Source of the DNA: Caprella mutica
Taxonomy: Eukaryota; Arthropoda; Malacostraca; Amphipoda; Caprellidae
Reading direction: 5' to 3'
Assembly (NCBI GenBank): GCA_947561585.1
Contig: CANNZV010001467.1
Coordinates: 88,885-152,884 of the forward strand
Length of the DNA: 64,000 nucleotides
In this document: piece by piece, positions 1 to 64,000 of the stretch
Layout of the letters: the number at the start of each line of letters is the position of its first letter
Position numbering within the stretch: the stretch's first letter is position 1
Program-made: the position numbers and the translations under genes
Notes under the pieces: model-generated
What the model saw: only the letters and a program-made list of their open reading frames with translations
The model's database searches: none
What the model was told of the DNA's origin: nothing

Positions 1-2926
1 ATCTACTCATCAATAATTGTGAATAATAAATAGTTTCGGCCCAACCAGAATTTTTTCTGTTCATTTTATTTATCATCAGACAAAGCCTGTAGGTATTGAC
101 AGAATAAATAACATTAAAGAGTTGAGAAAAGAGAGAACTAATTAAAATTCCCAAAAATGTTGTTATGCTGGGGTTACAGAGAATTGGTTAAGATTTCATC
201 CCTCTATGTTTTTTTCTTATTTTGTGGGTAATAAGAAGAATGAGTGAGTTTATATCTTAATATTCATCATACCTTTCCTAACTCGGTACATCCATCATTG
301 ACTATTCAGTAATCGAAATCCGCACCTCCAGGACAGTAAGCACCAATTTCGACACTGCGGGCTGCACTATCAAAAACATATAAAGTTATTATACGACCAT
401 GACGATCTCAATAAACAATAATCCTCTTCATATATGTCATGTACTATAGAACATTTAATTCACATGTATTGTGATTATCTTCTAAAAATTGTCGTGCATC
501 TCTCGGAGTCATAAAAACAGTAAGTGAAATTGAAATCTTTTGCACGAGATTTTCATCATAGACAGCGAAAAAAGCTCGGCATTATATTTTATCCAGCAAA
601 CTAATACACTGATGTTTTTGAATGCAAGATTACAATTTTCAAATAATGTGCGACTCGTTTTCTTCAAGAATTTGATTAGGATAATTGGCTTCGGAATATA
701 ATTAAATGCAAATATGTATTATCAATATATACTGATTTAACGAAATATTTTTAATACAAAAAATAAAAAATATGATTTTCTGTTTATTAAAATAGCAGTG
801 TGCTCCGTAGCCATGATAGTGGATAGTAAAACAATTTATTAGTTTTATAGAACTAGGACAAAAGTGAAGATTCTTGTATCCATAGATTCTTCTTGTGAAG
901 ATTCTTCTATTGCAGAGCTTAGGAATAATACAATATTCATTTCAATATACTTATTTTGACTAACTAAGTAAAATGAAATTAAACAGAACTCTGAAGTATT
1001 TTGGATACAAAAATTAATAAAACTTTCAATAACTTTTCCTTTTAAAATATGTTTCTGAATAAATGTGTGAGACACGAACAGACAGACACAGCTCCCATAG
1101 TATAGATTGAAAAACTAATTCAAGTATGAATATTGCCTTTTAGTAATGTCTTTAAAAAAATAAGAATATGAATTATCAGTCAAATATCATATAAAAAGCA
1201 CGTAATCAATGTATTTATTTTTAAATGAGAAATTTATCTTATTCCAAATAATATATCAGGTGAAGATCATGAATCTAGGATAATACCTTCTTTATTTTAC
1301 TAACCAACTTCCTTGAAATTCTCTCTTTGAGAGTGAGAAGCTCCTCTTCATTCTAAAGAATTGGTGCCTTTTACACGTCAAGTATATTCCAGGGTAGTTT
1401 ATGCTGGATTTCCAGAGTCTTGCCAGATTTGAGCGCTGTATTGAGGAAAGAAAGATAAATTAATAAAGTGGAGAATATCACTCCCCTGTGTACCTAATGA
1501 ATACTAATTAAAGTAAAAATAACTCTGAAGTAAAGGACAGAAGGTTTAATGGCAGTCCTTTCAAGGCATTGGAATCAAGAGAGCTGGATAATTGGTAAAA
1601 GATTTGCAGATTTTGCCCAAGGGAAGTACATTTGCATTCCAAAGATGACTGGACCATTTTAGTCACTGGAAATTGAGTACAGTCATTCTAAGAAAAATAT
1701 CAGGAGTCCTAAGTAGATGATTCTTAATCACCAGACAGTATAGTCTGAATATGTGGTGACAAGAAGAGCTTTGGTTATTTGCTGTGATTTGAAAATAGGT
1801 ACATTTAGTTTCTATTTCCGTTAGAGATATACATATAAAGTTTATCCAACACTTATATTTCTCTTTGATTAATTATACAAATTGAAATGAGTGTATAATA
1901 TCTCAATAAGATATTACACTATATATAGTTATAAATTTTTACTATATATTCGGTTTGAATTAGAGATATAATTCCAATTAACACTTACTGATAGTGATTG
2001 TAAATTAAGGGATCTAAACCTTTACTGTATAGTCGAAGGAAAGTGTATCCGTACCTAATGATTTTATGACAATTTACCATTTTTTTTATTTCCAAAATTA
2101 ACGATACTAATTGTAAATTTGTAATGCTTGTATATATTTTAAATTTGGTCTGTGTATTCGACGACAAATATGTAAGATTTGAAAATAGTAGAAAATTAGG
2201 AAACTGTGATGTGAGATATACAGTATGTATACACATCATGCGGAGACTCTTTTCTCTGATAGTACATAAGAGCACAGACTGAAATAGGTTCTGGAAAGCT
2301 TCAAGTACTCTCATAATATAATTAAACATTACCTGAGGAGATAAAATAACCAGTATTTCATATTGTAAAACAGAGACAAATTGAAGGCAAAATAGGGTAA
2401 ATGAACAACCTAATAATTATGCATACAGGTTCCATCATCCAATAAAAGCTTTAATTAAGTAAGTAATTAATCCTGAGTAAATGGTCTAAGCGGTAGATAG
2501 ATCCTTTACCAAATGTGCCCCGATATGACTGATAAAGACATTAAAAATATCGGGTAGATCTTTTACTCTTTTCTGCCCTTACATTGTAACAAAATATTAA
2601 CAGTTTTATTTATCTTATAACTACCTAAATATCATTAGCTAATTCTGTTCTTCCATTTTCCCAAAGTGTGGCCAGTAACAACAGGCATCTATCACCTTAA
2701 ATACACTCTATGAGACTTAATAGTTTGAAATATCCGATCAATTTGAGTCTTTCGTTGATTTATTTGGTCATTATTTGTAACAATGTTGAGTAAAAAAGCT
2801 TCATTGAAATAAATGAGGAGTTAAATACCGTCTCCTTATTAGAGAGAGAATATTTATGTCATAATGACATTAATATTTACTTCATCGATACACAACTAGA
2901 CTAGGAATCGTCACTCAATATTATGA
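1..2926. other. AT-rich intergenic or intronic DNA, nothing recognised
   Basis: No exon, transposase motif or tandem array was recognised in this stretch. The longest open frames (minus strand 845-1075 and 1985-2329) have the low-complexity, Ile/Leu/Phe-rich composition expected of chance frames in AT-rich DNA and show no domain. Confidence 0.5.
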
Positions 2927-2935
2927 CATGAAAAT

Positions 2936-3358
2936 GGTTCTAGGAAAAGTAGGCCTCAGAAAATTCGGTTTCAGTTTATAATGATTTTATTAAGAACATA
3001 AATAGAAAAAGGTGAAACTATGGATACTAAAATGTGTATTAAAAGCGGATAACATCATTCACCGCTGTAAAATTATACGAAACATTAACAACATTTATTT
3101 AAGATGAGATTTGATCGGAAAATTTGGTCTCGGAAAATTCGGTCTGAGGTATACATAAAACTTATTGTAAAGGGGGGCGTACCACCACCATAACCCCCCC
3201 CCCACCCACCTAGGTAATTGAAAATCATAAAGTGTGCAGTACAACAAACTAGCAGATACAACAAACTACCTATCGGCCATTTAAATTACGAGGGCATTCA
3301 AGTTTCCCTGACAGAAATTTCCAGACCTGATATTCCGAGACCAAAATTTCCGGCCACC
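2936..3358. mobile_element. FB-1: short foldback-like element with inverted repeat words
   Basis: The left end starts GGTTCTAGG and carries words such as TCTCGGAAAATTCGG (2955-2975 and 3116-3146). The right end (3300-3358) carries the same words inverted and degenerate, and read inward on the minus strand it starts GGTGGCCGG. These two 9-mers match the two ends of FB-A at 20082-22509. Flanking 9-mers CATGAAAAT (2927-2935) and CTTGAAAGT (3359-3367) agree at 7 of 9 positions, as expected for an old 9-bp target duplication. A C-rich run lies inside (3190-3210). There is no coding capacity, so it is a non-autonomous copy. The boundaries are inferred from the terminal 9-mers. Confidence 0.6.
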
Positions 3359-3367
3359 CTTGAAAGT

Positions 3368-5366
3368 ATACTTAGTACTTACACAGCCATCAAACTATTA
3401 TGTCTTGTCATCTTTCTTTAAATCAATTTATCTTCAAACAACAAAAATAAGACTAGCATTTTCCGTTGAGTTATTACCTTTCGATATATTGCTATTTAAA
3501 AAATTTCCCTCTCAATAAAAATTTCATCTATGAAATAATTTATCGTTTGTTGGAAGAGAAAACCAATCCTATTGTAAATCTTTTATTTTGAGAGTCAATT
3601 AGATTCCAAATGATATTATGTGCCATGACTAAGATAATATTTATATTGTTATTATTTAGTAATAGAAACTAAAGACTAAATATATCTTGATAAATTCTTT
3701 GGAAAGCTAATAAACCTAAAATATATCGATTGTACATTTAAGTAAAATTAATTAAAGGAATAATTTAATACTTATTTTCAATATTATAATAAAAAATAAA
3801 TTTCAATTATTTTAGAGAATCATATGATTAATTGAAACTTTCAGAAAATCTATAAATTACCGAGGCTCGAAAATGAACAATAATTTTTAACATCATTTGA
3901 AATATGATGATTATACTTCTATGTAGTTAAATTATATTCATTTCTGTTAATTAATTTCAATAAGATCAGTAATTAAGAAAATATTCAATTATGATTTTTT
4001 TAAGATTACAACTAAAAATATTCAGAGAACATTTTTGAAATCTTTAATGTATGAATTCAAATCCAAAATTTATGAAATCCAAAATGAAAAGTTCAATTTG
4101 TATTACAACAAAATTATAAAATGAGTCATGATACATAATTTGAAAGTAGGAGTCCCGATAAATGAATTTGAACAAATATCCATCAAATCATTAAATCATT
4201 CATGAAAATATTACCGGAACTAATATTTCAATGATATGATTTTATCAAATAGAACTTATAAAGAATAAAGAGAACATTTCGCCACCATTAGCTCATCCGA
4301 AGATTACGAATAACAAATCCGTCGCAGTCTAATTTAGCAAAACTGTCGAAGGCGAACTAATCTTCTAATTCCTCGGAAGATTCTGATGCCATTTTAACGT
4401 CTTCAAAAAATAAGAGAAGTTCTTACATTGAGATTCTTTGCCACCAAATTAGTAGAGTTAATCCTACATCAACATGCAGGGCTCAGACGAAGAGAAAGAT
4501 GCACTGATGAGAACGGGAGGAAAATATTCACTCTATTACTAGGATTTTAACTATAGAATAATGATGAAATTTTCTTTTGTTATTTACATTTACCGTAGAA
4601 CTCCCCGTTAGTGAAATCCTGTATAATGAACCATCTTGAATAGGTGAGTCCTGCGTAATTAACTAGCATCTGTAGTGAAGATATTGTCATGCACAAAATA
4701 GTCATTTTTGAGGATTTTATCATCCTAATAATAAATAAGATGTGCATATGAAATATCATCATAACGTATATTGCGTAAATAAAATAGATATTAAAAAAAT
4801 GGATATATTTCTTAGAATTATCACTATTCTGATATTACAGCAATCATTTAACAGGGGAAAATTGTAAAAGAATATCTTTCATAGTTTATATTTAAAGCCA
4901 AAGTACACGATGAGATAATCTGCTCCTTGTTAAAAGCAAATTTATTATTTAAATCTTTATTTATTTACAGTCCGTATTATATCAATTAACAAAGTAAATA
5001 TTCTTCATTTGTTCAGTTGCTCCCTTTTTAATATTTCACATTCAAATAATCACAGATTCAACAAAGCATCGCTATCAAAATACTGCAGAGTTTACGCAAG
5101 ATAATTACTTTTAATTTGATGTTTATTTTGCAGAGAGAGGGAAATAAATTATAAATCACGAGGCGAAATGATATCATTTAACTCTTTTAATAATAGATTA
5201 TTTTCTCATGTTGTATTTACTGTTGGTGTGTTTTTTAACGTTACAATTAACAAGTGTAAATAGTTCACCAGATAAAACATTCACCAAAAAGTAAGTAAGT
5301 TAATAAATTAGGTGAAGTTAGATATTTTGTTTGTTAAGTAAAATCGATGTTAATAGAAAATACATT
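3368..5366. other. AT-rich DNA, nothing recognised
   Basis: No gene, array or inverted repeat was recognised. The only open frame of note (minus 4580-4762) is short and has no domain. Confidence 0.5.
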
Positions 5367-5541
5367 GAAGCGATAGAACAGAATTGTAGTCTGTTGTAGA
5401 TGGAGATTATGATCTTCATTTTGGTTTCCACTCAATCACAGATTTGTTGAGTAATGATGCTGTTCGAATTGTATTGATGGACGATTTCGAACGGGAGTTT
5501 GAATTCAAAGAGACTCTAACGTCAATAGAAATGACAGGAAC
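5367..5541. repeat. Dispersed repeat R1, copy 1
   Basis: About 175 bp that recur in the same orientation at 13439-13613 with only scattered substitutions. Both copies start GAAGCGAT and end near AATAGAAATGACA. The minus strand is partly open in both copies, so it may be a fragment of a coding transposon, but no domain was recognised. Confidence 0.75.
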
Positions 5542-7428
5542 ATCTGTTATCTATTTATTGTAGTTCTCGGAAATAATTTTAGTTTTATAACATTGATACA
5601 TTTGTTATACAATCAAAGAAAATATTTTTTTAATGATAATTGCACAGATATATTTAATGCAATTTTTAGTGAGAAATTGTATATTTATCTGAAATATTCG
5701 GCAAAAAATATTGTTTAGTCACAGAAGCATTTTCAACTATATAGATTTATGCTCGATTTCAGTGATAGTGATTTTACAAATATTGAATATTGATAATCCA
5801 TTCTTGTGACTCAATTTACTAAAGTTCCAACTAAGTGTTAAATTCGCCCCTTTTTGTCGGTCTCTAAATTTGCCATTCTATCTTTTTGAATCCTATTCGA
5901 TAACAAAGTACTTCTCGTTTCAGATTCCACGAACAATCGGCTGTTCTTTCCGAAGAAATTTGAAGTTACTTTTATTGCAGGGATTCGGTTTTGAATTGGA
6001 CTTTTGAAGACGATTCAGGTTTAGAATATTTTCTTGCAATCTTCTGCAATGTTCGAGAAATCGATATTTTTATTCCAAATAAATTATGAGATTGGAACGT
6101 TAAGAATTTGGTCTGAAGTTTTCAAACACGATACCCAGATCGAAAAAGGTTATGCTTTGGAATTTATATTTCTATATTTTATCTAATGTTTCACTTTTTC
6201 TCTAAGGTGAAATTTAATATGAATAATATAGATATGTTGTGATTGATAAAATAGAAGAAGTGGAAAAATTAAATATCTATATTGAGGAACAAAATTTTCA
6301 GAAAACCTGCAAGATTTTATGATAAAGGAAAGTTCTAATAATACTCCGATATTACATTATATAATTTATATGTAAATTCCTACAAAACTCATTTTCAGTA
6401 TGAAACCTGAATTGTACGAGTTCATTCTTTCTATCTTCTTTTTCTCTCATTTTCTTTCTTTCTTTCTTTCAACATGTGAATTGTATACATTTTATAACTA
6501 TGTAATAATTATTATGAATACGATGTACTTACATATTTTTAACTCAATTATTTTTTATTATTTTGCCTGAAAGTATTCTTAATATCATACAGGCTTGTGT
6601 TTCTTGTATTTCATATTTTCACAATAAATATTATCATCTTCTTTTTCAAAATGGTTATAATGAATAAGGTTTATTAGAAATAGAAAATATTATTTGAGGA
6701 TACACGCTTTGATTATATCATTTAATTCAATGAGAACCTCAATTCAGTCGTTTGAAGTTAACAATTCATGTATAATAAATGGATACACTTCAGATATCTG
6801 GAAACTGTTTATTTACAGTTGAGAGAGGCTAAAATATACTGAGAAAACATTTTAATTATAACAGTGAATTATCTTTTATCTCTTTCTCACATTAATATTT
6901 TTATACAACCACTTCATTCTGAGGCAAATTCCATTTAAGTTCTAACCAAAAAATCACGTAACTGACTAATCTCTCCACCAAAAATGTCCTCAGAGATTTT
7001 CTTCAGGTGGGGGATTAAAATCTGAGTTCTCTCTTTTCAAATTGGCTGTTGAGAAAGAAGTGGGAGATAACTAATGAATAATGTGGAGTGCGAGGTTAGA
7101 AAGTCAATTTGGCAAGTAAGATTATTGTCTGAGAGTTAATGGATTTTCACAATTCATTAGCGTTAACTAATTAGAAATGAATTGGTTATTAGTTTTGATA
7201 AAACTTATTATTAGTGTATTAAATTAGAATAATTTAACAAATAACAGCGGCACTAGGACCATTCTATTATATAGTTATTATCTTTTTTCTCACTACTCTT
7301 TCTTCTAATATTGTATGTTTTTCTGCATGTACAGAATTTAGGTATGTAAATCACATCTTTTATATCTAGCATTACTAAAATATGAATACGTGAATATTCA
7401 GTTAAAAGACATTTATCTTTTAAAGTAT
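5542..7428. other. AT-rich DNA with a small TTTC microsatellite
   Basis: Nothing recognised apart from a (TTTC)n run at about 6450-6470. Confidence 0.5.
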
Positions 7429-7437
7429 ATTAAGAAT

Positions 7438-8885
7438 GGCAGTAAGACTTTTCCCCACCGAATCTTTCCCTCCAGGACTAATACCCGCTGTAATTTTTCC
7501 CGTCATGACTATTCCCCCCTGAACTTTTCCCCGTCGAATAAAATGTTCATATTTTGGGAAGCTATAATTTTGATAAAACAAAAAATTAAACAATAGAAGA
7601 AACATTTCATTAACAGATTTAAACAGCAATACAGTCTTATTTTTATCTTTGACTCCTGTATGTGTCCATATATTGGTCGTTTTGACATTAAAACTGTGCT
7701 TTTCTAAATTCACACTAGATTTAGGGATGATACAAAGTACAAACATTATTGCAATAGTTAGGGATTGCCAAATATTGCGAGGTACTCTAAGCAGCAACGA
7801 TTAATTCAGTTTATCTCAGCTCTATAGCTACACACATCGTGAATCCATTATTTTCATTGGCAGCTATTTTAAAAGTTACCGATCCATTTACGAATTGTTC
7901 AATTTTTTCTTCACCCGAGCGTTAACAAATTCAATTGTATTTTATTAATTTGACAGTAAATATTTGTTGGTACCTACTACAGAATTAATAATCCAGCTAT
8001 AGATTTTTTTACACTTAATAGTGGCCTCTTTTCATTATTGTGTATTTTTTGAAATATGCTTATTTGATATCTATGCCATAAGAACTTACAATGGTTTCAC
8101 CATTATTATGAAAATACATAAGTTAGAGTGCTTAAATACTTAAATCAAGAATTTTCAAGCAGTCAGGATTCAGAACGATTTAGAACTAATTTTCGAAGGA
8201 GTAACTAAAACAAAACAGCTTCAAGGAGTTGGTAGAAAAATGAATCTGTATCGTGATACTATTTTATTGCTGGTAAAAGGATATAACTATTGATTCGTAT
8301 AAACAATTAAACATGTAGTGAGCTTCTACTGTAACTAAATTATTTAAATATACTTTTCCTATCCAATATTTCAGTATTCGAAACTTTTTATATTCGTAGA
8401 AGTAAATTGGATCGGATCACTTGCAATAACTAATAAGGAAGCTTTACTGATATTTGATAATTTGAATAATTAGTACCTACACAGGAAATAATGTAGAATA
8501 ATTAATGAATGAGATGAGTTCTAAGGAGTTCAATTAATCTGGTAACTTTTTTGAAACGATTTTTGGTGTAAGAAATAACATTTTTGAATTAATAAAAATG
8601 ACAGATAATGATGAAAACTAGAATTATGATTGAAATAAAATAATTTGATTAATGATTCGTGCTTACAACATTCAAGCATCCGGCCATTGAGATTGTATAA
8701 ATATTCAAATACATTTAGTATACAATAAACATTTTGTGTGAGTATGTAATCATATAGTAAAAAAATGATAACACTGTTAGATTAGACTTTATATAATTGG
8801 CGGGGAAAGGTCCGGCGGAGAATAGTCCAGCTAGATGAGAAATAGTCCGGCAGGGAAAAGTCCGACGGGGAAAATTCCGTTTCCC
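7438..8885. mobile_element. FB-2: foldback-like element with perfect 9-bp target duplication
   Basis: The flanks are identical: ATTAAGAAT at 7429-7437 and at 8886-8894, both followed by G. The inner ends are inverted: GGCAGTAAGACTTTTCCCC on the left and, on the minus strand from the right, GGGAAACGGAATTTTCCCC. Each end continues as a degenerate array built on CTTTTCCC plus a G/C-rich linker (left 7447-7541, right 8799-8880 inverted). The 1.25-kb interior is AT-rich; a minus-strand frame at 7420-7797 and an adjoining open stretch at about 7810-7930 might be remnants of coding sequence, but no transposase motif was found. The target duplication makes the boundaries firm. Confidence 0.8.
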
Positions 8886-9104
8886 ATTAAGAATGAACCT
8901 AGATATATTTATTTATCTCTTCATTTTTCTAGCTGAGAAAAAGTCCAAACCAGACGGAAAATGTGAAACCTTTCAAATACTGAAATAATAGAAATGAGTT
9001 AATTTACTCAGTTTTGTGTGATAAAATGAACTCTACATAATCTTCTTGATGTGTATCTACGTAATTACTATTAATTTGCTTTTATTTATTCTTTAATAAC
9101 GAAA

Positions 9105-9240
9105 TATTGGCGGGGGAAGTGTTGGTGGGGGAAGTGAAGGTAAACTGTGAAGCTAAAATATAAATTAGAGAAGGTAAAATGTTGTATGGTGATAATATTA
9201 AATGGATGAAATGAACTTTATTTATTACATTGAATATACT
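9105..9240. repeat. Dispersed repeat R2, copy 1 (G-rich head)
   Basis: Starts with GGCGGGGGAAGTGTTGGTGGGGGAAG-type G-rich text and runs into AGCTAAAATAT and GGTGATAAT motifs. The same order (G-rich GGGGGAA..GTGAAGG, then GAGCTAAAATAT, then GTGATAATG) is seen at 63650-63830, so this is a dispersed repeat. The class is unknown. Confidence 0.55.
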
Positions 9241-11390
9241 CTCCATAATTAATCTGTTTGGCTTTTGTTGATTAGACCAAGACCAAAACCTATTTATTGA
9301 TTTATTAACTCAGTGGAAATTCCTCAGAGTCCAGCTATATAGTTAATAATGAATTCAGTTAATTTATCCATTCACCAATACAAATAAGTTTCATAGCGCC
9401 TATTACGATGAAAATAAGTTGAATCACATACATATTATACAGGGATATACTTTGCATAAAATATTAATTTCATTCAGAGCCACGCGCTTGATTACGAATT
9501 TATTAATTCTTTCCATTAGTAATAACATACTAATTTCACAATCTTCTCCTCTTTGTGATGTTTTGCTAAAATTTAATAAATGATAATTAGGATCGAAACT
9601 TCAAAGGACATTATTAGCATCTCACAGGTACCTCTCCTTTGAAGCTTATTAGTGCTCTATGTGCAAAAATATATGATGCTGATTTAAGCATTACGTCCGT
9701 AACCTATAAAGGCTATCATTTTTAAACATAGATCACTAATGGTAATCACAATTCTATTCAATTATTAAAATTCAGAATAGACTATGAAGTAAAATAAGCA
9801 GCTTGAGCATTAATAATTTATGGTGTTGAAAGTCTTTGAAGTTATTGACTTTGAAAAATGCAAATAAAAAAATGCAAATTTTACCCTGTAGCTATGAATG
9901 GATTTGCTTGATGTTCACTCAGCACCAGAGATGGAATGACAGCAGAGTTATATAGAGAGCTGCGGTGCCAGAGTGAATTACGTGGAGAATCCATTGGCGA
10001 GTTTGCTATTAAATGTAATATACTTTTATTCCATTGAATATGTGTGTATCTTCTTAATTCGAACAACTTCAGACATTAATATTTAATACATGAACTGATT
10101 CTAATTTCTCTTTTATAAATTGTTTTGATTAATGATTTTATAAATGTGAGAAGTCAATCTTATAGATATTCCTCCACAATTGCAAGATTCAGAAAAGGAT
10201 TTAAAATGTTATATAATAGATTGTAATGTTTCCTAGCGATAAATGTACTCTAAAAGACAGTTCACAATTTTCTCTTTTCAGGATAAATCAAACAGCAGCT
10301 GTCAGATCAAACCCAATTAGCTGCTCCTTGGAAACCTTTGGATGTTTGCATTGGATGACAACAGGGGTTATTCAGTGAATTTACGGGTCAATAAACTAAT
10401 GCTGTGATGTTTGGGTACATACGCATTGAGACAGTAATTATGAAACGCATGCACTGAATTAGCTCTAGAACATGCTGTAATTATTATAAGCAGGATACTA
10501 AAAAATAGTGAAAAGTATTCTCTCAATTCCACTGATTTTTAAAAATACCTTTGAAATTTAATTTTCAATTATTTCAAATAATAATTCTTCAACCACGGAG
10601 GAAAGATCTAATACTTAACTAAATATTATCTCTCTAATATTTATTAATTCTCAGCTTTCTTACCGTTATCAATAATCTTAGGACTATGATTGATTTATTA
10701 TTTAGAAATTTTCTGCAAACTGAACTAATCTCAACTCGTTTATAAAATATAACAATTTGATCTGAATTGCCTATATTATTAATTATTTTTAACCATCTAG
10801 GCTCAGCAGATTGAAAATTGAATTTTAAGTAAAAGACTTACCTAAGCCGTAGAATATTTTGATATTTCCATAAGAATGCCATATTCAGAGAAAAAACGAT
10901 TAATTAAATAAAAGATTTAAATCCTGTTATCATTATGTTTTAATAATTAAAATAGTGTACTTAAAGCTATAATAAAATTTGGGATATTCACAGAACTGCA
11001 GTCAGGACCCACTCAGTCGTTCACCATCAAAATCTCCATTTGAATCTATTTTATAATTTTCTATACTTTACTACCTCTTAGGTTTGGAAAAACGCGAGAA
11101 AGCTTTTCCTACCTAATTTTTCCAGCTTCTTTATTACCTAACTTTGGTCATTAGTTTTCGTACTTGAGAATCTTTTTTCGTTTCATTAATAAGATTTTCT
11201 GGTTTTATCTCCCTAGATATTGCAGCTATAAACACAGCAGAAAAAATGTGGCTTCTTCCGGGGAGAAACTGGATAGTTATTACTGAGTAAATAATGAAGA
11301 ATTAATATTAAAAACGAACTGAGATCTTAAATGAAGTTAAACAATTAGATATTATAAATTTTATTTATATATTTACGATATAATTTTATA
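9241..11390. other. AT-rich DNA, nothing recognised
   Basis: The part at 10270-10480 is slightly richer in G+C than its surroundings but has no convincing frame. A minus-strand frame at 9881-10066 shows no domain. Confidence 0.45.
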
Positions 11391-11601
11391 CAGGGTACCC
11401 AAAGTGTACCCAACTTTGAAATAGTATAAATATTGTAGTTAAAAATAAATACAAATTAGAGTTCAAGCAAAACAAAAGTGATATATTTTTACTTGTATCC
11501 ATTACACCACCAACATTGCATAAGATTCATTATTTATTTATAAAAACAATATTTATAATAATTTAAAATTGGGTTGCTACAGATTTTTGTGGGTCACCCT
11601 G
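11391..11601. mobile_element. Small TA-flanked MITE (Tc1/mariner-type ends)
   Basis: Starts CAGGGTACCC after TATA and ends GGGTCACCCTG before TATA, so short inverted ends CAGGGT(G)ACCC are flanked by TA on both sides. This is the layout of small non-autonomous Tc1/mariner elements. At 211 bp it is non-coding. The short inverted ends leave some doubt. Confidence 0.6.
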
Positions 11602-11989
11602 TATAATATAACATTCAATATATATAAACGGATGCATTCACAGGTAATCAATGCATACAGTTATAATTTATATCGAAAGTGACAATAATGATTTTCCTCG
11701 ACTAAGTAAATTATTATTATATATTTTGTCCCCATCTAATTTAATGGTACATAAAATGCCGATATTATTGACCATGGGATAAATTGATGTATAGCAATAC
11801 TTTTCGATCGTTACAAATGGTTGTCCTTGCCGTGGTAAGTGTACCCACTTGAAACTCGAGTTTTGTGACTTTAATTACACTAAAACTAAGAAAGCTAAAT
11901 AGACTCATTAACTATTAAAGAATTAAATGTTTTAAAGTTTTTATTTAGTTACAACACTTCTCAATTCCTTATCATTATTATGTGTGTAC

Positions 11990-12430
11990 TTTGCGCAATT
12001 TGCCGGTTATGCACAATCTCGAGAATGTGCAGCGTATTCTCGCATGAAATAGCATGTAATTTAATGGAAAACTTTTCTTTATTTTTATTTATTCTAAAAG
12101 ACGATATTTTCCACTAAAACAAAGGGAAAACAAAAGAGATTAATTTCAAAAGTTTGGTAGAATGTTTGATATCTCACTAAATTTAAAAAAACAGGTTTGT
12201 TCAGTATTCTACTAATTCTGAAACTTAATTACTAATATGTTACCAAGTTATTAGGTATAGCTTTGGACCAATTGAATGCATAAATAGTTGATTATCTACT
12301 CCGTCACTGTTGTTCCTGCTTCATACCCTATATTTGACTTGCACACTTCCGAGAATGTCGCGCATTTTCAATAATTCTAAAAACGCGCAGCACATTCTCT
12401 AGATTGGTCAAATCATCAAATAGCGCAGAA
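11990..12430. repeat. Dispersed repeat R3, copy 1 (conserved ends, variable middle)
   Basis: The outer parts carry TGCACAATCTCGAGAATG and, about 350 bp on, CTAAAAACGCGCAGCACATTC preceded by CTGCTTCATAC. The locus at 37125-37600 has the same outer parts in the same order, while the middles differ. Conserved ends around a divergent middle suggest a non-autonomous transposon family. Exact ends were not found. Confidence 0.55.
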
Positions 12431-13070
12431 CATATGCACATATTTTACCACATATTTCTTCACTCTTTCTATCCTACAAAGGTCATCATAAAATAAATGC
12501 CATGTTTTAGTAACGACTTCACATCCACATGTTTTTGATCATCCAGGGAGTTATTTTATCTGATGTAAATTACAGAATTTACTTTACTTTATTAGTAAGT
12601 CAATCTCGGAATATAAAATCCAAGTTATCCTTCTTCGCTCACAATTAACCTGACCAATTTAGCTTTCCAGTCTTTCGCAATTATCTTTTAAAATATTAGG
12701 TAATTATTATCATACCATTTAAATATTAATTGATCGATAGTTGAGTGATGATGATGCAGTATAAGAATTATGGTGAATTTTTGTAATCATCATAAATACT
12801 TTTAATGTTTACTTATTTGTGCATTCAATGTTAGAAACTTTTCAAGTTTGCTTGATATCATTTAACCCAACTAAAGATGTTGGAAAATCGGGATAGTTAT
12901 TCCATTCTGCCTGGGGCTTTTAGATTACGTACAGTCTACGGTAATAAAGATATTAATATAAATAGAACTGTTAGAAGGTTTTAATTTTACTGTATATCTT
13001 TTAAAATGCAAAAATATTTCATACTACATAATTTAAATATCAGTTCACATATTAGCCAATAAAATTTAAT

Positions 13071-13251
13071 GTTAACCAATATTGTGCATTGTGTGCTGAG
13101 TAATTATTGCAGATTGTCAGCAATGAAATTTCTCCCCCATATTTGTTCTCTGCTGTTGGTGGTGATACAAATTGCTACAAAAAAGTGGATTTAACTTTTC
13201 AAACTCTACCTTTGTGAGGTAACAGAGAATGTCAGTTGATTGCACCGTAAG
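13071..13251 (+). repeat. Dispersed repeat R4, copy 1
   Basis: Reappears reverse-complemented at 42835-43033, with a short insertion in the second copy. Shared landmarks are TGTGAGGTAACAGAGAATGTC and CTGCTGTTGGTGGTGATACA. It is unusually well conserved and G+C-richer than the flanks. It is either a short interspersed element or a fragment of a larger one. Confidence 0.75.
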
Positions 13252-13340
13252 ATAATTTATAACTTAGATGTATCTGCTTCTATAAACTGTAAAGAAAGTT
13301 CGTTGAAGAGCAGTGAAGATACATAACTATGTACTTTTCA

Positions 13341-13388
13341 CCATTCGGTTTGTGCTCCATTCGGTTTGTGCTCCATTCGGTTTGTGTG
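13341..13388. repeat. 16-bp tandem repeat, three copies
   Basis: The unit CCATTCGGTTTGTGCT is present three times with almost no variation. It lies just upstream of R1 copy 2. Confidence 0.85.
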
Positions 13389-13438
13389 TTGCATTTATAA
13401 CTGTAGAATATTCTGTTTTGATTTTACTAAGAACAAAA

Positions 13439-13613
13439 GAAGCGATGGAACAGAATTGTAGTCTGTTGTAGATAGAGATTCTGATCTTTAGTTTGGTTTC
13501 CACTCAATCACAGATTTGTTGAGTAACGATGCTGTTCGAATTGTATTGATGGATGAATTCGAACGGGAGTTCGAATTGAAAGAGACTTTAACGTCAATAG
13601 AAATGACAAGGAA
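13439..13613. repeat. Dispersed repeat R1, copy 2
   Basis: Same orientation and about the same length as the copy at 5367-5541, with roughly nine of ten positions identical by eye. Confidence 0.75.
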
Positions 13614-15992
13614 ATATTTTATCACTTCAATGGAAAGGGGTATAATGGTTATGTCGTAGTTAGCATTTTGATTTTGAAGCAATTTTCAGTGACACTATTT
13701 TATTATGACCTACAAAAGAGTTCACTCTTTAATTTCAAAATGTTCAAGATATATTAATATATTTACAAAAATCGGTATCATTATTGTTCAACAACAGTTG
13801 TTTAATTCTATAATAATTATTGAGTGCACTTTTGTATAGGTTAAATTATACGGTCCAAGGAAGTAAAATTTAATTTTAGATTATTGTTTTCTTTTTGGCT
13901 TACATTTTTATCTGCCCATTGCGTACCTCTCAATCTATCTCTATCAGAAGGCATCCTATTCCTCACCAAAGCCAAGCACTGAGATTAATTGAAAGCTCGC
14001 GTGGGGATAATTACTCCTCTTGTCATGGCCAATTTACTTCGTTAGTGGGAATCCATTGTCCGGGTCACAAACTCAATGAAATGAAACAAAACCGATTAAC
14101 AACTTTGCCCAATTTAAATGATGTCTTTTCTACATTATTTATGCGCAGGTTTAGAGTATTTAATGTATTGCAGTTTCGAGCGGAAAGACATCTGTTCATC
14201 ATAAGGAACAAATTGTGTAAAACCAAGGCAAATCAATGAATTTTATAACAAATTGTAGTGTGTATGGAAGCTCCTGTATATTTTTATTTTATGGCTAAAT
14301 CTTAAATAATATCATAATTTCCTGAGAGCGATAACACAATCTTTTGTTACTCTTCTATTAATATCTTTTTGTAAGATTTCAAAGAAAGAAGCCAATGAGC
14401 TAAATTTCCAGATTTAAACATCAAAGATAAAGTTACTCAAAATAACTTACTCCTCTGATTTATATAAATTTTGTTTGTATTTGACACGCAACTTTTAATT
14501 AAATTTTATTATTTGAATAAATCCAAAAGGAGATTTACTGTTCTACTAAATTGAATGGAATAATAAATATCAACTTGAACCTGCCACAGTTATTTATATC
14601 GTTGAAATGTGGGAATATTTTATTGCATCAATAAATTGGAATAATAAATATCCTTTTTGTTATTAAGGATCTGCTGTTCATAAATCTTTTTGTTATAAAT
14701 GAGGTATGAAACTGTTACATAAAATTGTTGCTGTGCAGAATAAGAAGTTATTCATTTTAATGAATAATAACAGAACGAAAATATCACACATTCAAATTAT
14801 AAAAATATTTTATGAACACCGTCTGCTATCTGCTTCCTGTACTGCTTATAATTGACTTTAATCGATTTAACTTAATTATATTCACTATAACGTTAGAGTT
14901 CAAACTGAAGTAGCGAGGTATTGACCCGAGCATAAATAGTTCGTAACAGGTGTAATTTTATTGAGATATGACATCAGATATTCGTGTGACTGAAACGAAC
15001 TGCTTGCATGCATTAATAAACTGCTCATAATTTCAAGGAAGCTTTGTTTTCTATACTTTTTTTCATTCACTTTACTATAATTATCTTTTCAACCTCGCAT
15101 AAGTAGAGTTATTCTCATGTGGATAAAGCTTATGATAACTAATATGTTGGGAGAGTATCAACCAGAGGGGCAAGAAAGGGCAGATAATTTGCACTAAAGT
15201 TCTGAGTGTTATGATGAGATATTGTGAAGAAATAAAGGGTAGGCACGTGAAAGTTAAAGCTGCATCATAAAACAGTTAATCTCTGCACTAAAGAAATTTG
15301 TCAATATGAAGGAATTATGTAATATTATGTAGCTATCTATTAAATGCATATTACGAAAAAAATCTAATAATTAATGTAAGATAATTAAATTAGTTATATT
15401 ACCTATAGTAATTAAAAATTATTCAATTTTGAATGAATACTATTTAATTTTGAAGTTTATTGTTTACATTATTTACCACTAATGTCAGTTCTTCATATAC
15501 ATACTTTTTTGTACTGCATTTTGATATTTCATCCATATATACATATACTAAATAATAATACTCTAATTCCTTTCTAGTAAGTGTAAACAATATAAAGCAT
15601 TTCATTTAATAATCCTGTGCAGTTTTCAATATAAAAGAAATCACCAAATCCCCTATAAGAGTCATCTGAGAGTTTTTCTCTGGATAAACAGAAGTTGAGC
15701 CAGAGAGGAAAAGTAATAAACTTCTCTACGTTTCCTGTCCCATGAGAATCTAGAAAAGTTTCCGTGATATTTAGCCAAAATTTAACAAGAATACACTCTA
15801 TTTTGTAGAGCATTGGTAATTTGAGTTCATACAAAACGCAGTAAACAGGACTCTGCGTTAATCCAGTTGTAGTAATTGTCACCTTGAATATTTCATTAGA
15901 TTCTTAAAGATGATACAAATATTTAGTATTGAGTTATTCTACAAAAATTTTCCACAGTAGATAAACTAGAACATAGTATATAATATTCCATG
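13614..15992. other. AT-rich DNA with one G+C-richer block, no gene assigned
   Basis: The block 13895-14239 (+ strand, 114 open codons) is richer in G+C than its surroundings and uses mixed codons. The translation shows no domain, no Cys pattern and no splice-site logic, so I do not call it a gene. The minus frame at 15574-15882 is also unassigned. Confidence 0.4.
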
Positions 15993-16087
15993 AAATAATC
16001 AAAAGGCTTCCTTAGCACTACTTCAAACACTCTGACTGCCTCAAAAGAAAGAGAGAGCAAGAAAATGGCATCAGAGAAATGAACCCT
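15993..16087. repeat. Dispersed repeat R5, copy 1
   Basis: About 95 bp starting AAATAATCAAAAGGCTTCC and ending AGAGAAATGAACCCT, repeated in the same orientation at 26783-26879 with a 2-bp length difference. Class unknown. Confidence 0.8.
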
Positions 16088-16209
16088 CCAGATTAATCTG
16101 TTTGATCATTAATAACATTTACGAATAATTAATTTCATATTATTATATTATAATCTGATATAATCTGATTTATGTAATTAGCTAAACTTTTGTTCCTATT
16201 TCCTAGAAC

Positions 16210-16437
16210 CGAATACCTATACAGATAGAATACCAACAACTTAACGGACAAAATGCCTAACGGACAAAATGCATTATGGACAAAATACCTAACGGACAGA
16301 ATACCTACCATCTAGAATGCCTGACGGACAAAACGCCTAATGGACAAAATGCGTAACAGATAAAATGGCTAACTTGCATAAAGCCTAACAGACGAAATGC
16401 ATAACTGACAAAATGAATACTGGACAAAATATATGGA
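16210..16437. repeat. Single-sided 16-bp array (AACGGACAAAATGCCT word)
   Basis: About 12 degenerate copies of AACGGACAAAATGCCT, with period near 16 bp. It resembles the end arrays of the foldback-like elements: an A/T-rich core alternating with a G/C-richer linker. No inverted partner array was found in the window, so it may be a solo arm. Confidence 0.75.
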
Positions 16438-19426
16438 TTTAGAATATAAAAGTAGAAGAATAATGACGTAAAAGAAATGCTGGAAAGAGAATAAAAAATA
16501 AACATTAAATAAATGGGCCGAATAGAAAATGATTAATAAAGAGGAATGAAAAACTCAAAAGGAAATTTTGAAGTGATATATGTAATGAAATTATTATTGG
16601 CAATTAAAGAACATTATACATTATATTTAGAAAAACCCTTCTCATTGAACATCAATTAATATTTATATAAGGTTATGTAATAAGATATTCTTCGTCTCAG
16701 TTACCATTCCTATAAAGGATACCCTATAGTATTTTTCCCAACTAAGGTAATTAAACGAACGACATTAGATACAAATAGCAGTCCCTTTGGAAAGTTGGTC
16801 CTAACGAGTTGACACACACAATTACACAGGCTGTACAATTGGTAGCAACTATTACCCCAACTACGCATCATTTTCCCCTTCAATTAAAACTTTTATGATG
16901 GAAATTCACATCTGTGCTACAGAGAACAAATCTCTGATTAATCTCGATGAAGAAATTTTTACAGTGGAAATAAAATTATGGAATGAAAAATATATCAAAA
17001 TATTTATTCAAATGAGTAAAATATTTTTCGCAAGCTTTAGACGAGAAAATGAAAGGGAAATATTCCACTTCATTTCATATCTGATAAATGAACAAATGAA
17101 AATTACTATTTATTCAAATGACTGTTTGTGTATTATTCTCATCTAAGAACATATAATTAAAATATTCAATTTCATACATTTTGAAGTCAAAAAATTACCT
17201 TCCCAATAATATTTACGCCAAATCAGCTTTGAGGAAACTAAAATGAAAATGTTTTTATTGAATCAAATATTATGGAATATACCAAAGAGTTCATTCTATT
17301 GATCTGCTAAAATGGGTGTATTTAACCCTTTAAAAATTCCATCGTTATTAACTCACACAAAAACTACAATGTACCAATTTAAAAATTGTTGTTTACATAT
17401 AAATAATAGTTTTTAAAGGTAAACCTAACTTCATGGATTTCATATTATTGATTTCATAAATATCATTTGAAATATAAAAGAAATAATTGAAATCAACTGC
17501 CACATCTTGAGATGCTGTACACGAGAAACATAGAAATGGAGATGTGGATGTTAAAAGTTCTTTTTGCCGTCCAAGATATGAAAATTGATAGACTGATCGT
17601 AACAGGAGTAAACTCTCGAAACAAATGCACCAACAGTGTGGAGGAACGAGTCAACAGACCATAAGCAACTTGTTAGTGAGCAAAGCTCAATCTGAAACTT
17701 CTATAGTTCCGTTTTTTTTTCCTTTTACTAATTTCGTTAGCTTTACAGATGGAAAACCTTAGAGATAGGCTTTCCTTTTGGGATTCCACTTTCAAAATAT
17801 TTTAGTTATTTAAATGTTTTAGTTATTTAAAGATAGGATTCTCTGGTTATTTTAGTTGCCAGAATAAGTATGGATAGAATTTTTTCTTAAATATCAATTT
17901 ATGAATATTAATATCAGAAATATGAAAATAGGAATACATTTTTGTTTTCTGTATATTTATGAATCATGATTGTATTTTTTATGAGATGAGACAATTAATC
18001 GTTAATTTAACCATCTTTGCGTTATCCTTATCTCCAATAATTTTTCCTCAGCTCAATGGCATGATGCTGTCCATTTCGTAAAAAGTGACTTAATTTGTGA
18101 GTAAAGTATGGCAATGAAACTACAGAGAATCTCATTACGGAGTCCATTTAACTGATTTTTTCGCACAAACTATTTTTCCTAATTTCTAACTAAACTGATA
18201 TAGTTATGAAAATACTGAAAGTGATTTATTTTGACCTCAGCTTAGGGAATTCTGTATATTATTTAAATTTGATGGAAAATAACTTCACCTTCCGACAGCA
18301 AGTTTATGTGGAGATAACTAATATGAATTTGACAGTTGAAGTAAATGCAGAAGATAGAAAATAGAAATTAAAATAGGAAATTATAATTCAAGACCTAAAG
18401 GCATAATGTATATTAATGACTACGATATGTAGTCCATCTCACTGAAACACTTTCATGCTCTTGAAACACATAAGTATATCAGAATGATGGTTGGTGTACT
18501 TATATGTCACTTTTTATGACTAAACTTTTAGAGTGAAGGTATGACACCTGAAAGCCTCGGTTTATTCTGAGTGTAGAGTTACTACAAACAAGTAAATACC
18601 TTTATACAGTTACAAAGTAAATGGAAGGCGAATGAATAAATGAGGCATACGGTATTCCATTGAATGAGAAAACTTCTTAGTAGAGTTCCATTCCGACGGA
18701 ACTTAACTTGATTTAAAGGAAGAAAAACGAGGTAAACTTTTCACATTTAGTGGATTATTAATCAGAAATAAAAATGATGAATCGATTGAATGTGTCTGCA
18801 GGAAGTTATTAAACGAAAAAATCTTTGAAAAAGTTTTTCAAAGTTTTTTAATGCCCATAAAATGGCCTTGAAGCCTCGTGTTTTCTTAACACATGTAGCA
18901 CTTAATAAATTTTTCATAGAATTAATTAAAAGTTAAAGTTCAGGGAGGCCCTGAATCTGAAAAAATTGTAGAGGTTGCTACATGCTGTAATAAATAAATA
19001 GATATTAGAACAATGTTAATAAAAATTTCATCAGAAGAACAATGATTCTAATTTCATTCAAATTTCCTTTCATTGTCATAAATTACTAATGTACGCTGAT
19101 GATAATTTTCAATATGTGTTGGTATAATAAATTTGCATCCCATTTACATATTATTTTACTATACGTTAAATAAATGAATGACGCTTATTCTAATGGATAT
19201 TCCCTGTCACGGTACTATAGATTATTTCACCCATTATCGAATGCATTCCTGATTTATGTTTCCAAACTCCTCCACCAGAGGGAGATGTATATTAAAATGG
19301 TAATCTATCGAATGTTTCTACATTGTGTGACATAAGTAGGGTTTAGAATTTAGTTAGTCTATATTGAATAATGTATAAGTTAGCAGATGTTCGCTTTTCT
19401 TCAGCTGCCGTAATTTGTGGCTGAAA
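16438..19426. other. AT-rich DNA, nothing recognised
   Basis: No exon or element was recognised. The frame at 16895-17146 (+) is open for 83 codons but is Lys/Ile/Glu-rich with no domain. Confidence 0.45.
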
Positions 19427-19721
19427 TATTCTTTATTTAGTATATCAATTATTTATTTAGTAAATCAATTCTTTATTTAGTATATCAATTCTTTATTTAG
19501 TAAATCAATTCTTTATTTAGTTTATCAATTCTTTATTTAGTATATCAATTCTTTATTTAGTATATCAATTCTTCATTTAGTAAATCAATTATTTATTTAG
19601 TTTATCAATAATTCTTTATTTGGTATATCAATTCTCTATTTAGTATATCAATTCTCTATTTAGTATATCAATTCTCTATTTAGTAAATCAATTCTTTATT
19701 TAGTAAATCAATTCTTTATTT
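19427..19721. repeat. 20-bp minisatellite, about 14-15 copies
   Basis: The unit ATTCTTTATTTAGTATATCA is repeated with A/T substitutions at fixed positions (TATATCA, TAAATCA, TTTATCA variants). It ends about 220 bp upstream of the first Sidestep-like exon. Confidence 0.9.
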
Positions 19722-19939
19722 GTACTTTTGTGAATTGATTGATTGTTCTTTGCTTTATTTTAGATTGCTGCCTGTATTATTTAGATTGCTGCCAGATTAT
19801 AGAGTGGAGATTAGAGAACTATTTTAGAGCAGTTTTGCTAGATGAATGATGCTAATAGTGAAGATTTAGTGCAGTGACGGGAGAATCTCAATCACCCTGT
19901 AATTAGAAATCTTTAAGTCTCTAACTATTTTTTTCTCAG

Positions 19940-20081
19940 TTGAAACTTTCCCCTCATCTCAACGTCTCAAATATTGATGAGAACACTGAAGTTTATGTGG
20001 ACTGTGACTTGAAGGTGAATCCATCGGCTAAACTGAACATGTGGAGTCACAATTTAAATTTTCTCAACACAAACTTCAAGT
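19940..20081 (+). CDS. Sidestep-like exon: N-terminal half of an Ig domain
   Basis: A good acceptor (pyrimidine tract ending TTTTTTTCTCAG, AG at 19938-19939) is followed in phase 0 by a frame reading LKLSPHLNVSN, then EVYVDCDLKVNPSAKLNMW. The Cys (VDC) and the Trp about 12 residues later (NMW) are the B-strand Cys and C-strand Trp of an Ig fold. The pattern Glu-x-Tyr-x-x-Cys-x-x-x-x-Asn-Pro is typical of Sidestep Ig domains. The frame meets TGA at 20084. The likely ancestral donor is the GT at 20080-20081, which is now the last two bases of the FB-A target duplication. Exon end is therefore uncertain by a few bases. Confidence 0.6.
20073..20081. repeat. Left 9-bp target duplication of FB-A
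   Basis: ACTTCAAGT here and ATTTCAAGT at 22510-22518 match at 8 of 9 positions and bracket FB-A. The duplicated bases include the end of the Ig exon and the GT of its splice donor. Confidence 0.7.
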
Positions 20082-20088
20082 GGTGACC

Positions 20089-20260
20089 GGTATATTCCAC
20101 CCCGGTATATTCCACCCGGTATATTCCACCCGGTATATTCCACCCGGTATATTGCACCTCGGTATATTCCACCCCGGTAAATTGCATCCCGGTATATTCC
20201 ACCCCGATAAATTGCATCCCGGTATATTCCACCCCGCTAAGTTCCACCCCACTTTACGGG
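20089..20260. repeat. FB-A left arm array
   Basis: About eleven copies of a 15-16-bp word CGGTATATTCCACCCC, with later copies reading CGGTAAATTGCATCC. Two long frames here (20041-20274 plus, 20047-20247 minus) are by-products of the array and encode only PGIFH-type repeats. Confidence 0.9.
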
Positions 20261-20425
20261 TTTGGTTTGGTTAATCGTTAATATTAATCATTCATTCAAG
20301 TTTTGTACAATATTAAGTAAGTTGCATTTTCTTTATACATATGTATATGCTGTTTATATTTCACTATACATGTGATAGAACAACAGAAATAAAGGTTGTG
20401 TAATTGCTCTTTATCAGTTTAATCT

Positions 20426-21643
20426 CGTGCACGGACATTTCGTCCACGGAAAATTCGTCCACGAACATTTCATCCACGGACATTTCGTCCACGGAAAATT
20501 CGTCCACGGACATTTCGTCCAACGGACACTTCGTCCACGGACATTTCGTCCACGGACAATGCGTCCACGAATTGCTTTATTTTGTATTATATTTATAATG
20601 TGTATATAATTTATATTGAACATTATTTACAGATATTGTGCAATATAAAAGTAGAAAACACCATTTGTTGATGGTAATTATAAATTCATGGTCTTTGCCA
20701 TAATTCTTATTGTAATCTTCTTCTCCTGCTCCTACTGGCCGGCAACAGTAAAATAAAATAACTTAATTTTTTTTAATGATATACAGGCAGGCTTAGCTTT
20801 TATTATTCCATTGTCTTGCAAAATCTATTATAATAGCGAGGCATGTCTCGAAGTTATTAGAGTATATAAACATAGAAAATAGTGGACATAATAACAATAA
20901 CTACAATAAACATCAATATTATTACTCAGATTAGGATATTAGAAGCAATATTGGTACAGAAATTACTTTTTTATAACACATTTTTTAACAGTGATTGAAT
21001 AAAAATTCATACGTGATACAAGTTAATAATAACAAGTGATAACAAGACTTAACAAGTGATTGATAATGAATTATGTTATAAAAGAATTAGGTAGATACTG
21101 GTACTTTCTAGTGTTGCCTTTAATTATTTAAACGTAAAACCGGCTATGCTATTATACTGTTCCATATTTTCAAACTCATAATAAAACCATATATAATCAT
21201 TATTATTTACCTATTGTAATTATTTCATTTCACTCTGTTATTTCAGTTCCATATTTTAGATACTCATTACTCATTAATTATTTATGCAAAATATTAAAGG
21301 AGATATATAACTTAAATATACAGTCAAACCGTTTATCATGTCTAATTTCATAACTAATCGAAGGGTAAACATTTTTTTTGTGTTCAAATGGAATTGTCCG
21401 GAATAAATCACTATACCTAATATTATTATGTATTTATACATGCCTATTAATGTAATAGTGAGAAATATTGTGAAATATATCCCATTACACTTTAAAATAC
21501 AAAATTAAGCAATTCGTGGACGAAATGTCCGTAGACGAATTGTCCGTGGACGAAATGTCCGTTGGACGAAATGTCCGTGGACGAATTGTCCGTGGACAAA
21601 ATGTCCGTGGACGAAATGTCCGTGGATGAAATGTCCTAGACCC
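20426..21643. mobile_element. FB-B: foldback-like element nested in FB-A, perfect 9-bp target duplication
   Basis: Identical GTTTAATCT flanks lie at 20417-20425 and 21644-21652. Inside them the left end is CGTGCACGG followed by an array of GACATTTCGTCCACGG (20434-20571). The right end is the inverted array (21512-21636) closing with CCTAGACCC, which is GGGTCTAGG on the minus strand and is close to the GGTTCTAGG end of FB-A and FB-1. The interior, 20580-21510, is AT-rich with no recognised coding sequence. The perfect flanks against 8/9 for FB-A fit a later insertion into FB-A. Confidence 0.8.
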
Positions 21644-21652
21644 GTTTAATCT

Positions 21653-22305
21653 ATTCTGAAGCTGTCTTTGGTAAATGGAAGAGAAGGGAGTTAGTATCCC
21701 TTTGGCCCCAAACTGTTGTAATTTGGAATATGTTTTTTTTCATGTTTATCACTCTTTAACCGCTACTTGCAGTTTTAGAGTTTAGTGCTAGGTTCATGCT
21801 CTTCAACTATGATGTCTTATTATTTGTTATAAGTTAGGCTCGTAGGCCTCATTTGTAGATGGTAGGTGACTCGGGTAATGGAGTCAATTACCTTTCTGAC
21901 AGCTCCTTCCAGTCACTTGCATATAATTTTCTTTCGTAGTCAGCTTTATGGTCTTTGGTTCTGAAACAGACTTTAAACTTCTAATTATACTAATGATATG
22001 TTCTTCAACTACAATGTCTTTGATTTTCGTTTTGGTTAGACACGCTGCTTCATTTAATACATCTCTTCATTTTCCATCTGTGATTCCAACAACTAGGGCT
22101 TGTGTCTTTTGTATTCACATTACTACATTCACTGAGTAGATATTCTGCATACATGAACTTTGTCAACTTTAAGAGGAAGGTGAATTTGATCATGGAGCCA
22201 ATTTTCTTTTGACTGCTTCTTCTAGTCCTTTGTATGAAATTTCTTTCAGACGTCGGCGATATGTATAGACACTTAACCCCATACTGAAGTAAAATATTTT
22301 TTCAC
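21653..22305. other. FB-A interior, G+C-richer unassigned block
   Basis: Between FB-B and the right arm of FB-A lies about 650 bp with G+C above the local mean and short open stretches on both strands (for example + 21948-22139). The minus strand reads partly open around 21930-22090, with stops and frame changes. It could be a decayed coding part of the element, but no transposase motif was seen. Confidence 0.3.
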
Positions 22306-22500
22306 AGGGGTGGAATATACCTAGGGTGGAATTTACCGGGGTTGAATATACCAGGGTGGAATGTGCCGGGGTTGAATATACCAGGGTGGAATATACCGGG
22401 ATGGACTATACCAGGGTGGAATATACCAGGATGGACTATACTAGGGTGGAAAATACCGGGGTGGAATTTATAGGGGTGGACTATACCAGGGTGAAATATC
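22306..22500. repeat. FB-A right arm array (inverted)
   Basis: About twelve copies of a 15-16-bp word such as GGGTGGAATATACCAG, the reverse complement of the left arm word with its own variants (for example GGATGGACTATACCAG). The minus-strand frame 22302-22511 is an artefact of the array. Confidence 0.9.
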
Positions 22501-22509
22501 CCTAGAACC

Positions 22510-22578
22510 ATTTCAAGTATTTATAGCATCTTTAAAAAGAGAATATAGTCTTTATTTATCACGCCTTTTGTCAAACAG
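22510..22578. other. Right target duplication and residue of a short intron
   Basis: The 9-bp copy ATTTCAAGT is followed by ATTTATAG... and a pyrimidine-rich stretch ending CTTTTGTCAAACAG before the next exon. Removing FB-A and one duplication copy would leave an intron of about 62 bp starting GTATTT, a typical short insect intron. This supports insertion of FB-A at the exon-intron border. Confidence 0.5.
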
Positions 22579-22738
22579 AAAGTTCCGATAGTGCCAAACA
22601 AAGCGAAGGGAATCGTACAGAGCAATATGAGTCTAGTCCTCCAGAGAGTTAGTAGGAAATCTTCAGGAGTTTATACTTGCTCTGCTGCCAACAAGTTTGG
22701 GTCATCAACTAGCAATGAGTTGCAGTTGACTGTAAAAT
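22579..22738 (+). CDS. Sidestep-like exon: C-terminal half of an Ig domain
   Basis: The frame from AAA after the acceptor CAAACAG (AG 22577-22578) reads KVPIVPNKAKGIVQ, then SNMSLVLQRVSRKSSGVYTC and ends in LQLTVK. This is the E-F-G half of an Ig domain. The motif N-x-S-L-V-L-Q-x-V-(S/T)-R-x-S-(S/A)-G-x-Y-T-C is characteristic of the Sidestep family. The Tyr-x-Cys provides the second disulphide Cys. The donor is AAAT/GTGAGG (GT at 22739), phase 1, and the split codon starting with T fits the Val-Lys-Tyr usually found here. Start in phase 0. Confidence 0.7.
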
Positions 22739-23376
22739 GTGAGGAAACAAATAGCACTAATTCTTCTTGTTGATCTGACATTTATTAAATTTATTGGTTC
22801 TTGATTTTTTGAATATGGAATATGACTAATAATTATGGTAAATTCTTAGTGATGAAAGAAGATGTAGATTAATAATTCACAATTTAGTCCCAATATTATG
22901 ATGTGTGATGATAATATATTAGTACTTAAATATTTAAAAAAAATTGTTGTTTAAATTCTTAAAGAAATGTTGTCAGGTATCATAAATCTTTTCCACTCCA
23001 ATAGGAAACTCTTCCAATTCACTCACGTGTATCACCACCACTAAATTGCTTACAATTCGGTACACTTCTTCGTTGGGTAGAAAACTCCGACGACTCAGTC
23101 AGTCGTCAGAGTTATCCATTCGTGCGGCATCCAAATGCTTTCCATTTATCGAAACAAATAAATTCTTTTGTTGAAAACAATTGTGACGAATAATAAGAAT
23201 AATAACGAGTTCCTGTAAATTGGTAGAGAGTAATACTTTTTTTGTTTTTGAAAATTATACCTATCAATACTCCTGGAATAAATACTTATTTTCATGGATA
23301 TTCTCTAATAACCCAGGAATAAATCCTTCTTCCTGGTTATAGTACTTTATCTGTTTCTAAAGATTATACCTGCCAG
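22739..23376. other. Presumed intron; expected last Ig domain not found
   Basis: In Sidestep proteins a further Ig domain normally lies between this point and FN3. I found no Cys/Trp pattern for it here in any forward frame. The stretch holds a hairpin (GACGACT/AGTCGTC, 23089-23107). It also holds a duplication of the acceptor region: TTATACCTATCAATACTCC (about 23258) resembles TTATACCTGCCAGCATTCC (about 23364). A palindromic GGATATTCTC..CCCAGGAATAAATCC block (about 23297-23333) is shared with 34412-34456. Confidence 0.45.
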
Positions 23377-23701
23377 CATTCCAGGAACTTTCCACAACTG
23401 CAGCATCGCACAAACTTCTCCAAGTTCACCAAATTCAACTCTATTAAGGTGCTCTCCTGGATGGGATGGTGGCCTTCAACAAACATTTACTCTCATCGTG
23501 TTGCATGGAAAAGATTATTCAGCTAACAGGAGCACCGGAGAATATTCTGAAATGAACAGCTACAGAACCAATAAAACAACAGAGAGTATTTCTGGTGGTA
23601 TCTCGCTGTGGGACAAGGACACCCAAAACTCAAGAGAAAGACTTCCGTTTGAGGAAGGTGAACTAGCAAATCTTTCAACTGGAGGATTTTATATCCTAAA
23701 G
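23377..23701 (+). CDS. Sidestep-like exon: fibronectin III domain
   Basis: After the acceptor TACCTGCCAG the frame reads IPGTFHNCSIAQTSP, then LLRCSPGWDGGLQQTFTLIV and ends ELANLSTGGFYILK. The pattern N-C-S...C-x-P-G-(W/Y/F)-D-G-G-L-x-Q-x-F-x-L-x-V is the hallmark of the single FN3 domain of Sidestep-family proteins. The segment between the D-G-G-L strand and the final strand is about 50 residues of Ser/Thr/Asn-rich sequence, longer than usual. The exon ends at a strong donor, AAAG/GTAAGA (GT at 23702), in phase 0 and starts in phase 2. Confidence 0.7.
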
Positions 23702-23895
23702 GTAAGAGTACATTAAAATATACTCCAACATATTATATTTAGTTATTAATCAATTTGGTGACATTGAAAACCACTCAATAACCATATCAGACTATTTCTC
23801 TATATTACATATGATACCTAATACCCCTCTGTATTGTTCCAACTTAATCCTTCGTTCTCAACAAGAAATCCATTAATTCCTCTGGTCAATTCAAG

Positions 23896-24053
23896 GAATA
23901 ATTCTTGTTGTGATAGTGATAACAGTATTGGTGATATTCCTAGTCCCTCTTGGTACAATAATTTTTTTTGCTATTCGTACGAAGAAGAGGAAACATCAAC
24001 AAGAGCAGAACAGTAAATGTTCTAAATATGAACATTTACTAAGTCTCTATTGA
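23896..24053 (+). CDS. Sidestep-like exon: transmembrane helix and short basic tail
   Basis: The frame from the G at 23895 (shared with the AG of the acceptor TTCAAG) reads IILVVIVITVLVIFLVP then LGTIIFFAIRTKKRKHQQEQ. That is about 24 hydrophobic residues followed by a Lys/Arg cluster, a classic single-pass helix with cytoplasmic stop-transfer charges. The frame ends at TGA 24051-24053. Alternatively splicing continues from a possible donor ACA/GTAAAT (GT at 24013). It follows the FN3 exon by only 194 bp, which fits the domain order of the family. The acceptor gives phase 1, which does not match the phase-0 end of the FN3 exon, so a small exon may be missed or the gene is broken. Confidence 0.5.
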
Positions 24054-25310
24054 GTGCACGGGGATCTGAGACCAATTTGTCAGATCAGAGAGATTACTTT
24101 TTATCTTAATTAAATATTTTTTAACTAAAACTCATATTCAGTCGTTCATAATTTATAACGATGTTAAATTGATTTATATACATTAGAATTATTATATTCA
24201 TGTTTGAATTATTCGTAAAATTTTGGATGTTAAAACAAAATACTTGAAATTATCTGCACTCAAATATACAGTAATTTTCAAATTGTATTAATTCACATGT
24301 AAACACCAGTGGAATGGATAAATGTTACATTGTTAGTTTATTTACAAATATTAGCTACCTTCTATACGGTATTTTCTCACATTATCAATCGATCGCTAAA
24401 AATATTTGCCAGAATATAACCATGTCAATTTATGCAATTTTCTAATATAGATCTGGTTTGTTTAACACATTAGTGCTAATTTGTTAATTTCCTATTCTTT
24501 TATTTGTAATTAATTTTTGAAACCATTTTAAACCAAACTAGGAAAGGGTAATTTAAATTATTTTAAGGAGGAGTTTGGATTGTATTTGTGTTGTTATTTT
24601 TACCAGATTATTAAGACTGATCGAGGCTTTCGTTCCATATTAGTCTAAGGAATCTTTTCTAATTTTGTTTTTATTTAATGTTTATTAAGTGAGTGAATAA
24701 TAATAAGATGAGTGGATAATATAGATTATGTTGTCACCCTATATACTAAATTTACTAATACACAGTGTATATTTGTCTTCATGGTCTGTTGGTTGGTTGC
24801 AAGAAAAATTTCAAGTTTTAGTATTTAATGCATACATTTATGATATGTATAAATATTTTATCTATATTTAAATATTTTTATATATATTCTTTTTATTTAC
24901 TATTGATTTCCCGTTAATTTTAATGAGGACGTACACTACTCTTATAGTCTAATCAGATCGGTAAATTAAACAGAACCTTATTAACTATATAATGAAGATT
25001 AAGACTATCATGTGTTTTCTAATTTCAAATTTGTATTTCATTTTTATATTCAATCTGGATATTCAAAGTTTACATATTTACACACCAGGGATAAGAACCT
25101 TTGAATGGTTGTAGAAGAAGAAATAAATATTAATTTAGTGAGTGAATACATGCAGTAAGAAAATCTTCGACTGCTGTACTGCAATATCCATTTTTTCTGA
25201 TCCATTGAGTTTCTAACGAAGCCCATAACAAGCCAATAACAATCTCGAAATCTTAGAGTGTTCCGAGACAATATTATTCGACACTCGATATTCAAAAGCC
25301 AATACCATAT
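24054..25310. other. AT-rich DNA after the Sidestep-like exons
   Basis: No further exon was recognised. The minus frame 25050-25295 (81 codons) has no domain. Confidence 0.45.
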
Positions 25311-25555
25311 TGATTTGCAATGTACAACGTACTGAGAAGCTGAACCTCTTACTTAATATTGATTTACAATGTACAACGTACTGAGAAGCTGAACCTCTTG
25401 CTTAATATTGATTTACAATGTACAACGTACTGGGAAGTTGAACCTCTTGCTTAATATTGATTTACAATGTACAACGTACTGGGAAGCTGAACCTCTTGCT
25501 TAATAATAATTTACAATGTACAACGTACTGGGAAGATGAACCTTTTCCTTATCAG
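25311..25555. repeat. 49-bp minisatellite, five copies
   Basis: The unit begins TGATTTACAATGTACAACGT and continues ACTGAGAAGCTGAACCTC, with a few substitutions (GAGAAG to GGGAAG, CTTACTT to CTTGCTT). The last copy is the most diverged. Each unit contains the palindrome-like TGTACAACGTAC. Confidence 0.9.
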
Positions 25556-25859
25556 AGTGTACTTACACAACTTGCTGTAAAGTGTACTCTTGTTACTCTT
25601 TGGTAAATGACTCATCCATCCTTTTGTTGTTAGGATAAATATTTAGAGTAGCAATTTAATTCATCTCTAAAAAGTATATGAAAATAATGAAGAGACAACT
25701 TAAAGTATTCAAAAAAGAGTGAAATTTCCACTTTGTTACGTAAATTTGAAATTTATAATTTCCATTTTATATAATTCAACATCAGAAAATAAATAAATAA
25801 TCAGATATTATATTATAAATGAATGAAATTATTATTTTTTACCTGACAATATGGTACAC

Positions 25860-26240
25860 ACAATTTAACATTCATATTATGATATAGTTACACTGTTCAA
25901 ACATGTCTCTTTCATGCAGTGTTCTAAAATTACCACAACATCTGCATCAGTTGATGTTGAGCTTTGAGACATGCCTGAGTATCACTTCAATGCTTAATTC
26001 ACATTCTAAGGTATCTTGCCATGTATCTTCAGACAACAAGTAACACATCTTGTCATTCAGCTCTTAGGCAATAGATACATCGTATGGCTGTGATGGCTTG
26101 AAATATGCTAGCTTTACATTATGCTGTTTGTCTGACAGTTGCTCTATTTAATAAGAGATAATGTGCTGCTGAGAAAGTACTTCTTCAATCTGAGAAAGAT
26201 GATTATACCCATAGTTGTAAATTGTTTTTAAGTCTAGGGA
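25860..26240 (-). pseudogene. Possible decayed coding fragment, family unknown
   Basis: The reverse complement reads protein-like text interrupted by stops, for example KLAYFKPSQPYDVSIA followed after a stop by ELNDKMCYLLSEDTWQD and LECELSIEVILRHVSKLN. The mixed composition differs from surrounding chance frames. I recognise no family; it may be a fragment of a transposon protein or of a host gene. Confidence 0.25.
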
Positions 26241-26782
26241 AAATACTCCCAATATTTTATTAATTTTTAAGGGACCCCCTCATCAAATTTTAAAAGCTTC
26301 TGATTTTTTATTTGCTATAATGTTTTCTTTAAGTAGTGGGGTTTCATATCCAAAATTTATTTGAATTTATGTGCACCAAAACCAGAAAAGTGAGACAACT
26401 GGCTTAAAATAACTTTTTTCGAATTTGATTTTAAAATGATACAACTTGCTCAAAATATTATAACAACATTTCATCTTTATTCAAGAAAATAATTCTAATA
26501 TCGACAGTGACACAACTTTTTGACTGCTATTGCAACACCATAATAATATGGTTTAGGTATAATGAAACATATATTACTAATTGCAAGTATTGATAACAAA
26601 TATCTCTTAAATTTATTCATTAAATGGTCATACCAGGCTATATTATATTGGTGTGTATAGACCAATTACACCAGCTTATAAAAACACAATTCCAAAACTT
26701 ACAATAAGTTGTAATCTTTGTGGAAAGATTTATATATTTGTTACATACTTAGGATGTTATTCCTCTTTTTTCTTCCATGGCA
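26241..26782. other. AT-rich DNA, nothing recognised
   Basis: No frame or repeat supported here. Confidence 0.4.
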
Positions 26783-26879
26783 AAATAATCAAAAGGCTTC
26801 CTCAGCACTACTTCAAACACTCTGACTGCCTCTGAAGAGAAAGAAAGAGCAAGAAAATGGCATCAGAGAAATGAACCCT
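26783..26879. repeat. Dispersed repeat R5, copy 2
   Basis: Second copy of the 15993-16087 repeat in the same orientation, nearly identical over 95-97 bp. Confidence 0.8.
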
Positions 26880-27028
26880 TTTATGATAAACATTTCCTTC
26901 ATTTTATTGTGCATAATTTTATTTAGAGTAATAATCAGAGTAATTTCGGTTAAAATGAATATAATTTGCAGCTAGCAATTTATAGCTCTTCATAAATTAT
27001 GTTAAGAATTCATATATTTTCTTATTAT

Positions 27029-27130
27029 TGTATTGAAACATTGAAACATTTTATTGAACGATAAAAAACACAAAAAATGCACAGTACAATATAAACTCAT
27101 AGACGGAATAGCCTATGAGCATATTACGAA
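27029..27130 (-). mobile_element. 3' tail of a LINE, minus strand
   Basis: On the minus strand the segment ends CAATAAAATGTTTCAATGTT plus another TCAA, the same octamer tail (ATGTTTCA repeats after AATAAA) as the intact LINE insertion at 59922-61104. Only the 3' end is preserved. The opposite orientation and missing body fit a severely 5'-truncated copy of a related subfamily. Confidence 0.6.
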
Positions 27131-27732
27131 ATAATTATAGAGTTTAAGCCCATATGTAAGTATGAAACTCTTTTCAATGGAGTTCAATAAAATAAGTTCA
27201 ATGGATTTATCATTCATAAAAATTAACTATTTTCCTTCGATAGCTGACAGAGATGTTTAAAGAAAATATATAAATATTTATAAATTATACATATAAGCTT
27301 ATAATTTATAGATAAGAGTATTTACTCAATAGTTTTATAATATAACTACTAACTAACATGTCTTGGAACTTACAAACTAGGTAAATAATAAAAAATTATA
27401 CTTCTTAATAAAAAAATCAATTGACGTATAATCATTTATTTCAACATCCAAATTATTTAACTTTAATTAATTTGCTGCTCTGAGTAAATTTGTTCAGTCG
27501 TATAATGGGTAAGTCGTTAATGTGATTAATATTGAAAAATAACAGAAGCAATTCTGCATTGATTCAATATTTGCCATACCATAAAATCTATTATCCAATC
27601 ATTTGATCTCTTCTACTTTATTATGGAATGAAAGCTTTTCCATTACAGTTTCAAATATATATAAATGATTTAAAGTGTGTCATTCACTTTATTGCAGATC
27701 TCTTTTTGTTAATATTAAAATAATATTATTCC
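27131..27732. other. AT-rich DNA, nothing recognised
   Basis: No feature recognised between the LINE tail and the Tc1-like element. Confidence 0.45.
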
Positions 27733-27734
27733 TA

Positions 27735-29047
27735 CAGTAGTGAAACTTGGCACACTGGAAGATTGCTTCTAGGTTAGTATCTTGAGAAATATTATTTGAA
27801 TCCATGCGAAATTTAGAAAATTAAGAATTTTTTGGATTTTTATGAATTTCAACTGTCAATCGCTTAAAATGCCAAAAAAAATGGACGAGTTACTACTACC
27901 AAGAGGGCAAAATAGTAGCAGATCATGTAGAAGTGTGAACACTTCTAGATTTAGCAGAAGACCTTGTAAGGGATGAAATAACTCTAGTTTCTTTTGTGAA
28001 GGATCCCAATATCAAGCCAAGGAGAGATGAGAGTACGAGAAGAACCATTTTCCCATCGTGATATGCGAAAAATACGCAAGGCTGGCATTGGTCCTATGTC
28101 CACTGTCCAGAAAGACCCGATGCAATGTCTTTAATGAAATGGCCAGAGCTGCTCAATGGGGTTTATGATCGGGGTACAAGTCAGTCGAGTCATGAGAGTC
28201 TTTCAATTGATGGCCAGAGATGCAAGGAAAGAAATTGTATCCCTTGATGGATGAGATAGAGCGCTTTGTTATGCATGGAAATCATTGTATGTCGATAATA
28301 TAAGGGCAAGTTATTGATCCATCCAAGGAAACAAATGATCATTTAAAAATGCTATGTATGTTTGGCCTGTAAGTCTTACAGCCTCTTTTACTCGGAAAGA
28401 TCCATTAAGTTTGTCACATATGATACCCGCATAACGCCACCACCTCTTTGTTGAAGGTGAATCCATTGTGGAGTAACAGCTCCAGTAGGTTATAAACTTT
28501 ACCACATCCCTCTGGACCATCAATGACAGTTTTAGCCACATCTGTGAAGATAACCTTTTGAAAGTTGGTGTACACGTACTTATATGTCCCCGTAATGCTC
28601 TTTTCCTTATGGGTTTTGTTCAAAGGAGGCTGGAATTCGGTTTCACTTTGCTGGCCCTTTCATTTAAGACATTGCATTGGGTTTTTGCCAGCCATGACAA
28701 TGCCAGTCATGTCAAAATGGTGGCACTAGTGACATTTACCTGCTTTATAACTTGCCTTTGTATTTTTCGCATATCACGCTGGGAGAATGTTTATAATCGT
28801 ACCCTCACATCTCCTTTGCTCGGTGATGTGATTCTCCACAAAATAAACTAGAGTTATCTCATTCCTTGCCAGTTTTTTGGCAAAATCTTGAAGTGAACTT
28901 CCTTCTTCATTGATTGACAGTTAAAAGCGATTGACATTTAAATCCCTCAAGAATACGAAAAAATTCATAACTTTCTAGATTTCGCATGGATTCAATGCAA
29001 TATACTAACCTAGAAGCAATCTTCCAGTGATCCCAGATTTACTACTG
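27735..29047 (-). mobile_element. Decayed Tc1/mariner-superfamily transposon with long inverted ends
   Basis: Starts CAGTAGTGAAACTTGGCAC after TA (27733-27734) and ends ...AAATTTACTACTG-type text at 29047 before TA. The inverted ends share GAAGATTGCTTCTAGGTTAG and remain alignable with gaps for about 330 bp on each side (to about 28090 and from about 28720). That is long for this superfamily. The total, 1313 bp, is typical of Tc1-like elements. The interior encodes a broken DDE transposase on the minus strand. TA flanks and CAGT ends are diagnostic of the superfamily. Confidence 0.85.
28110..28640 (-). pseudogene. Broken Tc1-like DDE transposase
   Basis: On the minus strand, in order from high to low coordinates: FQKVIFTDVAK followed by DGPEG (first catalytic Asp region), then, in another frame, AGIICDKLNGSFRVKEAV and LTGQTYIAFLNDHLFPWMDQ (the strand before the second Asp). 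After further stops come SHPSRDTISFLASLAIN and finally NPIEQLW, the conserved stretch next to the third catalytic acid. These are the landmarks of Tc1-like transposases, a nuclear DNA cut-and-paste enzyme acting on TA targets. At least two frame changes and several stops (for example directly after WMDQ) make it inactive. The N-terminal DNA-binding domain is not recognisable and lies where the inverted ends are longest. Confidence 0.8.
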
Positions 29048-29300
29048 TAAGATCAATATGACACAGTGTATTATATATTTGCTAAGTGATCAAATGTTTC
29101 AAAAACTAAAAAAATGAATCTGTATATTTTATCAATTAATCAATATAATTATAAAGTGATTTCGATAATTGTTAAATTGAAAATTGTGCTATCGGTATTT
29201 GCAATATCGATATTTTTGGTATCGACGCTCTCATCTTGAACACTTTACATATATTTAGTAATTGATGTTCCATCCGATTGAAAATCGTCATTTATTATTA

Positions 29301-30158
29301 GGCTTCAGGTACACCAAAAGCGTTTTCGCGTGAAACTGGCAGGCAAGCTTGCATATGCGAGAATAGCTGCGCTACATGTCATTCCTATTGAACTGCGCAA
29401 ACAGAAAGCATGCAGCAAAGCAGGAAAAGTGGCAACTGTCTCCAAAGATGCTTTCATGCAGCATTATGAGCAGGCAATAAGCTGGAAGGCATCTGGTGAG
29501 GGGATGTATGTTTCTCTCTGCTATGAACGTGAAGCTGCAAATTTCCAAAAATATCAAACACCGATCGATTAGTGGTCAATATATTGACAAAAAATATTTA
29601 CTGTAAATTCCAACCTTCCTGAAATGAAATTTTATCTCTAAGACGAAATAGAAATATTTTTGTATGTTTTTAACACTAAGACTATATCAAAGTATGAACT
29701 GTTTATTTAAGGACATCTTTGTAATGGTTTCGCAATATTTTACATGAAGTATGGAAACTTTTAATAATAGGAAAAATAAGAAATTTATCTGACTGTTCGA
29801 CATTTGCAATCATGTAAAAATAATACATTTATAATAGTTACTATTTATCTTGTTATTTTAATGAATATTATATTTTCATTTTATTACATAATCGACAATG
29901 TGGATCTGTCCGATAACTCTAAAGTTACCTTACTTAAATATATACCAGTTAATAAAAATATGAATCGATAAATTAATTAACATTAATTTTGGGTGGTTGA
30001 TGGAGCGCAGTCTTAAATTCACACTACCTAAAGAATATTAACCACTGCCTGCGGTACTGCTGCGATTTCACGCTTTTGGTCTGCGTACCTCCTGCTTTTC
30101 ACACCTGCCAACTTGCCTGCCTGCACGCAATAACGCTTTTGGTGTTCCCGCAGTTCGG
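29301..30158. mobile_element. TIR element with ACACCAAAAGCG ends
   Basis: The left end reads GGTACACCAAAAGCGTTTTC and, 17 bp further, GGCAGGCAAG. The reverse complement of the right end reads GGAACACCAAAAGCGTTATT and then GGCAGGCAAG. So about 45-50 bp of inverted ends enclose roughly 860 bp. The frame 29330-29572 (+, 80 codons) begins inside the left end. Its segment SKAGKVATVSKDAFMQHYEQ looks more protein-like than its neighbours but belongs to no family I recognise. Target duplication not resolved; a PIF/Harbinger relation is possible. Confidence 0.6.
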
Positions 30159-30211
30159 AATAATGTTTGAAAATACTAATAATTACTTGTTATGTATTTC
30201 TAGTCACAATA

Positions 30212-30290
30212 ATTAATCTGTATTTTAGCTTTAGATCATAGGAGTCAATTTTGAAATATGATGTATTTTAGCTTTAGATCATAGAAGTCA
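30212..30290. repeat. Short tandem duplication
   Basis: TGTATTTTAGCTTTAGATCA followed by TAGRAGTCA occurs twice in a row about 46 bp apart. Confidence 0.8.
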
Positions 30291-30299
30291 TCTGTATCA

Positions 30300-31940
30300 A
30301 TTTGTAAATATGATTTACAGACTATACATGCTTTCTTTCTACATTTTCTTTAGGGTCTAGATTATTTCAGTGAATATTGGGTGCAAGTTGTAAGAGTTCT
30401 TTTGAACTTAAGTGCTTCTTCATCAAATATGGAGGGTGGTGAGAGTCACCAGAGACTCGAAGGATCCATGTAATAAAATTCACTCCTTTTTGAATATTCT
30501 GTGTTAGAATAATATTATTTGAGTCGGAGATTAAGTATTCAGTGTAAATCTAACTATCAAATAATGAACGTTCAGTTCAAATTATGTTTATATTTCAATT
30601 GGTGTTAGTATTAGAACCTTGAGTTTAAATTGAAAACTCAAATAATCTAATATTTTATTATTGATGAGAGCATCACAACATTAAATAATAAAAATCATTT
30701 AATAGTGAGTGTGACTTATCACAGTAATAAATCACTGTCACTGTAATGGAACTCGATATGAGATTTAAAGAGAAATATAATTAATAACCGAACACATGAT
30801 CAAATAGTATTTATTATAAAAGTTCATATGAATAAATTAGAAACCTACATAATGTATAATCAATAATTAGAGTATTAAAAAAGTATTACATTAAATCCAG
30901 GTCATTTCCTAACTTAGTTATTCCTTGGTGCCTATTTTCTCAATATTATTGCAGAAGCAGTATTGATAAATCATTGACTAAACTGTCAATATTTAGACTC
31001 TCTCTGATCCTATCTGAAATGTGCCACGACAGTCACACTTTACTCCTACGAACATTTTCATCTTTAGTTGCCTTTGCATTGGGTAAATTTACTGTTTTCC
31101 ACCTTTCAATACTGAAAATAATTCATTGTACTGAAATTTGGTTCTGCAACACTTAAGTTAAGAACAGTCATTCTCATTTTTTACAAACTAATAGCTAATT
31201 ACCAGGTTACATTTTATCTATAAATATTTAAATAGCTCTCTTGTAGACGCTGTGTGCTGTTTATAATTATTGATACACTTTTTTTGAAATGAGTGGCCAT
31301 TTTTGTAAATATCACAATTAATCTTTAACGTAATAAAATATGGAATATCTTCCTCTATATTTATAGCAGTCATCTCAATACCTCTTCACATCTCTCACAT
31401 ATATTAGACGTAAGACCTACCTAATATGTCTTGGCAGATGTTATTAGATGTGCCAAATGAGTCTTTGCAACAAGAATATAAATATTTTTCTAGTCCATGA
31501 CTAATAGAGAGACTATGAAATACTTCTAAGGACACTCATTCCCATCTACAAATGCAAATGTATAACTCCCATATCTATATAAACTATTTTTACAATTAGA
31601 AATTAATTACTTTTGAATAACAATTTTAACTTTCCTAAACTAATATCAGATAAGAAATATTCAACAAAAGCTACTGTCATATAAAATGAACATCTGAAAA
31701 TGCTTGTCATTTCCTATTAAATAGCTTGTGATAAAATAAGATAAAAATAATCAATAGGAATATTTCTGAGGATCATATTTAACTCCATTTGTGAAAAGAT
31801 TGCAAGATAAGACCCTCTAATATTTCATTCTTTAGAATGATACTGACAAATTTTTATTATCATTCGATTTTAGGAACTTTCATTTAATCAGCAGAATGTG
31901 TAAAGTATATACCTATATGGAGATATGTGAATCTGTACCT
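30300..31940. other. AT-rich DNA, nothing recognised
   Basis: No exon or element supported. The frame 30974-31156 (+) shows no domain. Confidence 0.45.
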
Positions 31941-31947
31941 TAAGACT

Positions 31948-31980
31948 GGACCGGCTATTGGGTCCACCAATAATTGGGCC
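31948..31980. repeat. Possible short foldback-type word pair
   Basis: GGACCGGCTATTGGGTCCAC and then CAATAATTGGGCC shows the same alternation of A/T-rich core (ATTGGG) and G/C linker as the foldback arms. Only two words are present. It lies 135 bp before the Mutator transposase fragment. Confidence 0.35.
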
Positions 31981-32114
31981 AAAAAAAACGTTACATTGTT
32001 CTTCAATTTATTTTATACCATAGAGACTCTAATAAAAACAACAGAAAAATTAAAAAAAAATCTTTCTATAAAAACAATGCATACATAATATTTAATTTGT
32101 ACTTAATGATTTAT

Positions 32115-32280
32115 TATGGTTCATTTCATGGATAGGAAAACCATTCAGAAGAAATAAACGAAATATCCTTTTCAAATCATATTTCTGGAGTCTCTACAAC
32201 CGAGTCATGGAAGATGTTCCTCGTCCCACTAATGCAACTGAAAATCCTCTTACAATAAGCATAATATTCCAGTTCAAAGA
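32115..32280 (+). pseudogene. Mutator (MULE, Phantom-like) transposase C-terminal fragment
   Basis: The + frame reads VLNDLLWFISWIGKPFRRNK, then NILFKSYFWSLYNRVMEDVP and RPTNATENPL before a stop. The order Trp-Ile-Gly-x-x-x-Arg-Arg, then Trp-x-x-Tyr-x-Arg-x-x-x-x-x-Pro-Arg-(T)-(N)-N/A-x-x-E, matches the region after the catalytic core of Phantom-type Mutator transposases, where a W-I-G-R-P stretch precedes W-N-V-Y-E-R-x-L-x-x-x-P-R-T-N-N-x-x-E. The conserved RTNN is changed to RPTNAT, and there is no catalytic core upstream, so it is a short dead fragment. Mutator enzymes make 9-bp target duplications, as do the foldback elements of this window. Family call by eye. Confidence 0.6.
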
Positions 32281-32786
32281 ATAGTGACCATAGCCCTATA
32301 GTTCATATCTTCACTCTACTCAATTGCCAGCAGCTTTGAAGGGTTTATAATCACCACAAATGGCCCCAAAAGTCTCTCATTGTGCCACTAGCGCCACTCT
32401 TATCCACACCATAAATAACAGTGAGCGCCATTGCTTCTGAATTACATTGAATATAGGAATTATTATTTTGCTCTACCATAGTGAAGTGTGTCTTCATTGA
32501 AAAATGTGGTGTGTCAATTACCATGTAATTACCGTCATGAGTATTTATGAATGTAACTGAAAAGATAGAAATGATTTGATCATGAATGATAATAAAAATT
32601 ACTATAATCTATATTCGATCTCCTGTTTTTTTTTAATATTCTTGTAATTATTAAAAAAATTGAAAACTATATGATGATGATTAAATATATATATATCAAA
32701 GTATGGTGAATAAATTATGGTGCCTATGTTGTAACTATAGTCATTATGTGAAGATTGTTTCTAAAAATGTGATCTCATTGTACAAG
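32281..32786. other. Unassigned DNA, partly G+C-richer
   Basis: The block 32281-32530 is richer in G+C than the flanks and may be more of the same decayed transposon, but neither strand gave a recognisable motif. Confidence 0.3.
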
Positions 32787-32915
32787 GCAAGAAAGGAGAG
32801 AAATGAGACACGAAAAAGAGGAGCATTGCACTTAGAAACAAGGAGAGAAAGGAGAGAAATGAGACATGAAGAAGAGGAGCATTGCACTTAGGAACAGGGA
32901 GAGAAAGGAGAGAAA
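32787..32915. repeat. 56-bp tandem repeat, about 2.3 copies
   Basis: The unit starts AAGGAGAGAAATGAGACAYG and continues AAGAGGAGCATTGCACTTAG. It is purine-rich. The frame at 32703-32891 is a by-product. Confidence 0.9.
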
Positions 32916-33320
32916 TTTCTCTTATTTTGTTGCCACCTGTGAATAATCGGTTCTAATTATTTGACTAAATCAAAATAAAGACAGAATAAATGTTTTAACG
33001 AAATAGAAAATGTGAAAAATATTTAATTGTTTAGATGGCATAGTAACATTTAAAAAAATCAGATTTCATTAATATTATTCAATTCTGTTTATATATTTAA
33101 ATGATACACTTCAGAACAAACTTTATGTTATATTATTTTAATGGATATCTTTTTATTGAAGCTGAACCATGATAATTATTGAGGATAAATGTAATATGTA
33201 GATACATTCCATTGTTTCAGTTCATTATTAATGTGCAATTTTATAATAAATACACATCATATTGAACTGAACAATAATCGACATCAAACTTAAATTATTG
33301 GTGCTTAATCGATTGTATTA

Positions 33321-33378
33321 GTATACTATAGTTTATATACTTACTATAGTTTATATTACTTACTATAGTTTATATTAT
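33321..33378. repeat. 17-18-bp tandem repeat, three copies
   Basis: ACTATAGTTTATATTACTT-type unit repeated three times. Confidence 0.8.
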
Positions 33379-33830
33379 CATGATAATTCAATTACACATA
33401 CAAGTACATCTATTATTATTTAAATAGATGAATAATTTCCGAGTAACAATAATTAATGTATGAATCGTTAGATCGTCTCAGATTGAAATGAGTATATTAT
33501 TTTAATGATGTAAATTTAACCCAACTTTCATAATGATAACGAGAAACTGCATCCAAAAATATCATAAGAAAATTAATGGTATACACTCTCAGAATAAAAG
33601 CAATGTTTTTTTTAATGCAAACTAATAAGTAAGTCTTGAATTATTATTTACGAAATCCCAAGAAGATCAGCACAATCTCCTAAAATGTCACACCTTTATC
33701 CTATTCTAAAGGTTTAATGTTCCCAACGTCTCTCGAGTAGTAAAGTTCTCTTTGAATCTAGGCTGCTGAAATTGCATCCAAATTATATATCTCGCAGACA
33801 AATTTCCCAGAAGTTCTCATAACTCTCGAC

Positions 33831-34110
33831 ACTGAAACACTCTTCAGTTTACTGAAACACTCTTCAGTTTACTGAAACACTCTTCAGTTTACTGAAACAC
33901 TCTTCAGTTTACTGAAACACTCTTCAGTTTACTGAAACACTCTTCAGTTTACTGAAACACTCTTCAGTTTACTGAAACACTCTTCAGTTTACTGAAACAC
34001 TCTTCAGTTTACTGAAACACTCTTCAGTTTACTGAAACACTCTTCAGTTTACTGAAACACTCTTCAGTTTACTGAAACACTCTTCAGTTTACTGAAACAC
34101 TCTTCAGTTT
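33831..34110. repeat. Perfect 20-bp minisatellite, 14 identical copies
   Basis: ACTGAAACACTCTTCAGTTT is repeated 14 times with no substitution, then decays (ACTAAACACA, and AAACACTTCAG at 34157). Each unit contains an inverted pair ACTGAA/TTCAGT around ACACTC, so single strands could fold into a row of small hairpins. The identity implies very recent expansion or homogenisation. Confidence 0.97.
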
Positions 34111-34344
34111 ACTAAACACATTATCATTTAACTATATAATACTCGTAAGTTTACTAAAACACTTCAGTTTTTTCTGTTTCAGCAGTGTTCTCTATCATTC
34201 TCAGCTCCAATATGTTGTAATAAATTTTTAAACGCAAAGATAAACTTCAAAATTATCTCTAGGTACTCAAATAATGTGATTGAGTACTTACTGATAATTT
34301 TGTGATTGACACATGCCCTGAAGCACACATTAAATCCAGGTATG

Positions 34345-34456
34345 AAAAATTTATTCCTGGGATATTATGGGAATATTTCTGGGATATTATGGGAATATTC
34401 CTGGGAAGAAAGATTCATTATTGGGATATTCTCTTAATATCCCAGGAATAAATCCT
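34345..34456. repeat. Short inverted repeat with internal tandem words
   Basis: ATTTATTCCTGGGATATT on the left and its exact complement AATATCCCAGGAATAAAT on the right enclose two more copies of TTCCTGGGATATTATGGGAA-type words. It is a miniature of the foldback layout. The right half recurs at about 23297-23333 in the Sidestep-like region. Confidence 0.7.
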
Positions 34457-35075
34457 CCTTGCCAGATCAGAAGTTTGAGGTTGAAATCCGTACCTGCGCA
34501 TGTTCTTAGTCAAAGTTCATCCAAATTTATGCATCAAGTTCTTTTTTGCAACAATAACCCAATTTGCATAACTACCGTAGAAGTTCGAAAGTTCAGGTAC
34601 GTGGATTGGTTTCAATCCAATTTGGAAATGTACCCTAGCAAGGAAAATGGATCATATCTACGAAAATAAAAAGTTCATTATCTGAATATTTTACACTTGG
34701 TTTTATGGATGGGAAAAATATGAGTGTGAAATAAAAATATTACTTATAGGTATTAGATTATTCCCAGACTGGCTTTTGACTTCTTTCTATTTTAATCACA
34801 GATGTAACAATGTGTAACAATAATATAGTGAAAGGCCTTTTAATCTATATCTACAGTATATATACATTTATAATTGCGTATATACTTTTAAGACTTTTTA
34901 ACTTGTTAATTTGAATATTTTCATATTGAAAAAAAAGTAGGAGTCATAGTTCCTTCCATACAACTCAATAAACTAATATATTCAGACAAATATTGAAAAA
35001 TAATTATACAACATAATACGAACAAATTTACGGATTTTCTTTCCAATATCTAATCAAATAGAGGACATCAGCACA

Positions 35076-35669
35076 TGAAATTACCACAGCAGCACCTTAG
35101 AACTGCGAGAGAACGTGTGTTCCCGTGTGAGGAAGGAGTAACAACCTTACAATTATGCTCACCCTGTGACAGAAATGGCACGCAACCTTTGCATGAAAAG
35201 ATATTCACGCTAGAGGCAGAGTTAGGCTAATTTAATTATGAAATGCATGGTACATACAATGAGAGCCTTTCTTCCGAACACACTCCTCTAGTGATCCCAT
35301 TCGAAGAATTTCTAAGCTCAAGTTTAAGGTCATTTCCAAACACAGTAATTTTTCAAGTACATACAGGAAATATTTCCACCAGGTCTGATAAGTGTTTGCT
35401 TTCATTAAGACTTTTATTCTGTCAGCTAATAAAGTCGTCTGAGAGAGTTGTTACTGAGGAGAAATTATCAGAGAATAATCTCTCGGAAGGAACATTTTGT
35501 CAATGTGACTGCTTGTAATTCTGCCATTAAGTTAAAAATTAAATTAGGTACAAACTGTTCGATGGAAGTGGAAGAAGAATACATGTCTTTAGTTGAAGAA
35601 GAATACGTGTCTATTGTAAATGTGCATATGAATTCACTCTTCATTCTTTTAAGTAATCAATATAGATAA
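35076..35669 (+). other. Consecutive unassigned open frames, coding status unknown
   Basis: From ATG 35077 a 50-codon frame reads MKLPQQHLRTARERVFPCEE and LQLCSPCDRNGTQPLHEK before TAA. It is followed by frames at 35243-35518 and 35448-35669. Composition is less AT-biased than most chance frames, and the first has three Cys in 18 residues. I recognise no domain, and the frames overlap each other, so this may be a decayed gene or chance. Confidence 0.2.
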
Positions 35670-35818
35670 TATCTGTCTTACAAACTCTTGTGCGGGTATG
35701 ATATTCATATGTCTTTAAAAAATGATCTGTCAATTATTTTAACGACTCTTAGATTTTCAAAAAATCACCTTCTAACTTTATTTAGATAATGAAGCCACAA
35801 AGGGGTCATCAATATATA

Positions 35819-37096
35819 GGTCGGACGGGGTATCACTGCGCACAATCCCGCAAACTTTGTATTCACTCGAAAACTAAAAGTACTAGAGAAACTCATTTTC
35901 TCGTGATGAAATGGTCGTAAATGAAGATGGTTCTCAATCAGTTTCGAAATAATAGCTAAATAAATAAAATACTTATTGGCAATTTTTTGTGCGTAACTTT
36001 TAGTGAGCGCATCGGGGTATCATTGCACATATGAAGGGGTATTACTGCGCACATGAAGGGGTATTACTGCGCATTGCATAAATACAGCACTTTTCTCCCC
36101 CACATAAATACCTCCTGTCCCCATTTTAATATCTTTTCTCCCTCTTATCTAAACCCTCTTCTTTCCCTATCTAAATATCCCTCTCCTCCCATCTTAATCC
36201 CCCTCTTTTCCCATCTAAATCCCCCTCTCTTACCATTTTAATCACACTCTCTCCCATCTATTTCTCCCTCTTCCACATTTAAATCATCCTCTCCCTCATT
36301 TAAACGCCTGTGCTTCCCTCTTTACATGTCCTCCCCCCAATCTACTTGTCTCTTGCTTTTTAAAAACATATTTAATAAATCTGATACAAATTTAACACTT
36401 AAATTTTACGCAACTAGTTAACTACTTATATCAAGTGATATAATACGATCGTATGTTTATTGTTAATCAATATTTAATTCAAAAACCTCTCGCTCCCCCC
36501 CACCCCCCCCCCCCCCCCTAAATACCCATTCTCCCTATTTCAATACCCCCACATCAAATTGCATAGCTAAAATGCTCGTAAGTTTATTGTTAATCAAATT
36601 TATAATTGAATAACACCTTATTCAATATTTATGCCTTTATTAAGAGCTAAAAAATTATATTTTTTATATTTATTTAATAACAAATGTGGTTATTAATGAT
36701 GCGCAGTGATACCCCTCTACCTCTAAATTATCTGGGGTATCACTGGGCACAGTTGCGGCGGGAAAACCAGTGAAATTGAGAAGCTGAAAAGTTGACATAA
36801 TGTAACTGTTATTGTTTGTGCTAACATGTTAAAACAATATGAATCTACAAATCTTGGTAATAGAGTTATTGGACAGTTTGCGGGATTTAAAAATCACCAG
36901 CGCAAGCTTTTTTCAGATCGTTCTGAGAGCACTAAATATATTGCGACTTAGCTTTAGATCATGTTTTTGGGAGAAAAGAAGATGTTTGAACTGATGGTGC
37001 GATCAGATTTAGGCTAAAACAAGTGGTTTTAAAGTTATTAGGGGTGCGGAGTGATAGTCCATAAAAAGGGTATGAGCAGTGATACCCCGTCAGACC
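35819..37096. mobile_element. FB-3: foldback-like element, GGTATCACTGCGCA words
   Basis: The left end is GGTCGGACGGGGTATCACTG; the minus-strand reading of the right end is GGTCTGACGGGGTATCACTG, identical at 19 of 20 positions. Further copies of the word GGGGTATCACTGCGCA lie inside, direct at 36013-36072 and 36733-36750, inverted at 36700-36716 and 37068-37088. The flanking 9-mers are only weakly alike (5/9), so the insertion is old or the site was not a clean 9-bp one. The interior holds a pyrimidine-rich array (36075-36360) and a poly-C run (36494-36518). No coding sequence was recognised. Confidence 0.75.
36075..36360. repeat. Pyrimidine-rich degenerate array inside FB-3
   Basis: Degenerate words of the type CCCATCTAAATCCCCCTCTC with a period near 20-22 bp, about 12 copies. 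The + frame 36053-36241 is an artefact of this composition. Confidence 0.75.
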
Positions 37097-37124
37097 TTAT
37101 ATGTTCCGCGCAATATTAAGATTG

Positions 37125-37600
37125 CGCTGCGCATTTTAAGACTCGAGACTTTTGCACAATCTCGAGATTTTAAAAGGTTTGTGTGCACGAATTAGCGATC
37201 AAGCCATCAAGGTTTCTTTAACTAGGTAACTCAAGCTTACTTGGCAATATATGAACATATTTTTAAAAATTATAATATTTAAGTTTTGACGTGCTACTTC
37301 TAGTAACATGTTGTGCAACAGCATACTATGTTTTATTAAATAACAAATAAATATGAAATTGACAGATTCTAAAGTGGAAACCTATTTATTTCAATATCCA
37401 TTATCCATGTTATTATGTAAAGCTTTAACTTTCTTATTTTGATGAAATGAACTAATATTAAATGGTTAAACAGGTAATATCCTCCATCAGTGTTAGCCCT
37501 GCTTCATACTATTTACTTTTCTCAAGATTGTGCAACAATCTCGAGATTACAGCTCATTTACAAATATCCTAAAAACGCGCAGTGCATTCTTAAGATAGAG
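37125..37600. repeat. Dispersed repeat R3, copy 2
   Basis: Shares GCACAATCTCGAGATT-type text at both ends, CTGCTTCATAC, and CCTAAAAACGCGCAGTGCATTC with 11990-12430 in the same orientation, with a different middle. It begins directly after FB-3. Confidence 0.55.
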
Positions 37601-40519
37601 TAATTTTGTTTATTGCGTGGAAAAAATATATTATCATCTGGAGAGACCCAATAAAGTGAAGTGACAACATTTAAAAAACTTCACTTCCATTGTTTTAAAA
37701 ACCATTGATCTTTGAAATGTATAATATTTATAAAGATTATAAAATAATATGAATTGACTTATCTATTTTCGCCAATTTTCGTTTCTAACATTATACATAT
37801 TCTTTTGTATGAATATACATTTCAAAATTATAATTATTACATTTATTACAATTTTCAATATTTTGTTTCCATTTCATTGAAAGCGGTTCTATTTATTCTT
37901 CATTATTCACCTCTTAAAATCAATTGATTGCAATTTTGGATAATTTACATCTTCATTTATTCCTAGAAAGTAGATCCTTTCCTTATCTTTGTTCCTTCAG
38001 CAATATACTAACAAGGAATATAATTATTAAGGTAAAACGAAAAGCTTCTCACATTTCAAAGGATCTGTAAATTGAGTCTTAGAATATTCGCTCGTAAGTT
38101 TGGTCTCCACTCTTACGAGGAAATTCTCCAATGCACCAATTTTCAGCTCACAAAATAATTATTTACGATGCAAATAGTACTTTGTAGATACACTATGGGA
38201 ATGATTTGGAAACTTGTTCATTTATTACTTGAGAGATTTGGACTTAATTCATTTTAACTCCTACTAAAGATGCATCTGATTATTGTGAAAAATAGTTATT
38301 TAATATTTTTAATAATCATATGTATCATTGATTAATATATACGTTATTTAATAATTTTATATACAGTATTAACTTAAAATATATGTACATCATTATATAC
38401 TTATGTAAATTATTTAATTAATAATTAATAAGATAATCACTTTTGAAATAAGGTTTTTGAATGCCTTAAGATCCTTTTATCAAAGGCATATTGAATTCTC
38501 CAGCAAATTAACAGTTATTTATTCACTCGCTATATGAAATCAAAGCACAGACTACTGGCAATAAAGTCATTCAACTTAGGCACTCTGTGAATATTTTTGC
38601 CCTGTTTGCATAGGATAAATAATATTACTCCACTGTGGGAAATACTGCATATGTCACTTTATATTTCTAATGAGTGTGTTTTGGAGATTTTGAATTGTTG
38701 AAGTTATCATCTGTGTCGTATTTAAATGACCAATTACCATAAATCCTTTCCATGTTTATATTGATTTTCCTATATAGAGACTTCATTTACTGAAGATACA
38801 AAATATTATTATTAACAACATTATTCATTTCATTACCGCTGTAACACTCGTAATTGAACCTTTGGCAGGCCTGCAGGAGTGGGCTGGTTGAACATTTTTC
38901 ATTATCAGACCAAAAGTTACAAGAACGAATTATTCTTCTGACCGAAATTTTCGGCCACTAATTTCGTCGTATCCAACAAAAATGTTTTCTTAGTTTATAT
39001 CTTCAATATTTTAGGAGTAGAGCAGCAATAGGAAATGGACTCCTGAAAATATCTCATACGTTATCACACGGTTGAATGCTACTCAGTTTGGTGATAGAAC
39101 TACGGGGGTATTATTATTTCAATTCATGTAATAATTATTCGCTTCCGTTTATTGTTCTTATAAGTAGAATTATTTGTATATAATGATTCAGAAATGAATA
39201 TAATATAAAAATTCAAAATAGAGATTATAAAACATATGATCTTTACCTGTGATATAGGGACACATACATACAACGCCCTCACACGGTGCTTTGGATGGCC
39301 CTCTAACCCGAGGTTCAAATAATTGGAGAGATTCACTTCAAAATTAGGCTGGTATTTTAGTGAGGACATTTATCTGATTTCCATTGGGAAAAGGCAGGAT
39401 TGAACTTTGAAAATGAAAAGCAAATAATTCTTTTGATGATTATATTGTAATAATATACTGTGCTTTCATTTTTATGATTGGAGCACGTCATACATGGAGC
39501 GAAGACATGTATTAGTAATAAAGCATACAATATTGTATATAATGATTAATTATTTGAAATAATTAGATCACTGAAATTATCCATTTCCTAAATTCGTTAA
39601 ATAGAAAATAAATAATATTCCTCACTCCATTCCATTTCAGTTCAGTGAATTTTATAGGAATTAGAAAATAATTTAGGTTTGTCTTCAAGTTTATTTTTAA
39701 CGAAAACTCATTCGTCTCTTTAGTTAGACAATCGATGTCAAACTTTTAATTAATTCGTCTAAAAGTTCATTGCAACTCAATCATTAGAAGTCTTCGGAAA
39801 ACTTTAATTGAAAGAATTTTATTTGTGTTATAAATATATATAAAATAGAGTAAGTAAGTTAATAATAGTAAATGTCATATCATTATATTTCTTACAAAAA
39901 TCATCAGGAAAATATCACACCAATAATGTTTACTATATTTAATAATAATAATATTGTTAATATTTGTTGGTAGTAATATACAGATGTATAATTAAAATCA
40001 TGTGTACCTATATAAGATAATAAAATATTTTCAGGAAATAATATAAAGAAGAACAATAAAAATCAAACATAAATAAAAATCATCCCAGATTAAGAATTAA
40101 CAAAGAAAATACAATATCCAAAAACATAAACATTTACATTTTTCATTTTAAGACGGATCATAGAAATAAAAGGATTTTATTTTTGCACAAAAACAAAAAT
40201 CCTTAGAACCTAATATAAGCAGGAATATAATTTTTCTATTGTAATATTCCTCAAGATAGAAGTTAGTAGGTAGTGGAGCATATCTGCAAGAATGTTTATC
40301 CACAATATAATCTCTATTAATTAATTTAATATTATTCAGAAGAAGGAGAAGTACTGAATGTTTTCTAGGTGACAATAGATAGTTCTTTTCAATCAAGTAA
40401 CTATACCAATATTTCTAAATATTCCTTTATCTATACCATTGCACAACATTTTCCTCTTAATACCTTTAAAGTGACTAATTACATCACTTTTTCATAAAAA
40501 GTAAACCAAAAATTTGAAG
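37601..40519. other. AT-rich DNA, nothing recognised
   Basis: No exon or element supported. Short frames at 39124-39369 and 40148-40396 (minus) have no domain. Confidence 0.45.
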
Positions 40520-41070
40520 AAAAAAAAATTTGTCGGAAAAATTTTTCTACAACAAATTCGAAAATCAAAAATCGAAGGCGATCATATTGCAGATATCATT
40601 ATGCAGAATCGAATGCAAAAAACCGCAATGCTCTAGCTTCAATCAAAAACAGGGGTAGAGTTTTGAATTACAAGATTTGTAGATATCAGAATTAGTAGGA
40701 ATTTCCTTTCAAAGTTTGATGATTTGACACGCAGCATCCATCCGCTTCGAAGGTTTAGGGATAACTGAGCAATCTTTCTTTGTATTCATTGGTGTGGGCG
40801 TGTTATAGTGCTAAGTTAGATACCAGATATAGCGAGATAATTAATTATTACGAATTATTATTGGCTGAGAGATAATTTTTAGAGTACATATTGACTCCCT
40901 ACCCCCCGCCCACTTTTCCCTTTCTCCCTCTCCCCCGGGGGGTTTAGAGTTATACGATACATCTGGTATTTTGCACACACTATAAGAAGGTTAAAAAGCA
41001 ACTATTTACACAATAAAAAATAATGATAAAATTACGATATTTCTTCGGGGACGGTACCCTTAACAAATCA
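40520..41070 (+). mobile_element. Transposon family R6, partial copy 1
   Basis: Landmarks in order: GAATCGAATGCAAAAAAC, TAATTATTACGAATTATTATTGG, a C-rich stretch (CCCCCGCCC and CTCCCCCGGGGGG), ATAATGATAAAATTACGA, GGGGACGGTACCC. The same landmarks appear reverse-complemented in 45145-46000. One end (GACGGTACC) seems kept; the other is not defined. Confidence 0.6.
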
Positions 41071-42834
41071 AGAGAATTAGGAACTGAAATTACTATCTAT
41101 TAATAATATTTCCAAACCTTCCTTGATATAACATTGCATCAATTTTTTCACCTTCACACCTTTAGAGTCAGGTACTGATGAGATTTATTACATCACGCTA
41201 TATATTCTAACTATATAATTACCTCGTTAGGTACTGAAGAAGCCGTCATGGACGCAAGAGTAAAATTAGTTTCCTTTTGTTGTTGATTGATCATCTGATG
41301 GAGATGACTCCATAGCTTAATAATCCCAGTAAAGGATAATAGGGAATAAACCACAGTATATTATAATACCTCTATACAAAGGATTATTATTTTTATATTT
41401 ATAATAATTATCTCAGTCTCTGGAATTAAAAATAATTGGTTATAATAATTGGAAATTATAATTAGCGTTTAACTGAAAAGCTGTTTTGGTTAATTAGATA
41501 TTGTTTGGTTTCATGAAGCACTAACAAAGATTGCACATAATATAAATATAATAATAATATAATGAATTATTGGTAAATTCCTAGTTCACGACCGAAATTG
41601 GTTTTGGGATGTTGCTAAGATAATTAGTATAAGATAATTATCGAACAAGAATTAATTATTTTTAGTCAAGCAAATTATTCTAATTCAAATGATTATAAAT
41701 AGCTTAGTACTATTGTTATAATAAAAGTATTATTATTATTATAATAATAAAATAATAAAAGAGTGAAAGTTGATTTCACTTAGAAAAAAGTGCAGATTTG
41801 CTAAGTGCAATATTAGTTAGACCTAATTAAATGCCTTATTTGAATAACTGAATAGCACCATTAAGAAACGGACAGCTGACTTGGCTATGAGAAATAAATG
41901 TTGAAAAAAGAGGGTTAAAAGAAATGTTCTCAAGTATTAAAAATGTGTTCTTATTAAAGAGAATCTAGCATGTATAATTGAACTGTTTTCCGAGATGTAT
42001 GCAAGAATTAAAGGAAAACAAAATGGATCGTTAAATTATCAGTTAATCCAAATGAATATTACTATATTTGATAATTAAAATATTTTTTTAAATACCGAAC
42101 GTGATATTAGGACAAAAGTATTCGTAGAATATTTTGAATAAAATTTTCAAATTTTGAAAAAAAAACATTTTTGTACTTGTCAGATTTTTTTGAATTGCAA
42201 AATTTTATTCAAAACCTCGTATCATTCGGCAAATCTGTGATTGAATGGTATCTAAAATGAAAATTAGAATCACATTTCTATTTTACTTTAATCCTCTTCA
42301 CCGCTTATACGCTTATTTATTGGAACACTTTTCATGGATGAAAGTATTTGGATTATTGTCATTTATTAGGATCTTCCTTGCTTGATACCCATGCAACGAT
42401 AAATTCAACATACGGACGGTGAAACATAACAAATGAATAGCGGTGATTTGCTTATATTCGGATTTGATAAATTTATCTACTATAATAATGATTGAGGATT
42501 GTGTCAACTTATTTTTAGTATTATTTATGACAATATAGAAAAGTTGTGTAACAATTACTTTAGTTGGAGGGCCGCGTAATTTTCATACATAAGAAAAAGA
42601 AATGTGAGTTTCGAAATTTCTATTTATACTGTCCGATTGTTTATATCTATATATTTTTACATTCACGCTGAACTTTAAAGAATACCGTCGTGAAATATAT
42701 ATTCTTTATTAAAAAAAAAAAAAAACGATACTTCAAAAAAGGGATGACTAGACAATAATACTATCAAATTATAAGGATTTTACATATATAGTTTATTGCA
42801 GAAGATACAATAATTTTCATATAAATATTATTGC
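41071..42834. other. AT-rich DNA, nothing recognised
   Basis: No feature supported. The minus frame 42313-42507 has no domain. Confidence 0.45.
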
Positions 42835-43033
42835 CTTACGGTGCTATCACCTGACATTCTCTGTTACCTCACAAAGGTAGAGTTTGAAAAGTTAAATACA
42901 CTTTTTTGTAGCAATTTGTATCACCACCAACAGCAGAGAATGATAGCAACATTGAACAAACATGGGGGAGAATTTTCATTTCTTGCAATCTGTAATAATT
43001 GCTCAGCAAACAATGCACAATATTGGCTAACAG
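42835..43033 (-). repeat. Dispersed repeat R4, copy 2 (inverted)
   Basis: Reverse complement of 13071-13251 with a short extra segment near the middle. The + frame 42841-43047 is a by-product of this repeat. Confidence 0.75.
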
Positions 43034-45144
43034 TTTATTATAATTGACTGAAGGAATTATGGAATTTAATAGACTAAATATGTTGTATAGAGAATCCAGC
43101 CATCCTAAATATACAGCTTTAGTAATAAATACTACACTACTCTTTGAATGATGTTAATATTAATGATGTATAATAATATTATATCTAATTTATACTTGAC
43201 TTTTAACTTTAAAATCACCATCTTATTTATAACGATAATATCGTATTAATACCTTGGCTGATCATGCATCAAGAATAAATACTTGTAAACTAACATTTGT
43301 TTATGGTCTTTTGTAAAATTATAACGCGAAACTGAACAGAAATAGCTATGTGCTTACATAAGTTTCATTTCCAACTGATTTCTTCTTCATGTAATATGAT
43401 ATCAGAGGCAAGTTTCCCACCTTTCTGTTCCCTATTCCCGCAGTTTGAAGTGACATAAACTGTTCATGCTGTCTCTCATTACTTCACTAATGTTACTTTA
43501 TATTGATACTAAAAGTAATACCATCAAACATTTACTCTGGTAGTAGAATGTTTGATGAAATAATAAGAATGTATGTCAAACTTTGTGTTGTTAAGCTCAA
43601 AAAAACAATAGTAGAATTTACAATACAGTTTATTTGACTTACAAAATGTTATATTTCATATACTTTCGATAATGAACGATAGATTGTCCCATTTATTGTT
43701 CATGAATTAATAATAATATGTCAAAATATCTTATGCTTGAAATATTGAATATTATATCCATGTTACTTCCTTGAGACTTTTTCTCAAATTACCATTGAAT
43801 ATAGGTTTTCTGGCAATACTCGATATTATCGATTAAATATATTGAATATTGTCTCTCAATAAATAATTCAGCTTTAAATATAGATTCATAAGAGTTATTC
43901 GTAACGCAAGATTTTTATGTACTTGAGAAGTTGATATCTTCTTATAAATTGAATTTGAATTTCTGGCAGGAAATTTTAAGATGAAATTCTAACTTCTTTG
44001 TGAAACTTTGTGGTGGACAGGACTTTGTCTCAAATAACAACAAAATACTTAATTTCAAAACTTCCGGACTTAAATCTAATTTAAACTTACAAATGGAGAT
44101 GCGAAACTCTCAGCATTAATATTTCATTTCAAATCTGAAATATAATTTTATTCTTTAAAATTACAATAAACTAGAAACTTACAACTGTTATTTAGTTTTC
44201 TTTTTAGTTATTACCATATATGTTCCGACTTTTTATTTTATTTTTAACTATAAATTTCATTTCTCTTGTTAATTCGGGGATTGTTATGAAACTGAAAATT
44301 TTCCTTTTTTTATCTCAATTATTCGCTGTGTAATTGTTTAAAAGAACTCTATTATTACCGTTGCTAAAACTCAGGTAGTCTTGGAAGAGTATATTGGATG
44401 AGCAATGAGTATATTGCTTCATTTAACATTTGAGTACATAATTTTGAGTGCAATCAATCTCAATCAATCTCAAAATTCACTCCAAAAAGATTCCCAAAAT
44501 TACTAGGGTGCGTAAACATACCCTGGTGGACTTTACGAGAGTATACCTCACTCAAGTAGCAATCAGAGATTTCGTATGTTTCGCATCGCTACTCCAATCT
44601 CCTGTGAGTGTTTGGTTTACTTCAATCTTACCTAATGTATGAGTGAGATGATTCGGAATCAGAGTACCTTATATGTTATGCAGAACTCTTCCAAAAAGAC
44701 TATGGTCAAAAAGTTGACTGAAAGACAATTGATAAAGCAACAGTGGATCTAAATATGATGAAACAGTCAGAAATTTAGAAATTTCGTACAAACGTCGATT
44801 TTTTATATTTATGTAAATATTATAGTTTGAATTCGGATCAAATTAAAATCGATATGAAGAAGTGATGAACAAAACTACCATCCTAGTTCAAAGTTATAAA
44901 ATCATCAATATAAACCGTAATATAATAATCAGAATTATCAACTTCTGAAGATTCTAACTTAAAATCGGTTATAAACATATTGAACTGATACATTGATTAT
45001 CACATAATTATTGTTAGGCAATGAAATTCGTACTGGATTGTATATTAAATAAAAATAAATTGTTAGTATCACAATACATTTCAATGAGTGTGACCTATCT
45101 ATAAATATTTAGTCATGACTGAATATTATTTACTCAAAGGGATG
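43034..45144. other. AT-rich DNA, nothing recognised
   Basis: No exon or element supported. The frame 44448-44642 (+) has no domain. Confidence 0.45.
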
Positions 45145-46000
45145 AAAAAAAGACACCGTTCCTGAAAAATCCATTAATTTTATCATTTTTTATTTCGTAA
45201 ATAGTTACTCAATACCCGTCTAGTTGTTTGTGTGAAATATCAAAATATCAGAGCTCTAGTGTCACTATAACCCAATTGGGGGAGATGGCAAGGAGAGGGT
45301 TGAGGCGATGCTATGTGCTTTACACAATCCCTATCAGCCACTGATAATTCGTAATAATTTATTATCTCGCCATATCAGGTGTAGTTCGTGCTACTGAGAC
45401 CACACACAAAAGCTATTGTCTATAATCCGTTTCAGATGTCCTCCATATTTTATACGGGAGAGATGCTATGTTTCAGCGTAGCTACCAAACACAGCAACTT
45501 TGAATGCTATTTTCTGGTACTTCTGAAAAATGACAAATTTTGGAATTCAAACGCATAAGGCTTTAACAATATTGAAGCCACGGCTTTTTTTTATAATTTG
45601 ACTCTCCAAGAAATTCTATACAACTGTCTATCCTGTTTTTTTTTCTAATTATTTTTCGAAATATTGAATTTAAATTTTTTTTTCTTATTTAATTTTCACA
45701 AAAAAATAATATTTCGAAAATTAACTCTCAAATCTAAAAAAGCCTTGTAAGGCTGTTGTAGAGAATTCTGTGTAAAATCGAATGCAAAAAACTCCAATGC
45801 CGTAACTTCAAAATTGCAGAAGCCTTAGGCTTTTTTGGAAACGGTTCGAGATTTGTTTGAAATTAGAATAACTCGTTTTCTATGGGTCTAATCTAAAAAA
45901 TGTCGCGAACAAAAGCGATAGAAAATTCAATTTTGTATTAAGGTACTAAATTTCAGAATCGTAGCTTTATTAATACAAATATTTTCAAAACCAGGAATGG
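45145..46000 (-). mobile_element. Transposon family R6, fuller copy 2
   Basis: The left end reads ACCGTTCCTGAAAAAT (45156) and the reverse complement of the right end reads ACCATTCCTGGTTTTGAAAA (about 45990), suggesting short inverted ends. Between them are the same landmarks as 40520-41070 in reverse order. No transposase was recognised in about 850 bp, so it is probably non-autonomous. Confidence 0.6.
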
Positions 46001-46600
46001 TCCCCTTAATCAAATTTCTAAACTATTCTGTGTATCAAGACCTAATTTTTACACTTTTTAGAATAATGAATGCACTATAGTATGCACTATGCAGTTCCTC
46101 CAATAATCTTTGATATACGTTTTGAAACTCTTTTTATAACGATAGAAATTTTCAATGATAATATGAAAACTTCTAAGTCAACAACGTTCACAATTTACAT
46201 ATAATTTGTTTGGACACACTTACTTGCTCAATATTCTCAATATTCGTTATATGAAATATTTTGGATATGTCCATATATTGAAATTCCGCATGTAAGGCTA
46301 AAGAAATGATCGGTGGAAAGTTTCATCATTTCTTCTCACGCAAGTTCTTGTTTCTTTTTCCTTCTTTTCAAATCTTATTACAAACTAAATCCAATTTCTT
46401 GTTCAATCGCAGGATGGATGAAAGATTTTCACAACTTCATGCTAGAAAAAATTGCATTAGAGTATTTTTTTTTTCGGGCATTATGAACACAGATTATGAA
46501 GGATGTGTTTTATTCAAGCTAGACTTGTAAATCATTGCAATGTGAGAGATATTGTAACATTACAATTTTGGACAGATTTGACCCTAATGAGTTTGACCTG
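46001..46600. other. AT-rich DNA, nothing recognised
   Basis: The frame 46306-46530 (+) is Phe-rich without a domain. Confidence 0.4.
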
Positions 46601-46610
46601 CAGAATGAAC

Positions 46611-46968
46611 GGGAAGATGGTCATCAATGGGACATAAAACACAGAAAGATTTATATTTCATTCACAATGGGCAAAATATGAAAAATAAAATATTCATGTG
46701 CAATATAGATATTCCTTTATAAAATGAAATAACAATTGAATTTATAACAATTGAAACAAAGTACGAAAAATTTAGTTTTCCCACCTCTAAAACACGTTTT
46801 CGCTTTTACTCAGAGCTGACTGCACCCCAACCGCTGAATGCAATGCGAGTGAATGCACTAAAGTGTTACTAATTTACCACTAAAATTTTGTTGAAAATTA
46901 CCCTCAAATAAAAAAGTTATTCAGCATGTCCCATTTTTCCCAGTGTCCCATTGATGACCATCTTCCCC
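46611..46968. mobile_element. Small TIR element, GGGAAGATGGTCATCAATGG ends
   Basis: The left end reads GGGAAGATGGTCATCAATGG then GACA. The right end is its exact complement, TGTCCCATTGATGACCATCT then TCCC. The 24-bp inverted ends enclose about 310 bp. Next to the right end the words TGTCCCATTTTTCCCAG and TGTCCCATTGATG are tandem, as in the foldback arms. No target duplication was found and there is no coding sequence. Confidence 0.8.
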
Positions 46969-47440
46969 TATGCGATGGTTTGACTATGCTTTAAAAACAC
47001 AAGTCTTATTAATAAACCTACGGTACTGTATTTAAAAAAAAATTCAGATGGAAATCATTCAAAATACCATTCACAGTCACTATCATTAGGACTATCATAT
47101 ATGAGCTCTTCAAATTATCTGCTGAATTACGATTTACTATTTTTGAAAAAAAAGTAATTTAAAATATATTATTATATATATATACTTATTTTTTTCTTGT
47201 TGTTTCTGATTATGTCTTTGATAATTTAATCTTTAAACAATTTTCATTCTTATAGAGCTAACTCTCCCATTAAAATGCTTCTGGAAAGTTAATAATGGTA
47301 ATCATCATCTAGTTGTTTACCACTTTTAATTCAAATTAGAAATAATAAGATTATGGAAACAGAAGTTAAGAAATCGTGTCAATATTTTACTGTAATATCA
47401 TTCACGATTCGTATGCTTTATATTAAATTGAAGATGATGA

Positions 47441-47645
47441 GGTGCTAGGTAATTTGAACCCTGGTAATTTGACTCCCGGTAATTTGTCCTCGAGTAATTT
47501 GACCTTCACTAGTTTGACTCAATGGTAATTTGATCTCCAGTAATTTTACCCCCAGTAATTTGAATCCCTGTCAATTTGACCTCCAGCTAATTTGACCAGC
47601 TAGTAATTTGACCCACAGGTAATAAGACCCTCGATAATTTGTAGA
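47441..47645. repeat. Single-sided 16-bp array (GGTAATTTGACCCC word) with foldback-type end
   Basis: Begins GGTGCTAGG, close to the GGTTCTAGG end of FB-1 and FB-A, and continues as about 12 copies of a word like GGTAATTTGACTCCC with period near 16 bp. No inverted partner array (GGTCAAATTACC type) was found downstream. This looks like one arm of a foldback-like element whose other arm is lost or outside recognition. Confidence 0.8.
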
Positions 47646-50040
47646 AGCATCAGCCGCTTCTACATCAGATATATTTTGAAAGCGATAAACCATTGAGTTT
47701 ATCCTAAAATCTTTTACCATAGCTATATGATATTTAATTAATTGCATCATCCACGAATCATATTATGGAGTCGAATCACCGGATAGTTTTAGAGCAATTT
47801 TAAGAATTTGGGATTTAATTATGTTAGGATAATTTTTACTCAAAATGCATTATATTTTAGTACTCATGAGAACCTTTGATTTGGTTGACTAAACTTAAAC
47901 GGGTCAACAATGAAACCATTCAAACATGGGTACTTGACGGATTCTGTTCTTCAAACTACTGAAGGTGTAAGATTAGGCCGTTCAATGTTCATGTCTCAAT
48001 TTCACCTTCTGCAAATAGACCAGTTTGGAAAAAAAAAATATAAAATTCAAATCTTTATATATTATTTCAATACTAATCGAATCCAAATTAAACCAATTTA
48101 TAGGCAAGAGTTAAAGTACACTACGATACTACAGTTATCTATTATTATCTATTAAAAAATAAAGTGAAAGTTATTCAATATTATTGGCTTCTATTTAAAG
48201 AAAAGTATGATTTTTTCGAATATTCCACGATGAAAGGAATATATTATATTCCAATGTGTAACTAATAACCATCATTTAATTAAAGCCATATGAAAATAGT
48301 TCGAGTTATTCTGATATTCAAGAATATTAATTCCATACGAGAGGAAAATCAATCAAGGAAATACAATAATCAAAATTTAGGATCCATTTATCTTTAAAAT
48401 TGAAAAATGAAATCAATTAGTTTTTATTCAAAATATGTCATAATTAACTTAATTTTCAATGATGAAAATACCACTGATGTTCAATCGACAAAAAATGCAT
48501 TATTTCCCAAATAAATAAGGATTTTTTAGTCTTTTCTATATAGTGTTAAGAAAATAGGACTGAAATTAGATTTCTTTTCCATTGTATGTGATCATTTATT
48601 ATGCATTGGCACCCGAGGAACTGAATATGCAAGTAGCAGCCTTTGAATTAAAATGAAAAGAAACAAGAAAGTACAGATATTTATTTTGTGTTGTTCCGAA
48701 TCGAGGAAAAATTTGGCATAATGACGTTGAAATAATTTTTAAAAATGGGGAGAAATTGAATATGAAAAGAATAGTAATAAAAGAGCCTTGTAAGAGAACT
48801 TCCTCTACTTTATTTTCTTCTATATAAAAACTTCGAATAATCTTCCAATAACATTTATCAACAAAAAGAGAGAAATAAAAAGTTATGGATTTAACCGCTA
48901 ATAGTAATGTATAAAATGGTGAAAACTGGATGCTTGTGTCATCAATCTTTTATAATGGACATTTTCTTTATACAAAATCGCTCACTGCATGACTTCGAAA
49001 ACGCTATGAATGCAGTCTCTATAGCTTCAAAAAATTATTGTTGCGTCAATTCTCATATCATGACGAATAAGTCAAAAAATTGAAAATATAACCATTGCTT
49101 AAAAAAAATCAATGTGTTGCTAATTTTGGGTTAGCAGTGTTGTCTGTTTTATTTTTGTATCATTTTAGTCTCAAGATGCTAGCGACGTGTGGAAGCTGAG
49201 CCAAAAGTGTAATTAGTTTCTTAAAAGAGTTTATCACCTAAAGATGTGACCAGAATTATTTCAACTGATGTCTATACAGTAGAATGTGGGAAAAAACCAT
49301 TAATCATGGCAATTGAGGAATTTATCCATTCAAAGAGTAAAATTATATAAAAGGAATAGTTGGACAGGATGGGGCTTAAAAAAATAAAGGAGATGGAGAA
49401 ACGGCGTTGTTCGATTGGAAAAATAATGATTTGGATATTCAGTGCATTGTTCAATTATTATTATATGTTATAAGAATTATTATAAGAAACATATATCATC
49501 AATAATTTTTTTATTAAATATTGATTACTTGTAATAATCATACACAAACATTGCGATACTCATATTTTTTTCAAATTATGATAAATACACGTGGGTAATT
49601 AACTGACAAATTGTTTGTGAAATTAATTAGATAAAAATTGATTTTAATTGCAAAGTAAATCGAGGCAATCGGCGATTGAAATGATTTCGTCAGTGTAAAC
49701 AGTCATTAATATCGTCATTATTTTTTCAATTTTCTGATAAATTTATGTGGGTAATTACATAAGTGATATAATTTTGTCCGATTAATAAAAGTACATCGAG
49801 ACAATCACTGGTAGAAGAGATTTCCTCAGAGAGTTTATTTGCATTCAACAAACACACTCAAATAGAAAGCAAACAAAATAACGAGCATACCTACATGCCC
49901 AAATATTATATAATCAATTAAATTAATAAAGTGGTCGACGTTGTTCGGTGATTGCTTTATCAAGATAAACAATTAAAAATTAATATTATTGTAATTATTT
50001 ATAAAGTAATTTGATCTTTCATGTCCAATATTCTCTGACA
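47646..50040. other. AT-rich DNA, nothing recognised
   Basis: No exon or element supported. The frames 47910-48155 (+) and 49272-49454 (minus) have no domain. Confidence 0.45.
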
Positions 50041-50162
50041 ATGAACACTCTAAATACTCTAAACACGCTAATCACTCCAAATACTCTAAACACGCTAAAC
50101 TATCTAAATTCTCAGAACACTCTAAATAATATAAACACTCTAAACACCCTGAACACTTTAAA
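50041..50162. repeat. 10-11-bp array (AACACTCTAA word)
   Basis: About eleven degenerate copies of AACACTCTAA / ATACTCTAAAC. The minus frame 50072-50266 (CLECLYYLEC-type repeats) is an artefact. Confidence 0.85.
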
Positions 50163-51730
50163 GATATGATGAAATAACGAACAGTAATTTTTACAATAAC
50201 CAGATTTGAAGAATCACCATTCAATGTTCTGGAAAACACGTTCAAAAATATTGCAACTTTTATCACTTTTAGAGTACGAAAATTAATTTGATATGAACTA
50301 CTCTTGGCAGAATTTCCTTTAATTTTCCTTCACATAAATGGTAATGCAAAGACCAACTAAAGTACATAATTTTGGAGAGTGATTTTCCTCCTCAATGCAT
50401 TGGCCTAAAGAATAATTGGCAACAAATTTGCATATTTTAAACCTTTGAGCTCTTCCTAAGAAAAATACATTTTCATTCAAAAAAATTATTTCAATTCAAC
50501 TTTTACTTGTTTGATCACTTTCTTCGAATGTTGACCTTGATGTTCTATAGAACAATATTTTGGCTATTTCATCCAATGATTAGCTGCAGGGATCTCTCCT
50601 TGCGTGGATTTGCTTGCGTTCCGGTTGTGCTGTGCTTTTAAAATTCACACAAATACTAATCTATGAAACATTTCTGCAGCTTAAAATCTTCCAGAGCTGA
50701 TATATCTGTAATATTCACAATCCATAACCTATAAATATTTTCAATATTTTTCTATTAGAATATCTGAAACATGATGTACCTGAAACGAGAATTTTTTAGT
50801 GTTGTGTATAAATAATGTATAGTGTTAAATGTTCACTTATCAACAAAACAAATGCTTCCTCTTTATATATCACTTAATCTATTCTATGTTACCTCCAATG
50901 AAATGAAACGTAAACACCAATATATATTCCTTTCATTACTGAGCAAGATATAAGATTCAGCATAAAAATTATAATCATCTAATAGTTCCGTGAAACTCTG
51001 ATTCATTTCACCGAATTGATATATTTATTCTCAGCTAAATGATTGTTTGGATAGTCTTATACATATTATCTATAGTAAGATAAATGTCTAAGTAATACTT
51101 TATGATCCGTGTGTCAAATAAACTGATGCATTTCACCAAACGGTGATGTAAATTAATCAATAAATCAATTATTCATGAATACCTATAAATATTGTGGAAG
51201 CAGTCAATTTTTGGTAAATCAATGCAAATGAGCAACAACAAGCGATATACAATAGGTACAATAAACGTAAACGTATCGATTTCGAGTGCAAATTTGCATA
51301 TAAAACTCATTAAACTAACATTACAGCGTTTAATGAAGAAGATATTCCCCGAAAATTACACGGAACAAGTCGTGTCATCAAAGCATGTACACTGACTTAT
51401 TTGTGTCGTCAATTTGGATAGTTCATCATCTCGTACATTGACTACACTCTGAGTAATCTAATTAATGTGAACTAGTCACGCATAGCTCTGGGGTACATGT
51501 CCTCATGGTACATGCTGAGAAACTCATCATGCTGATGATATTGTGATTAGAGCTGCTGTGTTTGCTTAAAATTTAACACTGTTTTTCTTAGTTCAGTAGG
51601 TACTTGCTTTAATTGGTATTTCTTTTCATTGAACTATTCTTAGTTTGTTACTGTGATCATATATTGAAGAGGTGATTGATTTGAGCATCAGGGATAATAA
51701 GAGTTATATTAGTTTTTCTATGATTTTGAA
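50163..51730. other. AT-rich DNA, nothing recognised
   Basis: No feature supported; the frame 51192-51395 (+) has no domain. Confidence 0.45.
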
Positions 51731-52090
51731 ACATTATTGTTTCCCCCTCTAATTGTCCCGAGGATATATCTAGGTATGCCTTCTCTTTGTTATATTGTAG
51801 ATTTTAGGGTTTGTTTAGTTTGGCGCCCTAGTTCTTTAGCCTCCCTTTGTATCTTTCTTCAATTTCTTCTTCTTTCCTCTTCCTTCTGCCTTGATATATC
51901 CATGGGTAAGCAGACTGACTGTGTAGGTCTCTTATCAATGGGTGTCTATTCTTGCCATCCATGAACTGGGTCTACACGGTTACCTGTGGTAGCCGATTAA
52001 TCGACCACCTAGTGCATGGAGCGTACTTTCACTGTCGCCTCTTCTACGAGGCCTTCTCCTCTTCATGTCTCTTTGGGTCATCTTTAGTGG
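51731..52090. other. G+C-richer block, class unknown
   Basis: About 360 bp with G+C well above the flanks. The minus strand is purine-rich with Lys/Arg/Glu-rich translations (AEGRGKKKKLKKD), broken by stops. It could be part of a retrotransposon. The + frame 51737-51964 is open but Leu/Ser/Phe-rich through the pyrimidine bias. No motif was recognised. Confidence 0.3.
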
Positions 52091-52916
52091 ATAGGGACAA
52101 TTTTTAAACCTCAAAAATAATGATAATTCATATATAATCATGTTGATAATATTTGTTTTCGAATAGGTGCACTGATATAAACAGTAGCTATAATTTGTGC
52201 TTCAGTAGTCAATATTATTTCAAATCAAATATTGATTCATTTAAAAGTATATTTGATAATAGAGAAAGACCTGACTAGCAATATATCTAGAATTAATTAA
52301 TTCTAGTAAACGATCAAACATGTGTAATATTAATGTTCAATTTCCGATTATTGTTATTTATTGATAATAATAATAATTAATCATTATTATTCGGTAGGTA
52401 AAATAGATTTAAACACACTCAAAATTTAGAAGTTTTTAGAAGTTTCACAGTTATAATTGATTTTTTCTTCTAAAATCTTACACGAAAATTTTAGAGTTAT
52501 TTTTAATTGTGAGAAATTTATTAAAAATTACGATGAGCTTAATTTGTGTAAATCAAGTACTATTATCCATTACCGTAGTCTAATTATTTTCTATCATTCT
52601 GATGTATGCCAAAGAGCTTAACTTCTTTAAATAGGATTATTGGGCAAATAATAGAAGAAATATTATAAGTTTTATAGTTCTATTTACTTTATTCTTTAAT
52701 CCTTGTAATTTATTTAATAATATTAATCAAAAAAGTATAATACTTGTGTTGTTTACAGAATGAATTTCTATTGCAAAATATTATCATGATTATTTTCCGG
52801 AATTGATGAAGTATATGATGTATTAAATATTCAAAATTGATCCACTTTGTGAAAAGTTAAATTTTATAAGAAGAGGTGTGTGAAGAACTGAATAGAGCTC
52901 ACTGAACATCATGTAA
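52091..52916. other. AT-rich DNA, nothing recognised
   Basis: No feature supported. Confidence 0.45.
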
Positions 52917-52989
52917 GGCCCTTTTTACACTTGCGGTTCTCAACGCCGCGTTAGAAAAAAGGCTCATCTAATCAATATTTTCCTTGTTA

Positions 52990-53400
52990 TTATTTGGTTA
53001 TCATTTTCTCTAAATTATTATCATTTTCTTTGGTTATCATTTTCTCTGGTTATCATTTTCTCTGGTTATCATTTTCCATGGTTATCATTTTCTTTGGTTA
53101 TCATTTTCTATGGTTATCACTTTCTCTTGTTATCATTTTCTTTGGTAATCATTTCCCCTGGTTATTATTTCTTCTGGTTATCATTTTCTCTGGTAATCAT
53201 TTTTTCTGGTTATTATATCCTCTGGTTATCATTTTCTCTTGTTATAATTTTCTATGGTTATCATTTTCTCTGGTTATCATTTCCTCTGGTTATCATTTTC
53301 TCTGGTTATCATTTTCTCTGATTATTATTTTCTCTGGTTATTATTTTCTTTGGTTATTATTTTCTTTGGTTATCATTTCCTCTGGTTATCATTATCTACT
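52990..53400. repeat. 16-bp array (GGTTATCATTTTCTCT), about 25 copies
   Basis: The unit GGTTATCATTTTCTCT repeats with regular 16-bp period and point variants (CTTTGG, CTATGG, TTCCTC). Because 16 is not a multiple of three, all three frames rotate through one peptide repeat. The 137- and 75-codon frames here are artefacts. Confidence 0.95.
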
Positions 53401-53806
53401 GTTATGATGTGGAAAAGAAGTAATTTGGCATAATAGGGTATGTTCTGAATTATCGAACAGTTCCACATTTTCGGTCATCAACAAATAACGAGAAAAAAGT
53501 CATATTAGTTATATACTTTTTCTTATATGGTCGAATATGTGAAATTGTCCGATAATTCATAGCTTACCTAACTTTTACAACTCTATCCTCCTTGCCAGGG
53601 GCCCTTGTTACGTGGGTAGAAAATGATAACTATTGTAGACAGTTATTTTTCTATTTTTCGTCTTATTTTCGTCAAAAGTATTGTGTATGTATGCAATCCC
53701 AGCAGTGAAAAAAACGCAATTGTGAACGGTACAATAGACATTCGTATCCTGCTAAAGTTCTAGCGTTAAAAATTCTGCTCGTATTTTAGCAGGGGACTGA
53801 GCTATG

Positions 53807-53843
53807 TTGCGTTAGAAAAAATGCTGCATTTTTTCTAACGCAA
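53807..53843. repeat. Perfect 17-bp hairpin with 3-nt loop
   Basis: TTGCGTTAGAAAAAATG, loop CTG, then CATTTTTTCTAACGCAA. It is formed by abutting inverted ends of the composite element. Confidence 0.9.
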
Positions 53844-53925
53844 GTGTGAAGGGCTCCGTTAAAATTAATTGCAGTTAAACTTTTCTCCATGAGCAGTATT
53901 TCTAACGCGGCGTTGAGAAACGCAA

Positions 53926-56040
53926 ATCCATTCATAACTACCGTGTAATCATTCTTTTAAACAAGTCTTGGCTGTAAAGAAATACTTGATGTTCCTCAGA
54001 GATTGCAATTAATTAATTCATTTTTTAATGATAGCCAGATTTATTGGCGAAAGATGATTGATTTCGTGTGTTGACTTTTTAGCTTCATGAATTTCAGTGT
54101 ATATACATAATATTAAATTTAATATTGTGATATAAGGAATTTTCAAAATTGATAAGCTTTATTATTCCAATTCGTATTATAAAATTTATAGGAATGCCTA
54201 TGAATTTTATATATTGCCAACTCTTATGATTTTATCTTTAATACATCATTATTAAATATGCACAATAGAATATTTATTCCAATATCCTTAACTACTTGAA
54301 GATTTTATAAACTTCATTGCTTTAGAATAAATTGATACTTAGATTTTAATATCTTCCTAGTAAAAATAGATCAACATTTCACTTAAATCAGTCAAATGAA
54401 AAATATAAATCTTCTATTTTGTTCGTATATTATTTTATATCTTCAAATTGTGATAAGATCGTAATCCTAGAAATAAGAAAAATATTAGCGAATCTCATTT
54501 GTCTTTTCGGTGCAAAGTTTTCATCCAAGGCTAAGCTGGGATGAAGCCTGTGTTATGTGCCTCGGTGATCAAGAAATTCTCATTCGGGGAAGGTGGGATA
54601 AAAAGAATGATAAATGAAAGAAAAACCACTGACACAGATACGTGTGAGATGTCCACGAAATGCCAATACCATGATGAAGAAATATCATAAAATTTTGAGC
54701 AGTTATAAACAAGCTTTTTCAATATTGTGATGAATTTACTATAAATGGAAATTATTTTTCAAACATTCTCAGAACATAGATTGACTTTATCCATATAAGC
54801 TCAAGTTCATTATTAAAATGTTCAAATTGATTTCATTCTTATAACTAGTAACTCGGGTACAAAGAATTCAGAATCAATACAGTTTCGAATAAAATGGTTA
54901 AATTTATGACTTTGATGTATTAGCAATTCCCAATAATTTAAATTAATCAAATGTTAATCAATCCTCAATGCTATACTTCTAATCTAATATTATAAAGGAA
55001 TGGAATTTATTTCTCACTGTATTTTTTAGAGTAATACAAAGAATAGTACAATAAATATGCACATGCACCTACAATGCATTGGTGTTCAACTCTATTCTCT
55101 TACATATAAAAATTGTGTGTACTTTGATTAATATATACTTATGTTTTTCAAATAAATATATATATTTATTTCTCATCTCATTGCAATTAAGTATCATTTA
55201 CCATAAGTAATAACGTTTGCGACAACCATAACGTTATCTATATTGCTCATCATTACAAGAACACAAGGGACTGTGCTAAAAGTATGACATGGTCGTTACA
55301 GGGAGATACTACCTGTGCAGGTAATATATAAGAGATAGCATGTAAAAATAGAATATGGTTATTAATCTAATACAGCAGTGAATAGCTTTATGAATGATTA
55401 CACACACCAAAGAAAAGACTTGAATTAGACAATAATTTTTTCATTTCAGTGGTTGTTGGAGATACGTCAATGAAATTGGATATTCATGTTAATGTTGAAA
55501 TACTAATATTTTTCCAGCTCTTGTTATTCGGTTGTAGATGAAATTGTATTTAACATATCAAGGAGATAGTAATCATTGTTATAAACATTCAAATTGACCA
55601 ATAGTAACTATTGATATTAAAAATCTTTTTATTTGTGATGAAATAATTTTTGTGCACATTATTAAACTGTATATACCGAAATTTGGCTCACCATTCATGA
55701 GTCCTTTTATTTTATTCCATTTAAAATTATCACAGTTATCGTTTTTTAATGTTTAAGTATATGCAAATTACACATTCAGTAATTCATATTTGAATAATCA
55801 AATTAAAAATATAGTTAACTTGAAAAAGGACAATTTTGGCAAATTTCTAGATAATGACAGTCTTCTATACCATCTTTCTAGTTAATGACAGCCATTATTT
55901 TGTAAAATATCAAAACTTTTATATAAGGTTAGACATAACTAAGCATGAATAGCACATAAATTTTAAAAACAGATCTATCATTATCTAGGAATTTAATGAA
56001 AATTTAAATCAATAGTTATTCAATATTTAAACAAGTAGTA
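53926..56040. other. AT-rich DNA, nothing recognised
   Basis: No exon or element supported. The minus frame 54531-54722 has no domain. Confidence 0.45.
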
Positions 56041-56044
56041 GCTA

Positions 56045-56790
56045 TTAACCTTCAGTCGGGCGCAACGGATCTTACAAGCGCAGGATTTTTTATTTTGTTT
56101 ATCATGTGAATATTTCTTCACAGAATTACTCTAAATTTTCAATAGCTTCATAACAATAGGCGGTGCTACACTGTATAGTGTATAATTTATAATTTGACAT
56201 CAGAGGAGGAGGTTATCACTAATTTGATCTCTCAGGCACATTGCACTTGACTGTGGGACATTGAATGAGGTAAACATTTATTATAAACAAGTCAATATTA
56301 TATAAGCTAGAAGGTTATATCATCAAATTAATACTCTCTAAGACAATGTGTATCTCATAAAATATACATTTTTTGGTGTAACTGCAAGGTAGGTTTTCTT
56401 TGCACACAAGCTCTGTGCCTGCAGCACGCCATATATATCTGCCATACCTGCTTCAATATGAGAAAATATGCAGTTTATTTTGCTTTTTTTTTAACAAAAT
56501 AGCAAAGAAGTATGAATAAGAGAATGGAAAACAATAAAGTAACATAAAACTTTGTATTAATTTATCTTTAATAAAGTAATCATTTAAAAGGCCTCTCAGG
56601 CACAGTGCACCTGATGTAGTTCTGATATGTAATTCGCCTGACAGAAGGTCAAGAAACTCATCTATGAATATCTCAACATATTTCAACGTGCTGCTGAGTG
56701 ACAGCATACACTGAGTGACAGTGTAACATTCTGGTGAATAACAAACGAGCATTGACTGTAAATGCTCTTTGGGTCCCACACCTGTGCTTT
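56045..56790. other. Possible decayed transposon (piggyBac-like left end?)
   Basis: TTAA at 56045-56048 is followed by CCTTCAGTCGGGCGCAACGG, an end of piggyBac style. The near-palindromic word TCTCAGGCACATTGCACTTGA (56227) recurs as CTCTCAGGCACAGTGCACCTGA (56592). The minus frame 56453-56779 (108 codons) covers the second copy; its VEIFIDEFLDLLSGELHIRT stretch looks protein-like but unassigned. No matching right end before TTAA was found, so the class is only a guess. Confidence 0.3.
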
Positions 56791-57269
56791 GATTATATCG
56801 AATATTAATAACCTAATGGATCGGAAATCTTTGCTTTCCGAGTTGCATCACTATTTTAATTCCCCTCATTTTCATGTATTATTGTATAAATATAATATTT
56901 CTCAATGAGAATAATATATTTAAGTATGAATATTGATTATTGAGATTCTGTTCACATTAAAATACAAAATATATATAAAACAAGCAGTCTGATTCTTTAA
57001 AAGTCTATAAGTGCCATGTAGAATAAAAAAATTAAAAATTAAACTAAAAATATCATACCTATCTATAAATATAAAATGTAACTACGTCAAAAGTATAAAT
57101 TATAAATACCAGTAAAAAACATATTTACAGGACGATGATTTTAAGTATTAAAACAGAATTTTCAGTTGGGTATCACGTTACATAAAAATTCTTGTTATTT
57201 ATTGTTGATAGCTTCGAAAGATTTATAAATAATAAAATTTCTTTCAAGCTGTAATCTGATCACAGATTA
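56791..57269. other. AT-rich DNA, nothing recognised
   Basis: Only a small hairpin, CGGAAATC/TTTGC/TTTCCG-like, near 56822-56841 was noticed. Confidence 0.4.
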
Positions 57270-57274
57270 AACTC

Positions 57275-57640
57275 GATTATGTGCACTCGGTAGAGCGCAT
57301 ACCTCGCCTCCGCTTTGACCCGTTTTCTCCCAAAATTTAAGAAACTGCTAACTGGAAAATAACCAATCGTCCCACCTAGTTTCATGTAATATGGTACAAT
57401 ACTTTTTGAGTTATAAATGACCTTGACCTCTGCCTGAATCGTTTCTAAAATTGTACCAGATCGTTCCTTGACATTGACCAATTATACCATCAAATTTCAG
57501 ACAATTTGGTTGAACACTTTTTAAGTTATTGAGTTAGAAATGGCATTGACCTTGATCTTTGATGCAATTTCATGCAATTTGGTTGGAGGATTTTTTCAGA
57601 TAAGCGAATAACAAGATGATAAATAATTAAATAAATAAAT
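57275..57640 (+). mobile_element. SINE-like repeat with tRNA-like head and A-rich tail
   Basis: TGCACTCGGTAGAGCGCATA (57282) resembles the box A region of a tRNA, and a CCTCGCC..GACCCG stretch follows. The body repeats TTTTTGAGTTATAAATGACC and TTTTTAAGTTATTGAGTTAG with GACCTTGACCT. The 3' end is an A-rich tail (AAATAATTAAATAAATAAAT). A tRNA-derived SINE fits best; a fragment of a LINE 3' end is the alternative. The minus frame 57260-57481 is a shadow. No target duplication was found. Confidence 0.5.
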
Positions 57641-58155
57641 GCTGATGGAAATATGAACTTCCAGCATTCTGCGAAGAAATTAACGTATTTCCTTTGGTTT
57701 GGTGGTCATGTGTTAATCAATCATTAATTTCTTTTATTCCTATGATCTTCGCATAATGCTTTCCCTTAAAAACGACAATAAACAATAATTACATATATCT
57801 TTAAACTTCAAATTACCTAGTATAAAAAGTATATCATTGGTAGAGATCAAAGGTACACTATTTGCATTTCTTATAACGTTTTATATTATTCTTAAAATAT
57901 CATTTACTAAAACTTTTGAAGGGTGTAAATGAACGTTAATTTCAATACAATATAATGCATTGAGCAAAAACAGAATATACCAAATAGTAGGAAATTAGAA
58001 GCATTTTTTTTTGATAAAATACGTCTTAGATGAATAAACTATTCTTTCCATTTTTCTGATTTTTTTAGATGTTTCTAAAATATGGGTATAGAAAGTCAAT
58101 TTTTTCATATAAAAAAAGGTCTAATTAAGTAGTTGAAATTATCTACAAATTCCGA
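57641..58155. other. AT-rich DNA, nothing recognised
   Basis: No feature supported. Confidence 0.4.
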
Positions 58156-58156
58156 T

Positions 58157-58405
58157 GGATTACTCATAAAATGTATTGGGGATATTGACAATGAGGGCAG
58201 GCGATAAAAACAAGAATTCATTTTCATTTGGAGTAGGTATATTAAAATGTAACCATTTTGCAAGCGATAAAAATTGGTCATTGTTGGTAGCAACACTGTG
58301 CAGTGTGCAACTAAGCTTGGAAAATGTTGCTTCAACATTATCCAATATATGATTAAAGCTATTGTGTTTCTCACGAATTCTGAATAGATATTGTTGTTTC
58401 AACTT
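58157..58405 (-). CDS. Candidate exon of an unidentified gene
   Basis: On the minus strand a plausible acceptor (TTAATTCCTTTATTAAG) is followed by an open frame reading LKQQYLFRIREKHNSFNHIL and DNVEATFSKLSCTLHSVATN, ending NIPNTFYE. A possible donor follows, TATGA/GTAATC. The composition is balanced (Asn, Ser, Glu, Lys, Arg, Thr, Cys, His, Trp all used) and unlike the Ile/Phe-rich chance frames elsewhere. I recognise no domain and see no partner exon nearby. The overlapping 89-codon frame in another phase is its shadow. It could equally be a fragment of a transposon protein. Confidence 0.3.
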
Positions 58406-59906
58406 AATAAAGGAATTAATATTGAAATCAATTTTGAGATGTGATTATTGCATTAAATTTAGCTCAAGTTATTCAAACTCAGTACGTATCGTAAATTTCA
58501 TCGACTATCATTGAACGAACACTGTTCATTGTTCAATTTTAAATTAATTAATTTGATGCATCACTGAAATTATCACTCTAAGAGGCTTTTCTAAATACTT
58601 CAATGAAAAGTTATTATATATTGTAAGAGGCTACTGATAATATCAATTTTAATGAGATGGTTTGAGCACTTAAAGAAATCAGGCATCTGTGAAATTGAGA
58701 TAGAATTTTCAATAAAGACGGGTTAGTATTCATTTTATTGAATGTATCTAATTGACCAAAGAAATTGGAATGAAATAAAGGAAAAATGAAATCATGAAGA
58801 ACACGTTAATCAATGCAGTAAAAGTTCACTGAGTTTCAGTTAACTTAACGTATGAATTTATAGTCAATAGAAACATTAAATTTAATTCTTTAAAGCATTC
58901 ATGGAAGCCGATCTTAAAATGGAAATAGATGAACTTATAAAATTCGTATAATGAAGAGAATCTTAGATAAAAGTTTAGCTAAAATATCTTCTAGTTGCGC
59001 GAGTTTAGTGATTGGAAACTGCGATAGTATGAATATATAACTTGTAAGATATAAGACGTGTACCACTGTACGTAATATATTACACTAAAAAGACTATTAT
59101 GAACACAAGAAAATAAGTTTAATTGATGAGCAGTTATTAAATTAATCAACTTTCCATACAATAAAAGACTGTGAACCAATAATAGGTCCCAATAGAATTT
59201 AAGAGTAATTAGGAAAAAATGTAGCATACAATTTTTATATCATTATATTTGTGATAGAATCATTTTAGAATACTTAAATATTTCCAATATCATATAAGTA
59301 TCAGCTGAAGTATAAGTTTCGATCTAATAATTTTTCCCTAAATCTTAAACTAAAAAAGCTATAAAGATTAACCCGTTATCTTAAGACTAAATTGCTTCTA
59401 AAATAGAATCAAATGGAGAAAAAACTTCCAATATATCAACACTACCCCTGTAATTACATCAAATTAATAATAATTATTTTCATGTTTATTCTGGAATTTG
59501 TGATGTTCCAAAAACAATAACATTAATAGACTCAATCATCATACACACTTTCTCTAAATTAAGTATTCTATTCAACCTGGCATACTTACAGTATATTATA
59601 TTCACTTTTTAAAAACTCAATTCCTTGAAAATATACACCTTGTTCTGCTCTAATTGTTTATAAACAGATTACTCCATTACTTCTTCAGGTGCAACTGCAT
59701 GTGTACCTATTCTCTCTCCTAATTACATGTTCACCTGGCAAAGTAAATAATTTTGGGGGAGTTACAGGTCATAATAGGGAGGTGTGCATGACCTCAGGCC
59801 ATCAAATGGTCTGAGGAGTTGAGACTCACAATGACTTCTTTGGGTAATTACTGAATAATTATATTAATTCTAGAGTAAAGTAATCATAAATTAGTACTAT
59901 TAAAGC
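58406..59906. other. AT-rich DNA with one stable short hairpin
   Basis: No gene recognised. At 59792-59816 CCTCAGGCCAT, loop CAA, ATGGTCTGAGG form an 11-bp stem with one G-T pair. Confidence 0.45.
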
Positions 59907-59921
59907 TTTCAACTGTATAAA
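59907..59921. repeat. Left 15-bp target duplication of the LINE
   Basis: TTTCAACTGTATAAA here is identical to 61105-61119 and brackets the LINE insertion. Confidence 0.85.
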
Positions 59922-60759
59922 TATTTATGTCAATGATCTGCCTGCACTTTGTGATTCGAAATATACATTATTTGCCGACGATACTACCTTTGTACGTAGC
60001 AATTGCGATTATGATTTCTTGGTGAGAGAAACAAATTGTTGCCTCTCGCGGGTACAGGAATGGACACAAAATAACAGACTTTGTCTTAACACTAATAAAA
60101 CTTCCATGCTGTTATTCACAAATCGAATCAAAGCTGTTGCAACTCCCTTGCTTGTGAATATTGATGATGCACCAATATATTACCACTCAGTGACTAGGTT
60201 TCTGGGTATTGAATTGGACAATAGACTTGATTTTGCGATCCATATTAATTATTTAGCTGCTAAGTTGTCGAAAACTGCTGGTATATTGTATTCATTGAGG
60301 CAAAATGTTCCTAATGATATCCTTATTTCTTTATATTACAGTCTGGTTTATCCATATCTGATTTATGGTATTCTACTCTGGGGAGATGCTGCTGATATAC
60401 ATCTCAATCCTCTGATTTTAGTGCAAAAAAGAATAATCAGGATTATAACCAATTCCGAGTATTTGTGTCACACTAGACCCTTATTTTTCAAAACTAGAAT
60501 TTTGCAAATTAAAGACATTTACAAACTATATGTTGGTATCCATATGTATAAATTACAGTCCGCTAATGCCATAGACTACCCTAACCATTCTTACCCTACC
60601 AGATCGTCCAATGATGCCTCTTACTCATTCCAAAGACTTTCACAGTGTAACAGATCTCTATCATATAATGGTCCTAAAAACTGGAACTCTATACCATGCA
60701 ACATTCGAAACTCCTCAAATATATCTTCATTCAAAAGTAGTTATAAACACACTTACTAG
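59921..60759 (+). CDS. LINE reverse transcriptase, C-terminal part (Jockey/CR1 group)
   Basis: The frame is open from the left target duplication: INIYVNDLPALCDSKYTLFADDTTF contains the F-A-D-D catalytic motif of the palm. Next come the thumb-type motifs: LNTNKTSMLLFTN (the L-N-x-x-K-T region) and FLGIELDNRLDF (the L-G-x-x-x-D region). Further on, LVYPYLIYGILLWG and LVQKRIIRII are typical of the C-terminal region after RT in Jockey/CR1-like LINEs. The annotated 246-codon frame starting at 60019 is only the part after an internal TTG. Endonuclease, fingers and most of the palm are lost by 5' truncation, so the product cannot be active. The stop is TAG at 60757-60759, followed by about 345 bp of 3' UTR. 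Confidence 0.9.
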
Positions 60760-61104
60760 ATAGTTATTGTTCAGAGTGAACCTAGACATTTATTGTATTC
60801 TTGTCATTAATATTTCTATTTCGTGTTATTAGTATTTTTATTTCGTGTAATTTGTGGTTATTTTTTTGTAAATTTGTTATTAGTGATTCTGTTTAGTATA
60901 ATTGATTTTTGTAAAAATTAGAAGTTTTGCAACGTAATTCTAAAAATTATGCTGCTATTTTACTGTTGTGTCTCTAAAATTATTTGCCCAAAAAGTTCTC
61001 TTCACATGGGCTTGAAACTTGATATATTTTTATCTTGTTTTACAATATTTTTTTATGTAATGCTTGTTTCAATAAAGATGTTTCAATGTTTCAATGTTTC
61101 AATG
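59922..61104 (+). mobile_element. 5'-truncated non-LTR retrotransposon (LINE) with intact target duplication
   Basis: Bracketed by identical 15-bp copies of TTTCAACTGTATAAA. It starts abruptly inside the reverse transcriptase coding region and ends with AATAAAG followed by three or more ATGTTTCA octamers. Truncation at the 5' side, a repeated 3' tail and a target duplication of this length are the signature of target-primed reverse transcription. The retained frame has no stop, and the duplication has no mismatch, so the insertion is recent. A related tail lies at 27029-27130 on the minus strand. Confidence 0.9.
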
Positions 61105-61313
61105 TTTCAACTGTATAAAAAAGGAAATATTTTTGTTAGTGTATAAAAACTTATTTTCAGGGACTGATTAAAATTACATTATATTTGATTAATATTTGTT
61201 ATTTGGAATGGCTGATCATTCTTCATTTAAAGTATTTTATAACAGTGTTTTTATATTTAGTTTTTTCAATATATTTGTATATCATGTGTTCTGCATAGAT
61301 ATATAAATATGTT

Positions 61314-61530
61314 ATTAGAGGTTATTTAAACTCTGCGTTAAAGTTTTTTTTTCAGATTTCAAGCTTTCGAATAGAAAGATTTCTATTCATCATCAGGAGA
61401 AGGGTGTGTTTGACAAGGTGTTGTTGTGTTGTATTGTATCCTTCTCCTGATGATGAATAGAAATATTTCTATTCGAAATCTTGAAATTTGATAAAAACCT
61501 CATCGCAGAGTTTAAGTAACCTCTAATAAT
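61314..61530. mobile_element. Snap-back MITE with inverted arms of about 90 bp
   Basis: The left arm ATTAGAGGTTATTTAAACTC .. TTCTATTCATCATCAGGAGA is mirrored by the right arm TCTCCTGATGATGAATAGAA .. GAGTTTAAGTAACCTCTAAT, with a loop of about 40 bp (61407-61435). It forms a nearly perfect hairpin, non-coding. The outermost TTATTAGAGGTTA/TAACCTCTAATAA suggests a TTA- or TA-type target. Confidence 0.85.
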
Positions 61531-63442
61531 AGTGATTTCCCGTTGAGTTTGAATCTTTTCAATATAACAACAAAGAAGACCTCAAGGTTCGAAATCTATA
61601 CTGAATCCCTGCAATGAAAGTAACCTCACATTTAAAAAAAAAATGTTTGGGCATGTCAGTCTGTCAGTTTTGCTATCGAATAAGTTTCAAAAAGACGGAA
61701 AACCAAATTTAGACACTAACTACAAGTTGCAACTTTAACAGTTATTTGGAAATTGAGTGAATTAAGTCACTTTTAGTCAATGGAGATCATCGAACAACAG
61801 ATTGAAATACCAAATTTATATATTTGTTAAATCAACACCACTGAATTTGGGTATAACAAGAATGATTCAAGAACCTTAAGCAAAATGTACAGCAATACAG
61901 CTTACAGTTACAAGTTATTCATATTTTTTGAATGAAAAGCTTCCTATGATAATCCTTAATTTTGCCCAATAAGTATTTTGGTCAGTTTTAAGTAGAGCTT
62001 CGAATTTGAGACATAGTTTACTCTCTGTTACGTTATAATTTGATAAGTTGAGAATCGATCACTTAAAAATATGTCTTTGATTTTTTGTAAACATTTACCT
62101 ATAGTATTTTTTACTGAACCATGCATCTTCTAAGAAAATATGTTCTTTCGTCCAATGATATCATTCTTCAATACATCGTAAATGATGATCTATACTATGA
62201 GTTGTGAATGAAGTTGAATAAATATGAAGTCTCAGTATATACCACTTCTTTATAAGAATATGCCGTATGCACCATAAATGTTTTTGCATTGCAATCAATG
62301 CAACATAAATGTTTTTCATACATTAATCAATGCAATAAGAATAATTTTCTCGTAGAAATAGGGTGACAAAAGGTTTTCGGAAAAAAATGTAGAGTTTTAT
62401 TGAGCAAAACGTAGAACACAACATGTAATTATCAGTTTATAACAAAATAATAATAACATTTCTGTTATTATTCTATTAGAGATGAAAAATCATAAATAAT
62501 GGCATATTTTCTTGAAAATGTCCAAGATATAATGTTAAAAATGGTATTGTGATCGTAAGGTAAAGGATGTATTTTTATTCTGCATAACAACTTCATACAC
62601 AAAATACTTCAAACAAAAGCTGTTAAAATTTCCTCTCGTTCTTTCTAAAGAATTGGCTATTTATTTTCTTGTTCCCGTCGTTTCAGCATACGAGTGAGAT
62701 TGAACAGGAATGAACTTTCAAAATATTTCACTCACTACCGAATACCTTGTCAAAACAAATTATGATATTTTTTAAGAAGTCACGTGTATTTATTCACGGC
62801 TATAAAATTTCGCTAAAAATTGTTATATTTTCGGCGACAGTTTCGTGCAGAAAAATTGTATTGAGCGAAAATGTTATCGGCAAAAGAACCCAGAACCCTG
62901 TATTTACCTACTTGTATATTTTTATTTTAAAATAACCATTCAAATGATATCAGAAACTGTGAGTTTAGAGACCTGAGTGTTCATGAAATATCACCAAAAT
63001 CTGAATTTAATTCCATTCATTAATATATATCATACTTTAATACGGGCTTGAATGGACACTCATGTATTCTGTAATAAGGTCATAAACTTATACGCTTATG
63101 AGATTATATTATAATGGCTTTTTTTTTATTAAAGTTCGATTAAATGTTTATTCATCAGAACAGCCGGTAAGAATAATGTTATGCTGCATGTGACAATATT
63201 TTGTTGAATATATTGATAATGAATAAGTTTCTCGGAAACTATAAGGAGAAAATATCTATCAAGCATATTTTATAAATGGTCAAAAGTAAGAGTGACTGCA
63301 ATGCCAGACTATTTCTTGAGAAAAGTTGGTGACCTGTCGAGTATGAAGAGGAAAATTATATATACTTTCACTGTTTTGACTTTTTAAAATTCTGAAATTT
63401 CATTGTTAGAGAGACCATCATTATTTAGGAATTTAATCTTAT
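61531..63442. other. AT-rich DNA, nothing recognised
   Basis: No exon or element supported. A short direct repeat AATGTTTTTGCAT.. / AATGTTTTTCATAC with CAATCAATGCAA lies near 62277-62330. Confidence 0.4.
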
Positions 63443-63585
63443 CATATTATATTGCGTTAGAAAAAATACTGGTAAAAAATAAACTCAAGTGTGAAGGGCT
63501 TCGTTAAAATCAATTGCTGCTAAACTTATTGCCATGAACATTTTTTTAAAGGCGGCGTTGGAAATGTAAGAGTGAAGCAGGCCTT
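63443..63585. repeat. Second copy of the composite element's right end
   Basis: TTGCGTTAGAAAAAATACTG, then CAAGTGTGAAGGGCTTCGTT, then GGCGGCGTTGGAAATGTAAGAG and GCAGGCC before TTA. It follows 53807-53925 in order, and its outer end continues where that copy is truncated, so the family's end is GGCC..(TAA). Confidence 0.7.
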
Positions 63586-63649
63586 ATTGTCTTTTTATTT
63601 TGTTCCCCTTATTTTCATTGTGTGCTCCAAATTGCTATTATCAAATTAT

Positions 63650-63830
63650 TGATTAAGAAGGTGGGGGAATTGAAGATGGGGTAAGAAAAGTTGGGGGATG
63701 TGAAGGGTGGGAGATGGAAGTGAAGGTTGTGGCAGTGAATGTGGGAAATGAAGGGGGCGGAAACTATTGAGCTAAAATATGACTTGGTTTAGAGAAAGGT
63801 TGTACTGTGATAATGTAAGTAAATCGGTTT
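63650..63830. repeat. Dispersed repeat R2, copy 2 (G-rich array)
   Basis: A G-rich degenerate array (words like GGTGGGGGAATTGAAGATGG, GTTGGGGGATGTGAAGG, period about 16-25 bp) followed by GAGCTAAAATAT, TAGAGAAAGGTTGTACTGTG and ATAATG. It matches the order at 9105-9240 but has a longer array, so the array length varies between copies. Confidence 0.6.
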
Positions 63831-64000
63831 GTCCATCACGAAATACTTTAAACAGACACTCCATCAGTAGCAACTCCTAAAGTGGTGTAAATCGAAATAC
63901 TTTCACCATAAGGATATTTATAAGTGATAATCTAAGAAAAGAATCCGTGTTAGTCGGACCTGTCATAAAACATGTTAAACAGATATTCTATCGATAGCGC

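Follow-up and report, generated by a model that had tools for sequence, protein, structure and literature searches.

The window analyzed here, a stretch of 64,000 nucleotides of the Caprella mutica genome (contig C1467:88885-152884), raises the question of how transposable elements of one layout come to carry different repeat words in their arms. The preliminary description of this DNA named five foldback-like elements, FB-1, FB-2, FB-A, FB-B and FB-3, with inverted arms of a tandem word of about 16 bp, and proposed that unrelated words had replaced one another while period and ends were kept. We assessed the elements in the window and their relatives in the 903-Mb host genome.

Inverted tandem-word arms were found in FB-1, FB-2, FB-A and FB-B (Table 1), as were the terminal 9-mers quoted earlier for FB-1, FB-A and FB-B. 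In each of these four elements one 7-bp end finishes in TA and the opposite 7-bp end in C; the words start directly at these ends, and GG comes directly after the 7-mer at seven of the eight ends. Both ends of FB-2 are deviant compared to those of the other three elements, as is its first left word. For the TA-type end at 47441, a second arm or a flank duplication was searched for across the window, and none was found. No transposase fragment was detected in the open frames searched, eight of FB-2, FB-A and FB-B plus one at FB-3.

Table 1. Elements of the window, in window positions, and transposase-bearing relatives elsewhere in the genome.
Feature	Position	Strand	Ends (left / right for window elements; TA-type / C-type for relatives elsewhere)	Words	Flanks	Domain matches
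FB-1	2936-3358	+	GGTTCTA (TA-type) / GGTGGCC (C-type)	few, decayed units of type GGAAAATTCGGTCTC	CATGAAAAT / CTTGAAAGT, 7/9	
FB-2	7438-8885	+	GGCAGTA / GGGAAAC	type GGACTTTTCCCCGCC; 6 left, 5 right	ATTAAGAAT on both sides, 9/9	
FB-A (hosts FB-B)	20082-22509	+	GGTGACC (C-type) / GGTTCTA (TA-type)	GGTATATTCCACCCC; 11 left, 13 right	ACTTCAAGT / ATTTCAAGT, 8/9	
FB-A left arm array	20089-20250	+				
FB-A right arm array, inverted	22306-22502	-				
FB-B (nested in FB-A)	20426-21643	+	CGTGCAC (C-type) / GGGTCTA (TA-type)	GGACATTTCGTCCAC; 9 left, 8 right; 90% complementarity between arms	GTTTAATCT on both sides, 9/9	
FB-B left arm array	20433-20571	+		sole 16-bp unit three units from inner edge, as in right arm		
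FB-B right arm array, inverted	21513-21636	-		one unit shorter than left arm		
FB-3	35819-37096	.	GGTCGGACGG / GGTCTGACGG, inverted	scattered GGTATCACTGCGCAC		
FB-3 word array	36014-36073			2.7 copies, period 22		
One-armed relative	47441-47645	+	GGTGCTA (TA-type)	12 units of type GGTAATTTGACCCCC		
C1710 (L290)			GGCGCTA / GGTGCCC		7/9	PF10551 1e-12, PF04500 1.2e-10
C107 (L291)			GGCGCTA / GGTGCCC		8/9	PF10551 4.8e-10
C2450 (L292)			GGTGCTA / CGTGACC		8/9	PF10551 3.7e-9
C2122 (L262 with L294, L295)			GGCTCTA / GGTGCAC		9/9	PF10551 5.7e-13, PF04500 3.1e-11

The flanks of the same four elements confirm the 9-bp duplications that had been claimed. Matches as good as theirs occur at equal spacing in the window with frequencies of 3.3e-3 (FB-1, 7/9), 3.2e-5 (FB-2, 9/9), 2.8e-4 (FB-A, 8/9) and 1.6e-5 (FB-B, 9/9), the true offset scores best in all four elements among offsets of -4 to +4, and cross-pairs of flanks between the elements reach at most 5/9. 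With a common layout, related ends and 9-bp duplications, the proposed group of foldback-like DNA transposons therefore holds for four of its five members. The results do not support the inclusion of FB-3, which does have inverted ends. Its left and right ends are similar to each other rather than asymmetric, its flanks are only 5/9 alike (P about 0.09), with no 8-9-bp duplication, and its word array has a different period.

The words of the four elements proved neither to have a 16-bp period nor to be unrelated. Of 59 parsed units, 47 are 15 bp long. When the first words of different elements are aligned in the register fixed by the ends, a mean of 7.96 of 15 positions are alike, compared to 3.8 for shuffled words; none of 20000 shuffles reached this value, and rotation of the words gave P 5e-4. 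Words from genome loci also show this relatedness, although they were partly picked for fitting the template. The arm words are thus diverged variants of one 15-letter template, in the same register and orientation, and not unrelated sequences that replaced one another. Because the words are variants of one pattern, these elements are a known kind of transposon, well documented here, and not a new system.

We searched the host genome for the combination of ends and words. The pattern GGNTCTAGG followed by the word template has 1749 matches, compared to 15 for the pattern read backwards. Among 30 of the 1749 loci that were cut out for closer study, 15 have a recognizable opposite C-type end within 1.5 kb. 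Duplications of 8-9 bp flank 13 of these 15 two-ended elements (two of the 13, L251 and L252, being near-identical neighbors) and none of 208 cross-pairs, under a rule that FB-1 and C1710, with 7/9 flanks, would fail. The flanks are hence more alike than random pairs across the genome as well. The first interior segment of FB-A has matches in 10 of 68 genome loci, all with an FB-A-type word, and the interior of FB-B likewise in 10 of 68, eight of them with FB-B-type words. We asked whether the second interior segment of FB-A marks the 5' portion of some larger element. Because its position varies, it is not diagnostic: it precedes the gene in L290 and L262, follows it in L275 and L260, and falls outside the array in L289. 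Outside the host, viral contigs contain no match to four word patterns, 38 matches to the end-plus-word pattern and 65 to the general template-array pattern, and bacterial and archaeal contigs at least 119 matches to the array pattern. A filter applied collectively to these 222 loci yielded none that reads as a foldback element. Most of the filtered loci looked like coding repeats.

Seven MULE loci were studied at length, and four of them are elements that carry a MULE domain (PF10551) between their arms (C1710, C107, C2450 and C2122). Their words fit the template, they span 2.7-3.7 kb, and in all four the gene lies downstream of the C-type end. The remaining three loci (L288, L289 and L293) did not resolve into elements with arms paired in this manner. 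A FLYWCH domain (PF04500) precedes the MULE domain in a single open frame in C1710 and C2122, whose reading frames are split by mutation or an intron; FLYWCH also has a match in L280 (5.3e-10) and none in the frame tested for C107 or for C2450. The mere proximity of an array to a MULE gene was rejected as evidence, given that 10 of 30 MULE loci have an array nearby and that 7 of 19 tiles cut from the window contain one. Four of the 10 have only off-template words.

The word co-segregates with the transposase lineage in two pairs. Elements with a common word have similar transposases (C1710/C107, 95% identity; C2122/C4601, 89%; linker and catalytic part), whereas identity between the three word lineages is 37-46%. 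Where it could be checked, then, each word is paired with its own transposase lineage, which is further evidence against the replacement of words. The autonomous copy that the preliminary description sought has been found only in part: transposase-bearing relatives exist in three word lineages, but none of those found has the exact word of FB-A, FB-B, FB-1 or FB-2. We also considered whether the FLYWCH finger diverges faster than the catalytic part. Any such effect is at most slight (31-40% versus 41-44% identity between template lineages, with some overlaps of just 32 columns).

The common ends, template and duplications most likely tie the window elements to MULE transposases. Given transposase-bearing relatives with these same features, the window elements can most likely be classed as Phantom-type Mutator foldbacks that are non-autonomous, comparable to nematode Tm1 and mosquito Muta5. 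Taken jointly with the following mechanism, it is very probable that FB-1, FB-2, FB-A and FB-B are non-autonomous cut-and-paste foldbacks of Phantom-type (FLYWCH) MULEs. Larger relatives elsewhere in the genome would supply the transposase for the gene-less copies, and its FLYWCH finger would bind the arm words. The transposase would then bring the two ends together and cut outside the 7-bp motifs, and insertion at a new site would leave the 8-9-bp duplication. Joint divergence of each transposase lineage and its words would explain why words differ from family to family, and the likeness of the units within one element would come from gain, loss and conversion of repeats. Which transposase moves each window element can be proposed in the same conditional sense. 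The lineage pattern fits a word that is putatively read by the element's own transposase, and such reading is a plausible source of the regular arm period, as had been suggested. Nothing specific supports the other suggestion, a chromatin protein that binds the arms.

A rather unlikely alternative assigns the words to a different reader: they could be bound by a host chromatin protein, or by an anti-silencing or regulatory protein that the transposon encodes, a situation resembling that of the VANDAL elements of Arabidopsis. According to the source consulted, VANC proteins bind short, often tandem motifs that vary between related VANDAL families, with proposed coevolution of motif and protein (PMC5735166), and the single word per lineage found here resembles that pattern. 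The VANDAL binder is a separate anti-silencing protein, and its repeats are described in introns and upstream regions (PMC5735166). Against this alternative, no second gene was recognized in the listed frames of the four transposase-bearing elements, in which small exons are possible, and the register of the words is fixed, with the first one adjoining the 7-bp end, as would suit a role in end recognition.

It is very improbable that the arm arrays are ordinary minisatellites, able to arise anywhere in the genome, and that the elements are inverted arrays paired by chance. Arrays with a period of 13-19 are indeed common, as the count for window tiles indicates, and three arrays of the window (13341, 16242 and 53018) have no recognizable ends; an exact GGTTCTAGG at 16202 was tried as an element end and taken as chance, with no words on its inner side. 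The expectation of conserved ends is borne out genome-wide for the TA-type end with its word, but not for every array of the window, and the arrays without ends may have a minisatellite origin. Against such an origin for the elements themselves stand the pair of different ends that each has, flank duplications that cross-pairs lack, and the large excess of end-plus-word matches over the reversed pattern; for FB-2, FB-A and FB-B it is contradicted by the 8-9 of 9 agreement of the flanks at the element ends. Least credible of all are foldbacks of the Galileo type, from the P-element superfamily, whose long inverted arms are described as holding internal tandem repeats bound by the THAP domain of their P-type transposase (PMC3688188), since a MULE domain is present in the larger relatives, in two cases together with FLYWCH, no THAP match is listed for their frames, and the duplications are 8-9 bp.

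The reading as Phantom-type MULE foldbacks places these elements beside several described systems. In Drosophila FB elements the long inverted arms contain tandem repeats and the duplications are 9 bp, with words and periods that differ from those of the window. Sea urchin TU elements carry tandem repeats of 15 bp in their outer arms and have 8-bp duplications. Tm1, a Mutator/Foldback family of root-knot nematodes with mostly non-autonomous copies, is described with the 7-bp motifs A1 (CGGTTAA) and A2 (CCTACCC), generally one per end, followed by GGA and 13-15-bp repeats, with duplications of 8-10 bp, most commonly 9 bp, and with a Phantom-type FLYWCH and MULE transposase (PMC3169594). The window elements resemble it in their asymmetric 7-bp ends, the adjoining GG, the repeat length of the arms, duplications of about 9 bp and relatives with FLYWCH and MULE domains. 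In contrast, the Tm1 family as described has a single word consensus, CGATTCAGTATCCGC, and a GA-rich arm motif D that was not noticed in the window elements, whereas several families with different words on one template coexist in this genome. By eye, the words and 7-mers of the window differ from CGATTCAGTATCCGC, CGGTTAA and CCTACCC, so that these elements are relatives in layout and not members of Tm1.

Among the MULE families Muta1-Muta14 of Aedes aegypti, which are described with 8-9-bp duplications, arms exceed 100 bp in 12 of 14 families, 10 of these 12 have subterminal tandem repeats of 9-15 bp, and a FLYWCH finger is predicted in 13 of 14 (PMC5225508). Muta5 has nine copies of a 15-bp repeat and an 8-bp terminal motif, and in Muta1 a 12-bp repeat occurs nine times, separated by spacers of 3-4 bp, and the end is a 10-bp imperfect palindrome (PMC5225508). 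The likeness to the window elements in duplications, subterminal repeats and FLYWCH is one of description, and a word template common to different families, as found here, does not appear in the portion of that description consulted.

We tentatively consider one further possibility, namely that this one genome contains a radiation of Mutator foldbacks in which the arm word serves as an address, with each transposase lineage reading only its own version of the 15-bp template. If so, a change in the FLYWCH domain, together with concerted evolution that replaces every word, would give rise to a new, mutually blind family, and end type, period and register would stay fixed while families split. 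Mutator foldbacks with subterminal repeats are already known, and a 2013 paper, in the part consulted, calls the role of the Foldback and Phantom tandem repeats as binding sites untested (PMC3688188). In the C. mutica genome, word and transposase are matched in three lineages, the register is fixed, and end-plus-word matches number 1749; this makes the binding-site question directly testable, and likewise the joint change of a protein and its repeat array.

The exact location of the repeat-armed foldback-like elements in the window revealed one anatomy common to four of the five named in the preliminary description (FB-1, FB-2, FB-A, and FB-B). Inward from both ends, each has a 7-bp motif, finishing in TA at one end (TA-type) and in C at the other (C-type), followed by tandem repeat units, here termed words, that start with GG; the GG directly follows the motif at 7/8 ends. 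The unit length is 15 bp in 47 of the 59 units parsed from the arm arrays, and not near 16 bp as first described. The 9-bp flanking duplications previously noted for these four elements were confirmed: the flank match peaks at the true offset among nine tried per element in all four, and cross-pairs among them match at 5 of nine bases at most. The fifth element, FB-3, had been assigned the same layout, but was not supported as a member of the group, with two ends alike, flanks matching at 5/9, and a word array of period 22. Because its right part has a 70% match elsewhere in the genome, FB-3 could represent a different sort of repeat family.

Features of the window and of the fetched genome loci (L, locus; C, contig)
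Feature	Location	Size	TA-type end	C-type end	Word	9-base flanks
FB-1	window		GGTTCTA	GGTGGCC		7/9
FB-2	window		GGCAGTA	GGGAAAC		9/9
FB-A	window		GGTTCTA	GGTGACC		8/9
FB-B	window		GGGTCTA	CGTGCAC		9/9
Further end	window 47441	12 units	GGTGCTA		GGTAATTTGACCCCC	
C1710 element	L290	3071 bp	GGCGCTA	GGTGCCC	GGAAAACTCACACCC	7/9
C107 element	L291	2656 bp	GGCGCTA	GGTGCCC	GGAAAACTCACACCC	8/9
C2450 element	L292	3714 bp	GGTGCTA, plus an extra internal TA-type end	CGTGACC	GGACAATTGCCACCCCC (17 bp)	8/9
C2122 element	L262, L294, L295	about 3.5 kb	GGCTCTA	GGTGCAC	GGACAACTCGTACCC	9/9
C2268 end	L264			GGTGTCC	GGAAAACTGCCAGGC	
Array	window 53018-53397	about 24 units of 16 bp			TTATCATTTTCTCTGG	
Array	window 16242-16430	16-bp units			GGCATTTTGTCCGTTA (opposite strand)	
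C107 array	L291:382-1380	about 67 units of 15 bp			ACACTTGGCCCAATG	
Array	L288:382-721				TTCGAGCAATTGTCT	
Array	L289:365-661				TTCGATCAATTTTCCT	
Extra insertion in FB-1 copies	window position 3234-3243				GGACCAAGTAAAGTTAAC-type	
FB-3 right-part match	L229:2-202					
FB-A + FB-B between coding stretches	window 19940-22770					
I-set match	within window 22549-22770					
Inverted-repeat element	window 27723-29059	1.3 kb				
Reverse transcriptase frame	window 59890-60756	289 aa				

FB-A contains FB-B, which is flanked by a perfect duplication of FB-A sequence. A younger age of FB-B fits its better-matched arms (90% complementarity vs 71-83% for the FB-A pairs listed) and its flanks (9/9 vs 8/9). 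The sole 16-bp unit of FB-B sits at the same place in each arm, three units from the inner edge, and the arms differ by one unit in number, so they look like true inverted copies with gain or loss of a single unit. The nested pair lies between two apparent coding stretches of an immunoglobulin-domain gene, the downstream one having an I-set Pfam match and the upstream one being judged by eye. The I-set match indicates that the host is an animal, perhaps an insect.

Other repeats were also observed in the window. Recognisable ends are absent from three window arrays. The 53018-53397 array shows no inverted partner or element ends, and that at 16242-16430, whose opposite-strand word is similar to the FB-B word, has no bordering end motif. 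The inverted-repeat element is of another type than the FB group, with arms 77-85% complementary and short open frames, two of which were tested and gave no Pfam match. The reverse transcriptase match (PF00078, 8.6e-6) is under the curated cut-off.

The words had been described as unrelated in sequence, from a comparison using arbitrary rotations. We set the register by the element ends, which gave the four consensus words GGAAAATTCGGTCTC, GGACTTTTCCCCGCC, GGTATATTCCACCCC, and GGACATTTCGTCCAC. In this register, the first words at the eight window ends, which are the unselected test of a common 15-bp template, agree between elements at a mean of 7.96/15 positions vs 3.8 when shuffled (0/20000) or rotated (P 0.0005), contradicting the earlier claim. 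With the two leading positions dropped, P was 0.00015. An end model built on the other elements ranked the eight omitted ends 12 to 60 of 127958 positions. The top places listed by the all-element model were mostly units of known arrays. The end model also found the end at 47441, for which no second arm is present in the window. Ten words from window and genome agree at 9.27/15 positions vs 3.97 shuffled (largest of 20000 shuffles, 5.47), with positions 1, 2, 8, and 15 invariant; this agreement is descriptive rather than a proper test, as loci bearing the Mutator-type transposase domain (MULE, PF10551) were admitted only with a template-fitting word and L232 was found by the template pattern.

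To place these elements in the host genome, we used the 903-Mb assembly of 7200 contigs, in which the window is C1467:88885-152884. The end-plus-word pattern GGNTCTAGGNNNNTTYNNCC had 884+865 matches vs 7+8 for the backward-read pattern. By manual tally, the words at 30 cut-out loci were FB-A-type (15), FB-B (7), GGTAAATTCCCCCGC-type (7), and GGGCATTTTGTCC (1). At 15/30 loci, a C-type end was present on the opposite side within 1.5 kb, next to a word that matched; the rule used was blind to flanks and missed at least one locus (L243, flanks 8/9). Duplications were found at 13/15 two-ended loci vs 0/208 cross-pairs, upholding the view that the flanks are more alike than random pairs. These comprise seven 9-bp duplications (8 or 9 matches) and six 8-bp ones (7 or 8 matches), the 8-bp rule having been introduced after the first result was known and applied to the cross-pairs too; FB-1 and the C1710 element would fall below the genome-locus rule. 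Two near-identical, neighbouring loci on one contig, L251 and L252, probably represent one event. Window 1-7741 is, in pieces, 82-92% identical to contig C4890, and window 1-3924 likewise to C4138. Both contain FB-1, and C4890 also the left part of FB-2; the two insertions seem older than the shared duplication, and these contigs yield no empty sites. The FB-1 copies in both contigs carry an extra insertion that is absent from the window.

The MULE domain had 59 genome matches. We studied seven MULE loci, six picked for a nearby array (longer stretches) and a seventh for sharing the FB-A interior (two flanking pieces). Whole elements were found at four, on C1710, C107, C2450, and C2122, all with the domain between the arms and the C-type end upstream of the gene. 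In C1710 and C2122, a FLYWCH zinc finger (PF04500) lies ahead of MULE in a single frame. Paired arms of the FB kind were not seen at the other three loci (L288, L289, and L293). On C4601 (L280), a C2122-type end and word lie next to a FLYWCH frame. None of the MULE loci examined yielded a transposase accompanied by exactly the word of FB-A, FB-B, FB-1, or FB-2. Closeness of an array to MULE alone says nothing, since arrays of period 13-19 occur at 10/30 MULE loci vs 7/19 window tiles; 4 of the 10 array-bearing loci (L258, L265, L272, and L274) have only non-template words. The L288 and L289 arrays, outside the GG template at MULE and FLYWCH loci, are possibly a second class of words. The word of the C107 array differs from that of the MULE-bearing element it adjoins.

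Proteins associated with the same word are 95% identical for C1710 vs C107 (linker and catalytic part) and 89% for C2122 vs C4601, compared to 37-46% among the three word lineages. L260 (no array found) and L289 (non-template array) show 30-36% identity to the lineage proteins and to one another. Among 68 fetched loci, the first interior segment of FB-A matched 10, all with the FB-A-type word, and the FB-B interior matched 10, eight with FB-B-type words; the two exceptions were L248 and L272, the latter matching only over a short stretch. The second FB-A interior segment is not word-specific. The protein identities and the tracking of words by interiors suggest that, as far as checkable, the word marks the lineage.

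This anatomy matches that of Tm1 of root-knot nematodes, in which asymmetric 7-bp motifs are followed by GGA and then by repeats of 13-15 bp; its duplications are mostly 9 bp long, and its transposase is of the FLYWCH-MULE type (PMC3169594). It likewise matches the Aedes aegypti Muta families, with 9-15-bp subterminal repeats in 10/12 long-arm families, and nine 15-bp repeats with an 8-bp end in Muta5 (PMC5225508). We consider it very probable that the window set, itself real and well resolved, belongs to an already known kind of element, the Mutator (Phantom-type) foldbacks, as non-autonomous members; the fact that no more than four of the seven MULE loci resolved as such elements slightly reduces our confidence.

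The word would be bound by the FLYWCH finger of the transposase. Galileo arm repeats are able to bind a transposase domain, and repeat binding by transposase is described as untested for Foldback and Phantom (PMC3688188). The main rival for word function is that the words may serve a VANC-like binding protein; in the Arabidopsis VANC system, binding protein and tandem-repeated motifs are proposed to change together, a precedent for such joint change (PMC5735166). We met no earlier report of a shared word template in the parts of the literature searched, a scope outside which the original Phantom paper lies. For the Mutator foldbacks, the added value is a word template common to families in fixed register, together with a word that matches the transposase lineage.
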